Assembly: GCA_003194525.1 (NCBI GenBank)
Contig: NBIV01000175.1
Span: 118,820 to 182,819, forward strand
Direction: 5' to 3'
Source of the DNA: Gracilariopsis chorda
Lineage: Eukaryota > Rhodophyta > Florideophyceae > Gracilariales > Gracilariaceae
Length of the DNA stretch: 64,000 nt
The translations under genes and the position numbers were made by a program. The notes beneath the pieces were generated by a model that was not told the DNA's origin, did no database searches, and was given only the letters and a program-made list of their open reading frames with translations. Below are positions 1 to 64,000 of the stretch, one piece after another (position 1 is the stretch's first letter; each line of letters opens with the position of its first letter).

Positions 1-1441
1 GATGAGTGGTACCTGAGGTGGGAAAGGCAAGAGGTGATGAATGGCACCTGAGCTGGAGAAGACAAGAGGGGGGTTGGCCTTTAAAATGAGATAGCATCTC
101 ATGTTGACTCCGCCTCCTTTCGGCCTTTTCCACCTAGGGCACGGATGGGGGGGGAATGCCTGACACTACCAGTGCAACGAGTATCTTTATTGGAGCTATT
201 CTTGGAAGGTCACTGGTTGTTCTCCTTTCTCCAAACTTTGCGGTAGCAACGGCTTTTATGTGTACATCCGCACCCGTTTGCCCACAGTTTGTGGTACTTG
301 TCGATATTAATTTGACTCATTACTCGCACAAATACACGCAAACGTGCTATAACAATTTTTCTTTCGGCTTCTCTCTCTCTCTTGCCCTTTCGTCTTCTCC
401 GAAATCGAATTGTTGCAGGCGTCAAAGTTGTCGTAGTCCATATGGAACCACGATTCTAAATCGCCTTGCGCTGGATGCCTGCTATAGTGAGAGGAATCAT
501 TGCAATGTACTGGCGAGCCCCGCTAAGGGCACATGCAGTCCCCCCCGGCAAGGTGTGCCGACTGTGGGAGCTCACTACAAGTATCACTGGACACGCTCGC
601 ATCAGTGTCTGGCCGGACACTTCTGTAGCCCAGTCATCTCACACCGACCTTCCGAAAAGGCCAAAAAAAGTATATGAAGTTTCGCCGGATGAGGAAGCCA
701 AATGGATATGCGATTGGGTCTACTAGGGGAATGTAGCCGTCGAATAGATAATTCGCCTTCTACGTCTTCTAGAATGTTAGTACCGCTGCCTCGGAATCAG
801 AGGCACGTGTCCGTAAACACACACATACACACTTTGATGTTGAAGTCCAAAATGACCATTGCCAACTTTGTAGCCATTATTGTGAAGGGGTCCTCGGGGG
901 CCAAGTGGCGTGGCTGCAAGACTCCGCAGGCATTGCTGCACAGAGTAAGGACTCGAGAGTTGTAGGGTTGCGTGTTCTAACGTGGACTGGGAAGGGAAAG
1001 TCCGGAGAACGTTAAAGTAGACCGTTCCCATGAGGGAGAAGTATCCAGAGACCGATTGAAGAAGGAAAGAATGGCTGTGGGGCTCTCCCGGAGAGCCCCA
1101 CAGCCACGGAGAGGCTCTCCGTGTGGTTTCTCAAATTCCTTCAGCACTGACAATCCAGGCGGTGGTTTATATAGTGGTTATGCATCCAGCTTACCCTGGA
1201 TTTATCTAGGTGGAAAGACTCTAAATGATCAACGTCAGTGGACTATCGATAAGAATGGTCTGCCACTGTCTCTAGCAGATAGCAGCCAAGTGGTTGAAAA
1301 CCCACAGGGCGTAACAGTGATGAGGCAAAGATCTAACCCAGTTTGCAAGATAGATGAATTGCCGAAGTCGTTGCGACCACGGAGGTGAATAATTGATAGT
1401 CGTTATGAGTCCGCATTGAAAAGCTTCGACTGTCGAACAAC
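1..1441. other. no recognised gene
   Basis: I see no protein family, RNA gene or mobile-element end here. Open frames of up to about 170 codons exist on both strands but show no domain, no biased composition and no support from neighbours. The only marked structure is a pair of perfect hairpins at 1073-1123, annotated separately. Confidence 0.5.
1073..1123. repeat. twin perfect palindromes
   Basis: Two back-to-back perfect hairpins. The first has 16-bp arms (1073-1088 and 1090-1105) around a single central base. The second has 9-bp arms (105-113 and 115-123 of the same kilobase) around one base. Both share the core GGCTCTCCG or its complement, so the second looks like a partial copy of the first. 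Role unknown; a cruciform, a recombination scar or a small structured RNA are possible. Confidence 0.7.
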
Positions 1442-1672
1442 TTAGCACCCTCCGCCACAGCCTCCACCTCCGCCACAGCCTCCACCTCCGCCACAGCCTC
1501 CACCTCCGCCACAGCCTCCACCTCCGCCACCGCCATCGCCACCACCACACCCTCCATCACCTCCGCCTCCGTACGCATCCGAGCTCAAAACTGAAGTCCG
1601 TGTTTTCTTTTTCTTCGTTCCAGACGTCGTATGAGTAGCTTTCTTTTTCTCAACTTCGAAGCAGTTCCCCAT
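1442..1672 (-). CDS. possible N-acylated Gly/Cys-rich small protein
   Basis: A 76-residue frame in three parts: an MGNCF start, a Lys/Thr-rich middle (residues about 8-30), and a C-terminal half made almost only of Gly with regularly spaced Cys (repeats of five Gly and one Cys) that ends right at the stop. The start lies in a good eukaryotic context (CACCATGG). Gly2 and Cys4 would allow N-myristoylation and palmitoylation, though residue 6 is Glu rather than the preferred Ser/Thr. The Gly-Cys tail is encoded by an 18-bp minisatellite. The frame could therefore be a lucky opening through a repeat, because two other minus-strand frames stay open across it too. I do not recognise a family. The context and acylation-like start favour a real gene, but only moderately. 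Confidence 0.4.
   Translation of the reverse strand: MGNCFEVEKKKATHTTSGTKKKKTRTSVLSSDAYGGGGDGGCGGGDGGGGGGGCGGGGGCGGGGGCGGGGGCGGGC
1450..1521. repeat. 18-bp minisatellite, four perfect copies
   Basis: The unit ctccgccacagcctccac is repeated four times without a mismatch, followed to about 1570 by degenerate ctccgcc/accacc copies. On the minus strand each unit encodes Gly-Gly-Gly-Gly-Gly-Cys or a near variant, forming the tail of the small protein at 1442-1672. Confidence 0.9.
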
Positions 1673-2639
1673 GGTGAGTTGTTCTTGCGAATGGTCGGGT
1701 ATCGAGCGGGAAGAGCAAAGGGTGTGACGTTGCTGCCGAGAAAGAATCCGGGGCGAGATGTCGGTCTATTTCTACAAGAAAAAATCCACGCGTATCTTTG
1801 TTAGAGAGAGAGAGAGGCCTACACTTGCTGGCCTATCCAAGGGTACAGTTGGATGGCTTCTTGAATACTGTCTACGCCATCATATGCCAGTTACGACTTG
1901 GCTGTCCATACTGCCGGGCTACGATTGGTGCTGATGGAGAGCAAAAGGCTCGCACCATCCAATTAGGCAGGAGCAGCAACAAAGTTTACACAGGAGAACA
2001 ATGCTCTTCTCAGAACAATGTTATCTTCAGAGTTATCTTTGTTGCTGCTCCTGCCTAAGTGGATGATGATGGACGCGTATCATGCGCACACAAGAGCTTC
2101 ATAATAAGAAGATTGTTGCGGATATCTCGTCTTCTTCTTCTTCTCTCCACATTTCTAGAGGACAGACATGTACCGTTGTACTACATGAGTTTACTGGATG
2201 CATTTCCAAGAAGCTCAGGCCATATGAACCTCCTTTATGGCTTGTTTATGGATGAATAGAATTAGTTCGTCTCTCAAAAATGGATAACGAAGAGACAACT
2301 TTGAGTTTTGGTGTTTTCTGGAGACGCGCAGTGAAGTTTACGAATCTATTTGGCCCAACAGTTCGTACCCTTGGTAGATCAATTTGCGTCTTCTTCCACT
2401 GAAGTACAAAACGTGTTTTTCATATCTGTTTTGAATCAGGTCTGTTGTTGGTAATGGGGCTTTTGCATCATCTCTCAACATTTGCATGAGCATTTCAGTG
2501 TTTCTGAGGGTAGTTCATTTGTTTCTGCGAAGCAATACCCGTTGTACGCAAGAGTGAAGCCGAGGAGCAAAAGCTTCTATCGATCTACAAAAAAGTTATG
2601 GATAATACAGTCTTAAATGGAACGACCGGTTGTACGTTG
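1673..2639. other. no recognised gene; contains a long hairpin
   Basis: No coding frame with a recognisable domain. The stretch holds the 29-bp inverted repeat at 1956-2065, annotated separately. Confidence 0.5.
1956..2065. repeat. 29-bp inverted repeat (foldback, MITE or miRNA-precursor-like)
   Basis: The left arm 1956-1984 and right arm 2037-2065 are complementary over 29 bp with one mismatch. They include a perfect 22-bp stretch (1963-1984 with 2037-2058). The loop is about 52 nt. As RNA from either strand this would be a stable stem-loop of pre-miRNA size. As DNA it could be a tiny foldback or MITE remnant. I see no clear target duplication outside the arms. Confidence 0.75.
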
Positions 2640-3752
2640 TCAGTGCTCGTTTCCTTTGTTCCAGTGAATTAAGAAGCCAGCCCATTTTCTCTCCAACCTC
2701 AACGTCAAAGTGAGGATTACTGACCATGACACGCTCCGAGTCATACAACTGATACACCGGTCACCTCCCTTCGTCCGGATTCCGATGCTATCACTGCGCA
2801 AGTCCCTTTGCATCAAAGTACTTTGCATCTTATAGCTCGAAAGCTTCCGACAGGCTTCTCGAACCGTCTCACATTGTTTGCGAGCCTCTAAAATCCACTC
2901 CAGGTCAACTTCAATAACAGCTCTAGAACCGGGTGGCATGGAATCCATTCAAACATCTCAGCCAACCAATCGCTGCCTACATCTTGCACCCTTGCAGCTC
3001 GCAGCATGTCCAGATCAGCATTGGATATCGAATACACTGTAGCAAGTTGGTCTACCATTGTTTCCATTTCTACAATGTCTTTGTCTAGTCTCCCACCGTC
3101 TCGTCTAATCATGAGCTACGACCTCTGGGATATTGCCTCCCAGAGCCTCAGCTGTTGCGGCTGTTTTCTCCGCTTCTCGGAAAAGAGGTGGGTCGCTTCT
3201 GTGGAAAACGCTTGGCAGCGTCCCGACTTGCTACCATCATGCTCACTGTCCTTACACGCAGTGCATGTCCACGACACGCTGTGGTTTTGAAAGTGCACCA
3301 GTTCTAATCCTTCTCGAATCGTTATTCCTTTGGCGCTCAAGCACTCTCTCATCCACTTCTTCCTCTTTCCAGTCTACCGCCCACAATGCCAGGGTGCCAG
3401 TCCCACCCGCAGTTCTCCGTTGATCTCTTTGAAAGCCTTGCAACAACGGCTGATCGCACAACCCAAGCTTCTCATCAACTTCACTCCAGTTTGAAGTTGG
3501 TGCTCCATCTATCGACATTCATCCAGCTCTCTCACCTGTAGCGCAGTACTCCTCGATGAACTCTGCCAGCAGCTCCCGGTGCGAAGTCTGCGGAGTCCCG
3601 CAGTGCTCGAATACTTCAAATTTATAAGGATCACTACTTTTACGTTCAAGTTGAACGTATGATAACAGTAGTGATCCCGATACGGTTCGGTTCAACAATG
3701 TGACTTTAGCCAGCAGAGCGATTAAAACGGCAGAGAAGCGCAGCTCTGCCAA
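2640..3752 (-). pseudogene. decayed protein-coding gene, family unknown
   Basis: Successive minus-strand open pieces read as one broken protein. 3752-3252 is one frame with a single stop near 3519. 3352-2888 is the next frame, also with one stop, and 2948-2640 returns to the first frame. Each piece has protein-like composition (acidic/basic helical stretches, a Cys-x-x-Cys near 3270), and the pieces overlap where the frame changes, as expected for indels in one ancestral ORF. No family is recognised. A decayed transposon gene or a lost cellular gene are both possible. It lies divergently upstream of the CLC gene, so its 5' end may now serve as the CLC promoter region. Confidence 0.35.
3628..3677. 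repeat. nested 50-bp palindrome
   Basis: The outer arms GGATCACTACT (3628-3638) and its exact complement (3667-3677) enclose a second perfect palindrome of 9-bp arms around one G (3641-3659). It lies about 250 bp upstream of the CLC start codon and inside the decayed minus-strand frame. It could be a dyad regulatory site or a remnant of a foldback insertion. Confidence 0.7.
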
Positions 3753-3929
3753 CAGTTTTTGTACAGTAAAGAAAATTTTGATTCAAAATGGCTTCTTAGC
3801 TGGGCAACGGAGGGATGCATTGTCATACCTTTGTACTTTTGCCACCTCTCTCTGCTGCTGTGTCAGTGTGTCTTTCGTCCACCGCCTCTGCGCGGTCGTT
3901 TCCAAGACACACCGGCCCAGACGACATCG

Positions 3930-6035
3930 ATGATGCCCAAGTCCTCTCCGGTGCGCACCGCAGACCACGTTGACGAGGTCCACTTCGCATTCCTTGACGG
4001 CCACGCCCATGCCACCCCCACGCTACGCGGCGCGCAGAGCCCCGCCACACCGCCGGTGCAGCAGATTCAACACCTCGCTGGTACCTCCGCGCCCACCACC
4101 ATTATTCACCTCGCCCGACTCCTAGTTTTCCTCGTTCTTCTCGGAATCATTCCCTCTACCATTATCTTTCTCGTCGACATCTCTGTGCACAAGGTGTTCG
4201 ACCTTAGAGAATCAATTATCGAACTTGACATTCACTCCCCTCTAGCCGTCTTTCTCTTCGCCCTTACTGGCGTTGCATTATGTCTCGCCTCAACATTCGT
4301 CTGCCATCTCTGTTCTACAGAGGCGGAGGGTTCCGGAATTCCTGCTATGAAATCGCTCATGTCCGGTTTCTACGATAAGGTTAAGCCAGCCCTTTCATTG
4401 TGGGCGCTTCTTGCCAAAACCGTCGGTCTCGTATGCGCAATTGGCGGTGGTCTCCCCGTCGGATGGGAAGGTCCTAACGTCCATATTTCCTGTATCGTTG
4501 CCCACCATCTTTCGCGCCTTCCCCCGTTCCGAGCGCTGCGCAGGGATCGCGCCCTCCGTATGCAAATTATGGCCTGTGCATGTGCTGTTGGATTGGCATC
4601 CAGCTTCGGTACTCCCATCGGCGGCGTTCTATATGCTCTGGAAACCACTGCTTCATTCTACCTTGTCCCTACCTTCTGGAAGTGCGTACTTGCAACTCTG
4701 GCGGGCTCCTTCGTGTACGACATGCTCTACAAGACTCCCCTTGTCGAAGCCTTTGCCAACACTTCTTTCGGTGACACTCCATATCGCGGTCAGCTTCCCG
4801 CATTCATGCTTCTCGGCGCCCTTCTTGGTTTACTGGGTGCATTTTTCGTGCGATGTGTCCATACACTCTACCTACTGCGCAAGCGACGTTTACCGGGCAC
4901 CAATCGATATGTATTGCTGTTTGTCTTCGGCTTGGTCGCTGCGCTGTTACAGTACCCTCTTCCGAACTTTCGACTCGATCCCCGTCTGGCGATAAACGAC
5001 TTCTTCTCAGCTGAGAAAATGGATATGTTTTCACTGCCAGAGGTCGCCATACTCGTTCTTGTCAAGTTTCCACTTATAGTTATTTCCATTGGACTTCCTG
5101 TTCCGGCGGGTGTCTTTATTCCGTGCTTTTTGGTCGGTGCAGGCTTGGGCCGCTTGTACGGCGAACTTCTCAACCTTCTGTTCGGCCAGAACGTCGTGGC
5201 TGGCGGATACGCTGTTGTCGGAGCTGCTGCGTTTACCGCAGGCGTAACTCGAGCTCTCTCAGTAGCTGTTGTCATATTTGAAGTTACGGGACAGCTCAAA
5301 CATACAATGCCTACCCTCGCTGCCGTGCTCATTTCTGTTATCTTTGCGAACGGTATCAATCGCTCTTTGTACGACGCACTTATTATCATGAAACGCCTTC
5401 CGTACATGCCGCACATGCGCAGAGACAGAACTCCAGAGCAAAAGGTGCATCACATCATGAGGACGGACGTTATATCTCTGCCTGAGTTTTGCTCCTTAGT
5501 GCAGATTCGAGAAACATTGGACAAGTACCAAAGCTTCGACTCTTTTCCCATAGTTACGAAGGACGGATTGCTGCTTGGCAGTGTTCGCCGCAGAAGCTTA
5601 CTCAATTTGATCACGCGCGCAAACGCAAATATCCCGGCAGAAGCCCACACTGCAAAACCAATTGAACGCCATGCACAAGCCCCACAAGAATCAGAAGAGA
5701 GCCCTGACAAAGATTTATCAGTCCAAGAAGCCGACTTGTCAGTTATGGAGAGCGAAGATGAGCAAGCTCGAAAGCAACTAATACCCCAGGACCAACTTAC
5801 CATCAACCAGAGCTTTCGCACAAGATTGGAGCCCGATCTGAGCCCTCTGATTGTGACAGCCAATACATCATTGAGCCAGTTGCACTTCATGTTTGTTATG
5901 TTAATGCCAACACATGCTTATGTACTTATAGGCGGTGAGCTCCAGGGTATTGTAACTCGTGGTGACCTCGTTCAAAGCGGTGAACCTCCGAATTTGCCAT
6001 CGCACCCTCACCTTTCAGAATTAGCGCCCACATGA
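3930..6035 (+). CDS. CLC-family chloride channel/transporter
   Basis: Membrane protein of about 701 residues, two CBS domains included, that moves chloride across a plasma, vacuolar or plastid membrane. The CLC signatures are in order: GSGIP (about 134-138), the selectivity segment with gating glutamate GWEGPNVH (about 178-185, Glu near 180), FGTPIGGVLYALET (about 225-238), GLPVPAGVFIP (about 388-398) and the inner-gate Tyr of SLYDALI (about 480). Two CBS regions follow at about 508-560 and 640-690, separated by an acidic linker. The residue after the LE pair is Thr (about 238), where exchangers have the proton glutamate. CmCLC of the red alga Cyanidioschyzon is known to have Thr there. The first in-frame ATG is at 3930 (another follows at 3933). 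The frame is open further upstream but has no ATG there. No intron is visible. Confidence 0.93.
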   Translation: MMPKSSPVRTADHVDEVHFAFLDGHAHATPTLRGAQSPATPPVQQIQHLAGTSAPTTIIHLARLLVFLVLLGIIPSTIIFLVDISVHKVFDLRESIIELDIHSPLAVFLFALTGVALCLASTFVCHLCSTEAEGSGIPAMKSLMSGFYDKVKPALSLWALLAKTVGLVCAIGGGLPVGWEGPNVHISCIVAHHLSRLPPFRALRRDRALRMQIMACACAVGLASSFGTPIGGVLYALETTASFYLVPTFWKCVLATLAGSFVYDMLYKTPLVEAFANTSFGDTPYRGQLPAFMLLGALLGLLGAFFVRCVHTLYLLRKRRLPGTNRYVLLFVFGLVAALLQYPLPNFRLDPRLAINDFFSAEKMDMFSLPEVAILVLVKFPLIVISIGLPVPAGVFIPCFLVGAGLGRLYGELLNLLFGQNVVAGGYAVVGAAAFTAGVTRALSVAVVIFEVTGQLKHTMPTLAAVLISVIFANGINRSLYDALIIMKRLPYMPHMRRDRTPEQKVHHIMRTDVISLPEFCSLVQIRETLDKYQSFDSFPIVTKDGLLLGSVRRRSLLNLITRANANIPAEAHTAKPIERHAQAPQESEESPDKDLSVQEADLSVMESEDEQARKQLIPQDQLTINQSFRTRLEPDLSPLIVTANTSLSQLHFMFVMLMPTHAYVLIGGELQGIVTRGDLVQSGEPPNLPSHPHLSELAPT

Positions 6036-6292
6036 CTATCCGAGCCGTCTATGAACCCGTAACTGAATGTAATATTTCCCTCATGCTGTTTCGCAATCTA
6101 CTTGACAATCTGAACATCAAGGCTTCTTCACTAACAACTTAGCTCTTGTATTTATCCACTACCGTGAGTACCTGTGGCATGGGCCTACTCTACTACATGC
6201 TGTCTCGAATGAATTGCAGCTGTACATCCTTACCCTCGAGAAGGCCTTCTCGAGATTAGATATAGCCTCTAGTCCTCAAGATATTATTGCCA

Positions 6293-9200
6293 TTAACGAA
6301 GCCATTTGAAGAGCCCAGGATTAAACGAACCACTGCTAGCTTGGCTGCCATCATCAGAAATGAGGTTCACCATGGGTATCTCATCTTGTCCTGGGTCCCC
6401 ATGAGTATGTTCCGAGTAAGATCTTCGGCGATTATCAGCAGATCTTTGTGATGATCTGTTTGGTCGCTCACGGGTAACATTTTCGCGATCTTTGGTTATT
6501 GTCAACCTTGGAGTTGAAGGCCTGGAACGACTTCGAGCGGAAGCAGGCATATTGCCCTTAGGTTGTCTATTCAGGTGGGACACAACACCGCCTGTACGGT
6601 CCCTTGGCGTTCTTAAAGGTGAAAGTGATCCTTTAGGTCGACGTGGTGCACCATTTCCGTCCGCCGTTTCGTATTCTCTGGCGTTCCGGTGGGAGACAAA
6701 CCTGCTTCTAATACCGTTTGGATTATCACGGGTGAACGTCATTGGATTTGTACCTTTCTTCGCGCCATTACGGATTGCAGAACCCTTCTCTTTCTTCTTA
6801 TGCAGCGGTGTTTCAAGTTGAGGCGCGTCAGCGCTATATATCCTGGGTCTACGCCTTTTCGCAGGTAATGACACGCTTTCATCTCGCTCGTCAGAATCCA
6901 AGCGCGGGTTTTTGGATCGGAAATTCGTAGCTATTGGTGGTTCATCCTTGCATGGGGCCTCACTCCCTGGTTCTGCTGATGGTCCTTCGATATGTTCCTC
7001 GTGATCCGTTTCATTGTCTGAACCAAAGACTTCCTTCAGCCGCTTATTCCAATCGTTCGGCTTGTCTGGCGTCAAATTACCAGGGCTTATCCGATCAGGG
7101 CGGCTTGGTTCAATTGATCGACTTAACTCTCTCGACTTCATCGTATTACCTACTCGTGCACCTTCACTGCTCCTGATGTCGTGTTTCACGTCATTGCTTG
7201 AGTTCGCAAACTGAGCTTTCTCTAAAGTACCTCTGTCCCGGCGCCCTTGAATTTCTTGAGTTGCGGCATCACGGATATCTCCAGCTTTCTCTGTAACACC
7301 CCTGCGTGCTTGAACTTCTTCAGCTACGCCACCACGGATATACCCAACTTGTGTTCTTCTTCGGGGAAGATCGTCAAGTGAAATGGCATCTGCAGCTCGA
7401 GGTGCTACCCGCTTCAAAACGCCACGCCATATCGACAACCGTTGTCGTGGGGCTTGTTCGGCTTTGGAGACAACATGTTCAGGTTTCGAACGAAGTACCG
7501 CTTGACCATCGTCAGTCTTGCGATTACTAGTTCGGTGGATAGTGTTACCCGCCTGTAATCTCTGAAGCTTCACGGGAGGACTTTCCTCTCTCGGCTGAGA
7601 ACGGGTGGATACCTTTATCTTCCCCTTTGGCTCCATTTTGATTTCGCAAGGAAGGTCGTTGCTTTGCTGTCGCTCGTTAACCAACGCAACTGAGCTGCTA
7701 AGCTTATCGACTCCATTTGTTGAAGCTGTTTTCATGGCGGTAGGAGCATTCCGCTGCTTCGTGTTGTATCTCCGAGAGGATTTCTCATTCTTTGCTGGAA
7801 CAGCCCAATCCGGACCAGACTTATACTTGTAATCAAAAAACAGCTCTTCGTGTTTCCCAATGTCCCTCTTCGCATAGAGCCCTACCCTGATATCTCCCGC
7901 CACTCGCATCAGGCGTGCCTCACAGTTTGGATCGAAAGCATGGTTGCAAAAGCGGAGTTTGTTTCCTATACGAGTCGAATCCAATGCGAAATCGTCGGTG
8001 ATATTGAAAAGAAAAGAGTACTGAACTTCATCATACAGCTGACCTCGCCGGTCAGCGTGTTCTTGGTCAACAATTTCGCCCACATACTCTCCAATTACCT
8101 CATTCTTAGCTATACTGCTTGATGCAAATGCCCCCCATCCGTGTGTATCTGAATGCCCTACAACGATGCGTTTTCTCTTGCCCAGTAGTAATCCCACGTT
8201 CCGGCAGCTTTTTACATTGCGATCGCCTTTGCATTCATGACATGCGCGGCATAGATCTGGATCACACTCGCGTTTCCATGAATAACACACACATGCATTA
8301 GAAACGCATGCAACCGCTGATCTACAAGTGCAGCCTTTGAACGCGTTGACACAGTTCAGTCTTCTGTCTGCTCGGTCCCGATGAGCCCTTGTATGATTAC
8401 ATGCGCAATACTTTTCGCAGTTAACGCCGTTTTGAACACAAGGACAGCTCTTAGAACTGCATGGTCCGAAATGCTGGCACGGTTCGAAGTCTTTTCTCAA
8501 CCCACCTCTTAGTCCGCTTTCGTCCTCCATACGCATTTTTTGACGCTTGCTTTTTGAACAATCTACGCTGAACGACTTCCGCATACGACGGCGAGTCTTC
8601 AGACCGGATTCAGCGTGTCGAATACCTCCAAACACCTCAAACAAGTATCCGATTCGGCAGCATGTAACATTGAGGTCAGCATAGTATGGGGTTAACAAGG
8701 TCTTACAGGCGCTCGAAACTCGACAAGGGTCAGCGCCGAAAATGTGACACAATTCCTGAATTACAACCCGCACATCTTCTGCTTTCTTTGCGTTTTTTGC
8801 ATGAAACCTCCACCAGGAAGTGCATTCATGAACATGTTGGTTGATGTGCCAGCATTTGCCTTGAGCTCTGTCGTCGCAATTTCTTTCTATGTTTGTAGAC
8901 AGCTGCCGGGTAGCTGAATCCTTTCGAGTTTTGTCAGGAATAGGTCTGCTAGGCTTCGCTGTCTGATTACCATGCAGGAAACAGTTGTATGTATAACATT
9001 GTCGGCAGATAAAAAAAGGAATCGAATCACCGTTTAAGCTCTCCGTGGGCGTGGGCTTCAGGGAGCCGTCAAGAATGCGAAGCATTTCTGACCTATAAGC
9101 CGTTCTAATATGCTTTTCTCTATCCGCTTCCTCATACTTTTCTTCCCTGTATTGTACATTCTGGAAGCACCTGAGCACTTCCTCAGCAGAAGTCAAGCCG

Positions 9201-9973
9201 AAAACATCGCATACAACCGCCGCAAAAGGTTGAACAGAAGGGCAGTTCAGTTTTTGGACAACCTGCCTAAGAGCAACCCTCATACTTGCTCGTTTCCATA
9301 CAGGTTCGGATATCTTTCTTCGCTTGGCGCTGCAAAGCAGGCTGGGAGTGGAAGAAACTTGTTCACTTATCGAAGATTGACGCGGAGGTGTGTGCTTATG
9401 TAGGAGATTGACTGAATCCCGCTTCTCTGGGACAGCAACTGTGTTCTGCGCGTACTCAAGATCGTCATCACTATGCTGGCTTTCTTCGTCATCTGAGACG
9501 TCCTCAGGCACTCTTTTGTCGTCCTCAAATGTTTCAGCTGCAAGCTTGTTCGAAAAGTTTTGGTGAGCGTCGGATTCACCAATGTATGGCACAAAGAAGT
9601 TGTCTTTCCCCTTGTCTGCAGCCCGCATGTTTGACCGAATTCGTATCCACGCCAGGCCGTTTGGGCATCGACTGACGTCGCGCAGCACTTTTTTGGAAGT
9701 TGGTCTGCTCGGAACAGCACGTACCGCGTTTACCGATTCTAAGGCGGCGTCCTCCGTCGTGCGGCCTTGGCCATTCGTCCCAACGCGATTCACAATTTGT
9801 TGATGATGTGCTTTGGTCTGGTCTTGAGCATGCTTTAGATTTCGAAGAATAGTGCGCTTCCTAGATAGGGCGAGTTTCTCCTTGGCTTCGGAAAAACACT
9901 TTTCGACGAGCGTTCGAAGTTCATCGGGAGGAAGTGGGAAACACTTGCCATTTTCGATGCGATCCTCCTCCAT
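6293..9973 (-). CDS. E(z)/EZH-type histone H3K27 methyltransferase (PRC2 catalytic subunit)
   Basis: A 1226-residue nuclear SET protein, expected to place methyl groups on histone H3 Lys27 within PRC2. An N-terminal Cys-rich element reads CRQCYTYNCFLHGN (about 324-337), the counterpart of the EZH zinc element. The pre-SET CXC domain, with over 15 cysteines, spans about 499-585. The SET domain (about 600-722) shows GWGAF, RFCNHAFDPNC and the terminal FFDYKY that supplies the catalytic Tyr. Canonical EZH has NHS where this has NHA. In animals and plants the protein ends soon after SET. Here about 500 low-complexity, Arg/Ser/Pro-rich residues follow, so the tail is unusual. It starts at an ATG in an ATTCGAATGG context and ends with TAA. 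There is no intron across 3.7 kb. Confidence 0.93.
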   Translation of the reverse strand: MEEDRIENGKCFPLPPDELRTLVEKCFSEAKEKLALSRKRTILRNLKHAQDQTKAHHQQIVNRVGTNGQGRTTEDAALESVNAVRAVPSRPTSKKVLRDVSRCPNGLAWIRIRSNMRAADKGKDNFFVPYIGESDAHQNFSNKLAAETFEDDKRVPEDVSDDEESQHSDDDLEYAQNTVAVPEKRDSVNLLHKHTPPRQSSISEQVSSTPSLLCSAKRRKISEPVWKRASMRVALRQVVQKLNCPSVQPFAAVVCDVFGLTSAEEVLRCFQNVQYREEKYEEADREKHIRTAYRSEMLRILDGSLKPTPTESLNGDSIPFFICRQCYTYNCFLHGNQTAKPSRPIPDKTRKDSATRQLSTNIERNCDDRAQGKCWHINQHVHECTSWWRFHAKNAKKAEDVRVVIQELCHIFGADPCRVSSACKTLLTPYYADLNVTCCRIGYLFEVFGGIRHAESGLKTRRRMRKSFSVDCSKSKRQKMRMEDESGLRGGLRKDFEPCQHFGPCSSKSCPCVQNGVNCEKYCACNHTRAHRDRADRRLNCVNAFKGCTCRSAVACVSNACVCYSWKRECDPDLCRACHECKGDRNVKSCRNVGLLLGKRKRIVVGHSDTHGWGAFASSSIAKNEVIGEYVGEIVDQEHADRRGQLYDEVQYSFLFNITDDFALDSTRIGNKLRFCNHAFDPNCEARLMRVAGDIRVGLYAKRDIGKHEELFFDYKYKSGPDWAVPAKNEKSSRRYNTKQRNAPTAMKTASTNGVDKLSSSVALVNERQQSNDLPCEIKMEPKGKIKVSTRSQPREESPPVKLQRLQAGNTIHRTSNRKTDDGQAVLRSKPEHVVSKAEQAPRQRLSIWRGVLKRVAPRAADAISLDDLPRRRTQVGYIRGGVAEEVQARRGVTEKAGDIRDAATQEIQGRRDRGTLEKAQFANSSNDVKHDIRSSEGARVGNTMKSRELSRSIEPSRPDRISPGNLTPDKPNDWNKRLKEVFGSDNETDHEEHIEGPSAEPGSEAPCKDEPPIATNFRSKNPRLDSDERDESVSLPAKRRRPRIYSADAPQLETPLHKKKEKGSAIRNGAKKGTNPMTFTRDNPNGIRSRFVSHRNAREYETADGNGAPRRPKGSLSPLRTPRDRTGGVVSHLNRQPKGNMPASARSRSRPSTPRLTITKDRENVTRERPNRSSQRSADNRRRSYSEHTHGDPGQDEIPMVNLISDDGSQASSGSFNPGLFKWLR

Positions 9974-12188
9974 TCGAAGCCGATAGAGGAAGTAGAATTG
10001 TTAGAAGTTGGAGGTAGTAGTCGTAGTTAAGTGATCATGCGTGAGTTGGTTCAGACGAAATGATAAGTGAGCAGCGACGACCAGTGACGGAAGGAGTTGT
10101 GCCGCTCGTAACGTCCCAAAACGTGCTCGAACCGGTGCTGAAAACGCGAAATGCCGGCGGAATGAGGTAGAAGGCACCTCGCCGAACATCGACACCTAAT
10201 AAAAATGTGAGTGCGACAAAACCAGGTCCAGGGTTCGACGAGAGGCGCCCAACCGACACTCGTATCGTCCTGGGTTCCAAGGTCAGTGAGCCGCAAACAA
10301 AAAAAAACAGCAGTGTGATGATCTTAGGGACGGACTGCTATTTTGAGTTTTTAGCCCTTTTATCTAAATCTACAATGCGTGGACGAGTGTTTCGTGGCCT
10401 TCATGATCTGCCCGATCTTCGAGTGGGTTGAGATGAAATGTCATTTTACGGAATTTAATTGAAGAAGAAATCGGTAGATACCCTTGCGCAAGGTCTCACC
10501 CATCTACTACACGGATAGATAAGCTAGCCTCGTAGAGAGCATGTCCAGCACAAGCTAGCTACCGCTAACCCCTTATCATCTCCAACGACGCCTGGAGTCG
10601 TGTATCCTCTTGAGCAAGTGTGATACCCTTCGGTAAATCGCTTCAACCCTGTTCCCGATTTGCATCCCCTCATTTCTGAAATATTCATTTCCAGCAGAAC
10701 CATTTTCGTTTCCTCATATAACCAGGACGATGATACATACTTTAGTGAGTGAATCAGCACCTGACAGATACTTTGGATGAAACGAACAGACAATGTATTC
10801 CTTCTTCTCCGTCAAGAGCAAAGAGTCACTTATAAAGGTGAAAAATGGATGCAAACGATGCAACCGACCTGTCGCATACGAAAAGGAATTTCGATTGTCA
10901 GTTATTGTTTGGTTGACAGTGTTGCTGCATAGATGGGGCATCACGCTCTTGTCGCATTGGTAGGACCTGCTCTTGGTCGTTCTTAACGATTGGTTCCCCC
11001 GCTTGCCACAGCTATCGTATGCAATGGAATAAGCGGTAGAAGGCTACCTCTTTTTCTCTCTTGAGGCACGTATTTGTGTGTGTCTATATGAGCTCGCGTC
11101 TCTAATTCCAAGACTACGGTAGGGGTTACATTGAGAAGAACCCCTCTCTCTCTAAATAAACCAACAGCTGCACGTATTTGTTCAGCTTCGGCCGTGATGC
11201 TTGGTGGTACGCGACGATTCTTTCTCTCGCTAGAGGTGCCTAGTGTCTATCCGCCCGGATGAAATGTTGCCAAATGATTATTTTTTGAAGGTTTCGAACC
11301 TTTCATAAACGCGTCAAAAACGGTGTTTTTGAATCAAAAGTACGTTTTTGATATCAAAAAAGCCGGTTTTCTAAAGCTTTGTAGTAAATTAGACACATTT
11401 TACGAGCACATCTCTATTAAACCATCTGCTTGTCTTATGTTTCGGCTTCTCACCTAGCATAAACAACAGAAGCTCAGAATTTTTGCAATACAAAAACAAG
11501 TTGCATAACTTATACAGACTACAAACGGCGAAAAAAATCCGATCAAAATAGCTAAAATTAAAGGTTAAGTTGATTGTTTTTACCTCATATGAGGTCAGCG
11601 GTCGGATAGACACTACTAGCAATTGCAATTGCCGTTGCCGAACGGCTCCATTTTTTTAGAAAGGAGGAAACCTAACTGCGAAGTGGAGTGGCAGAATTTC
11701 TACATTAAAGGGGAATTTGTCAGTGCTCCACACGGGCTCATTCGCTCTTTGTTTAGATCATTTCAGCACAAGGCGGGCACGTATCCGAATACTCCCAAGT
11801 CTGTAGGCACATGCCCACTGGACGGGAGCAATGTTGTCGCGTTCTGTGGCAGCGTGCCAGGGCAGAATCTTCTAAAGACTACGTGCGGGAAGAGGATCTC
11901 GTTAATACTATCTCTAACATCGCTGCTGTTCACCCCGAGCAGACATCTTTGGAACCCACTTTGCTACAAGGGCGAGGCCTATTAGTGCAATGATGCGTTC
12001 AAGGACATAATTTAAGCTCAGCAACATACGAGCGTAGTATTCAATTGCTCAACAGCTTCATACAAGCTTTCCGGATAGCTTATCAACATACCTGCACGCC
12101 AGAAAACTCCAAGCTATGCTTATATCGTCAGAAAGGATGCGAATAATGTTCGGGTCTCTTTGGTTGTCAGTCGTAACAGCTCACATGC
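9974..12188. other. intergenic, no recognised gene
   Basis: About 2.2 kb without a supportable gene. 9974-10300 is the likely 5' region of the EZH gene. 11290-11365 is AT-rich, with several short inverted runs of the type caaaaac/gtttttg. The open frames (for example 11623-11985) have no recognisable domain and probably do not code. Confidence 0.55.
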
Positions 12189-13487
12189 CTATGCAGCATT
12201 GTCTTCCTTCAGTCTCATTCTAGCTAATATGTCCTCCGGTCGCGTTCTCTTTCTACGGAATATGCTTTTTGGTGCGTCCTGCTCCACTTCAGACACTTTT
12301 CTGGACATGATGGGTTCCGCGTCCGCGACTTGCTCGTCAGCGACCCAGGGATGCTTTAACGCTTCATCGACTGTAAGTCGCTTGCTCGGATCCTTCTCAA
12401 GCAGCTTGCTAATGAAGTCCTTAACAGCTTCGTCAAACAGTCCCCACTCCGTTTCTGGAAACACCAGATCTTTGGTTTCTGTATTGTCGTTATACTCGAG
12501 AATGTCATCGCCCTCAAAGGGGTACATTCCACTGAGTGCTGAATATACAAGAATCCCACACGTCCACATGTCGACCGGTTTCCCGTAGTCTCTCTTTTGT
12601 ATGATCTCCGGAGCGAGATAGTAACGGCTGCCAACCAATTCATATGGGCATGAACCATTCGCCGATATTCTCTTGCTTAAGCCAAAATCAGCAAGTTTCA
12701 CACGAATGGGCAATTGAACATCTTCATCCACGCATAAAATGTTCTCAGCTTTGATATCCCCATGCACGATTCCTCTCTCATGCAGGTACTTCACAGCCGA
12801 CAAAACGTTGCGTATCATTCGAATACCATCAGCTTCTTTGATTAAAGTTCCTGTGTCATTTGCAATTCTTTCAAACAACTCCCCCCCAGCGACGTACTCC
12901 ATAACAATATATATTTTCTTCTCATTCTTCGATCGGAAAACATCGTAGGTCTTCACCAAGTGTGGGTGATCAAGCGACTTGATGATATCTATTTCATATT
13001 CAGCATGTTCATCGTCTTTTTCTTCCATATCGCCGTCATATGGTATAGACTTAATCGCAACTTCTTCATTGGTTGCTCTATCCCAACCTTTCAAAACGTT
13101 TCCATTCACTCCAATCCCAATAACTTCGCCCATTTTGTAGAAGTTGTCAATGCTAAAGTTTGAAGCAGCAGCTCTCTTTAAAGCAATTATCCATCTTTCA
13201 AAATCATCTGCAGTCTCTGCAAAGAAGGACATCTTTCTATTAGGAAAATGAACCAAAAGCTCGTTTGTTCTCGGACCGGGCCCCACCCCCGAATCTAGAA
13301 CTGATATAGTCCAGGTGGGAGGTTCAGATGGGCTCCTGTGATTGCTTAGTTGTGAGCCTTGTAACCTGAGGTACCTCGGTATAGGTTGGCGAAGTTTTCG
13401 ACCTTCTTTTACTAACCATCCTTCAACTTTGGCGCTCGCAGTAACCTCCTCGGTGTACCGGTAATATGCTTCAAAGTTCCCTACCAT
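12189..13487 (-). CDS. PH-domain serine/threonine protein kinase, CAMK-like, non-RD
   Basis: A protein of about 432 residues. An N-terminal pleckstrin-homology domain (about 20-107; VEGWLVKEG at its start, DDFERWIIALKRA as its last helix) would bind phosphoinositides or proteins. A protein kinase domain (about 118-389) follows, with glycine loop GIGVNGNV, VAIK lysine (about 146), catalytic loop HGDIKAENIL (about 242-251), LADFGLSKR (about 265-273) and LAPEII. The Arg of the usual HRD is Gly, making this a non-RD kinase that should not depend on activation-loop phosphorylation in the usual way. The C-terminal tail is basic. The first ATG of the frame is at 13487. The frame extends four codons upstream without another ATG, and an upstream exon cannot be excluded. 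It stops with TAG. Confidence 0.88.
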   Translation of the reverse strand: MVGNFEAYYRYTEEVTASAKVEGWLVKEGRKLRQPIPRYLRLQGSQLSNHRSPSEPPTWTISVLDSGVGPGPRTNELLVHFPNRKMSFFAETADDFERWIIALKRAAASNFSIDNFYKMGEVIGIGVNGNVLKGWDRATNEEVAIKSIPYDGDMEEKDDEHAEYEIDIIKSLDHPHLVKTYDVFRSKNEKKIYIVMEYVAGGELFERIANDTGTLIKEADGIRMIRNVLSAVKYLHERGIVHGDIKAENILCVDEDVQLPIRVKLADFGLSKRISANGSCPYELVGSRYYLAPEIIQKRDYGKPVDMWTCGILVYSALSGMYPFEGDDILEYNDNTETKDLVFPETEWGLFDEAVKDFISKLLEKDPSKRLTVDEALKHPWVADEQVADAEPIMSRKVSEVEQDAPKSIFRRKRTRPEDILARMRLKEDNAA

Positions 13488-14558
13488 GAAAGATGACAAG
13501 TGAGAAGACAGAGAAACGGATTAGAGAACAGATGAGAAACTAACAATGATGCCAAAGGGTTAAACCGCCCCTCCTGTACGCGAGGAGGGCTTTTCAAATT
13601 GCGGTTGGAATGTTGCTCGTGAATGCGAGCAGAACTTACAGCTATTACTTGTTCTAACAAAGGACAACTGAAACTAAAGCGTCGTGAGCATTTACGTGAT
13701 AATAAATTTCTATGATGCAGTAAGAAAAGTGCGCGGCAATGAACGAGAGCACGAGAACTACAATCCAAACGAAGAGCGCAAGTATAAGAAGTACGACAAG
13801 GAGCGTATTCTACTGCATCCCGTCGTTGCTTTCTCTTGTTTGGAGACCAGTAGGGGTGTAGGATGGGTCTTAAGTTGAGAAATATTTCGCTTAGCTATGG
13901 AACAAAGTATGATCCTCCGGTCGTGCGCAGCCTTTCCACTGAAAGCTTCCAGTGGGGTATACCTTGGTATCAAAGGTACCAATGCCAATCGAAGGATAGC
14001 ATCCGTTTCAACGGACAAGCATCCGCTTCTGCCATCAAAAACACACTTCGAGGTAGAGATTTCAACTCGTGACTATTGTAAGTCGAAGTGCGAGTGCTCG
14101 CCTGCAGAGATGAACCAGAAATGAAGAAGTGGAATAGACGTGCCGACCGGCCTGCATGTTGAACACACGACATACCAAGAAGACCACGTGTACGAACTTG
14201 GTTGGAGGAAGAAGAGTACAACCCCATTGAGCTTATACCACAAGAGCATCAAAATGGTCTTCAAAAAGCGCCCCACGTTTGTATCTCTGTGTCCACACTT
14301 TTTGGCGCCAACTGCACGTTTCGCGCGAATAAAGAGTCCCAGTTGGCCCCTTTTCCCGCGATTCTGCAGAGCGATCCCATACTGCTGAGTGCCTGAGGTC
14401 GCGCCCTATCTACACACGCGCTTACCCGAACGTATGTTTCGGAGCCGTTTTCGGGCACTGCCTCCGTGCCCTTAAATGGCCGCCCTCTTGCCCCCGGCGC
14501 CACAACCAGCCCTTCTGCTTGAGAAGCAACCAGTCTTCTCTCCTTCCTCATCGCACTT
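13488..14558. other. divergent intergenic region
   Basis: About 1.07 kb between the head-to-head kinase gene (-) and helical-repeat gene (+), so it should hold both promoters. I see no gene, repeat or recognised motif in it. Confidence 0.5.
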
Positions 14559-16445
14559 ATGACGTCCACGCCGCAACAAACGGCCATTGCATTGCGAAGA
14601 GCGCTTCAAAATTGCGACTCGCGTGGTCTTAAGAGCATCATCTCCAACCTTCCTTCCGCTCTTCTCCTCTCCGATGACCCTGGACAGATAGCACAATGTC
14701 TTGAACACGTCCGCGTTGTGGCGGATGTTCTTGCCGATGCATGTGATTTCAATACCGCTTTCGAGGCAGCCATTTACGCCCGTTCATTGCTTATCCAAGC
14801 CAAGATGCTACCGTGGGCTGTTTCTGTTTTAGAGTCTTTTGCATTTGATGAAAGAATTGCCAGTCGGGTCGCTCTGGCGCTAGCCCATGTAGGCATTGGG
14901 GCTGAAGCGCGCGGTGAAATCGGCAAAGCTGGTGCTGTAGACCAAATCGCTATCGTTTGGAAAGCTCATCCAACAAGCATTCCTATCGTCCAGGCTCTCA
15001 TATCGCTTTGTACCGGCCATATTGATAATATATCTCGCCTCATGAGACGTCGCGGTATTTCAACAGCTATCAAAGTCCTCCGCAGTTCACAGAGTGCAAC
15101 AAATGTGCAGCTTGCAGAGCAAGTTATGATTCTGGTTGGCCTTTGCACTATATGCATTCCTGATAATGTCAAGGAGGGATCTTCGCTCGTTCCGGCTATT
15201 CTGCATGCCTTGAACTCTAGTGGAAAACGAAAACCAGTAGCTGTTGCGAGGCACGCCTTAATTGCAATTGCAAACATGGCTGATTGTTGGGTCAAAGAAC
15301 GCGCTGGATATGAGCTTGGCGACATTGAGAGGCTGGTACAACTCGTGATCACGTCTTGGAAATCGGCCCGAACTTGTAAGGATATGGCCCTGGCCGCTAC
15401 GTGGGCTCTATCCGCTCTCTACAGCCATGACACCGATGTTCAGATACACGTTAAGCGTAGAGGACAAGAGTTCTCTGATGTTGTCAGCGGATGGAAGACG
15501 CATTCCAGGACAGCGGCTCTATTGACCATAATCTTTGATGCAACAAAGGGACTTGGTAAGCAAAGCGACCAGTTCAATTCAGAAGACGAAAAGATGATTA
15601 TTACGCGCCCTCAGCGGTTGAACAGAACAAGGCGGCGCCGTTCTTCTGTAGGCTATGATGCAGATGGTAGCTGTGGAGATCAAGATGCTCCGGAACGGAG
15701 CCTTAGCCGTAGCACCAAGCCGAGAAAGCTTACCGTCAGACCGAATGTCATCGCTGATAAAACGCCTATCCGCTTTGCTACTCGGGAAGAACGGAATGAA
15801 GAGAGAGAAATTTTGAATAAGAGTCCTGGCCGTCGCACTGGAGCAAGAAGGCTTGCTGTCAGAAAGCATGCCATCAACAGAAAATTGCCTGGCCGCCACG
15901 CAGCCCGGATAGAGCAGACTCCAGAGATTTACGATTCTGATTCAGACTTGGATAGCTTGCATAATCAGGCAGAGCCTCACCAGGTCATGGAAGAAACATC
16001 AAGTGAAGTCCAAACCATCGTTGTGGACTCGGATTCGGATACTGTACCCAGTTGTCCGCCCAGATCGCCTGAATGTTCCGTTCCTTTGAATGATATGGAG
16101 GCCGTAGGTCAAAAACCACGGCGAAAGAGAAGAAGAATCACTTCAAACGGTGACGAGAGCGCTGCCTCACCCCAACCGAGTGAGGAAGTCGTTTTTGTGA
16201 AATCAGCCACAAACGACCACCTTGTGTACGGAGGTACGGACGTAAGAAGATCAACTCGAATGAAGAAGCCGAACTCCAAGTACATCCGGAGCCCCAAACG
16301 AGAAGGAACCCGTCGATTACGCGGGAGAAGGCCACCAACTACTCGTTCATCAAACCCTCCCTCAATTCTTCCACCGCTAGTGTCATTACCATCTGTGGTT
16401 CCACAGCACCAATTATTCGAGATGATAGATGTAAAGCTTAAGTAG
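14559..16445 (+). CDS. hypothetical protein with ARM-like N-terminus and basic disordered C-terminus
   Basis: A 628-residue intronless frame that I do not recognise as a named family. Residues about 1-330 are Ala/Leu-rich amphipathic helices of the armadillo/HEAT type (for example AIANMADCWVKERAGYELG, then TWALSALYSH), suggesting a helical-repeat scaffold. Residues about 340-628 are hydrophilic, rich in Arg, Ser, Pro and acidic runs. Patches such as KPRRKRRRI look like nuclear localisation signals, and two related Arg-rich segments occur around 385-450 (KLTVRPNVIADK and RLAVRKHAINRK), suggesting an internal duplication. It may be a nuclear scaffold or chromatin-associated protein, which is an inference from composition only. 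ATG at 14559, stop TAG. It converges on the kelch-BTB gene about 200 bp away. Confidence 0.75.
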   Translation: MTSTPQQTAIALRRALQNCDSRGLKSIISNLPSALLLSDDPGQIAQCLEHVRVVADVLADACDFNTAFEAAIYARSLLIQAKMLPWAVSVLESFAFDERIASRVALALAHVGIGAEARGEIGKAGAVDQIAIVWKAHPTSIPIVQALISLCTGHIDNISRLMRRRGISTAIKVLRSSQSATNVQLAEQVMILVGLCTICIPDNVKEGSSLVPAILHALNSSGKRKPVAVARHALIAIANMADCWVKERAGYELGDIERLVQLVITSWKSARTCKDMALAATWALSALYSHDTDVQIHVKRRGQEFSDVVSGWKTHSRTAALLTIIFDATKGLGKQSDQFNSEDEKMIITRPQRLNRTRRRRSSVGYDADGSCGDQDAPERSLSRSTKPRKLTVRPNVIADKTPIRFATREERNEEREILNKSPGRRTGARRLAVRKHAINRKLPGRHAARIEQTPEIYDSDSDLDSLHNQAEPHQVMEETSSEVQTIVVDSDSDTVPSCPPRSPECSVPLNDMEAVGQKPRRKRRRITSNGDESAASPQPSEEVVFVKSATNDHLVYGGTDVRRSTRMKKPNSKYIRSPKREGTRRLRGRRPPTTRSSNPPSILPPLVSLPSVVPQHQLFEMIDVKLK

Positions 16446-16642
16446 ATTTAATGATATAGATCACAGAGAGAATAAAATGGCTCGTGTAACACTTGATCCT
16501 CAACGTCACTGAAACCAATGAGATTTGTTAATGGAATTAAGGAAAACCTATTCGCACGCATCACAAGTCGAAGTTCCGTCAAAGCATGGCTTCACTTCGA
16601 TTGTCTTGAGAACTTCGCTACAAGTTCTTCGCGTCGGATGGT

Positions 16643-18577
16643 TTATGTTCGAGCACGCTTAATGCCAACGTAAGGTGTACTATCTGAAAAGGCTTCCAGT
16701 ATTTCTCGACCCAGACCACCAGGATCCTGTCTCATAAGGTTCTGGAAAGACTCCGATTTGATTACTTCTTTGAAACTTTGCACTATGTAGGTTATACAGA
16801 AGTTCTTCAAGTTAGAAGTGTTGTGCGTGTCAGCCACCTGGCAAATGAATGCGGCGTTCTGCGCAGTAACCCCTTGCTCAACCTTCTCAGCACATTTGCT
16901 CTTCAGACCCTCCATTCGGAACATATCTGCGGCTTTCAAAAGCTCAAGAGCCATTTGTCCATTGGTAATCCGAACATCGCCAGAATACAAGTATTCCATG
17001 ACGCCGAGAAATACATCGTAGGATACATCAGGTATTGGAATATCTGTAGCAGAAGTTTCTCGCATGCTGGATTCAAACATACTTCTGAAATACTCGGAAC
17101 GGGCATACAAAATGCACCGGTGTGCATGTATCGTTTTGCCTTCAACAACGAACTTGACATCGGAGAACATCTCGTTGTCTAGCAGGGTCTTGGTTGAGCA
17201 GCATGTTTGGCATGACTGCATTGAGTACCCCGTGGGCGAAGAAACACCACGAAGCTCGACGAGATCATTGTAGAAGCGCTGCTTTGATCTGTCCGTGCCT
17301 CCAAATACAAATACAGAGCACTTTGAATCGCTTGTCTGCACTGCAACAGCTGCATGCAGTTGTCTCGGTTTTGGAGGAATCCCAGAGGTTCGCAGCAAGA
17401 ACCAACGATTGGATTCAAACGCGTATCTGAAAACAACATAGTTCAGTCCAGAGCTGCGCGTATCGACAGGTGAACAATCAAGCGGGGCTTGCGAAGTGTT
17501 GTTCTGTGTCAAGAACGGGGCAATGGTCACAATGTGAGGTGTGCTGGCATGCGTATTCGAAGGAATTATACCCACTGGCGAGGAGTGGTTCGATGTACTT
17601 GTAGGCATACTATGCCTTGCATTGCGAGGTCGCACTTTTCCTCCCAAGATGTACATACTATTACCACAAACAACGGCTTTATGTCCCTGTAGTGCTTGCG
17701 GAGCTGACTCGTCAATCTTGAAATTACTCCATGTAAAGGAAGTTAGATCAAGCGCATGAATGTCGGTGAGGGCATAGTTGTCACCGTCCTTGTACTGGAA
17801 ACCTCCGACAACAAACATTTTATCCTTGTAAAGAACTGCTGAGTGTTTGCAGCGACGATTTGGTGCGCCTTGCCGCGAAGAAAACGGACAGGACCACTTG
17901 CGCGTGGTGAAGTCATATACGAATGTATCATTAAGTTTCTTCTTGCCGTCGTACCCGCCAAAGACAATCATACGGTGGCGGTGGACAACAGCAGTATGCT
18001 CGGCTCGCGCAACTGGAACTTGCATTCGTACAGTGGACGGAACGGGCTCGTAAACGGCGTATGGACAGCGGTCTGGATTTCCTGACACAAAGATCCACTT
18101 CTTTTCGCTGATAGAGAACTCCCAGAGATCGGACAGGACATGATCATCGCGATCAAACCCGCCGTACAGGAAGAGAGAGCGACTGTAGACAACAAGGGAA
18201 GCATGACGACGTTCTCGTGGAACGACTCTTGCGTGTATGCGGGGGTCGCCACCCGGGTGAAGACAGCGCCACTTTTTGGTTTGTGTGGAGTATTCGTGCA
18301 GTGAATTAAAATGATGAGCGTCTCCAATGAGAACTTCTTGAATTTCGTTGGACTCGTGCAGTTCTTCTACGGCTCCATACTCGCAGTAGCCTCCGAAGAG
18401 ATAAATCTTGTCATCCAACGTTGCGAGAGAATGTCCTGCCCTTGCACATGGGATAGGATCATCGATAGACTCCTTTACGACCCACTCTGGCCTTGCGTCA
18501 GTTGGAGGGGGTGGGTTTCGATTAGAGCAGTCAGCGTCGTTGCCATTCCGAAGCGTCGGCTCGCTGTGGCGTTGCAT
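16643..18577 (-). CDS. kelch-repeat BTB/POZ protein
   Basis: A 644-residue protein. At least six kelch blades occupy residues about 40-450, each with the hydrophobic strand then Gly-Gly pattern (KIYLFGGY, SLFLYGGF, RMIVFGGYDG, KMFVVGGF, SMYILGGK, SVFVFGGTD). They are followed by a BTB/POZ domain (about 465-570; FSDVKFVVEGKTIHAHRCIL) and the start of a BACK-like helical region. The order kelch then BTB is that of LZTR1-like proteins, the reverse of the common KLHL order. Such proteins usually bind a substrate through the propeller and CUL3 through BTB, so a ubiquitin-ligase adaptor role is likely but inferred. There is a low-complexity insert between blades five and six. The ATG at 18577 begins the frame and no intron is seen. 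Confidence 0.9.
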   Translation of the reverse strand: MQRHSEPTLRNGNDADCSNRNPPPPTDARPEWVVKESIDDPIPCARAGHSLATLDDKIYLFGGYCEYGAVEELHESNEIQEVLIGDAHHFNSLHEYSTQTKKWRCLHPGGDPRIHARVVPRERRHASLVVYSRSLFLYGGFDRDDHVLSDLWEFSISEKKWIFVSGNPDRCPYAVYEPVPSTVRMQVPVARAEHTAVVHRHRMIVFGGYDGKKKLNDTFVYDFTTRKWSCPFSSRQGAPNRRCKHSAVLYKDKMFVVGGFQYKDGDNYALTDIHALDLTSFTWSNFKIDESAPQALQGHKAVVCGNSMYILGGKVRPRNARHSMPTSTSNHSSPVGIIPSNTHASTPHIVTIAPFLTQNNTSQAPLDCSPVDTRSSGLNYVVFRYAFESNRWFLLRTSGIPPKPRQLHAAVAVQTSDSKCSVFVFGGTDRSKQRFYNDLVELRGVSSPTGYSMQSCQTCCSTKTLLDNEMFSDVKFVVEGKTIHAHRCILYARSEYFRSMFESSMRETSATDIPIPDVSYDVFLGVMEYLYSGDVRITNGQMALELLKAADMFRMEGLKSKCAEKVEQGVTAQNAAFICQVADTHNTSNLKNFCITYIVQSFKEVIKSESFQNLMRQDPGGLGREILEAFSDSTPYVGIKRART

Positions 18578-19781
18578 GACGGACGATAGAGGCTGTCAGC
18601 AAATAGAAACGAATCGATAAGCGGGGAAACGGGGCAGATAGCTGCGCCCACAGAAGATAAAGAAACGGAGTTACAGAGGTGGAGGTGGTTGACGTGGATG
18701 AACGAAACGGTTTGGAGCACGAAACGAAGAGGAGATTGGGCGAGACGGGCAGAAAGGGTGGCGAAAACGGTGGACTGGATGGAACGAGCTGTGGGAGGTG
18801 AGATGAAGGCGGAGTGGGTGAAAATTGGACGTCCGCCGGGCCGCAGGTGTGAGTGAGTGCTGGAGCAACGGCGACGACGGGAGGTATATAATCGTTCGTA
18901 CTGTTTGGTACAAGTGAGCTGCTTTTCGGGGGCGGTGCGTGTCGTGCTGGCTGCGGGTTGGTGAGGGCTGTGTAGTTGCGCACAGCCACAAGTGGCAAAG
19001 TTGGTGCAACAGTCACGCTCGGCTGCGCCGTTTGTGTAGACAGCTCCATTTCTTTTCATTTGGCGGGCAAATCAACTGTCAGAAACAGATATGCGCTGCT
19101 ACAATTGGGCAATATCAGCAGTGCTCCGTTTCTGAGTTCCAATCTCACTCGCAAGACTCAAAAAGCTGCAGAGTTCCTTGTCACGTGTCTTGCTCTCTAC
19201 GTTGGCGGAGGCAACTGCTTGCTCCCTCTCAAGCAAAGGGGAACTGCCTTCATTCCCAGTCTTCTCTCTTCAGTCAAAACAGCATCGCACTTCTTCGTTA
19301 CATGCAAGACGGTACAACGCGAAGGCCAAGAAACAGCACTAGTATCATGGACGTTGCGTTGCTTGGTGCAGGGTTGTCCGGCCCGACCAACAGAAAACGT
19401 TGCTAGAATCGTTTTCCGGACGGGTGACGCAATAACTTTCTCGCCAGAGCTGTCTTTGTAACCTACCCTCTGCACAGAAAGAGCGCAATTGCTCAGCGGC
19501 GATCCAACGTGCAAATAGCCATATGCCCCTGACAATACGCTAACCGCCCATTGCGCCACGCTCTACGGTTCAAGCTTCTTGGAGCAATTCGCGCACTGAG
19601 AGGTCTGCTATCGCGGCGATATCCAAGAAGGAACGCAGCCGATCGTGGCAAGTCACTCTAAGCCTCAAACGTGGCGTATCTCACAGAAACGGGTGCCTCA
19701 AAGCGCGTATCATCTTTAATCGTTGTGTTTACACTAGCGTCCTCTCGCAGTCGATTTGCCGTCGTCAAAGCACAAGCGCGC
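18578..19781. other. intergenic, no recognised gene
   Basis: The 5' region of the kelch-BTB gene and 3' region of RPL7. Several overlapping open frames of 100-190 codons exist on both strands (18475-19059 minus, 18939-19461 plus). They are unbiased, carry no domain and overlap each other, so I do not call them. Confidence 0.5.
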
Positions 19782-20733
19782 CTAGTTCATTCTTCGAATC
19801 AAAGTGTTAATGAGCTCTTCTCGGTTACCAGCATCACCACCTTCAGTAAAGTGAATAAGCTTCGACTTCTTAGAATATCCACCACGAGGTGAAGACAACT
19901 TGAACGGCCACAAGAAGTTATTGGCCTCCTTGAAATGCGGTCCACATGTGAAGATCTCATGTACAAGATCTTCCATACAAATGATATCGTGCTTTCCAAG
20001 TACCTGTTCAATGATCCTGTTATCCGACAATGGGGTACGGGACCAAGCTCCAGGTTTGCCAATCTTCGCAAAGCCTCTCTTGTAGATGAGCTCCTTGACG
20101 CTCTTCAAGTTGGGGTATCCATAAGTGATGTACGGCTCCACCCTCTGCAACATACGAATGGTGGCATAGTTAAGTTTGACAAATACGCCATTCTGAATTT
20201 GACGAAGACGTAGCAATTGCAGAATCTTCTTTTCCTTAGGAGGCATGGCGTTAATGCCCCTGATACGAATGACAAAAGCAACCTTGGCACCTTCGGGGAC
20301 GTAGAACTTGCCCTCCTTGCGTGCGGAACGCTTCGCATCAATTAAGGCACGCTCGGCCTGCTTGTATTCGGCGACATAGGTCTCAGCTCTTTTGAAAGCC
20401 TCCTTCTTAGCTTCACGACGAGCCTTCTTGGCGGCGCGGGCTGCTATGAGGCGATCTCCGGCGACGCGCTCCTGGGTGCGACGCTTCTTCAATATGCTCT
20501 CTGGCACGGGAACACTTTGTTTCGGGAGATTTGCGGAAGATTCGAACGCAGGTTAGCAAGGAATTGATTTTGAGTGCTCGCTCGCATTGAAAGTGATCGC
20601 TAACCGAGCGAGCGGGATCACGCGCTTGAGACGCTGACGGAGTCGAGTTTTGATGGCACTGGAGGGGGACGCGGGCTCAGGGCGCTAGAGAGGGCGGATC
20701 GGAGTGTACTTACTTCTCTGGCTTGGGCACCAT
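19782..20733 (-). CDS. RPL7: 60S ribosomal protein L7 (uL30), two exons
   Basis: Large-subunit ribosomal protein of about 250 residues, cytoplasmic ribosome. Exon 1 is 20733-20714 and encodes only MVPKPE plus two bases. Exon 2 is 20514-19782. Joining them gives the VPVPES start typical of eukaryotic L7, ahead of the basic N-terminal helix. The uL30 core follows ([19 protein letters not shown], then [20 protein letters not shown]). The conserved [20 protein letters not shown] segment and the C-terminal [12 protein letters not shown] are present. Exon 2 alone has no ATG at its start, and the homology reaches back to the splice site, which supports the exon model. It stops with TAG. The upstream gene-free 2 kb should carry the promoter. 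Confidence 0.95.
20515..20713 (-). other. spliceosomal intron of RPL7
   Basis: 199 bp, phase 2. The donor is GTAAGT (20713-20708) and the acceptor AG is at 20516-20515. A branch-point-like TTGCTAACC sits at about 20551-20559, some 38 nt before the acceptor. It is the only intron I can support in the window. Confidence 0.85.
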
Positions 20734-22825
20734 TGTGGGATGAGTGGGAGAACACGGGTGGCGGAAGGCGCGACGGTCGATGGCTCGGCTGCTGGACAGT
20801 GCACGACGGTGGTGGGCGTCACGGGCGACAATGTGCCGACGTCGCGCATTGCGCAGTCGCCGTCGACCGCACTCCGGCTTTCACAGATCTGATCTTTTTG
20901 GCGCACATCAGATCTATGTTGTTTTTCAGAAAAGAAGTACTTTTTTTCGAAAACCGGTCAGAAATCTTTCGTCGTTCCCAAATCGTTTCATTTCAGCTTT
21001 GGCACTCAGACCCAACATTTCTCAAACGGCAAATGCACATGTTGGGACCAATGCATATAAAGCTTCGTTTCGAAGAGACACCTACTTGGACAGATGGCTG
21101 GATACGTGCGGAAGACTTGCTCCACATTGGGTATGACGTTGCCCTCCATTCTACGAAGAGGAGACCTATAAAGCAATAGTTGATCCGAGTAAGAGGCTTT
21201 AACTTTCCACAGGAACTGTGTGATGGGACCTCGTTGAAGCGCTTTTGGAGGCAATTTGAACGCGCGTGTGGTACTCTTTAACAGAAGCAACACAATGGAA
21301 TGAGGCTCGCCACCGCAATCTCATGTTATGCCCCTTCACACACAATATTATGGATTGTTCTCCTTGGAATTAGCAGGGGTGTCTAAGAAGACATTTAAGT
21401 CGCTTGGGACTTTCTGCGTTCTACGAATGCAGCTGAAGATTCGCGGCCGTGTCAAGAGGAATTATGGCACTTCACGATCACATACCTTTGACCTTATTGT
21501 GCTGCTTTGTTCGATGATGTATCTATTCTATATTTGAAACAACACCCCGGAGAACTCCATTTCCCGTACGGCGTCAAGACTGAACACTGACTGTTTCCTG
21601 GAAACAAGTGTTGGATTTTTGCGACGTGAAGGTATTGTTTGGTTCCTATGTTCTATGTCAAGAAATCAACCAATACAAACAGATGCTTCAAAAAGTAGAT
21701 GCGAAATGAAATTGGAATCAGAGGGTTCGCTGACCACTAGCTGTGATTGTAGCACCCGCGTCAAGGAACCCAAGAAAAGGAGAAAGATTAGAACAGACGC
21801 GTTTTCCAAGCCGTGTTGGGGTAGTGAAAACCGCGAATTATACAACAGTATATGATACTCCATGGCACTTCCTACTGCGAGTTGGAGAATTCGTGGGTCT
21901 GGTAAGGCTGTTGGAGAGTGTGTAATGGGTTGTCGTGCGTCTCAACACCTGCGGAATCTACGGCGTAAACTCGAATCCTAGGATTGAAGAAAGTTCAGAA
22001 CCAAAATGGATCTGCTACGATATGGGGTATTAATGCGATTGACCAGTTTAGGTAGCGCCGTTCGAATGATTTTTGTTGCTGTCACTATCACTAACTAGGC
22101 CTGATTTGAAGTATACGAGGGTGTGCTATCGTATGCACAACACTCTCAGTGGACCTAAAGTCATTTCGAAGAACAGGCCTCTTGACCAAGTTTATTAAAG
22201 CTATCGCCTGGGTAATTCAGACAATCTGGATCAGGGTTCATGCAGTTGATTGGCAGTGAATACTGAATCTAGTAGAAGAGATAAATATAGTACCAGGGGT
22301 AAGGGTTATATGGATAACCCTTCACCCCTGTAGCCTTTGTAGGTTCTCTGGGGCTCATGAAATCTCATTACGATATCAGAGAAAGCTATGTTCTAAAATT
22401 AAAAGGGTTGTCCTTAATATCCTTCTACAGTTCCTTCTTCCGGTCAGAAGGCCAGAGGCTGTTTAACGAGCTTCTTAACTCCATTCGTTACTTCGCGTTT
22501 ACCAAGTCTTCACATCGAGCCGTATCTGTAACAACTTCCCAGCGCGATTCGGAGTGGTTACATTCCTTCTCAATTCCTCTTTTCTCGTGGACCACACTGA
22601 ACTATTGCGGGATTTTCGCTTTCTATGGAGTGTTTAGATGGAGGCTTAATACCACTCTAGGTAAAAAGCCTTTGCCATCATTAATTCTCCCTTTTTGGCC
22701 CCGATGTTTGTCTAGAAGCTTGTGCTGCATGATCTGCTCAGCAAGTCTCTTGGGGTTTGTGGCATGCATGCAATGAAGATTGATTGTGAACCGTTCAGGT
22801 TCTCAACAGAGCAGAGGTCACAGAT
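20734..22825. other. 2.1 kb without a recognised gene
   Basis: AT-richer DNA between RPL7 and the outer retrotransposon. Open frames are short and unrelated to each other. No repeat, RNA gene or mobile-element terminus was seen before the target duplication at 22826. Confidence 0.5.
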
Positions 22826-22830
22826 CAGGT
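22826..22830. repeat. target-site duplication of outer gypsy element (3' side)
   Basis: CAGGT on the plus strand, i.e. ACCTG when read in the element's own direction, directly outside the LTR. The identical ACCTG flanks the other LTR at 45060-45064. Confidence 0.85.
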
Positions 22831-23048
22831 TGTAGCAAACTACGCGAGTTGTTCGTCGATGGAAAGGTGAGGTTCGATGCCTCGATTTACTGAGAGGCGA
22901 TATTCTTGGGGCTAAAATGCCACTACCGTGTTCCCTAATTGGGGACTGCAAGTATTTGATAAGATACTTACGCTATTGTAACCTACAACTAGGGTTTAAG
23001 TAGCCTTTTTGGGTTCCGTCCAACGCTATACAGCCGGAAACGGCTACA
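22831..23048 (-). repeat. 3' LTR of outer gypsy element
   Basis: 218 bp, starting TGTA and ending TACA in the element's direction (minus strand). The same 218-bp sequence, with scattered substitutions, lies in plus orientation at 45065-45282. A 12-nt polypurine tract touches its inner edge. Confidence 0.9.
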
Positions 23049-23060
23049 CTCCCCTCTTTC
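23049..23060 (-). other. polypurine tract of outer gypsy element
   Basis: GAAAGAGGGGAG on the minus strand, immediately before the 3' LTR, where plus-strand DNA synthesis of an LTR element is primed. Confidence 0.75.
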
Positions 23061-23202
23061 AAAGAGCGATTTGCAAACGAGGGTCGCGAACCAGGTCGCA
23101 TGGAGTGTTTTTATGCTTAAACAAGCGCTGTAGCATAACAAGGACATCTTCGTATATACTCGCCGGTGGTTCCAAAGTGTCTTCCTTTGTGTTTAGTCTT
23201 TT

Positions 23203-24748
23203 TCATTGCACTTGAACCATGAGCCCTTTTTTGTTGTTTACCAGTTTCATTAAACGTTTGACTGGCATTCCAGTTAACGACGCTATGAAGTGCAAAATTA
23301 TACCCTCTGTGTCCAACAAGCTGTCGTGATAGTATTTGAGGCGAGACCCATGAATGTCTTCCGTTAGGGCACTGCGTAAATTTTCCACCTGAAAAACGTA
23401 ACTTCATAGAGCTTTTTGGATGCTGCGAGGACTGCGCCATCGCAGTTCGAGTTTCTCCGGTGCATGAAAATTGCTGCCTGCCACCAAGACATAATCAACT
23501 TCAACAAAGTTCGGGAGAGTGCCTCTTGACGCCTTTAACTTTGATGACTTTCGGTTCTTCCGGACTGCGTTTTTTATCAGAGTTTGAAGCTCTGCGCAAG
23601 CATCTTGTAAAGCCTTGATGTTAAGGCAACGCTCCTGGGTGACCTCCAAAACTTTCAGAGCCTTACGAGTGGAGGAACGGAAGAACGAGGAGATGGGCGG
23701 AGACGGCTCCATGCCAAGAAAAGCGATTACCGGTGCGATGTTCAATCGGTGCGAAGAGGCAGATTTGTTGAGGATGCTCGCTATCACGGGTAGCAAATCT
23801 GTCCATTCCTTGAAATCCATTTGTGGTTCGGATTTCAATGCTCTAAAGGTTCGAATAAATTCCTTCCCTAAACGCTCCACTGCTCTTTTGCTGCACGGAG
23901 TGTATGGAAGTGTGAAATGATGCGGCAAACGTAGAAATTTGCAGTGTAAGCGTACAGTTTCGTTGCGGAATTGAGCAGGTCCGTCGGAAATGAGACCCTT
24001 TGGTGTGACAAAAGCTGCGCACCAATCGAAGATCGCCTGAGCCGCGTTTTCAGCAGCGCTACTTGAAAACGAATACAACCACTGGTATTTGGAATGGTCG
24101 TCGCAGAGCGTGAGAATGTATTTCTCGCCGCCTCTGCTCGGTCGAATCTCCAGAAAGTCGAATTGTAGGAGATCATTGGGTGCAATGCCGTGTACTGCCG
24201 GTCCAAAAGGACGTGGTATTTTCTCTCCACCGGTAGTACAAATGCAGTGAATGAAAGCGTGGATGAATGCACGGATGTCTACTGTTAGAGTAGTACATGT
24301 GAATTGTTTCCGTAGCGTGTTTGGGGTTGGGATTCTGCCTCGGTGCCCGGATGGTCCAGTGTGCGCGATGATGCACAGTCGTAACTGAAGATCTTCAGCA
24401 TTGTCAGGGATCCATACAGCGCCGTCCTGAACTTTCCACAATCCGTCGTACATCTGTAGGCCCTCAGGACGATTTGATTTGTTCTCTGACTTCACTGCAA
24501 TTATTTATTCAGGCTTCGGCCATGAGAAATTCTCGGCGGAGCTTGATGGGAGAATATGAATTTGCACCAATCGGCGGACCGTTGGAGTGCAGCCCAGCGA
24601 GTGAGAAGATCGGCCCACACGTTGTCAGTGCCTTTGACATGTAAGCAAGTGTAGTTGTAGGCACTAAGCCTCACTGCCCATCGCAGGACTTTTCAAACGG
24701 ACGGGAGGCTGAGATCAGGAATGATGGAAAGAGGGTCGAAAAGTGTAA
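23203..24748 (-). pseudogene. outer gypsy element: second half of RNase H, integrase and C-terminal domain
   Basis: From 24748 leftward the frame resumes in the middle of an RNase H domain (LFDPLSIIPDL, then VLRWAVRLSAYNYTCLHVKG and NVWADLLTRW), with one in-frame stop. The integrase frame 24495-23404 has an H-H-C-C finger (AHTGPSGH and HCICTTGG). The catalytic core has Asp in LLQFDFLEI, Asp in LISDGPAQF and Glu in AVERLGKEF. It then shows a C-terminal LRWRSPR block. The protein continues after a frameshift at 23388-23203 (VENLRSALTEDIHGSRLKYY), a chromo-like tail. By memory this arrangement matches the gypsy lineage common in oomycetes. The missing 5' half is at 45283-48436 on the plus strand. 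Confidence 0.85.
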
Positions 24749-25534
24749 TGCAATGCCCGGAAGCGGGAGTGCACCGAAAGACGTTCGGGATCTTTCCTCG
24801 TTAGAGGTGAGCCCAGTTGGGTAGAATACTCCCAGGAGTGGCACTACTATGTCGGGTTGTAAGGCCGAGGCGATCCGTCGCGACTTGCGCAGGGAGTTTG
24901 AGGCAAGAATAGGGTATCCGCAGGAGCGGTGTATGGGGGTGGTCGTCCTCTAGAGAGGTGAGGTTTCCACGTTAGTGGCACTCGCGAACACGAGCCGTGG
25001 TTAGCGGGAAAGCCACCCCATAAAGGGAAAATAAGGGAGAGCTGAGTCACGAGTGTCGTGACGAAGAGTAACGGCAGTGCCGGTAAAATAAACCTTATAC
25101 AAGGCGAACACCAAGACAGCTGGAATAACAATCCGAATACTCGGGTCCTTTAGATAGGCAAGGGGGTTAGACTTCCCGTATGCGACGGTGCTTCCCTCCA
25201 AAGAGGAGTAGAGAACACGCGAAGGCGGTCAGGTCTAGAGCCAATTCCCCAGGTTGGGGTTCCTTCTTGGGGAAGGTTTACTGGTGCAACGGCAACCCGC
25301 CGGCGCACTAAGTACTAACCATTCCAGAAATGGGTGTAAAAATAATAAATAGAATTAACTAAATTACTCCACTTTGGTGGTTCATGCCCACTGCTGTGGC
25401 CAACCGCCAATTGACTCTTCCGTGTCCCACGTGTCAAATCCACTATTAGTGGTCTTAGTTCATGCAATGACTACACTACCGAAACATTCGGGAAATCAAC
25501 TAAGTACCAAGAATCCGTCTCTGAGGGCATTGCA
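24749..25534 (-). repeat. 3' LTR of inner chromovirus
   Basis: 786 bp. In the element's direction it begins TGCAATGCCC and ends GGGCATTGCA, a 10-bp perfect terminal inverted repeat. A diverged copy of equal length lies in plus orientation at 48437-49221. The LTR interrupts the RNase H domain of the outer element. Confidence 0.9.
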
Positions 25535-25551
25535 CATCATATCCCCCTCCT
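25535..25551 (-). other. polypurine tract of inner chromovirus
   Basis: Minus-strand GGAGGGGGATATGATG abuts the 3' LTR. The related element has an equivalent purine tract at 58748-58765. Confidence 0.7.
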
Positions 25552-25595
25552 TAGTTGGGAAAGCAACGGCGAACAAGGGCGAATCCCAGCGAAAA

Positions 25596-27422
25596 ATGGG
25601 CGACAAAAGTCCAAATCCCTCCGGGTCACCTGGTCAAGCCTCTGCCTCAGAGAAACAACCTCCTGCAAAATCAGCAAACCAGCCTTCCACAAGTGCACGC
25701 TTCTCCTCTTCCTGCTCAACTCAGTCAGATCACGCCCTTTCAAAGGGGACTATGAACAACAACAACAACCAGCCTCCAAGACCGACTCCAGTCGGGAACT
25801 TCACAACCGGTTTCTGGTCGGTACCATTGCCACAAGGGAGGCGAGCTCCGGCACAGCCGGCCAACATTGGTGCAGCGTCCCAGCATGGGTTCCAACTTCC
25901 ACCAGCGGTGGCTCCTTCCGGACTGATCCTGGTGGCGACTTGGCCTTCTTATAACGCCCTTGTAGGGTTAGATCCGATGAATTGGAGTCACGCCTCTCGG
26001 TTCCGGCTTGCGCCGTGGTTCCATCCCCTCGCTGCCCTCAACGAGGATTTGGTTAAGGCCTATGCGGATGGTTCCGGTACTTTACCGGGGGATCTACCCA
26101 GCCTCGTCACATCGTCTTGGGACTGGTGCCATCGAGTTGCCATCCCGGTCCACCATATCCGAAGAAACTCGGGAGAATCCGCGATTGCGGCTCATGCGGC
26201 GCTGGTGCGGATTGCATATCAACGGCAGAGCTGGGCGCCTTTCGAATTCTCGGTGCCTACCGGCTTTGGCTTCGACGTCAGCCTATTCCGCACGCGCGGT
26301 GAAATTGGTTACGGCGAACGCCTGGCCAGCCTCGATACCCTCGCGTGGAGGAACTTTCCCGCTGCGCGGCAAGAAGCCCTGTGTTGGGAACAAACGATAC
26401 TTTGGGCTGAATTCCGGTACCTTTCTCGGCAGTTCCGGTCCAACTTCCTCCAAGACTTCATCCGTTATGAACGGCGCTGGCAATCCCGATTCGGGTACTT
26501 TGTCCCGTATCAAAACGTGGAGATTGAGCGGATTGCTCCGCCTCACCGATACGGTCAGTATGTCGCGCTACCCGAGTGGTGGAGGTTCCTTGAAGCCTGC
26601 CGGGGTTACTACGTTGATCTCCTACTGGCACTCAAGTACCTCGGTTCCTTTTTGATTTAGGATCCCCGGTCGGGGCTTTGGTCGGTAGTTGTGACGGGGT
26701 GGGCTGCCCGCACTGCGGCGGTTGTCCTCGCTGAGGTTTATGAACAGCATCGACTGTGGTTCATCCAACCGCGTGTGCGGGCTGCTATTCGCAATCTGGA
26801 CCTCAGCGTCCCCCTTGGGGGTATTGCCAACAATGACGAAGTATTCCAATGACTTGGTTTGATCGACAGTATTGACTGGCGCGAGGTCCCGCTGGAACAG
26901 AGCGGTCGGCTTGACGGCGGCGGTGGCGGTACCGGTGGTCCGGGTCTGGGTAGAAACACAGCCCTTGCGGGGGATTTCATCTACTTCGATCCCTGGGAGT
27001 TCCGGGAGATTTCCTCCGAGGAGGCGAGGGAACTCCGCGACGCACCGTGGCACTTGCCGGACGACCACCCGATTGGGTACGTCGATTACGACGATTACTA
27101 CCGTGCGTATAGCAGGGATGACCCGATGGTCGATAACGAACCCGAAGAGCCGGGGGACATGGAAGTAGACGTTGCCGACATGGTCGTAGACGTATCCCCC
27201 GAGGGGGTGCATCTGGTTCCCAGTCCTCCGACGGCGAGCGCCTGACCTTCACTCCCCAGCGGGGGTACAGTCACTGAAAGCGATATCATTGCCCGCTTCC
27301 TCCGCGGAGCGGGTTTAAGCACTGCCGAGGTTTCGGGTGACTTCACCGCGATGGCGGATGCCTTGGCTTACCGCCTGGCGGGTGGTCACGCTCCAGACGA
27401 TGGGGAGGGGTCGAACCTCTAA
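25596..27422 (+). pseudogene. antisense ORF of inner chromovirus (copy 1)
   Basis: About 608 codons in one uninterrupted frame on the strand opposite to pol, broken only by stops at 26658 (TAG), about 26847 (TGA) and 27243 (TGA). There are no frameshifts. It starts at an ATG 61 nt from the LTR edge. An N-terminal Ser/Pro/Gln-rich region (1-110) precedes a Trp/Tyr/Arg-rich folded-looking region with WPSYNAL (about 116), APWFHP (about 138), FGFDVSLFRTRGE (about 225) and GDFIYFDPWE (about 460), then an acidic stretch and a short ARFLRGAGLS tail. The second chromovirus has a homologous ORF at 58808-60701 with every motif conserved in order. There is no signal peptide or convincing membrane segment, so it does not look like env. 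I recognise no family. It converges with pol, whose frame ends 188 bp away. Confidence 0.8.
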
Positions 27423-27609
27423 TCCAGTATCCCGGTCTCTTTCCCTGGCTTAGCCAGTAATGTAGCTTAGCATCACACAGGAGCGCGAGGCTCCTGAGTA
27501 AATTTTCCCGTTTAGAACGGCGTTTTCTCTTTCATTCCCGTCCTTGACGGAGTCCATACAAAAGGGGGTGTACTCCTTCTTTCTTACCTTCCCCGGCTTC
27601 GCGGCGTTT

Positions 27610-30600
27610 TTATCCCACTTGGGCGTTGCACAGCGTAGCTGTATTTGCGGTACCCGCGCTGCGGTGATATTGGGCCACCTTCGAACGAAGGAGGTGTTCG
27701 ATGGGTCCCATGGTGTCCCAGCTTCGGTCATATCCGTACCAACGGACTCGGTATCTTAGAATGCCTTCCTGATTCTAGGTGTGCCCGACGATTCGGTCAA
27801 TCACAAACTCTTGTTTGTATACCTACCGGCCTTGCCATGCTTTGGTGACCTCTCTTGTCAGGGGTTGCCTGATGCACTGGATATTTCCCCTCAGGGGTGC
27901 GTCAGGATGCAACGTGCCGGCTTCGCTCGGAGGATGCGGCACAGAGTGCGGAATACTATCCCTCAAGAGGGTGTCCTCGTAAAACGGTTGCCGCGTACTG
28001 CGGTAATTGGGTCGTACCGCTAGCTTGCGGGGGTCCTCCGTCCTATGTTGATGGTATTCCGGTCGCACCGCGAGCTTGCGGGCATATTGCCGCTTTGACG
28101 GAGTTGTGGAGGTCACTACCTGGTGGGGCTTTCCGCGTCGCGCGGTGATTGGTGCAGGGCGCACAATCTCCGTGGGTTCACGTGACTCCTACGGCATGTG
28201 GCTCTGAACTGCCTCCTTGCGTTCCGCCTCCCCTGGCTTGGGCCTTACACTGTCCGATTGAGCCGTGCACTTCTGTGTTGGCCCCCGGTATCCGGCGGTT
28301 ACTTCTGGTGCTCCGGTGTGTTCCCTCAAACTGCCTGGTGGGGCATGGACAGCTGGCACCGTGGACACCCTGTTCGGGGACTCTGCCTCTAATTGAGGTG
28401 TGATGTCAGCCTCAAGAGGTGCATCATCCGGGACGACCGGTTTAACCCTGGGGACGACGCCAGATTTTTCTGAGAAGCTCGGTATATCACCACGATTGCG
28501 CGGAGACTTTGGCACTTCTATCTCCAAAGTTCGGACAACATTCCCGTTATGAACGGTTCTCAAGTCCGGGGCTGTAGATACAGGGACTAGAGTTGCAAGA
28601 TGTGCATTCCCGCCTTCCTCCCTCAAGAGGGTCTTTTCAATTTCAAGCGTTGCTGGATTTTCAAGGCGTTCGTTGCCTGCTACCAACAGTGTGGATGGTG
28701 CTGAGGAATCCGTTTTGGCGGGAAATTCTGTCGACGACGGTTCTGCGACTACACCCTGGTGAGGGGTCTGCGAAACGATATCGCTATCCTGATTCAGGGA
28801 ATTGCCCTGGTTCATGGGTACGGACTGCGATTTCGGTCCACTCTCCCGTATCATACGGTGTAACTGCGTCGTTCTGGAACCGTGTGTGGGGGATTGCGAG
28901 GATTCATCGACCTTCCGTGTTTCACGGCTCAAATCCCGTTGCAACGGTGATAAATTTCCAGCGTGGCGATAGTTTTCCTCCCCCTCCTTAGACGGAGCAA
29001 GGAGCGTAATAGTAGGATATCCCGCATGGCGGGTGTATATGCGCGCCAAAGGGGCAGTAGTGTTAGGAGTTGAAAAAGGTCCGTTTGGACCTGAACAATC
29101 CGGCCGAGCCGGAGGCTCCGACAAAGTCGGTGAATCTGAGAGGCCCCGAGTATGGTGTGGTAGAGTAGTCGGTCTATTTAGTCCCGGGGTTATCGGCGTC
29201 GCCGAGTCCGTAGAGACGGGTTTCCCTGTTTCCAGGACGACCTCAGACGAGGGGGAAGGGGCAGGTACAACACGATCGCGGGAAATCTGCTCGTGTGCCT
29301 TGCCCATTTCCACTACGACAGTGTCGGAGATAATGTATACCACTTTGAACGGTCCATCCACCACAGGCGAAAGCTTGTGACGCTTCTCCCATTCCAGGTT
29401 ATAATATTCCTTACGTATAAACACGTAGGTATTAGCCCGTATGCGGGGAGCATTTTCTCGTAAACGAGCGTCGAAATCCCTCTTGTACGCCGCTTGCGCG
29501 CGTTCCATAGACTTCCGCGCTGCCGGGACCAGTTTAGTAAGCCATTGCGCCCATTCCTGGCGGTAGCGACCCACAGATGGGAAATTGTCCAAGGTGGCTT
29601 GGGATTCTAACGCCACAGGCGGGGGTGAACGAGATAGAACCAATTCGAACGGTGACACTGCGGTAGTCCGGTGAACTTGTGTATTGTATGCAAATGTTAA
29701 AGCATCTGCATACAAGTCCCAAGTTTTGGGGTGATCAGCAACGCAGGAATGGAGAGAGGCCAACAAAGTCCGGTTGAACCGTTCGACTTGGCCATTACAC
29801 TGGGAATGGTAGGTAGTCATGAACAAGTCTTTCACGTCCAGGATGCGACAAACATCCTGGAAGAACTTGGACGCGAACTGCCGTCCGTTATCGGAGAGCA
29901 CCTCCACAGGAGGACCGTAGACAAAAATCCAGTGCGCTACCAGAGCCTGGGCCATCGTGAAAGCGGTTATCCTCCGAAGAGATACAGTTCGAACAAGCTT
30001 TGAAAAGCGATCGGTGATCACAAGTAAGAAGTTGTTGCCTCTCTTTGTAGTGAGGAGAGGTCCGAGAATATCGATTGCGATAAACTCGAGTGGCGCCCTA
30101 GCAGGGAATAACTTCATTTTCTTCGCGTTCCTGCGGAGCTTCACCCGGATCTTCGAGCATTTGGTACAAAACCACATAGTTGCGTAGCAATCAATCGCCA
30201 TGGCGGGCCAGTAAAAAGCCCTTCGCAGGGTGAGGTAGAGCTTCCTCCCACCTACGTGGCCCCCGAGCTTCGCATAGTGCGAGAGATGTAACACCCGCGA
30301 CTGCAGGGAATGAGGTACCACAATCTGTGGTCGAGCTTCGACCAACCGAACGAGGTAGCCTTTATCGTTCACCTTGAACGGGAGGTCTTCGCCACCGTTT
30401 AAACGGGCACGAATCCTCATACAGAAGGGGCCACCGAATTGTTCTCGGATCAATTCCTCCGGTGAAACCCGTACAAAACTTCCCGGTAAGGGGTGCTCAG
30501 GGGTCTTGCGGGAGGCGAGTAATTTGTCAAAGTCAGCATCTTCATCCCAGTCTTCTGGCCATTCCTCGAACTTCCACCGCGGTTCATACGGTTCTTCAGC

Positions 30601-32997
30601 CATGAAGCATGGAATGTCGTTATCCTCCATTGGGAGTGCTTCCCCATTTGTGGTTACACGCGACAAAGCGTCGGCCTGGGTGTTGAGCGCTCCCTTTTTA
30701 TATAATAATTGGAAGCCACATTCCGCAAGGCGGAGTCTCCAGCGCATAAGGCGGCCCGAAGGATCGGATATGTTCATTAACCACCTCAACGAGGAATAAT
30801 ACGTGTATACGGTAAACTGAACTCCCATAAGATAGGGGCGTAGGGTGGAAAGCGCCCACACGACGGCGAAACACTCTTTCTCCGACACAGAGTAATTCCG
30901 CTCGTGGACATTGAGCGAGCGTGACCAATAACCAATTGGCCTTCGGTCCCCCTCTGGCGTAGTTTGGAAAAGAGCCCAACCAACTTGGTAGTCACTCGAG
31001 TCCGTGTCCACGGAGTACGGGAGTCCCAGTTTGGGTAAAGATAAGATAGTTGCTGACTTGACAGCCTGCTTTAAGGAGTTAAACGCTTCCGATTGCTCGG
31101 GCGTGAATTTTCCCCATTGTGGGAGATTTCCTTTGCGTAACATCGCGTTCAACAGTGCCGCGATATCCGAAAAGTTCGGAATAAACCGTCAGTAGACGTT
31201 GACCAGCCCTAAAAAGGAGCGGAGTTCCGTTTGAGTGCGGGGTTCCTTAGCCTCAACGAGGGACTTGACTCGAGCCTTCTCGATCATTAAACGTCCCGGA
31301 CAGATGATATGTCCCAGATAATTGACAGTATCTGTGAAGAACTCGCACTTCCTCAACTTGAGAGTAATTCCCGCATCGCGGAGCACGGTCAGAAAGTCCC
31401 TGACATGGGTGAGATGTTCGTCCAAATTATTGGAGAAGATGATAATATCATCCAGGTAGACCAGGCAGCTCCGCCACTTGAAGCGGTTCAATAGATTATC
31501 TATTGCACGCTGAAAGGTAGCGGGAGCGTTGGTCAAACCAAACGGCATCCGCTTAAAGCGGTACGATCCTGCCTGGCAGGTGAACGCGGTCTTATCGCAA
31601 TCCTCCTGTCTAACAGGGACCTGCCAATAACCCCAATTGGCGTCCAAAGCCGTGAACACGGTAATGTCTCCCAGGGATTCGATGCACTCGTCCATACGAG
31701 GGATGGGATATTTTTCTCTAACAGTCACGACATTGAGCTGGCGCTAGTCGAGACAAAACCTCCAGGTTCCGTCGGTCTTCAAAACCAGTACAACTGGGGA
31801 TGCCCAGGGTGATTGAGCGGGCTCTATCACACCTGCGCGGAGCATTATGTCCACTTAGGACTGCTCCTCTTCCCGGGCGTTCGGTCCTGCCCTGTAAGAG
31901 GGTTGTGCCATCGGAAGTGCACCCGGTAACAAATCTATCCGGTGTTCCGTAGCATTAATCTCGCCGAGCGAGCCATCCCAAATCGTGGTAAATTCCTGTA
32001 GCATTGCAAGAAGTTTGTCGCGGTGTGACTCTGGCACATGGCCGAGGTCTATATCTTCGAGTGTCTTTATGGGGTCCACTCGGTCAAAACGTGCTGTAAC
32101 ATTGTCCTGTGATACAACTGTGGTCGTCGGTTCCGAGTTACTCGGGGTTTTCGACGTTAAACAACGGTTTCCTCTCCCTCCTTTGACGATAGTTCGTCAG
32201 TGGTGGGGGTGGCTTTCTCAGAAGAGACGGAAATTCCGAGAACATCGGCTGTCGTCATCTTCGTCGGGAGCATCCCAAGGGGGTGTGGAGTGACGCTTCC
32301 AATTACTTGGTTCTTTATCAGATAATGGGGGCGTTGGCCAAGATTGGCAACGAGTATCCGGAAAGGAGAATCTGGGATAACGCGAACAATATTCGCCAGC
32401 GCCAGCTGGTATTTCTCGTATAACGAGGACAGAGGTTGAATAACCCGAAGACCGTGTTGACGGCAATGGACTGGCATCCAGATTTGGGACTCAGGCGGTA
32501 TAGAAGCCGAGGCTGCGACTCGAAGTTTGATGGACTCGCGAGACGCGGGCCGTGGTTCCTGCGCAGCAGGTAGTGGGACTTGCTTCTGCAAAGCACGCTT
32601 CAGCGAGCGACGGACGATCGGGACTGACGATCCGTCGTCGAGTTCCACACGCCTAAGGCGGGGCCTGACTGCGTCGACAAATCTGTCGCAGTAATCACAT
32701 CCCAGTATGATTGGAGCGGCCAATGACCGACAAACAATAAAGACGAGCTTCACCACGAAGGTGCCCAACCGCACGACTAAGTCGACGGTACGCACCGTTT
32801 TTAACGGATTGTTGTTCGCATCTGCGACATCGGGAACCGTTTCAGAATGGATACGAGACCGCACCTGCGGGGATAGCAATGATTCCACCATGTTCTTGGG
32901 GCCGCCAGTGGTATTCGAGTATTTGCTGACCAAAAAACCAGGGGCAATGGTAGTCCGAGTTCCATTTTTCACATCTGGTCTAGATACTCTTTACTAA
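27610..32997 (-). pseudogene. pol polyprotein of inner chromovirus (PR-RT-RH-INT-chromodomain)
   Basis: The C-terminal part of the protease is at about 32990-32600 (PIILGCDYCDRFVDAVRP). A frameshift near 32100 follows, then one frame runs to 27610. RT (about 31850-31250) has LDANWGYWQVPV, MPFGLTNAPATFQRAI and the catalytic VYLDDIIIFS. RNase H is at about 31050-30650. Integrase (about 30400-29350) has an HHCC finger, Asp in FIAIDILGPL, Asp in VLSDNGRQF, Glu in NGQVERFNR, and a GPF-like block. A Pro/Thr/Ser-rich linker of roughly 450 codons precedes the chromodomain (about 27820-27640: QEFVIDRIVGHT, YRVRWYGY). Six in-frame stops (first bases near 31857, 31746, 31191, 28191, 27825 and 27777) make it non-functional, yet there is no frameshift in 4.4 kb. 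Confidence 0.9.
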
Positions 32998-33010
32998 AAA
33001 CGGGGATAGA
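32980..33010. other. inferred inversion breakpoint A
   Basis: Chromovirus protease homology stops here on the minus strand, and unrelated sequence begins. The rest of the same protease, including its active site, ends at about 51790 on the plus strand. The exact base is not defined; a few similar bases (GTTTnTA..AAAGA) occur at both ends. Confidence 0.6.
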
Positions 33011-33699
33011 ACGATGTTCATCTTAATCACGTCTAAGAGATGCTAATTGTTGGATTGTTGAAGGCCCTAAGTGTTTCAATGTTACAATATCTACAAACTG
33101 CCTGTGCGTGGCTTTTGGTGGTATTGACTGCTAGAATGCTGATTCGAAGTGCAACTGGAGCTTTCAAGTCATACTATCGGGCACGGCAGCTGTGATATAC
33201 CACCCCTTTGACCGTGAGAGCTCTGTAGTAGGGTAGCCACAGTAACAATCGTAGGAGATGGGCGCTGCCTTGTGGGCAACTATCGTATACGCCGAAAAAG
33301 TCGGAGGTCACACGGGCACGAGTTGGGGTACACGAAGGCGATAAGAGAAACGTCACGGTCACGAAACTCCGGTTTTAGTACGGTAGGTGGCAGAGAGCGG
33401 GATTCCACACGTAGCGTTATAGTGCTGCAAATTACAGACAAAGACACACGCGAGGGAACAGAAACAACAAAACAGTCCTTGAGCAATGCTGCAAACCCGC
33501 TAGGCCGATAATTCTCCGTGAAGACAGGGCTCTATGACCTTTTTGTCAGAAGGATCCTCTGAGATGACGGCAATGGGTGCTTGTCTCCATTACTGAGTGA
33601 GCCGCCGGCAGCAGCCGCACTAAGTAGGGTAGTGGGAATTCCCAATATAAAATATCCAAAAAATATCTGAAATTTGGGCACAAGCCCGCCGTACACGTG
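33011..33699. other. no recognised gene
   Basis: Sequence between the breakpoint and the first protein-like frame of the split gene. It may be a decayed middle part of that gene, but no domain is visible. Confidence 0.4.
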
Positions 33700-33715
33700 G
33701 GGCTGTCCATAACCA

Positions 33716-36646
33716 GTGTCTATTACGAATCCACCTGTGAAGGGTTCTTCTCATAAACGGCTCAACCGTCGCATGACTACAGTGCCAATTTATGAGTGGC
33801 TCCCCCCACCACTTACCCATTTTCAGCGATCTGAACCGTCAGTAGACGTAATGCTACAGCAGCCAGAAGGAACTGTACAGGATTTTACACCCTTATCATT
33901 CTACGACAAAAACGCTGTTGAGTGGAGAACAGTCAATGCAATGCTGCAATTGATGCGCAGAAAAGGGTTTCTTTCTACATATCATCAAAGCTCCGAAAAG
34001 CTTTAGAACGTTCTAGAACAACGTATCGAGAAGTTGAATGATGAAAAGATTCAAAACCTCATCATGGATGTTCAGAGCTATGGAGAGAAAAGCGCTGAAT
34101 TGCACACCCCGAATATGTTTCCGGACATACTGGGCCCAATTTCAGATGCTGATATTACTGAGAATTTCAATGGAAAATGGTTCAGAGGGTTGTGGACGAA
34201 AATGCGGGGGTTGTGGACGAAAATGCGGGGGTTGCGAACTGCAGATTTCGTAATGGCTGCACAACAGGCGTCTAGCACTCATTCAGTATTTAAGACGAGC
34301 AAAGACTCCCGATAGGTGTTTAAAGATCGCTAAAACATCCTCAAACAACTGATGACGTCTCTTACCGTGGCAGAGCATGCAGCGATTGCCAATAATGATA
34401 TGGAAGGTGAGGAACATGCGAGGAGAAGATGGGGGTGGGTTCTGCGGGCTTCTCGATACCTAATGACACCTCTTGCTGATGAATGTCGAATCGCAGACGG
34501 CGTCATAAGACATGCAGCGAAGACTAGAATACTTTCAGCTCTCAATTTGAAAGGGTTACGATATTCAGAACTAAGTCTACAATGCCCTACTGGAATAGAA
34601 GACAATTGTTCTCGAATTTTATTCTTTTACTATGACTACAGTATGCCTTCATACTTTTCGGTCATGATAGATCTCATGAATCATATCTGGACAAGAGGTA
34701 CAGACGATCGTCGCAGAAGCTCACTGTTTCATGTCACAGTTTTGAAAATGAAGTGCATCCTCCCCCCTGGTTCACTGGGCAAAGACGTAGACATCTGAAT
34801 CCGTTGCATTTACATATCGAAGATCCCTCCCATGTGATCCTGCAGAAGTACGGGGAGAAATCTTGGCGTAATGTTGCTCGCAACAGCGACAGTGGAACCA
34901 GATTGACCGGCGACGAAGTGGTGTATACTGAAGTGTGGCTGCACATGATTTATCACAAGAGAATGATTTGGATGTTGACAGATATCTTTATGGTGGCTGT
35001 TTCTGCACACCAGCTAATGGCATGGGAGAGATGCCACATAATTTGGTGCCAGAACTGGGAATGAGGGGTGATAACTTTGAAATCCCACGAGATGGCGAGG
35101 TCATGATTGCCAAGAACCCTGAAACGAAACAGCACAAGGAAGAGAAAACTGTAAAGCCGAAACTTGGATCGAGCAGTAGGTGTGAAAACTGCTTGAAAGA
35201 TGTGGGAGGTAACGAAACCCCAGCATTGCAAGCAGATTAATTGCGTGCGATGCACATTGATGATACCATGGATGAAACAGAAAACGGAAACATCGGAAAT
35301 CTTGAAGGTGAAAGGCATTTGTGCATCCCAAGAACCCGTGTGTTGAAGTTCTCTAGACTGTGTGGGTTGGAACTTTCAAGTGCAACTTTGACACACGGAG
35401 AGTCTGAGACAAGATGTATTGCATCATTCAAAGCGCTTATTGTGCCAACGCTAGAAAGCAGTGGTTAGAATAGGTGGGATGACTTCGGGGAAGGACAGAG
35501 ATCAAGGCATTGTAGCTCTGTGGTCGTTTCTAAGGATACAGACGTCACAGTGATTCTGGCCTTAGCGTTTTGTATGCGCAGACGAAAGGTCGAACATGTG
35601 CTTGTAAATCGCGTAGTCGAAATGGATAATCTGTTTCTAATATCGCTCGTTATTCCATACATTCGAACATGTTAACATGCGCATATGTTGTAGCAGGCTG
35701 TGATTTTACTGCGGGAAAATTTGGAGTAACGCATGAACATTATCGTAAGGCAGCGATCAGACACCAACACGTTCTTGGAAGCATCAACAGAAATGTCCTA
35801 CCAGAGGTTTTTGAAGTCATACCTCTACTAGCATATCTGGCAAAGAACGGACTTCGAAGGCTGGTAACCTCCACTCAAAAGAAATCTTGGCATTTTAGAT
35901 GGAATGAAAACCAAGTCGAAGCGTAAGAGGTAAAGAGGGGGCTATCGTCTGTATTTACAAGCGAGCATAACCCTGCATGAATGGAATGGAAGTTAGATGC
36001 TAGGCGGTTTATTGCTGACGTTGCTAAGTCTACATCAGAGTTATTTCCTCCTGCTGAATATGTTCTTTTGCAGGCGAAGAGAGTTATATTCGTGGTGTTC
36101 CAGTACTGAGCAAAGGCTCACAGTGAGAATTTTTCCGCAGACAACGTAAAAGACTGCGACGAAATTAATGGTTTCGATAAGAATGGTCACGTAATGTTGG
36201 AAAGAGCGGAAGACAGGAGGTCATTAGCCAAAATAACGACGGAGCTAGCTGCGAAATGCGCTTGTAAAGGCAAGTGCAGCAATAGAAAAGGTTCCTGTGT
36301 GAAACGTGGGGAGAAATGCTTGGGATATTCATGGGACTCTGACAAATGCGAAAAAAAAGTAATCGCGACACAAGTTCACGATACCGTATACGTATTGCAA
36401 GAGGAACAAATGGAGACCATCGAAGATGTTGGAGGTGGAACAATGATGAATGTGTACAATTCGCAAGATGAAATTGAAGGAGAAGCAGCCCACCTACTTG
36501 GTACTATTGCAATGAATGGCCGTGTCGAATTCGAAATTAGTGCAGTGGATCAAATTTGCGACGAGGACAATGATTTATTACACCTCATCGCAAGGAATGA
36601 AGTAGTTGGAGAAGAAAATGCGATAGATTTCCTCGATGCGAAATGA
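33716..36646 (+). pseudogene. C-terminal half of a split, decayed CXC-tail gene
   Basis: A series of plus-strand frames that read as one decayed protein: 33716-34006, 34034-34315, 34352-34798, 34753-35240, 35669-35926 and 36194-36646. Two landmarks stand out. At about 35690 is VAGCDFTAGKFG, like the GCDTTSAFFG motif of a widespread uncharacterised eukaryotic family. At about 36255 is a C-terminal cysteine cluster (CACKGKCSNRKGSCVKRGEK), CXC/tesmin-like, which those proteins also carry at their C-terminus. Frame changes and stops show it is not functional as it stands. Its likely N-terminal half is on the minus strand at 51800-54984, which the inferred inversion would place directly upstream. 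The family link is from memory. Confidence 0.45.
34188..34235. repeat. short tandem duplication
   Basis: The unit ggttgtggacgaaaatgcgg is present twice in a row, followed by a partial third copy, inside the decayed split gene. It encodes a repeated GLWTKMR. Confidence 0.7.
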
Positions 36647-37547
36647 CCACTTTCGCAGCCTCTATGTTCTTCCAGTATGTTACAACTCACCATAAAGAAT
36701 TTAGAAGCTGTTTACTGAAACAAATACGAGTAGCACTAAACCATGTTTTCCACACACCTATAAATTGCAGCACCACCCCACTCAACGCTTCTCCTTCAAA
36801 TTGTTCACGAATGCAGAGAGTAAACACTCCGATTTTCGAAGATCACGTGAAAAGGCCTTCGGAAAGGCGGAAAAGTCAACAAAAACATTTGAAGAGTTCT
36901 TACATGAACTTGAAATCCAGCACAGGTAGAGCAGTTTCACTTCTTGTGGAGGCGCATACTTTTCTAACTGTGCCCTATTTCACCAGATGAACAAACCCAT
37001 TTCAAGAAAAGCATTGATACGTGGTGCTTCGCTGTGCGCAAAATACCATTCTCGATTTCGAAATGGGAGACATCCAGGCAGGATACGTACTGGCATGATA
37101 CCATTTGACCATAACTTCATCGTCCAATGGAGCACTTTTCGCTTTTTTGAGAGAGGTAGTAAGACGCAAGGGCAATAAAGAGATTCATTTCTAACCCTGA
37201 CATCGAACGTTTCAAGTAATTCTAGCAACAAACTCGTTTCAAATGGAATATTTCGACTAGCACCCTCTATTTTATGCTCGGGTTCATTCCAGGACCAATC
37301 GCACCAAAACAGGAATCATCGCTGTCTTGGCTGCAGTTCCCTAGCAACACACCACTCTCATTCAAAGAGTAAGCAAACAACCTGACAGTAACATAAGATG
37401 TAATGAACCATAACGAATACAAATCGGGACTCATTGCTAGAGCCTCTCCCTTCATTCTCGACGCATGTTTTCTGCAATACGCCTTGAAAAGCTCAGAGAT
37501 AAACGATGTTTCTTTTGTACTGTTAAACGTTTGGTTCCAATGCGCAG
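36647..37547. other. no recognised gene
   Basis: 0.9 kb between the split gene and the Tigger element. The open frame 36643-36990 has no domain and overlaps the end of the preceding one. Nothing else seen. Confidence 0.5.
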
Positions 37548-37549
37548 TA

Positions 37550-39607
37550 CAGGGGGGTCTCATGAATAGCGCACCTTTTTTAGTGCACTGACGAGATAGC
37601 GCACATAAAGGGGGCTTGTCACATATGTTGCCACGTGTACACGTATATCCCTTTGGCAAGGCAGAACACGCTGGTCATGTTCGGAGAGGTGCAAGCCGCG
37701 ATCAAACTCAACTCGTCGCACAAATCAGCCATGGACATCACCTCCACAACCCCAAAGCTTCACGGCACACGCTTAACTCTCTCGCAGAAAGCTAAAGTAG
37801 TGCGACGTCTCAAACAGGGCGCCAGTCATTCACAGCTACAAAACGATTTCGTTTGCTCGCGAAGGACGATCTGCTAGACCAAGGCACAACGTGAGACCAT
37901 TGAGAATGCCCTGCACACACCAAACAACGCATCCCGAAAGTCTTTCCACCTGCCAAGATTCCTAAATATTGCACAACGTCTCTATGAGTTTGTTCACATT
38001 GCTCGATCGGCTAAGTTGCCAATCTCTGCAGCCACATTACAATGCAAAGCAATTGATATCAGGGACAGCCTCATCGAATCGTTACAGACTGAAAAAGAGA
38101 AGGAAGAATTGGTTTCTTTCCAAGCTTCAAACAATTGGGTGCTGGGATTTTCGAGGCGGCACGCCATGAGGTCTATTCGCCTGCATGGCGAGGCTTGGAG
38201 CGTACCGCTCAGTATCGTCGCAACGGGCATAAGCAGGTTAAGAAAACAACTCAATGATTTTGACGCGGATTGTATCTTCAATATGGACGAGACCGGCCTT
38301 TTCTTCAAGCTGTTTCCGAAGAGAACGTACGTCCTGGCAAGTGAAGACCGGAAACGCTTGCGGGCAACCAAGGACATGAAGGCCAAAGCACGCCTATCCG
38401 TCTATGTGTGCTCGGATTCTGCCGGATTACACAAAGTGCCGCTGGCTATCATTGGAGCCGCCAGAAATCCTCGTTGCTTCCGAAAAGGAGAACCCGCAGT
38501 GACCTACTTCAGTCAGAAGAACGCCTGGTCAGATTCTGTAACGTATCGGAGATGGTTTCTAGAAGTGTTTATGCCCTATGTGAGAAGATATACGTCCAAG
38601 AAAGTGGCGCTTGTGATGGACAACTGTGGTCCGCACGCGACAGATGTTCTGGATGTTAATGGTCTGGTTACAATATTCACCCTCCCACCTAATTGTACCT
38701 CTCTATTTCAGCCCATGGATATGGGCGTAATAGCTACCCTGAAGGCGAAGTACAAATCCAAGCTCTTACGAAAGATATTATGTACTGTAGAGGACAGGAA
38801 GGAGTTACGAAAAGCTGCAAAGAATATGAAACCGGGTATGAAAGGCCTGGATGAAGGTCATGATCCGCATATATTGGATGTCACCGAGCTGCTTCGCTCT
38901 GCAGGGGAAAGTGTATCATCGAGGACTGTAGCGAGGTGTTGGACAAAGGCGGACATCTTGCCAAGATGCATGCAAGCTGATCTCGTTGGAGAGCACGGAA
39001 AAACAGATCGCGTAGATCACGCAGCTGGCGATGCTGAAGTGAGAGAACTCTGCACATTGTTGTCTAGTTTGAAGTTGGCTGCCTACCCTGCTTCTGATGT
39101 CGCTACCGATTTGAACGGTTTAGACACTGAAGATGCAGAGTGTGTGAGCAAATGGGTTTCTATTGAAGATGATTTAGAAGTTAAAGAAGCTATGGTTAAT
39201 GACTATCTTGATTCTCTTTACGACGACAGTGGGTCACAAAAAGAGGGAGATGCAGTTAGCGGTGGTGCCTCGATTGAAGATGATGAAGAAGTCTCATCGC
39301 AGAGGGCGCCCCATGTAACTTCCATGGCTGATGTTGGACGGCCCTTCCACGACTCCGAGGAGTACTGTGAGCAGGCAGGTGTTGATGAAGCTTTGTATTA
39401 CCTGCGCAAGGCGAAGGGAGTTTTGTATGACGTGTACAATAACGGAGTCAAGCGGCGTAGGCGTCAGACATTGGTTACGGAACATTTTACGGCTTCGTAA
39501 AGGATCATAATGGATCCCTGTTTAGTGCTCCTTTGATATCGCACATTCGATTTAGCGCACAATAATGCTGTTTGGCATGGGGTTGCGCTATTCATGAGTA
39601 TAGACTG
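37550..39607 (+). mobile_element. pogo/Tigger DNA transposon
   Basis: A 2058-bp element flanked by TA on both sides (37548-37549 and 39608-39609). The ends begin CAG and share ACTCATGAATAGCGCA-type inverted repeats of about 27 bp with a few mismatches. It carries one transposase frame on the plus strand. TA target duplication, CAG ends and the transposase type agree with the Tc1/mariner superfamily, pogo group. Confidence 0.9.
37677..39500 (+). pseudogene. Tigger-like DDE transposase with one premature stop
   Basis: About 608 codons in a single frame, interrupted only by a TAG at 37875-37877. A CENP-B/pogo-type helix-turn-helix region (LTLSQKAKVVRRLKQGASH, about residues 37-55) is followed by a second DNA-binding stretch (LVSFQASNNWVLGFSRRHAM). 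The DDE_1 core has Asp in FNMDETGLFF, Asp in LVMDNCGPHATD and the third Asp in TSLFQPMDMGVI. The C-terminal 200 residues are acidic, with no domain. The premature stop lies between the two DNA-binding regions. The ATG at 38016 could still give a truncated protein with the catalytic core. Cut-and-paste transposition in the nucleus would be its job. Confidence 0.9.
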
Positions 39608-39666
39608 TAGTGAAATATCTCCGTCGCAGACCAGTAACCAGGTCCGGTCCAATAAGTATTTTTTAT

Positions 39667-39674
39667 CTGATAAG
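39667..39674. repeat. hAT target-site duplication, left
   Basis: CTGATAAG immediately outside the left end of the hAT element. The right copy is CTGAAAAG at 42445-42452, a 7 of 8 match. Confidence 0.7.
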
Positions 39675-42444
39675 CAGGGCCGTACTTGTGACTACTTTTT
39701 TCAGGGCTGTCGAAGTCAGTAGTCAGACACTTTTTATCCGTAGTCAGTCATTTATAGTAACAATAAAGTCATCTCTAATTGTTGCGTATCTTGCGCGCCA
39801 CAACGTGTGCCAAACGCTTTAACGCCTCGGCTTGGGGATGCAGGCGGCCGCTCTGGGGCAGATGAATATCCTTGAGCTCATTTGCAACATAAACGCATAT
39901 CATCTCCGTCATTTCGAGGGTACTGGACAGTAGCAACTGTGCTTGGTTGCCGTCGGTACGACTGAGATCACTAAAGAGTCGTTCTGCTGGAGCGGAGGAG
40001 GCCTGGGCGGACAATGCAGCTCTCGCGATTGTATTGAAGGGCACCGGGCTAATGAGAGCGTACCCGTAATTCGCTTAACTCCAGAAAGACATTGCTGCAT
40101 ACGGTTCCCTCCTTCCCAAAGTAGTAAGTGTATCACGCATACCCTTGTGAAAGAGACCGAAAACAACTTCGAGATCTTGTGAATTGGCTTCTAAAGAGTT
40201 GTCAAGCTCGGCTGCTTCGCGAACGACAGCACCGTGTAAAACTTTCATGTATGACCCGCATTCAGAGTCGTCCGTCTTGATAAAGTCTAGACAGCATTCA
40301 ATAATGTCGAGAACAGCTGCGACGTGGAATAGCAAGACCCGTCTGGGGCGATGAATCTCGCGGTCAGGTTCAGTCGCTTCATCGTCAATTGGAGCCCTCA
40401 TTGCTGACTCAATGTCAACTTTTTTCCAAAGATCGCCAAGGCGATGTCCCATGCGATCTGCTAGTTTGATGGCCAGGGGTTTTGGGTGCTTTTTCCACAG
40501 CCGAATCAGGCGGGCCTCGTCACGCTCACGGTCGGCATGAGTAGAGCTTGGACGACACGGCAACGCATGAACATCGAGAATAATGTCCTCTTCATCCAGT
40601 AGTGCCCCTCCAGGCGACCCTTCCCCAGCCGTAGAACTACTTGGCAGCATGTCATCCGCCATGATCAGAAGCGTCTCATAGAGCTTCCGTAGCAATTGCG
40701 GGGCACGGGACATTGTTACTTTTCGATCCGCTTTGAGTTGCCGAGTGACTCATCGTACATCAGCCAGAACCGCAATAAACTCCGCGAGAACATCCTGCTG
40801 TTCGGTGGTGAGTGAGAGAACGTCTTCTGAGCAGATCTTTAGCTGATGTACTACAGCATTGATTGTACCGATTCGACACAAATAAACGGACATGGCCGCC
40901 AATCGGGAGTGCCAACGAGTCGGTATATCATGCTTCAACCTCTGTATGCGGTCCTGAGTGTTGCCTTCACCCAGTTTCTTGAGGGAGAGCAGCTGTGCTG
41001 CTTTCTGGTGATGATTAAAATAGGTTGTCACCTTGTTACCATGCTGCAAGTACTTGCTCCACACCGTTCTGTCTTTGAAGACGTCATTCACAGCCAATGC
41101 TATAGTATGCACGACGCACCGAACGGAGCCGACGAAATTAGTGAGCAGATCCACCGCGAGGGCAGTCGCCGCTTCGTTGTCGCTTGTCGCTATGTACACA
41201 CATATGTCGTCGGAGCCGACGATGGGACTCTGTTCCAGCACTTCTTCGATGACGCATCTCATTTGCTGGCCATTCTTGACGGCAGTGCTCATGTTAAAAA
41301 TGGCAATCGGAACGCAGCGCATCTTCCAGTTGCTATCGATGAAATCCCAAGTCATGCCCAGAATTGGCGCTCCTAGCGCTGCGCTCCAGCCGTCCACCGT
41401 GCTCGATCACGTCTTAGCATTCGTTACAGAACGCCTCAGTATGCAGTAAATAGTGGTATACGTGTCATAAAGTACTTTGGTCACCTGATCTTTGCTGAGG
41501 AACTGCGCCCTCCCGCCGAAAACGTCGACCCGACCCTGCAACAAAGGGGAAGCCACTCGCTCGAACGGGGTTTCTGTAGCGCAGGCAAACAAAAGAAAGG
41601 CGATCGCTTGCAATACGGCGCTTGGTACATCTTGAGCGCTTCCCAAGGAATCATTTCCAACGTGTCGTGCTTCTTGGCCGGCCCGCGGGCCAAAAAAACC
41701 AGCAATGCTTGTGTTGCTGCGTCGTTGTACGGTTCGCTTTCTCTCACGTTCTATACGGGATCGAATAGTGACTTCCGTCGCGTTTGATCGTTTCAAAGTC
41801 ATAAGCGCATTGTAGAGAGTGCGATGAGTTGCCCGATAGTGTTTGACAATGTTACTCGTCGAGACATTTCCGTTCATGGCTCTCTCGGCGTCGCATACTT
41901 TGCAGAAGAAGTGATATGAATTGCCGTTGTTCTCAAATGAAGAAGCAAGAGTGCTCCACAGCGAGGGATTGGTACTTGACCCACGACCACCGCCTACAGT
42001 GCGACGTTTCTTCTGTTTTTCATGCTGCTGCTGCACAAGTTCCTTTGCAGTGACTTCTCGTTCAGTTATTTCGCCGAGCTGCGCATCTGTGGATCCTCCA
42101 CGTTCGTGCTGACGCTTGTTGGACATGGCGATTGTGGGGAATGGGAAGCTGTTGATCCTCACAGGAAGGGGGAGTGGGTGGAGGTGGGTTTCACAAGGAC
42201 AATGGACGGATGATGGCAGTACGTAGCCGACGGTTTCGCGTGTTGCCGTTGCTGAGGGACAGGGAGGGAGCAGCGGCGACGGTGCCGACCAGCTTGGACA
42301 TGCACTTAGGTTGTGACACATGTACACGTACACACATGTAAGACTAATGTGACTATCGAGTGACTTCGAAACCGGGTCGCTAGTCAGTCAGTCATTAGTC
42401 ACCTAAAATTGGGTGGTAGTCAGTCAATCACATGTACGGGCCGG
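39675..42444 (-). mobile_element. hAT DNA transposon
   Basis: A 2770-bp element with 19-bp terminal inverted repeats (39675-39693 and 42426-42444; four mismatches, no gap). An 8-bp target duplication (7 of 8) flanks it, with one transposase frame on the minus strand. An 8-bp duplication, a BED finger and a C-terminal dimerisation domain define the hAT superfamily. Confidence 0.88.
39775..42126 (-). pseudogene. hAT transposase with three in-frame stops
   Basis: One frame of about 780 codons from the ATG at 42126. Stops are at 41409 (TGA), 40752 (TGA) and 40077 (TAA), given by first base, with no frameshift. A BED-type zinc finger occurs early (CKVCDAERAMNG, then KHYRATH). The catalytic region includes VDGWSAALGAPILGMTWDFI and CVVHTIALAVNDVF, and the C-terminal hAT dimerisation block reads SAPAERLFSDLSR. 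The three stops make it dead, but the protein is otherwise continuous, so the decay is recent or driven by point changes only. Confidence 0.88.
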
Positions 42445-42452
42445 CTGAAAAG
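42445..42452. repeat. hAT target-site duplication, right
   Basis: CTGAAAAG directly outside the right terminal inverted repeat; partner of CTGATAAG at 39667-39674. Confidence 0.7.
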
Positions 42453-45059
42453 ACAGAGTTCTTTGGAGTCGTTTGCGGCTCTTATGCAGTATGAAGTATC
42501 GCTGGCGCTGCTTTTGGTCTTCAAAACATTTTCGAAAAGGACAGCTTCTTCTTTGGAACACGAGAGGGGCTGCAAAAGACAAAGAAGAGAACCGGAGTTA
42601 CTTTGCATAGAGCAGTTTATCATTCTATCATAACGAAGGCCCTGTCCATTCCAGCGCGTTTCTAGTCCATACAAGTAGGTGCCAAGGGTCATGTTGAGCT
42701 TAAAGGAAGAACTTATTTTGCAAAGAGGCAGTTGTGGCAGGTGTATAACCGTAAGAATGGTTTTGCAGAGAATGATAAATCGCACGAGGTCTTGATAGGA
42801 CGTTTATGAAGTCGGGAGGAGTTACTTTGATTGAATTGACATGAACACATCCTCTTTCTTTCAGAACGATAGGGACAATGGCCGAGAAATAAGCTAAGAG
42901 ACCTTCCACAGCTGCTACGCTTTGCAAAATGGAGCTTCAAAGATGGAGAGGAGCGATCAGAGATTGAATGCAGCGCCAGGTAACATGTGCCACAGTAGAC
43001 CCCAAACTCGGGGAATTTGAATGGCTCGACGCGTTGTGCGTAATGCATATTTCTGTAATCGGGCTAAATGAGAGGTTTGCAAATGGACTCTTTCGTTATG
43101 TGGATTGGGCGTTAAATAGAACCGGAGCAGTTCACATATCTGATATTTGAACTTTCCCGAAAAATATTGAAGGGCTCCCGTGAGGTATGCAAATTTACAC
43201 AAGCATCTCCCTGGTGAAGTACTAACGTTAAGAGGTAGCGTACAGAAGGGCCTTTTTTCTGAGAAAGGGCTTAAGTTGAGAGGGGTTTCCCAAGAGAATA
43301 CTTGCCAGAAAGGTAGTTGATGAGGAGAAAACTCTGCTTTGAGTTTTTACAACTAGCCAAATTTTGGTTTTGTAAAAATTTTCTTTCCAGTACAGACCGA
43401 CACTAAGGCAAAAAACAGAGTATTTTCCAACTGTCAATTTCAAGAGCTGGGTTTCGGGAGATCCAAAGTTGGCAAACATTAACCCTTTTTAGCTTCAATG
43501 AAGTGGTCGCAATCTTTAATGTGAAGTTTTCAATATCAAAAGGTTTTGAGTCCTCCGTTCAGAAGAATGAATAGTTTATAGGTTGTAAAAAGAACCATTT
43601 GAGTTGTAAGTAACGTTTACTGTGTAGCTGTCGGCTTTTTTCCAATTTATGGACCAAGCTCTCTTGGCTTTGGATTGTGTTAAAACAAATCAAGACTGTC
43701 CGTTATGGTAACACTACCGCAAATAATAAGTGAGTTTTGCCACAGTCTGCACTATTGCGGCTCATACTAACAATAGTCAGTTCCACTATGCCAAAACAGA
43801 ACACATGTTTCAAGAGACGATAGGAAGTCTAAGCTTTGTCTTTGTCTCTAAGCCCTGCTTTGTGTACCATCCATACCAAAAGCTGTACAAAATTTTACAT
43901 TCTTTTTAACGTCTTGAATGTGTTCCAAGTTAAGCCCGTCTGATCGCTACCCTTACCGACTTAGGCAGCACAGCAACAATTACAATACTACTGTGTACTG
44001 CATTAAAAAATCAGTAAGGGCCATAGAGACAAGGGATTAAAAACGCCTCAATAAGTGAAAGGGATGCCTGTGTCCGAAAAACGTCACTTGCCATTGCTGC
44101 ACATCTTTTTTCTTTTTGCTTTGTTGTTCGGAGAGAGCACGTCACTGACAGCGCAGTGGGGCCGAGCGAGAAAAGCTTCTTCATCGACACCTGAGCGGGT
44201 GAGACTGACAATAGAGGGGAACGAACTTCGTTCGTATCGAGCAATTGAACAGTTTCGATAACACTACCAATCGGTTCGTCCTGCTCCGCGTTCGCTGCCA
44301 CGTCAGCGCATATTCATTTTCGGAGCAAAGTGAAACCAGTGCCGCAACAGGCTATGAGATCCGCTTGCCAGAGATTACCTCCTGAGGGAGAAGATGAATG
44401 TCTATATTACGCCAGCGTGTATCATAGCCATCAGTATAATAGAATGGCCAAAAATCTAGACTTTATCAGGAGGCCGAATTCCGAGGGCGTCTTCACACAT
44501 TACTCACGGCTTGTGTGCATATGTGTACCTGTGGTTAGTTATTAACGCCTTATTCTTGACTAACTATTTTGCTACATGAAGTGGACTACATCACAAGTCG
44601 ACATTCTTCCAAAAATGGCAGTCAAAAGCTTCCAAAACTGAGCAAGAATAGGATGCACAGTGGTTTTGTCAAAATAGTCACTCTCCGTTTTAGGAAAATA
44701 GTCACTCTCCGTTTTGGGAAAATAGTCACTCTCCGTTTTGGGAAAATAGTCAGTCTCAAGTATGCCCTTCGTAGTTACATTGTGAAGGATGCTGCAGTTC
44801 CGACAAGTGTCATGAGAATTTCCACACATGTTATGAGGGCACTACCAGAGGTCAAAATACCGATGGAATAGACACTAACTGGCGTACATGTGCAGTTTAC
44901 AACCACCAAAGCAATAACTAATCGTTTTAACCGGCTCCACTAGACTGTGCAAGATAATCGCGCTTCTGCGTGAATTGATTGTCGGAAAAGTGCGCAAAGG
45001 AAGGAAGAAGAAGATATCATATTTATTCCAGTGAATGAAGGAGTCGAAAACTTTAGTGT
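42453..45059. other. 2.6 kb without a recognised gene
   Basis: AT-rich sequence between the hAT element and the outer gypsy element. It contains a 24-bp tandem repeat (44671-44757). Short open frames have no recognisable domain. Confidence 0.5.
44671..44757. repeat. 24-bp tandem repeat, about 3.6 copies
   Basis: Units aaaatagtcactctccgttttggg at 44671, 44695 and 44719 and a partial copy from 44743; copies differ by one or two bases. Confidence 0.85.
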
Positions 45060-45064
45060 ACCTG
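45060..45064. repeat. target-site duplication of outer gypsy element (5' side)
   Basis: ACCTG directly before the 5' LTR. It is identical to the 5 bp outside the 3' LTR at 22826-22830 when that is read in the element's direction. Confidence 0.85.
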
Positions 45065-45282
45065 TGTATCCATTTCCCGCTGCATAGCGCTGGACGGAAC
45101 CCAAAAAGGCTACTTAAACCCTAGTTGTAGGTTACACTAGCGTAGGTATCTTATCAAATGCCTGCAGTTTCGAATTGGGTAACATGGTAGTGGCATTTAA
45201 GCCGCAATAACATCGCCTCTCATTAAATCGAGGCATCGAACCTCACCTTTCTATCGAGGAACAACTCGCGTAGTTCGCCACA
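45065..45282 (+). repeat. 5' LTR of outer gypsy element
   Basis: A 218-bp inverted partner of 22831-23048, with the same TGTA...CACA/TACA ends and scattered substitutions. Confidence 0.9.
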
Positions 45283-48200
45283 GTGATCACTGGATTTACT
45301 ACAACAGTTCGACGTTTAATTTCCTACGTTTGGTCGCGATGTCTGACACGCAGTCAACCGTTGAACGAGGCCACCACACGGATGAATCCTCACCGGAAAT
45401 CACATACCAGGAACCTTCTTTTGTTTCTACTTCCATCAATCATCCACGACTGGTGCGCAAAGATTCCACCTCAATCAGAAAATTTTTTGGACTTTATGAT
45501 CAGTATCGCAAGTAAGTCACCGCTTGCGCTCTACAACTCTCTGTAGTAGACTCTACGACGACAGAACCAGTCGGACCGGTGAATCTCACGCAATTTCTTG
45601 ATCCGGAGTGGCTAGAGTCTATCGTTGACCTCAATCTCATACCGGATCTTTCCGATTCTGACATGGTTACTGATGATGTGCTGCGCACATTTTTGGAACA
45701 GCGATAGCAGACGAAGCGGTAAGCGGACATCTATTTCGCTTTCGGCTCTGGAAGTGCTCATTGAGAAAGAAATTCGAATGGACATGTCCGACACGTCCAC
45801 ATTAATGCGGATGGATAATCTATTCGTGTCCTATTTGTCGCTTTTAAGACGACATGGACTGAAACGGGTCACGACATCCCGCCGCAAAACAGCAATTGGC
45901 CACATCATTTCTGCCGTCAAGCCGAAATATATACGCATAAAGCTCGAATCAAACATTGAATTCTCTCACATGGAACTAAACAAAGATTTCAACCGTTTCT
46001 TCAAACACGCCATGGCCATGTCTCGATCTTTTGACGACCTTGATAATGGACCCACCTCCCGCGGCTCTAGCTCTCGCTCTTGTAAAGAAGGAAAAAGCTC
46101 ATCGTCGGAGAGAACGGCTGAAAACTCCATATCAAGCAGGGCAAACAGTGAGCCACGCAAATCACGTTCACACGGCAGGCCTCCTCCCCCGTGCCCCCAC
46201 TCACCGTGCAAGAAGAAGACATTACGTCACTGGATCGATGACTGTGCTTTATGTACTGATGAGGAGAACCACGAATAAAAGGCTGAGTTTGAGGAGAAGT
46301 AGGCCACTGATGGACTTTCGAAATCCACACGCAGCCAGAAAATTAAGCAAAGGTCCAGCGAGAATAAGGGCACAGTGAAAAGAATGCAGCCTTCGAAAGC
46401 CTCCCACCCAGCCCCGTCCTGCGCCATCACCATATCGGACGGCCAAACCTCCTTGGATGGTACGGGACGTTGTGACGACGGCAGCGACGACAGCATCTTG
46501 TCACCGAGTCTCGCTGAGAAGGCAGCACTAAAACGCATTGGAAGAACTGCTGCCATCAAAACCACTCACCTCTCTTTCGCGCTGAAATCTGGTCCCAACC
46601 GGCAAAGCTTCGCATTTTCTAGGACATGAACAGCACCGCGCACAGTCCTGCATCTTTCTTTAGGCAGTCTGGCTTTGGTCAACATCACGTACTTGTTTGC
46701 GGATAATGACCTTGCATGCGAGGAACTACTCATCGGCTGCCCTGTTCTACGCCATCTTCGTGTAGACACGGAAACGTTACTGGACAAAAATTGGTTTGCC
46801 TTAAATGATGCAGACTGTTCAGATGTAGGAAACCCTATAGTCGGTCGAGGTGAAGGTTACACTAGTAGGTTAATGACCACCAGACTACACAAACATTCAA
46901 GCACCACAACTGCAATTCCCATCAAACCACCGCAACCAAACCGTCCGAGAGTCCACTATCACGCATAAAAGCATTTCCTGGACCCATTCCCAGATTCCTC
47001 GCTTCTTGACCCTCTCGACAGCGACCAGCACGACGAAATCAAGTCAGCTGTCAACGAAATTGTGGAGAACGCGCGACACTCTGGCATGACCGACGGTCAG
47101 GTGACCAAACTGCGCAGCGCTCTGGAGGACAACATGGACATCTTCCGAGTCTCTCTCTAGCACGATCACCGGAAAAATCCAGAACACTAAGGACAGAGTT
47201 ATCTCCAGAAGCCAAACTAGTCCACGTCAGGCTTCGCTACTACTCGCAGGAGCAGCAAAAGTTTCTATAACTCTTTGTCGAGGATCTCCTTCGAACCGGA
47301 ATGGCCTACCCAAACCCAACACCTCCATGGGTCAGTGCCCCCTTGATTTTGCCGAAATCTGGCCCAGCTCGTTTCCGATTCACTTTCGACCTACGTCCAG
47401 TGAACAAGTACACCATCAAGCATCAAATCTCCATGCCAACCATTGAGCAGGAGCTGTTGAAACTCGCACACTCTAAATTCTTCGCCACGTTTGATCTATC
47501 TCACGGATATTGGCAGTTCCCCCTCCACGTAAACTCTCAGGCGCTACGGTGTTTCATAACACCCTAGGGAATTTCTTCCCCCACGCGAGTCCTTCATGGC
47601 ACAACCAATGCCCCAACTCACCTTCAATCAGTCCTCGCTGAGATATTTCCAAAGGAACTACGTCACTCCTTCGTGTACTGGCTTGATGGCATTCTACTAC
47701 ACAGCAGAACAGTGGAAGGACTCCTTCAACAAATTCGGAAGCTTTTCCAGGTCTGCAAGGAACTCTCAATCCGTCCCCACCCAAAAAGGTGTATTCTGTT
47801 TTCAACTTCAATCAGGTGGTGCGGAAGAATTATCTCCGCATCAGGAGTACGGTATGATCCACGACAACTAAATGGTCAGCTAGCAATGGAACCTCCGACC
47901 AATGGAGGCCACCTGCAGCAATTCCTGTGTGCACTGCAGTGGGTTAGGATGAGCATCCCCAACTTCTCCAAGATCATACTACCGTTGAAAAACTTTTTGA
48001 AAAAGGTGCAAAAGAAAGCTGGAAAGCGCACAAAGACTTCTGTGGCAAAATGTAGATCTTGCGGCCCTTGGTTGGTCCGAACTAGAAACCCAGGCATTCC
48101 GAGCTTGCAAAGAGGCACTTGCCCACAGCGTCACACTCGCACACAGGAAGGAGAATCAGAGACTCGTTATATACACAGACGCTTCCGACAACCTATGGTC

Positions 48201-48436
48201 TGGCATCATAACTCAAGTTCCGTTCTCCGACCTCACCAAACCACCCGAAAAACAGCAGCACAGTCCTCTACCATTCTGTTCAGGTTTCTTTAACACCACC
48301 CAACTGGGTTGGTCTGTCTTGGAGAAGGAAGCGTTTGCCATACTGTCTACGTTGGAATGGATGCATTGGATTGTAGCCACCTCAACCCGATTTGAACTCT
48401 ACACCGATCAAAACAATTTCATATTCCTTTTTGAAG
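45283..48436 (+). pseudogene. outer gypsy element: gag, protease, reverse transcriptase and first half of RNase H
   Basis: Gag starts at the ATG at 45339 and continues through stops and frame changes to about 46300. It ends with a zinc-knuckle-like CPHSPCKKKTLRHWIDDCAL. Protease (about 46440-46970) has the active-site-like CDDGSDDSI and the downstream LLIGCPVLRHL. RT starts near 47301 (FTFDLRPVNKY, ATFDLSHGYWQFPL). Its catalytic box reads YWLDGILL, so the second Asp of the usual DD pair is Gly. RNase H begins (VLEKEAFAILSTLEW, ELYTDQNNFIFLF) and is cut by the inner LTR at 48437. Its other half resumes at 24748 on the minus strand. Many stops and frameshifts make it dead. Confidence 0.85.
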
Positions 48437-49221
48437 TGCAATGCCCTCAGAGAGGGATTCTTGGTACTTGGTTGATTTCCCGAATGTCTCGGTAATGTAG
48501 TCATTTCATGAACTACGACCACTAATAGTAGATTTGACACGTGGGACACGGAAGAGTCAATTGGCGGTTGGCCACAGTACTGGGCATGAACCACCAAAGT
48601 GGAGTAGTTTAGTTAATTCTATTTATTATTTTTACACCCATATCTGGGATGGTTAGTACTTAGTGCGCCGGCGGGTTGGCGTTGCACCAGTAAAACCTCC
48701 CCAAAAAGGGACCCCAACCTGGGGAATTGGCTCTAGACCTGACCGCTTTCGCGTGTTCTCTACTCCTCTTTGGAGGGAAGCACCGTTGCATACGGGAAGT
48801 CTAACCCCCTTGCCTATCTAAAGGACCCAAGTATTCGGATTGTTATTCCAGCTGTCTTGGTGTTCGCCTTGTATAAGGTTTATTTACCGGCACTGCAGTT
48901 AGTCTTCGTCACGACACTCGTGACTCAGCTCCCCCTTACTTTACCTTTATAGGGTGGCTTTCCCGCTACCCACGGCTCGTGCTCGCGCGTGCCACTAACG
49001 TGGAAACCTCACCTCTCTAGAGGACGACCACCCCCATACATCGCTCCTGCAGATACCCGATTCTTGCCTCAACCTCCCTGCACAAGTCGCAATGGGTGGC
49101 CTCGGCCTTAAAACCCGACATAGTCGTGCCACTCTTGGGAGGGCTCTACCCAACTGGGCTCACCTCAAACGAGGAAAGATCCCGAACATCTTTCGGTGCA
49201 CTCCCGCTTCCGGGCATTGCA
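48437..49221 (+). repeat. 5' LTR of inner chromovirus
   Basis: 785 bp, TGCAATGCCC...GGGCATTGCA; the inverted partner of 24749-25534, clearly diverged from it by eye. It sits inside the RNase H reading frame of the outer element. Confidence 0.9.
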
Positions 49222-49229
49222 TTACGAAG

Positions 49230-49247
49230 TGGTCTCCTGACTTAGAA
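49230..49247 (+). other. candidate primer-binding site
   Basis: TGGTCTCCTGACTTAG begins 8 nt after the LTR end. TGG is the complement of the tRNA 3' CCA, and this is where minus-strand synthesis should start. The tRNA was not identified. Confidence 0.45.
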
Positions 49248-49333
49248 TCGGTTTTGGTGTTTGGTTCCCTCTTTCGAGGTTTTGTTTCTTTCGTTTGTTT
49301 TCCGGAAGTTCCGTTGTTTTCCGGTCGTAACGG

Positions 49334-51790
49334 TTGGCCCTCATGTCGAGGAAGCCCTCCTCTGCGGAGCCTGCGACTACGCGCAGTCGCTCCCACAATG
49401 GTGAAGATAACCCCGAAGTTCGGTTCGTTTCTCAGCTCCCGACTAGGGCTAAATCCAGCCATGCTGGGGGTGCCTCGTCTAGGACTCCAAACCCACCCCC
49501 GGAACCCCGGAACTCCACGTCGACCCTGTTATCGAATGCCGTGGATGGTGCTCATCCGGCTCCGGCCATGGCTGCCGCCGCACCTGAAACCCGTCTGACG
49601 GGCGATAAAACCCCCAGGGGAATTCCCTGGAATCTCAGGTTCACGCTTTGTGGACCGCCCACGACACCCTTGTCGGGGAAGTACAAACCCTCCGTGAGGT
49701 GGTGATGGACACCCCTACAAAGGTGGTCACAGAGGATCTCCGTATCTTACGGTCCGATTTCAACTCTATGTTAGAGAGTTTGGGGCAACCCGCCACCTTC
49801 ATAGAAGGAGTTGACTCTCGATTTGATCGAGTTCGTTCCCGTCTGGAGACGTTAGAGCAGTTTATCCTCATGCATAAACCGTTCCCGGATGATCCGTAAC
49901 CAGCCGCGTCACACCACGAACAGCATGCTGGAAGAAAGAAGCGCCGCTATAACCGGAAACACAACGAGATCACTCGGATTCTGATTCTACGACATCATAG
50001 GATTCATCCCGAAACGGGTCAGATGGTTCCAGTTCCTCGGACCCTGATTCGGAGGACGAGAAACGAGGCCGTTCTTCCCGCTCTAAGCGGTCATCCGCCA
50101 CCCAAGGTGGAATTCGGACCCGCAGAAAAGGGGAGAAGACACCCTGGCCTCAGGGAATTCAAACCGACGAACCCGTTGTATCGGAAACTATTTTCCTACC
50201 GTTACTACCGGCTCGAAGATTCCTCTTCAGGACGTACACCCGGTGGCACAGGGAAGGTGAAAGAGTGCATAAAACGTATGCAACTCTCACTTCGTAACCA
50301 GTATTTTACTGGAGAAGAACCAATTATGGTGTTGCACTTTCTTTCCCGCTTTGTAGCGGAAGCCGATATCCTCAGAATGAACGAGGGACAAGACTATTTG
50401 GCATTACTGTATTTCTTACGGTGAGTGGCAGAGGACCAGTACACCTCTGTCAGAGGGTCATCTGGTGCCTCAGAGGGAGGAGTAACCTGCTGGCCGGAGT
50501 CGGTGCAATATTTATTGTGCACCTATGCCACCAATACCGCCATTCAGGGGGCAATCCTCGCTTTTCGAGATACTCGTCAGCTCTCAGGCGAGAGTGAAAC
50601 CGATTACTCGGAGCGCCTTGAAAAGGCCTTCCACTGTTGTGGGAATGTATACCCCGCAGGGGAACGTTGTACCATGTTCATCGATGGCCTTGACCCGACA
50701 ATCCGGAGTCTTGTCAATCGTTACCGCGAGGACAAGCGGGGGGTCACCTACCTCGAGCTTGTTCAACATGCTCGAGCGGAAGGGGAATCAATCCGTGCAA
50801 GAATTCCGAATCTTCGGTCTAGACCCGCCAAGGCGTTGGTGCTGGAGAGTGACAGCTCATCGCCCTCGCTTTTTGTGGGTAGAACTCCCCAACCGGAATA
50901 CGACAACGTGCATTTTGCACAGGGAGATGATGGTCTATACCAACCACGGACTTACCGTCAACGACGGAGGACACGTTCGAAACGGTGCAAGACAACCCCG
51001 TATTGTACGTGGGGAACAATCGCGTTCAGCCGCCACCAGTCCCGTTCATGAACGGCCAATCCCGTTATCAACGGCCTGGATGGAATGAAACCCGCCCGGC
51101 GGTACACTTCTCCGATGCTCGGGATATTAACCGGCCCGTCGCCGTGTTGGCTCTAATTCGCCACCTTCGTTATACCCATGGCCATACATCCCCTCAGTGT
51201 CTGTGCTCACTGAAGGATATGGCCAAGATGGTGGCAAATTACGAGGCCCTCACTCCAGAGAAGAAACGTTCCGTTCCGACGGCTTCCTACCTCCGTGCTA
51301 AAACGGACTTCTCGCATGCCTTGCCAGATATCCTGTGTGCGCGGCTAGCTTCAATTAACCCGAATCGGGAAGTCGCGCAAACGTCCGACGCAACCACCGC
51401 CTATGCGGATAAAAACCCCGGCCCCCGGAACGAAGCTCTCGTGGTCGAGGATCCTGGACTACTGCCTACGGCGGGAACCTCCCAGGAATACTAACTGAGG
51501 GAGTCTCCGCTTCGGGAGAGGCGTCCTCAGAGATGAGCCTGTTGACGCCCGAGGCGTTGCCGCCTCGCTCCTTGGTGAAAATCCTTTCAAGGAAGGACAC
51601 CGCAGACGCGGACTCTGCACACCTTTCTGTGCTGCGTCGCCCGTGAATAAGGAGTAAAAACCCCCGGGTCCCGGATGTATTCTTGGTCATGGTCAAGCGC
51701 AACTACAAGGTTTACGCCGACCCTGGCCTTGACACCCATTTTATGGTGAGATTTCTAACAGTCATGGACACAGGTGCAGGGATGATGTTT
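49334..51790 (+). pseudogene. inner chromovirus, 5' half: gag and protease start
   Basis: Gag runs through three frames: 49334-49705 (disordered Ser/Pro/Ala-rich), 49648-51051 and 50985-51494. The capsid-like core has the retrotransposon gag pattern (LSGESETDYSERLEKAF, then GLDPTIRSLVNRYRED) around 50580-50740. A His/Cys cluster near 51170-51210 may be a degenerate zinc knuckle. The protease begins at about 51690, with the active site VMDTGAGMMF at about 51760, and homology ends within ten codons. The remaining protease and pol are at 33000 on the opposite strand. Stops and frame changes make it non-functional. Confidence 0.85.
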
Positions 51791-51800
51791 CTAAAGAATC
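51775..51800. other. inferred inversion breakpoint B
   Basis: The chromovirus protease ends here, just after its DTGAG motif. Sequence to the right belongs to a different, minus-strand gene. It pairs with the break at about 33000. Confidence 0.6.
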
Positions 51801-54800
51801 CATAGAATAGGTAGAACTCTTGATACTTTAAATGAATTGAAGTGTGGAATATGTTGTTTAAGAGCAGCCAAAATTGTCGATGATATCACTATGTTCCGTT
51901 CTGGACAGAACATGAAATCCAACAGTTTGTACCAAACACGAGAGAAGAGAATTACTGAGAATATGCTTGTCGTTTGGGCTGCAGTCAAAACCGATGGACA
52001 AGCGCCTGCGAAGGCTTCTACCAATTTCTATGATAACACCCGTCACAGATTCATTTGTGCACGACAAAAGCTTAGACTCAGCCTGTGGAAATGATTCAAC
52101 GGCTTCCAAATTTCTTCTTCTGCTAATTATAGCACGTTGTATCGCATCTACAGCATCTTTGATGTCTGGACACTCAGCTTTTATAATGTCAGATGTATAA
52201 ATGACCATTGCAGCTCAAATGCTGAGCAATATAGCCCGGTTATTTCTGGCATGTGAGTGTACCAATATGTTTTCGATCTGGATCTACGACAAGCCTACAA
52301 AAGCAGACAACTCCTTCAGACCGTGCCCATGAAGCATTTTCTTTCAGAGTGGGTACAGACTCTGCTTGTAGAAATGAAAGAATCTGGGGAACGGTATCAA
52401 CCATTCATGAACTCGGAGTTCCTCGAATAACATTTCTCCTGGGTTATTTCGTTTTGATTCCATATATGAGTTCCTCCAAATTTTGGCTATCATCTTATAT
52501 GTGGGTTGATCTCCGTTGAAAATACCCTGTGCAGGTCTACCGGGTTCTCCCGGCCTCAGTATCTGCTTTATGTAACCGAAATTCTGATAATTTGTCAAAG
52601 TATTTGCAGCAATCATGCAGGATATATCAACAAAAACGACGTCCTGATCGTAAAGAGCAGGATGAGAGCTTCCACGCTCACCATGCTGCTTGAAACAAGA
52701 TAAGAGCAATGCCCGAAAATTAATTCCCTTCTCTCTGTGCGAGCGTCTTTCTCCCCCGGGTACTAGATTGTGCTCATTGTTCGTGCTACCGAGTAACATA
52801 TCTCTGCGTTCGGGCACGATACCGTACGCAAAGTCCATGAACTCTTCTACAATGCATGAATCCTGTTCCCTGTGCAAACAAAAAACGAATTCTGCACGAG
52901 ACACAAGTACATTAGTCAGGTGTTTCCACATTTTTTTGGCGTTATTGTGCTCTGCACTGATATTGACTTTGTCATTTGATGACAACCGTCTGCGTTTCGT
53001 GGTTTGAACAATACTCTGCGTGGCTGTGCCACTAATCATGGGAAGCCTTTTCCCCGCAGCCTTGATGCTATGCAACGGAAGTATGTCGAAGCTATCCAAT
53101 CGAACAGTCACCACGCGTTCAGGCAGTAAAACGTCCTCAAAAGCTCCATTACTACTTATTTATGTTCAGCTACAACACAGTTTTGAGAGGAGTATGCCCA
53201 ATCATACGACGTGACGATACTGAGAGCGTGAAGTAGAGAGGTCTATGTTGTGCTGGTCTCTATAATACCAGCTATTGGACGGTTCATCTGCAATGGGCCA
53301 ATAGAACGCCTTGAGTAAGAATTAACAACCTGTTCAATGACCTTCATCGCAGGTACACACAGTAAGAACTCAACTCTCCACATACTTGTCTCACCTTCAT
53401 CTTTCTGAGAGCGTAAATGAGGGGCGTTATTCAATTCCTCGCAAGGCAATAGATCGGAATTGTTGTTCACAGGAAAACGATCCATGATTTTGCTCTCCTG
53501 TGCCACTGCAGTGGCTTTCCATGTAATCAGTTGCCAGTTTGGAGCCATGTCCAAGATATGAGATGCCCAAAGACGAGCAGGGATTGCACCTATCTCATCA
53601 GAAAGATTCTATGTACCATTGTGATAGTCATTATTTTTCACCTCAAATCTTTTCGCTACCTCCGCAAGCACACTCTATCTTTGCTTTGGATTCAATGGCA
53701 AATCATCTCCCAATGATAACGAGATAACGCTCTGAACTGTTTCGGACAGTGCAGTACTCATAGCGTAGCACCGATAATTTCTAGACAAGGTGTACCGATA
53801 AGCGTTCTGTGCGGCAAGATCTAAACCAATTCGACACTCAAAAGTTTTGTTGCACACATTTTGTGACGAATTGCCAGTTTGAAGACGAAGATCACGTCTC
53901 GCAGAGAAAACAGCTTGAACTGGCAAAAAGCTGGATTTTGGAATTTCTGGAAATGGTGCAACAATCATAGAATTCAGCTCAGTAGCAACAGCCAATGCAA
54001 CTTCATTTCTGAGTATAGCGACAGACCTCGTCGCAGATATGTCAAGGGCAAAACGGATTGCATGAACCAAACAACAATCTACGGCACTCTGTAGACACTT
54101 TGTGTGTAAATTCGTCATCAAACCTTGCAAAGCTTTCGTAACAGTATACCGGCAAATGTAGCAGGCCTGTCTTCCACTAAAAGCAGATATATGAAGTGCA
54201 CCAGCTTAGTGACTTTGAACAGAGTCTTCAAAATCATAATAGTTACCTGTACCTTCCAATGTATCCCTGCAATAACACGGAAGTGGACAAAGAATATTGT
54301 TGGAACCAGAACAACCATTACCCTTAAACATGCAACCACCGTCTTTATTCTCTTTTGATTTTTGGTCTGCCAAGAAAGCAGCGTTTAGAGAGTTCTATGT
54401 TTGATTATGTTGGAATGAACAAAATCTAGCTTCAGTTATCCAATGAAGAAGAAATCTTGCATATTTTGAAGCAATCCAGAACGCGAAAAAAGTTCTGAGT
54501 AGAATACCTCACGTGCTTCTTGACATTACATTTGAAGATGGTAAATCTGTAGATTCAGAGCTGGATTTCGTTTTCGGTTTTCCAGATTCGGTATCCACTT
54601 CAATTTCTTAGTGTTATTTAAATGATGGTAAGTATAACAGCACCCGTTTGATTTACAAGCTAGATTAATACGGCTTTCCATGCCTTAAGAGCAGCTTCAG
54701 GTTTTGTGTTCCCGTAACGCTTAGAATCTACAATGACTGAACATCCAATCTTTTTATACCTGCAGTTAGTGCACAACAAAAATAAGCCTACAATGTTGCC

Positions 54801-54984
54801 AGTAAACGGATTGGAATAGATAGATGTAACGATTGCAGCACGTTGTTCTAATTGCTGAGAGTTTGTAACACAACTGCAGTTGGACTCTTCCGCTCGTTCC
54901 CATTGAAGTCTTGGCAAAAGATATGTTTGATTTAATTCGATGGGTAACTTGTAACTTCTTTTTTACAGAACTCCATTGCCACAA
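51791..54984 (-). pseudogene. N-terminal half of a split, decayed gene
   Basis: Minus-strand frames 54917-54660, 54130-53675, 53554-53243, 53114-52344 and 52208-51858 read as one decayed protein. The best-preserved block (about 52750-52350) has FVDISCMIAANTLTNYQNFG, GIFNGDQPTYKMIAKIW and WLIPFPRFFHFYKQSLYPLW. The D-x-PTY then P-x-FH pattern resembles, from memory, the central part of the uncharacterised eukaryotic proteins that carry GCDTTSAFFG and end in a CXC cluster. Those two features are found at 33716-36646 on the plus strand. The inferred inversion would place them directly downstream. Stops and frame changes show decay. It may have been a cellular gene or a mobile-element gene. Confidence 0.45.
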
Positions 54985-55805
54985 CTACCTCTCAAAGGTG
55001 CAGCTCCTAAAGGTTTGTGATAAGGCAGACAACCGGAGTAGTATCACTTCCGGCTCTGCGCAGATGCGGAAGAACAAGTGAGTCCCGAGATAGAAACACT
55101 TGAGTGCTGCTGATTATTGTGGCGGTTGACCTACGTGTACCAGCTGCGACTATCATCAGTTTACAGTGGACATGTGGCCTAGTCGTTTTGAATGTGACAG
55201 GTTATGGGCCCAGACATTCCTGGGGTACAGTGTTCGATTCTCTCCAGTCCAGCTGCCACTGCACTTGCACACGATGCTTACCATTCCCACCATTCTTCGC
55301 ACTCCACCCTCGTAGTCCAGGGGCATTACCGCGGGTGATGCGCACTGTGGTGGTTGATATACGTGTACCAGCTGCGACTATCATCAGTTCACACCGGCAA
55401 TGTGGCCTAGTCGTTCTGACTATGACAATCATCACCATGTACAATGGTGCAACAGAATAAGGTGAAGAGATAATGCCTGACCACATTTCAGAAGGTGTGA
55501 ATTGCTGCACAAAAGACGTTATGAGTGTGAAATAGACGGATAACTAGCTCATGTCTGCGGCACGCTACTCTAAGACGACTACGAACTTTACGCGAGGTTT
55601 TGTGAGCTCGCACTGCTCGCAAGCAGCTCGCTGAGCTCTCTGCAGGACAATAAACTTCAAGCCTGCCTCACTCCGGAAAAAAGCCCTGAAGAAGAAGGGC
55701 CGGCGGGAGGATGATTACTCCCGACTACGTTTTCTGGCGCTTGGAGACGACAAGGCTCTACTATGCCCGTTTCGCACGCGTCTTCTACTACACAATAGCT
55801 CAGTT
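54985..55805. other. no gene; holds an 82-bp direct repeat
   Basis: Apart from the direct repeat (55118-55199 and 55346-55427), this may include the 5' end of the copia-like element, because gag-like coding starts just after it and an AATAAA lies at about 55649. No LTR pair could be defined. Confidence 0.4.
55118..55427 (+). repeat. two 82-bp direct repeats
   Basis: 55118-55199 and 55346-55427 share most bases, including gtgtaccagctgcgactatc, separated by 146 bp. They could be remnants of very short LTRs or a local duplication. Confidence 0.75.
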
Positions 55806-57818
55806 ATGGGCCCAGAGCCCTTTTTGTCTACAATGCCAAATTCGCACTACATTCCAAAGTTCGAAAGCGCGTATAATGTACTTATGTGGCGTCACTATAT
55901 ATCTGAATGGGTTGACACAATCTGCATAGCAGCGGAAAAGGGCCTGATGAACAATAGAAAACAAGTTTCACCATACTTGGACGTCTGCTAGTCGAACAAG
56001 GTCTTTCTCCGGCGCAAAAGAGTATTGTTGAAGAAACTCAAGCAGAAGATCCAATTGACTTTCGCCAAGATGACCAAATTCAGGCCGTCCAGGAAATAGT
56101 TGACCTCATTGCCGTGGAACCTCCGATTGCTATGGTTAATCGTTTGATATCTTCGTTCAACAAATTTTCTAGATCTCGTCGTCGTAAGCAAGAAGACTTG
56201 GTTGCATTTGTGGACCGCTTCCATGGACTGGCTTCTACGCACCTTATTCATACGAGATTTGCGACCTCCAGCCATAATAAAGAAGTGTTGGGAATTACGT
56301 TAATAAATAATGCCCACCTACCCGAGAATACGCTCTGCAACACAATTCTTCAGCTTTTGTCGCAAGCTTAATCTCGTCTAGATCAAGGACAAGTGGTTGT
56401 CGACGGCATTACAGTGGGGTTTTCGGTCATCGAGAAGATTAGAGAGGTTTCCAACTTCCTTATCAGCACGTTAATTGAAATTCCCGAAGATAACGAGTCT
56501 TTGAAAACTCTTCTGCTGGATTGTCGGAGGAACATCAAAGAGATTTCCGACAGGCTAGCGCTGCAAACCGCTAGTCTTCCTACGAAGAAAGGAGACAGTA
56601 AGCCTGAACATGTCAAGGCGACCTCCAAATCCCCAACTCCAGCAGTTGTATTGCGGATGGATGACGCCGTTTCGGTTCTTTACTCTCTCTCTTTGGCGAC
56701 AAAGAAGGCTTCGGCTGAGATTTCACAAAACGATATCGACGCTATGGTTCAGGAACCTGTCCAAAAAGCACTCGTGTCTTATGGAGTTGGCGCTACAAAG
56801 CCGGTAGCCCGCAACAAGCCCTTGCCCTCCAGTTACCTTCCCGGAAAGACAAATAAGAGAAATCGTTCGTCTTCTGGGGCCTCTAAGGCCAAAAGCGGGA
56901 ATGTTGGTCGTTCCAAGAGACCAGACAAACGCACTCATGGATTCTGTTGGGACTGCTGTTCACGAGAACACTTCTGCAACTCGAAAGATTGCTCATTCAA
57001 TGGTGGGGAGACCTAAATTGATAAGATGCATCGATGGCTATGGGAAGCACAGAAAAGAAGAAGAGTTCTGATGCGTTTTTTCGCAAGGGCTCTACGCCCT
57101 CGAGCGGCAGTCAAGCCTAGTCCTTTGGCGTGGAGCAAAGCGGTCCAATCCATGGAGGGATGACCCCAGCCCGGCTGGTCTGGTCGGAGCCCCCGAAATG
57201 TTGGGGGCTTTCAATCGGCTGTTCGTGTAGCTTCGGCACTTGGAATAACCTTCGAACTTCCCCCACTGGACCTAGAACCTTTCTACCATGGGTACGGAAC
57301 CAACTGTGATGACGCCCGTATTGTGTTTGAAATTTGCGACCTTCCAGTAGTGAACGTTGAAGTTCAGCAGGCGTCGATTCCATTTTATATGGTAGATGGG
57401 GATGGTTTGTTGCTTTTAGGCAACGATCTACTGCACAAAGGCAACATACTCCGCAAAGATTGGGTTTTTATCCTTCCAAAAGGCGTACTGCCCGACTCTC
57501 AGCTAAGCCTCCACACATATAGCTCACGACTTCTAGGTGACCCTGAGGACACCATAAGAACGAGGCTATTTATAGTACCGACTTCCGACGAATCCATTGG
57601 TTCTTACTTCCATTCGTATCGAAGATTCATTGAGAATGCAACTTCTAAGGCTCTACAGGAGGAATATACAGACAGCAAAGTTTGTCGCGGGTTCGCTGTG
57701 AAGCTTCACAGCTTTACTCAACTGACCATTGATGACATTTCTGAGGTGTGCCGGCGTGCGGGCGTGTTGACCCCCGTGCTTCAACAGGCATTGAAGGCTG
57801 CTGTGGAGAAGTGTGTGG
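55806..57818 (+). pseudogene. Ty1/copia-like gag-protease-integrase remnant
   Basis: A gag-like region (55806-57016) changes frame at least once and ends in a Cys/His cluster CWDCCSREHFCNSKDC, like a zinc knuckle. A protease-like segment follows (about 57200-57480; VRVASALGITFELPPLD, FYMVDGDGLLLLGNDLL). Soon after comes an integrase-finger-like segment (about 57690-57818; KLHSFTQLTIDDISEVCRRA, AVEKCV). Protease followed directly by integrase is the Ty1/copia order; gypsy elements have RT between them. The class is therefore inferred from order, with moderate confidence. The 3' part is displaced by the LTR of the chromovirus at 57819. Confidence 0.55.
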
Positions 57819-58747
57819 TGCAATACCACACGCGGAAAGGATCCCGCGACAGCGGCAAAGTCACCCAAGGTGTCCGAGCCTTGCTCCCTTGGTGAGGGCG
57901 GCTCAGAGGTAGAGCCCTCCGAACGTGACCGACACGAGTCGGATGTAGGGCCGAACGGTCACTTCTCGCACAGCGCACGGAGGTGTGGGGAGAATCGGAT
58001 CTAGCGCTCGACGGACAGTCGATCAGTGTGCAACTCGGTGTTGCCGGTGGTCTGGTGGAGTCCGCTGTATGCTGCGGCGCGGCGAGTGGAACACACACGA
58101 ATGAGGGAACGATCCGTACAACGGTATCCTCTAGGAAAAAGAAATGAGGGGTGGGGAACGAGCCGCACGGCCGGCGCAGACTCGTGACGAGCAATAGATA
58201 TCCCGAGACGTCGGGGCCAAACCTGATACAGGGCGGAGTAGAAACAGTCCGTATGACGGTAAACAGAAGAAGAAACAACAAAAGAAAACAGAAAGTAGTC
58301 CGTAAGTAACGGTGGTATCACTCCTTGATGTGCAAGGGGGGTGACGGAGCCGGATCGGTAGCAGCACTCCCCTAGGTTGGAGTCGTAGCCGTATACCAAC
58401 GGTCAAAGTCAGAGCCAAAACCCTTGTTGAGGTTTTCCTCCGTAGGGTCGGCGGCGAGTGCCGCCACCTAAGTACGGCCACTGTAGTGTGGATTACTAAC
58501 TAAAAATAACTAATTACCCCGGGTGCACCGGGCCTGACTTCCACGTGTGCGTGTTGGCTCACTTGGCATGAGCCGTCCACTCAGGCGGTGTGCACTACAC
58601 GTGTTACCCACAAGTACCCCCTTCATAGGGGCATCTCCCATATAATGGGTTAGCCCAATACACCTCATGTATTCCGTATCCCAACGGCTAACCACGCATC
58701 TTATATGTAGAGCGATTTGATTCCCTCTACCTCCGGAGGCTATTGCA
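57819..58747 (-). repeat. 3' LTR of second chromovirus
   Basis: 929 bp. In the element's direction it begins TGCAATAGCC and ends GGTATTGCA, the same TGCAATR...YATTGCA ends as the inner chromovirus LTR. It interrupts the copia-like integrase frame. The left outer flank is TGTGG; the matching duplication would be beyond the window. Confidence 0.75.
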
Positions 58748-58765
58748 CCACATCTCCCCCTCCTG
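58748..58765 (-). other. polypurine tract of second chromovirus
   Basis: AGGAGGGGGAGATGTGG on the minus strand abuts the LTR, matching the tract of the inner chromovirus. Confidence 0.7.
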
Positions 58766-58807
58766 AGGTGAAAACACTGGAACAACTTCGGCGACTTCCA
58801 TCCAAAG

Positions 58808-60701
58808 ATGGCCATAAATAACCGAGAGGACTCGAGCGATGCAACCGACTCATCGGAGAGCCAACGCGAACTCGCGCTTGTTCCTTACCATCCTTTTCCA
58901 CGCCATCCAACGACAGCTGCGAGGAGCTCCAACCAACCACAAACCAACCCGTCATCGGGTCCTTCCTCTCCGCGAATCCCGCGGTATCCGAGGCGCACTC
59001 CGACTGCTCGGGTATATGTTCCCGTGCAGTCACGGTTTCGTTTGGCTCCCTTGCCACCTCCGCTCGCGACGGGTCCACCATCGGTGGCTCCGAGTGAGGA
59101 CATCCCCGCAGGCGCGGGTCAACCAAACCAATCGTTCCTCCGCGATTGGAGCGACGCACCCGGCGCGTCGATGTCTGCCGCTTCTAGTGGGTGGCCAACG
59201 TATGGCGCCTTGCGCATCCGGACTCCGGCGAGGCATTCCGAGTGGTTCGCTCGGGCTCCTTGATTCGATCCAGAGGCTGTTCGGAACACTCCGCTCATCG
59301 ATTCGTATGCGGTGGACGGAATCCTACCCGGTAGGCTACCGGTGAGCGTTGTCCGGTCGTGGGACTGGTTGGCGCACGTTGCGCTCTCCACGCCACTACT
59401 GTGGTGGGCGTCAAACGAAACCGAACATCGGGCGAGAAGTGAGATGGCCCGATTGGGCTATCGCCGATACCATCGGTTGGCAAACGAAGTGCCCGTTCCG
59501 TCGATTTATGGGTTCGACGTCGCGTATTACCGTACTTACGGAGAAGCCTCCTATGGAGACCGCTTATACGGGGTGATACTAGAGTTGGGCCAGTACTCTG
59601 GAAGTGTCCAGCCGTACCAGGACCTGATTCTCTGGACACGACCGATTCTCCGGGCTGAGTTCCTGTACCTCCGCAAGAGTTCACGCGGTGAGTTCTTCGA
59701 GATGGTCCGCTTTGAGCGGAAGCAACGTTCCCGTCGGGGGCTCCTGGTACCATACCAGCACATCGAGATCGAATGCCTCTCGTCGAGGGCCTGGAATCGA
59801 TACGTTCCGCTGCCTACTTTCTGGCCTGCGGTGGAAGTCCCTCGAGGGTGCAACGATGAGTTGCCTCCGTGTCTCACGTACGTGTACTCATGGTTCTTGC
59901 ACAATCCGCCTCGTGGTCTCTGGAGTCTCCTAGCGACGGAGTGGACCGTCCGGGTTGCAGCCTTCCTCCTGTGGGAGGTGTACGACAAGTACCGGGTCTG
60001 GTTCATTCCAGAGTTGCTCCGCCATTCCATTCGCGGTTTGGATCTCTCCGAGGTACTCGGTTCCGTGCGTAATGCGCGAGAAGCCACCGGGTTGGTGGAC
60101 GTGATCGACCAGGTCGACTGGGACACTGTACCGGCAACTCAAGCGTCGGAAGGGATCCGCCGTCGTTGGGATAAGTCTCCTGGACGGAATGTCGCTGCGG
60201 GCGATTTCGTATACTTCGACCCGTGGCAATGTGAGCAGATATCCGCTAGCGAAGCGGCTGAGCGGCGCCGTGCGGAACGGATTATCCCCAATGATCATCC
60301 AAGGGGCTTCGTGTTCGTCGAGGAAGACGAGTGTGGCGAGGAATATGAGGAAACCACTGAAGCGGGGTCACCCATGTCAGATGGCGACGGCGTGGTCGAG
60401 GAGATCGACATCACCGACAATGTTGGGGCATCCAGTGGTGCTGGTGACATTCCCTCGTGTGGGGGCGATGCTCCAGTGGCTCCTCCTTCCCCGGTGGCGG
60501 GGGGGGGGTGCGAACAACAGTAGCACCAATCCGCAAGTTGCAGTAGTCCGCCAATTCCTCGCTGGAGTTGGTGTACCCGTACCAGATACGGTAACCACCC
60601 TTGCGCAGTTGCAAGCGCTCGCCTCCGAATACTTTCGGGGAGGAGGTGGCGGTGGTAACTTTGGTGGGTACTTCTCCGGGATGGGAGGAAATCTTCCCTA
60701 A
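58808..60701 (+). pseudogene. antisense ORF of second chromovirus (copy 2)
   Basis: About 630 codons on the strand opposite to pol, starting at an ATG 60 nt from the LTR edge. It is broken by one nonsense codon (TGA at 59261, at the Trp of the APWF motif that copy 1 keeps) and one frameshift in a run of G at about 60500. Motifs in copy 1 order: GWPTYGAL, FDPEAV, RSWDW, YGFDVAYYRTYGEASYGDRL, LVPYQHIEIE, GLWSLLATEW, GDFVYFDPWQ and NDHPRGF. An acidic segment follows, then a tail with VRQFLAGVGV ending in Gly-rich sequence. Its N-terminal 110 residues are Ser/Pro/Arg-rich. No known domain. Its end lies 229 bp from the end of pol. Confidence 0.8.
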
Positions 60702-60930
60702 CATGGGGTTTAGACTCGTGTGGTAGTCCCATGATAAAGTGGGTGCCACCTGTGAATAGGTGGTAAACTTCTCCGGCAGCCGCCGGCTTGGCATGCTTCT
60801 TCTTCTCTTCCTTCCTTCTTCTTCTTCACTCCGCCACGGGGCGGGCTTTCCGCAATAAGCGGTATGTTTCTCCGCAATTAGCGGGTTGCGCTCAATAATG
60901 TGGGTGTTACTGCACAGAATGTCTGGGTGG

Positions 60931-63900
60931 TCAACCCACTTGGGCATTGTCCAGCGTAGCTGGTATCGGAGTCCGCGTCCTGCGGTGGTATTGCAAGACC
61001 TTCGAGCGTGGAAGGTGCTCGATCGGTTCGGGTGTACCTTCGTTTGGAGGGTATCCGTACCAACGGACTCGGTAGACCAATTCCCCATTGGAATCGTAAC
61101 CATGGCTCACGATGGTCTCAATGACAAACTCTTTGTCGTGTACTTCCCGCTGTATGGGTGGTACGCGGCTTTCCTTGGCGGAGGGCTCCGTTCCGCTGTG
61201 ACTGCGGTCGGCTGTGACTGTCTTCTCCCGCTTTGGCGGTAGCGCGTCCTGTACTCCAGGTGGTTTCCGTGAGCCAGGCCACAGTGCCTTGGAGGCAGTT
61301 GTAGTGCGCTCCCTTGGTGCTACGTCCGGATTCTTCGGGTCCTCCACCTCAGAGTGGTTTTCCTGGGGCTTCCAGTCGTCCCGTACTGCGAGTTTCTTCG
61401 GCTTCGAGGGGTGTTTCCGTGTTGACGGAGGAGCTTCCGCGTCGCGCGCGCTCAGCGTGCGGTGCACGGTCACGTGCCGTGGCGGCGGTTGGCCGTTTGG
61501 CACGGGCGGTTCACTGTCAAGCTCCACGTCGCCGTGGGACGGGCCGTTATTTTCGGAATTTCCAATTTCAAACGGCGGCCGTTTTGCGACGGGGCCACGC
61601 GTTGCACTTGTGAGTTCTAGCTCCTGTGGAGGCGGTTCCCCTACGGGGGGTGACACTTGGCGCTCTGTTGGCGCGTCCAGGTGACTTGGTGAATCTCCAC
61701 TCTCCGTGGCGCGTGTGCACGCTCCGTTATCACGGCTCCCGTCCGTCTTCTCGACGGTGTCGTGAGCGACTTCATCAGACAATCCCAGATCTGGGTCAGC
61801 AGTCACCGAGCGTTCTCGGGTGTTCTGCCCTTCTCTTGCCGCGATCGCGGGTTTCTCTTGAATTACTTCCGCGTTTGCGGTACGTATCCCGCCTGTGTGG
61901 GCTTCCTGCTAACATCCTTCTTCTCTGTTTCCGCCGTTTGCGGTTGTACTCCCCGCGATGGGGTAACCGGCGAATCCGTTTGCGACTGCGAAAAACTGGA
62001 AGGTGTAGCTGTCCCCTCCCCTCCTTTGCTGGAGCGACGGGTCAGAGGTAAGAATCCCCGTGAGCGGGGCGATGCGCGTGTGGATGTGGGACGGTGCCGG
62101 GGGTGCCGGGTGAGGTTCCGACGCGGTCGGCAAGTCAGCAAGGCCACGTTCCGGGTGGGGTAGAACATTACGGCGGGTAGTTTCCTCATCCGCGGTGGGG
62201 GTTTCCGTGTCGACGGGTGTGTCCTGTGCCGGAAGTTCCCGGGTAGCGGCGTTAGCTGGCCTCGGCGCGAGGACGACGCGGTCACGAGAGATACGTTCGT
62301 GCTGTCCCTTGATATCAAGGACAACCGTCGTGTCGGTAGTAGAAAAAACCCTATATGGCCCTCCGCGATCGGAGACAGCTTGTGCCGCTTCTCCTTTTCA
62401 GGGTTGTAATATTCCTTGCGGAGAAATACATAAGAGTTCTCCCCGAACTTCGGGGTCCTGTCCACTCGGGCATCGAAATTCCGCTTATAAGCGGCTTGCG
62501 CTTTAGACATCGCATTCCGTACAACGGGTAAGATCTTGGTTAACCAAGCTTTCCAGGCGTCTCTGTGGTACCGTGGTGACGGAAACTTGTCCAACGTAGC
62601 TTGGGGTTCGATTGCCACCGGTGGTGGGGTACGCGAGAGTACCAGCTCAAATGGAGCAATTCCGGTGACTCGGTGAACCTGCGTATTGTAGGCGTAGGTT
62701 ACCGCGTCGGTGTAAGATCCCAATCAGTGGGGTGTTCCGCAACGAACGTTCTGAGGGCGTTCAGCATTGTGCGGTTGAAACGCTCCACCTGCCCGTTAGC
62801 TTGCGGGTGGTAGGTGGTGGGTAAACCAGTTTTTGATGTCAAGAATGCGACATACGTCCTGGAAAAACTTCGCTGAGAACTGCGATCCATTATCCGATAA
62901 CAAATCAATCGGTGGTCCATAGGTGAAAACCCAATGGTTAACAAAAGCCTTCGCGACGGAGGTAGCTGAAACCTTTGGCAAGGGAACGTACGCACAAGCT
63001 TAGAGAAGCGGTCAGTAATTACCAGCAAAGTAGCGGTTGGCCCGAGGTGTTCGGACGAATTCGCCCAAGATGTCGATTGCGACAAATTCAAGGGAAGCCC
63101 TTGCGGGGAATAGGACCAACTTCTTGGAAGTGCTTGCGCAACTTGATGCGGTTCTTCGCACATGCAGAGCAACCTCGGACGGTAGCAATATGCGTCAACA
63201 GCCATAGCTGGCCAGTAGAAATCCTTGCGTAAGGTGTAGTACAGCTTTCTCCCGCCTGGGTGAGCGGATAACTTCGCATAATGCGAGAGATTCAGAGCTC
63301 GAGACTGCAGGGAGTGAGGTACCACGATCTGTGGGCGATCTCCGACAGTTCGGACGAGGTAGCCTTGGTCATTCGTGACAAAAGGGTAAGGTAGCTCCTC
63401 CGTTTAGACGGGAACGAATCTGCGTGCACAGCGGGTCTGAGTGCTGTTCCCGGACCACTTCTTCCGGAGTAATCGGTACAAAAGAACCGGGTACGGGCTC
63501 CGCAGATGATGCGGCCAGAATGGCATCGAAGATGTCGTACTCTTCCGGGTCTGAGTGGTGTCATCTTCTTCGTCTTCCAAAAGGAAAACAAGGTATCTCC
63601 AAGTCATCCACTGGTTCAGCTTTCCAGCGGCTGTTGGCAAGCGGAACGTGCGTCGGCCTGAGCGTTCAGGATACCCTTCTTGTACCGGACTTCGAAGTCA
63701 AACCCTGATAGCCGGAGTCTTCCACCGCATCAAGCGGCCAGATGGCTCCGAAATGGAGAGGAGCCAACGCAAGGCCGAGTGATCGGTGTGCACAGTGAAA
63801 TGGTTTCCCATAAGGTATGGGCGAAGGGTTTGTAGGGCCCAAACTACAGCCAGACATTCCTTCTCGGGCACCGAGTAATTCCTCTCGTGAACGTTGAGGC

Positions 63901-64000
63901 TCCGTGACCAATAACCGATTGGTAAGCGCTCTCCACTCTCTGTGGTCTGGAACAATGTGCATCCAATCTGGACGTTGCTTGCGTCCGTGTCCACGGAATA
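60931..64000 (-). pseudogene. pol of second chromovirus (RNase H-integrase-chromodomain), partial
   Basis: Right to left: RNase H (63994-63698; GYWSRSLNVHERNYSVPEKE, VHTDHSALRWLL), then integrase in several frames (63325-61863). The integrase shows the finger region LSHYAKLSAHPGGRKLYYTL, core Asp in LLSDNGSQF, Glu in NGQVERFNR, and the YAYNTQVHRVTG and EKRHKLSPIAEGH blocks. After a Pro-rich linker comes the chromodomain frame (61806-60931; EFVIETIVSHGYDSNGELVY, VRWYGY, PIEHLPRSKVLQYHRR). The frame ends with the same NAQVG as the inner chromovirus. Several frameshifts within integrase make it non-functional. Confidence 0.88.

What the first reader, a model, noticed from the sequence alone, without database searches (positions are those of the whole stretch)
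25596..60701. Conserved ~600-codon antisense gene in a chromovirus lineage
Both chromoviruses (copies at 25596-27422 and 58808-60701) carry a long ORF on the strand opposite to pol, between the chromodomain end and the 3' LTR. The start codon lies 61 and 60 nt from the LTR edge. The ORF converges on pol with gaps of 188 and 229 bp. The proteins share many motifs in the same order (WPSYNAL/WPTYGAL, GFDV..RT.GE..YG.RL, VPYQ..EIE, GLWS, GDF.YFDPW, DHP.G) although the elements differ strongly elsewhere. Each copy has only a few disabling changes. Antisense ORFs are known in a few plant LTR elements, but this protein belongs to no family I know and has no env-like features. It would be transcribed from the 3' LTR against pol. 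It could regulate the element (antisense control), act in packaging or integration, or be a captured host gene.
Basis: partly seen in the sequence, partly recalled or inferred. Interest (0 to 1): 0.88.

Follow-up and report, generated by a model that had tools for sequence, protein, structure and literature searches.

The report
Antisense orphan gene in seaweed retrotransposons
A large group of mobile elements in a red seaweed genome carries, on the strand opposite to its own replication genes, a conserved gene for a protein of unknown fold, most likely a helper or regulator of the element that works at a distance rather than only on the copy that encodes it.

Summary
The window lies in a red alga, Gracilariopsis chorda by a named protein record. 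Both chromoviruses carry a long ORF antisense to pol, between chromodomain and 3' LTR. It belongs to a family of at least 264 loci here, many uninterrupted: no stop in 77 of 100 and 69 of 73 best-scoring matches. Pol converges on it in 57 of 60 loci examined.

It codes for a protein: the plus frame has the lowest pN/pS of six frames in 7 of 7 family pairs, and median dN/dS falls from 0.78 between near-identical copies to 0.27 between families. The core has a confident predicted fold (pLDDT 91, pTM 0.90) with no significant match in Pfam, the PDB or viral models. AS and pol distances correlate. Two copies share one deletion of the gene, yet sit at different sites with identical LTR tails: apparently such an element moved, so the gene is dispensable in cis.

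Best reading: a trans-acting accessory protein, comparable in position to the antisense genes of Grande, Retand and Boty. Expression and function are untested.

The parts
24744..25539 (-). 3' LTR of element 1 (ends TG...CA); outer edge flanked by CTTTT (minus strand)
   Evidence: inverted match to 48432-49225, 94%
25542..25552 (-). polypurine tract of element 1 (reads TCCCCCTCCTT on +)
   Evidence: sequence
25596..27422 (+). antisense ORF copy 1: 609-codon frame, three internal stops (a decayed copy)
   Evidence: 86% identical over the compared 433 aa to the stop-free match at C375 (L034)
27423..27612 (.). tail-to-tail gap between antisense ORF and pol (contains the pol stop at its right end)
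   Evidence: (relative L034: 187 bp)
27613..32891 (-). pol of element 1 (RT, RNase H, integrase, chromodomain), decayed
48432..49225 (+). 5' LTR of element 1, displaced by an inferred inversion; preceded by the same CTTTT
50125..51311 (+). gag of element 1, displaced with the 5' LTR
   Evidence: 70% and 56% identical to the gag ORF of the C83 element
57814..58752 (-). 3' LTR of element 2
58754..58764 (-). polypurine tract of element 2 (reads CTCCCCCTCCT on +)
58808..60701 (+). antisense ORF copy 2: one internal stop and one later frame change; open frames 58772-59263, 59264-60523 and 60105-60701
   Evidence: 94-96% identical over 419 aa to stop-free matches at C127 and C99
60702..60930 (.). 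tail-to-tail gap of 229 bp
60931..64000 (-). pol of element 2 (integrase and chromodomain; runs off the window)

Best explanation
The antisense ORF is an accessory gene of a chromovirus lineage of Gracilariopsis chorda. SHOWN: it codes for a protein of about 600-660 aa in uninterrupted copies, with an Arg-rich, mostly helical core of about 360 residues with a confident predicted fold, an acidic linker in most members, and a conserved C-terminal helical hairpin. It has evolved under purifying selection between families and has diverged largely together with pol. SUPPORTED BY ONE CASE: it is dispensable in cis, because two copies that lack its core by the same deletion sit at different sites. 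INFERRED: it is expressed as its own mRNA, started in or next to the U3 end of the 3' LTR upstream of an ATG about 55-80 nt inside the LTR edge, and ended in the tail-to-tail gap before pol. INFERRED: the protein acts in trans on elements of its lineage, most likely in the nucleus as a regulator of their transcription or integration, as is proposed for the antisense genes of Grande and Retand.
For: At least 264 distinct loci (union, merged). No stop inside 77 of 100 matches and 69 of 73, both best-scoring subsets. Convergent pol directly downstream in 57 of 60 distinct loci examined. Between families, codon position 3 differs most, and the plus frame has the lowest pN/pS of six frames in 7 of 7 pairs (0.42-0.70). 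Its 0 stops in 928-1158 codons per pair (both sequences counted) are by choice of open frames; the five other frames of the same stretches hold 17-52 stops each. Median dN/dS 0.78 (dS 0.02-0.1, 20 pairs), 0.65 (0.1-0.2, 43), 0.54 (0.2-0.6, 18) and 0.27 (1.5-10, 177) of 487 non-independent pairs of 32 open segments; 219 more are saturated and 10 fall outside the bins. pN/pS is lowest in the core in 4 of 5 pairs. AS and pol distances correlate: Mantel r 0.65 (0 of 5000 permutations, 17 loci), 0.52 (8 of 5000, 12 loci after dropping 5 close relatives). Core model pLDDT 91.3, pTM 0.90. Two AS-less copies share one junction, have 383 of 383 identical LTR bases, and differ in flank from the LTR edge on; the C10 copy has an open pol frame of 1712 codons.
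Against: There is no RNA evidence. No TATA-like site is shared upstream of the ATG: present in w2/A and L027; only one at -15 in F; none in w1, B, C and D; the group-G stretch, printed but not scanned, holds TATATAAGG very close to a possible ATG. A simple NLS pattern is absent from 19 of 21 sequences, some of them without their N-terminus. The core is close to charge-neutral, which points to no particular nucleic-acid surface. Very recent copies show dN/dS of about 0.8-1. Congruence with pol is not complete: L009 is nearest to group A by the antisense protein (72%) but to L024 by pol (64%), so some exchange between families is possible. Dispensability in cis rests on one deletion in two copies; gene conversion is not excluded, the 5' ends of these copies were not read, and the C43 copy has a stop in pol.
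Confidence: 0.6

Rival explanations
1. A structural or replication helper: the protein works in the virus-like particle or pre-integration complex (packaging, nuclear import, integration), supplied in trans by intact copies to deleted ones.
For: Co-divergence with the chromodomain end of pol. Constraint in a folded core. AS-less copies could be complemented in trans.
Against: The C83 element already has a sense gag with a CCHC knuckle (motif read by eye) and RT, RNase H, integrase and chromodomain. No significant fold match to any solved structure or viral model (whole-protein model only). A particle protein would have to come from a separate antisense message.
Confidence: 0.22
2. Control by the antisense RNA: the transcript silences or interferes with the sense genes (dsRNA, transcriptional interference), and the reading frame is secondary.
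For: Antisense transcripts with such roles are discussed for other elements (PMC7264820, passages).
Against: Protein-level constraint, 16 invariant residues in 21 sequences, a confident fold. The ORF lies tail to tail with pol, with gaps of 187-404 bp where both ends are intact.
Confidence: 0.07
3. A captured host gene that still serves, or is derived from, a cellular function.
For: Capture is a discussed origin of extra ORFs (PMC7264820, passages). The family has no match to other elements or viruses in the libraries searched.
Against: 57 of 60 loci have convergent pol next to them. No credible Pfam match (best chance E-values 0.15-0.22 and 0.037). No relative confirmed in one genome per prokaryotic species or in IMG/VR with the two-pattern scans used. 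A catalogue of eukaryotic genes or of predicted cellular structures could not be searched as such.
Confidence: 0.08
4. Chance, or constraint from the other strand: a long antisense frame opposite a coding minus strand.
For: The two window copies are decayed. One minus frame (-1) has a pN/pS only somewhat above that of the plus frame (0.53-0.82 against 0.42-0.70), as expected when it shares the variable positions.
Against: Every other frame has 17-52 stops per family pair, and pN/pS is lowest in the plus frame in 7 of 7 pairs. More than 260 loci.
Confidence: 0.01

Closest known systems
Antisense additional ORFs (aORF-3R) of plant Ty3/gypsy elements: maize Grande gene23, rice RIRE2, Silene Retand (review PMC7264820: section 5 and passages read; Vicient 2025 PMC11963269: abstract and passages read)
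   Same: Gene between pol and 3' LTR, antisense to gag-pol, present in most copies of a family, of unknown function; proposed regulatory protein; Grande's product is reported there as nuclear and transcribed from its own promoter.
   Different: Retand is a non-chromovirus lineage reported from flowering plants and its antisense ORFs mostly carry TRP28 (PF04195). Here the element is a chromovirus of a red alga, and the protein has no Pfam match and an unmatched predicted fold. The POL-3'LTR region of Retand is reported as 2.9-6.6 kb; here it is about 2.1-2.4 kb in the window copies.
brtn, the antisense gene of Boty-like elements of Botrytis cinerea (Zhao 2011; title seen in the reference list of PMC8365987; named in PMC7264820; original paper not read)
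   Same: Antisense gene in a fungal LTR element at the same position.
HTLV-1 HBZ and related antisense retroviral genes (mentioned in PMC11963269 and PMC7264820; details recalled)
   Same: Antisense protein gene read from the 3' LTR side.
   Different: HBZ is a bZIP protein (recalled); no bZIP or other Pfam family matched here, and the predicted core is globular.
Env-like third ORFs of LTR elements
   Same: Third ORF between pol and 3' LTR.
   Different: Opposite strand. Best 19-residue hydropathy is 0.78-1.85; 4 of 21 sequences exceed 1.6, at a helix that in the aligned model lies inside the core.

Membership tests
Chromovirus (Ty3/gypsy with chromodomain) | RT, RNase H, integrase in that order with a chromodomain at the C-terminus of pol | tested here: met
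   Pfam in one 1674-codon frame of the C83 element: RVT_1, RNase H, H2C2, rve, Chromo. In the window: RNase H, H2C2 and rve in element 1, Chromo in element 2, with chromodomain ends of both matched by tblastn
Chromovirus (Ty3/gypsy with chromodomain) | LTRs with TG...CA ends, polypurine tract, short target duplication | tested here: met
   C83 LTRs 780 bp, 99.1% identical; polypurine tract; CTTTT on both outer sides of element 1 (read by eye)
[quoted passage not shown]
   57 of 60 loci, which were chosen by the ORF. From the pol side, 12 of the 13 best pol matches have the ORF; the 13th (C464, pol 1145 bases from the contig start) has no reported match, and in group B two copies lack it by deletion
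Antisense additional ORF between pol and 3' LTR (aORF-3R) | transcribed in antisense, with its own promoter (as reported for Grande) | not testable with these tools
   no RNA data; no shared TATA-like site
Retand TRP28 proteins (PF04195) | match to Pfam PF04195 | tested here: not met
   no such match at E <= 1 for the 9 sequences of A1, nor at E <= 10 for 5 further queries (HMMER's filters drop most weak matches)
Boty brtn proteins | sequence similarity to brtn | not tested
   brtn sequence not held
Envelope-like ORF | sense orientation | tested here: not met
   antisense
Envelope-like ORF | transmembrane or signal segments | tested here: inconclusive
   hydropathy only: 4 of 21 sequences exceed 1.6 in one helix inside the predicted core; no dedicated predictor run
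Relocated Gag | element lacks a sense gag | tested here: not met
   sense gag ORF with CCHC knuckle in the C83 element; gag also at window 50125-51311
HBZ-like antisense regulators | bZIP domain | tested here: not met
   no Pfam bZIP match

The most novel reading that the evidence does not exclude
An old chromovirus-borne protein family with a fold not seen in solved structures acts in trans as a brake or governor on its own lineage. Its loss by deletion is tolerated because other copies supply it, which would make the lineage a natural system of helper and freeloader elements with antisense-coded copy-number control.
Probability: 0.18. Interest if true: 0.82.

Novelty: new variant of a known kind. 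Interest (0 to 1): 0.6.

Why it matters
In what was read here, antisense accessory genes of LTR elements are described from flowering plants and fungal Boty-like elements, with functions still unknown. Here is a case in a red alga, in chromoviruses, with at least 264 loci, many uninterrupted, a protein with a confidently predicted but unmatched fold, and natural deletion copies that have apparently moved. That combination makes the open question, what antisense genes do for retrotransposons, testable by comparing AS-bearing and AS-less copies within one genome. It also adds an orphan protein family to annotate: the one named record is simply 'hypothetical protein'.

Tried and rejected
Minus-strand constraint was rejected. 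A relocated gag was considered and rejected when the sense gag was found. Env was rejected on orientation. A captured host gene was not supported. A SAP- or HeH-like DNA-binding reading of the C-terminal hairpin was tested with eight C-terminal pieces and gave only weak, inconsistent Pfam matches (best 0.013, an unrelated family; Ish1 0.14), so I do not use it. The alignment-based protein search found fewer relatives than single queries (3 proteins; 6 and 8). A shared antisense promoter motif was not found. The first congruence script had out-of-frame queries for group C and was replaced. The first fetch next to the AS-less elements was on the wrong side of pol and was followed.
Full report
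WHERE THIS IS. The window is G000:C175:118820-182819 of a 91.3 Mb genome in 1081 contigs. A protein record named 'hypothetical protein BWQ96_10156 [Gracilariopsis chorda]' (P0001) matches family members of this genome at 93-99%. Its longest contig, 70517 bases, has exactly the length of contig C355, which holds the closest copy. The host is therefore almost certainly that red seaweed.

THE OBSERVATION. Both chromoviruses carry the antisense frame. Copy 1 (25596-27422) is 609 codons with three internal stops; the two other frames of the same stretch have 12 and 19. Copy 2 (58808-60701) has one internal stop and a later change of frame. Both are decayed relatives of frames that are uninterrupted elsewhere: stop-free matches to copy 2 at 96% (C99) and 94% (C127), and a 687-aa open frame 86% identical to copy 1 at C375. 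Layout in the pol sense: gag, pol with chromodomain, tail-to-tail gap, antisense ORF (read backwards), polypurine tract, 3' LTR. In 6 of the 8 starts laid out the simple pattern finds the tract, 53-80 nt before the ATG; in L034 and L065 it does not. Which ATG is used is my choice in each family.

HOW MANY. Five searches with different queries gave 100, 99, 71, 68 and 74 matches, which merge to 264 distinct loci when starts within 2.5 kb are joined. This is a lower bound: only the best candidates are scored, not in that union, adds more of a family with 609-aa open frames. No stop occurs in 77 of 100 and 69 of 73 matches; these are best-scoring subsets, not a census. In one search only 7 of 99 matches are stop-free. 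Its query begins 79 codons before the ATG, inside the LTR, and several loci with a stop there (C8, C24, C57, C110) have none; many group-D relatives are nevertheless really broken.

SAME PLACE EVERYWHERE. Of 63 loci with the ORF examined (the two window copies left out), 60 have the C-terminal end of pol downstream on the opposite strand. Three of the 63 are re-fetches, so 57 of 60 distinct loci. The three without are L010, L021 and L049; L010 still holds pol RT sequence on the opposite strand. These loci were chosen by the ORF. From the pol side, of the 13 best pol matches, 12 have the ORF; the 13th, C464, has none reported, with only about 0.9 kb of contig left where it should be. The C83 element shows the whole order: LTRs of 780 bp, 99.1% identical, a 754-codon sense frame with gag and a CCHC knuckle read by eye, and a 1674-codon pol frame with RT, RNase H, integrase and chromodomain.

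IT IS A PROTEIN GENE. Between families, differences pile up at codon position 3. The plus frame has the lowest pN/pS in all seven pairs tested. Its lack of stops is by choice, since open frames were taken; the five other frames of the same stretches hold 17-52 stops each. Median dN/dS falls with distance: 0.78, 0.65, 0.54 and 0.27 for dS 0.02-0.1, 0.1-0.2, 0.2-0.6 and 1.5-10 (20, 43, 18 and 177 of 487 pairs of 32 open segments; 219 saturated, 10 outside the bins; pairs are not independent). That is the pattern of a gene selected along propagating lineages and nearly neutral after insertion. Values of dS above 2 are rough, so the 0.27 is an order of magnitude. pN/pS is 0.33-0.53 in the core, 0.67-0.85 in the N-terminal part, 0.66-0.92 in the linker and 0.49-0.71 in the C-terminal hairpin in five pairs; in one pair the hairpin is slightly below the core. 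AS and pol C-terminal distances correlate (r 0.65 over 17 loci, 0 of 5000 permutations; r 0.52 over 12 loci after dropping five close relatives, 8 of 5000; L022 dropped for short matches). One acquisition followed by co-divergence is the simplest reading. Against a strict version, L009 is nearest to group A by the antisense protein (72%) but nearest to L024 by pol (64%).

A NATURAL DELETION. In the C10 element, pol is open over 1712 codons but about 1.9 kb with nearly the whole antisense ORF is missing. The two ends overlap by about 10 bases of shared sequence, as expected of template switching. The same junction, with one mismatch, occurs once more, at C43. There, 383 of 383 compared bases of the 3' LTR are identical to those of C10, and the flanks differ from the LTR edge on. 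The simplest reading is that an element without the gene has transposed, which makes a strictly cis-acting role unlikely and points to a product that acts in trans or is optional. It rests on one deletion in two copies; the 5' ends were not read, and the C43 copy has a stop in pol. Six group-B loci carry a long stretch of the ORF (C305, C6, C1, C336, C355, C18).

MECHANISM. I commit to a trans-acting accessory protein made from its own antisense message, more likely regulatory and nuclear than structural. Coding, constraint and position are shown; dispensability in cis is supported by one case. Expression, localisation and the regulatory step are inferred from the arrangement and from the reported behaviour of Grande's gene (nuclear product, own promoter; passages of PMC7264820). 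Upstream of the ATG I found no TATA-like site shared between families, so the promoter remains open.

KNOWN RELATIVES. [quoted passage not shown] In Retand they mostly encode TRP28 proteins, in flowering plants and in a non-chromovirus lineage (PMC11963269, abstract and passages). The present family meets the positional definition but not the TRP28 one. In the listings I saw no paper on this gene or on antisense ORFs in red algal elements. The library holds open-licence papers only, and the G. chorda genome paper was not in these lists. Passages of PMC5408684, PMC6431247 and PMC5970526 did not describe such a gene. Hence 'new variant of a known kind'.

Noticed in passing
window 24739-25539 and 48427-51311: Element 1 looks split by an inversion. 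Its 3' half lies on the minus strand up to about 32.9 kb, and its 5' LTR and gag on the plus strand at 48432-51311. Both outer LTR edges carry the same CTTTT, and the LTRs are 94% identical.
   Followed up: partly
window 23689-24390 (-) and 47244-48011 (+): Integrase and RT pieces of another Ty3/gypsy lineage (24-25% identical to the C83 pol) flank the two ends of element 1, as if element 1 had inserted into it between RT and integrase before the inversion.
   Followed up: partly
G000 C10:149097 and C43:141655 (L069, L070): AS-less derivative with a shared deletion junction; possibly a freeloading subfamily. C279:69078, whose pol end is 98-99% identical to group B, also has no reported antisense match next to it; C732:5451 and C575:25020 are unassigned pol matches without one. 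None of these three was resolved.
   Followed up: partly
window 37878-39500 (+): A 540-codon open frame that reads like a Tigger/pogo (DDE_1) transposase by eye; no search was run.
   Followed up: no
window 55118-55199 and 55346-55427: Two direct copies of an 82-nt unit, 87% identical, 228 bp apart.
   Followed up: no
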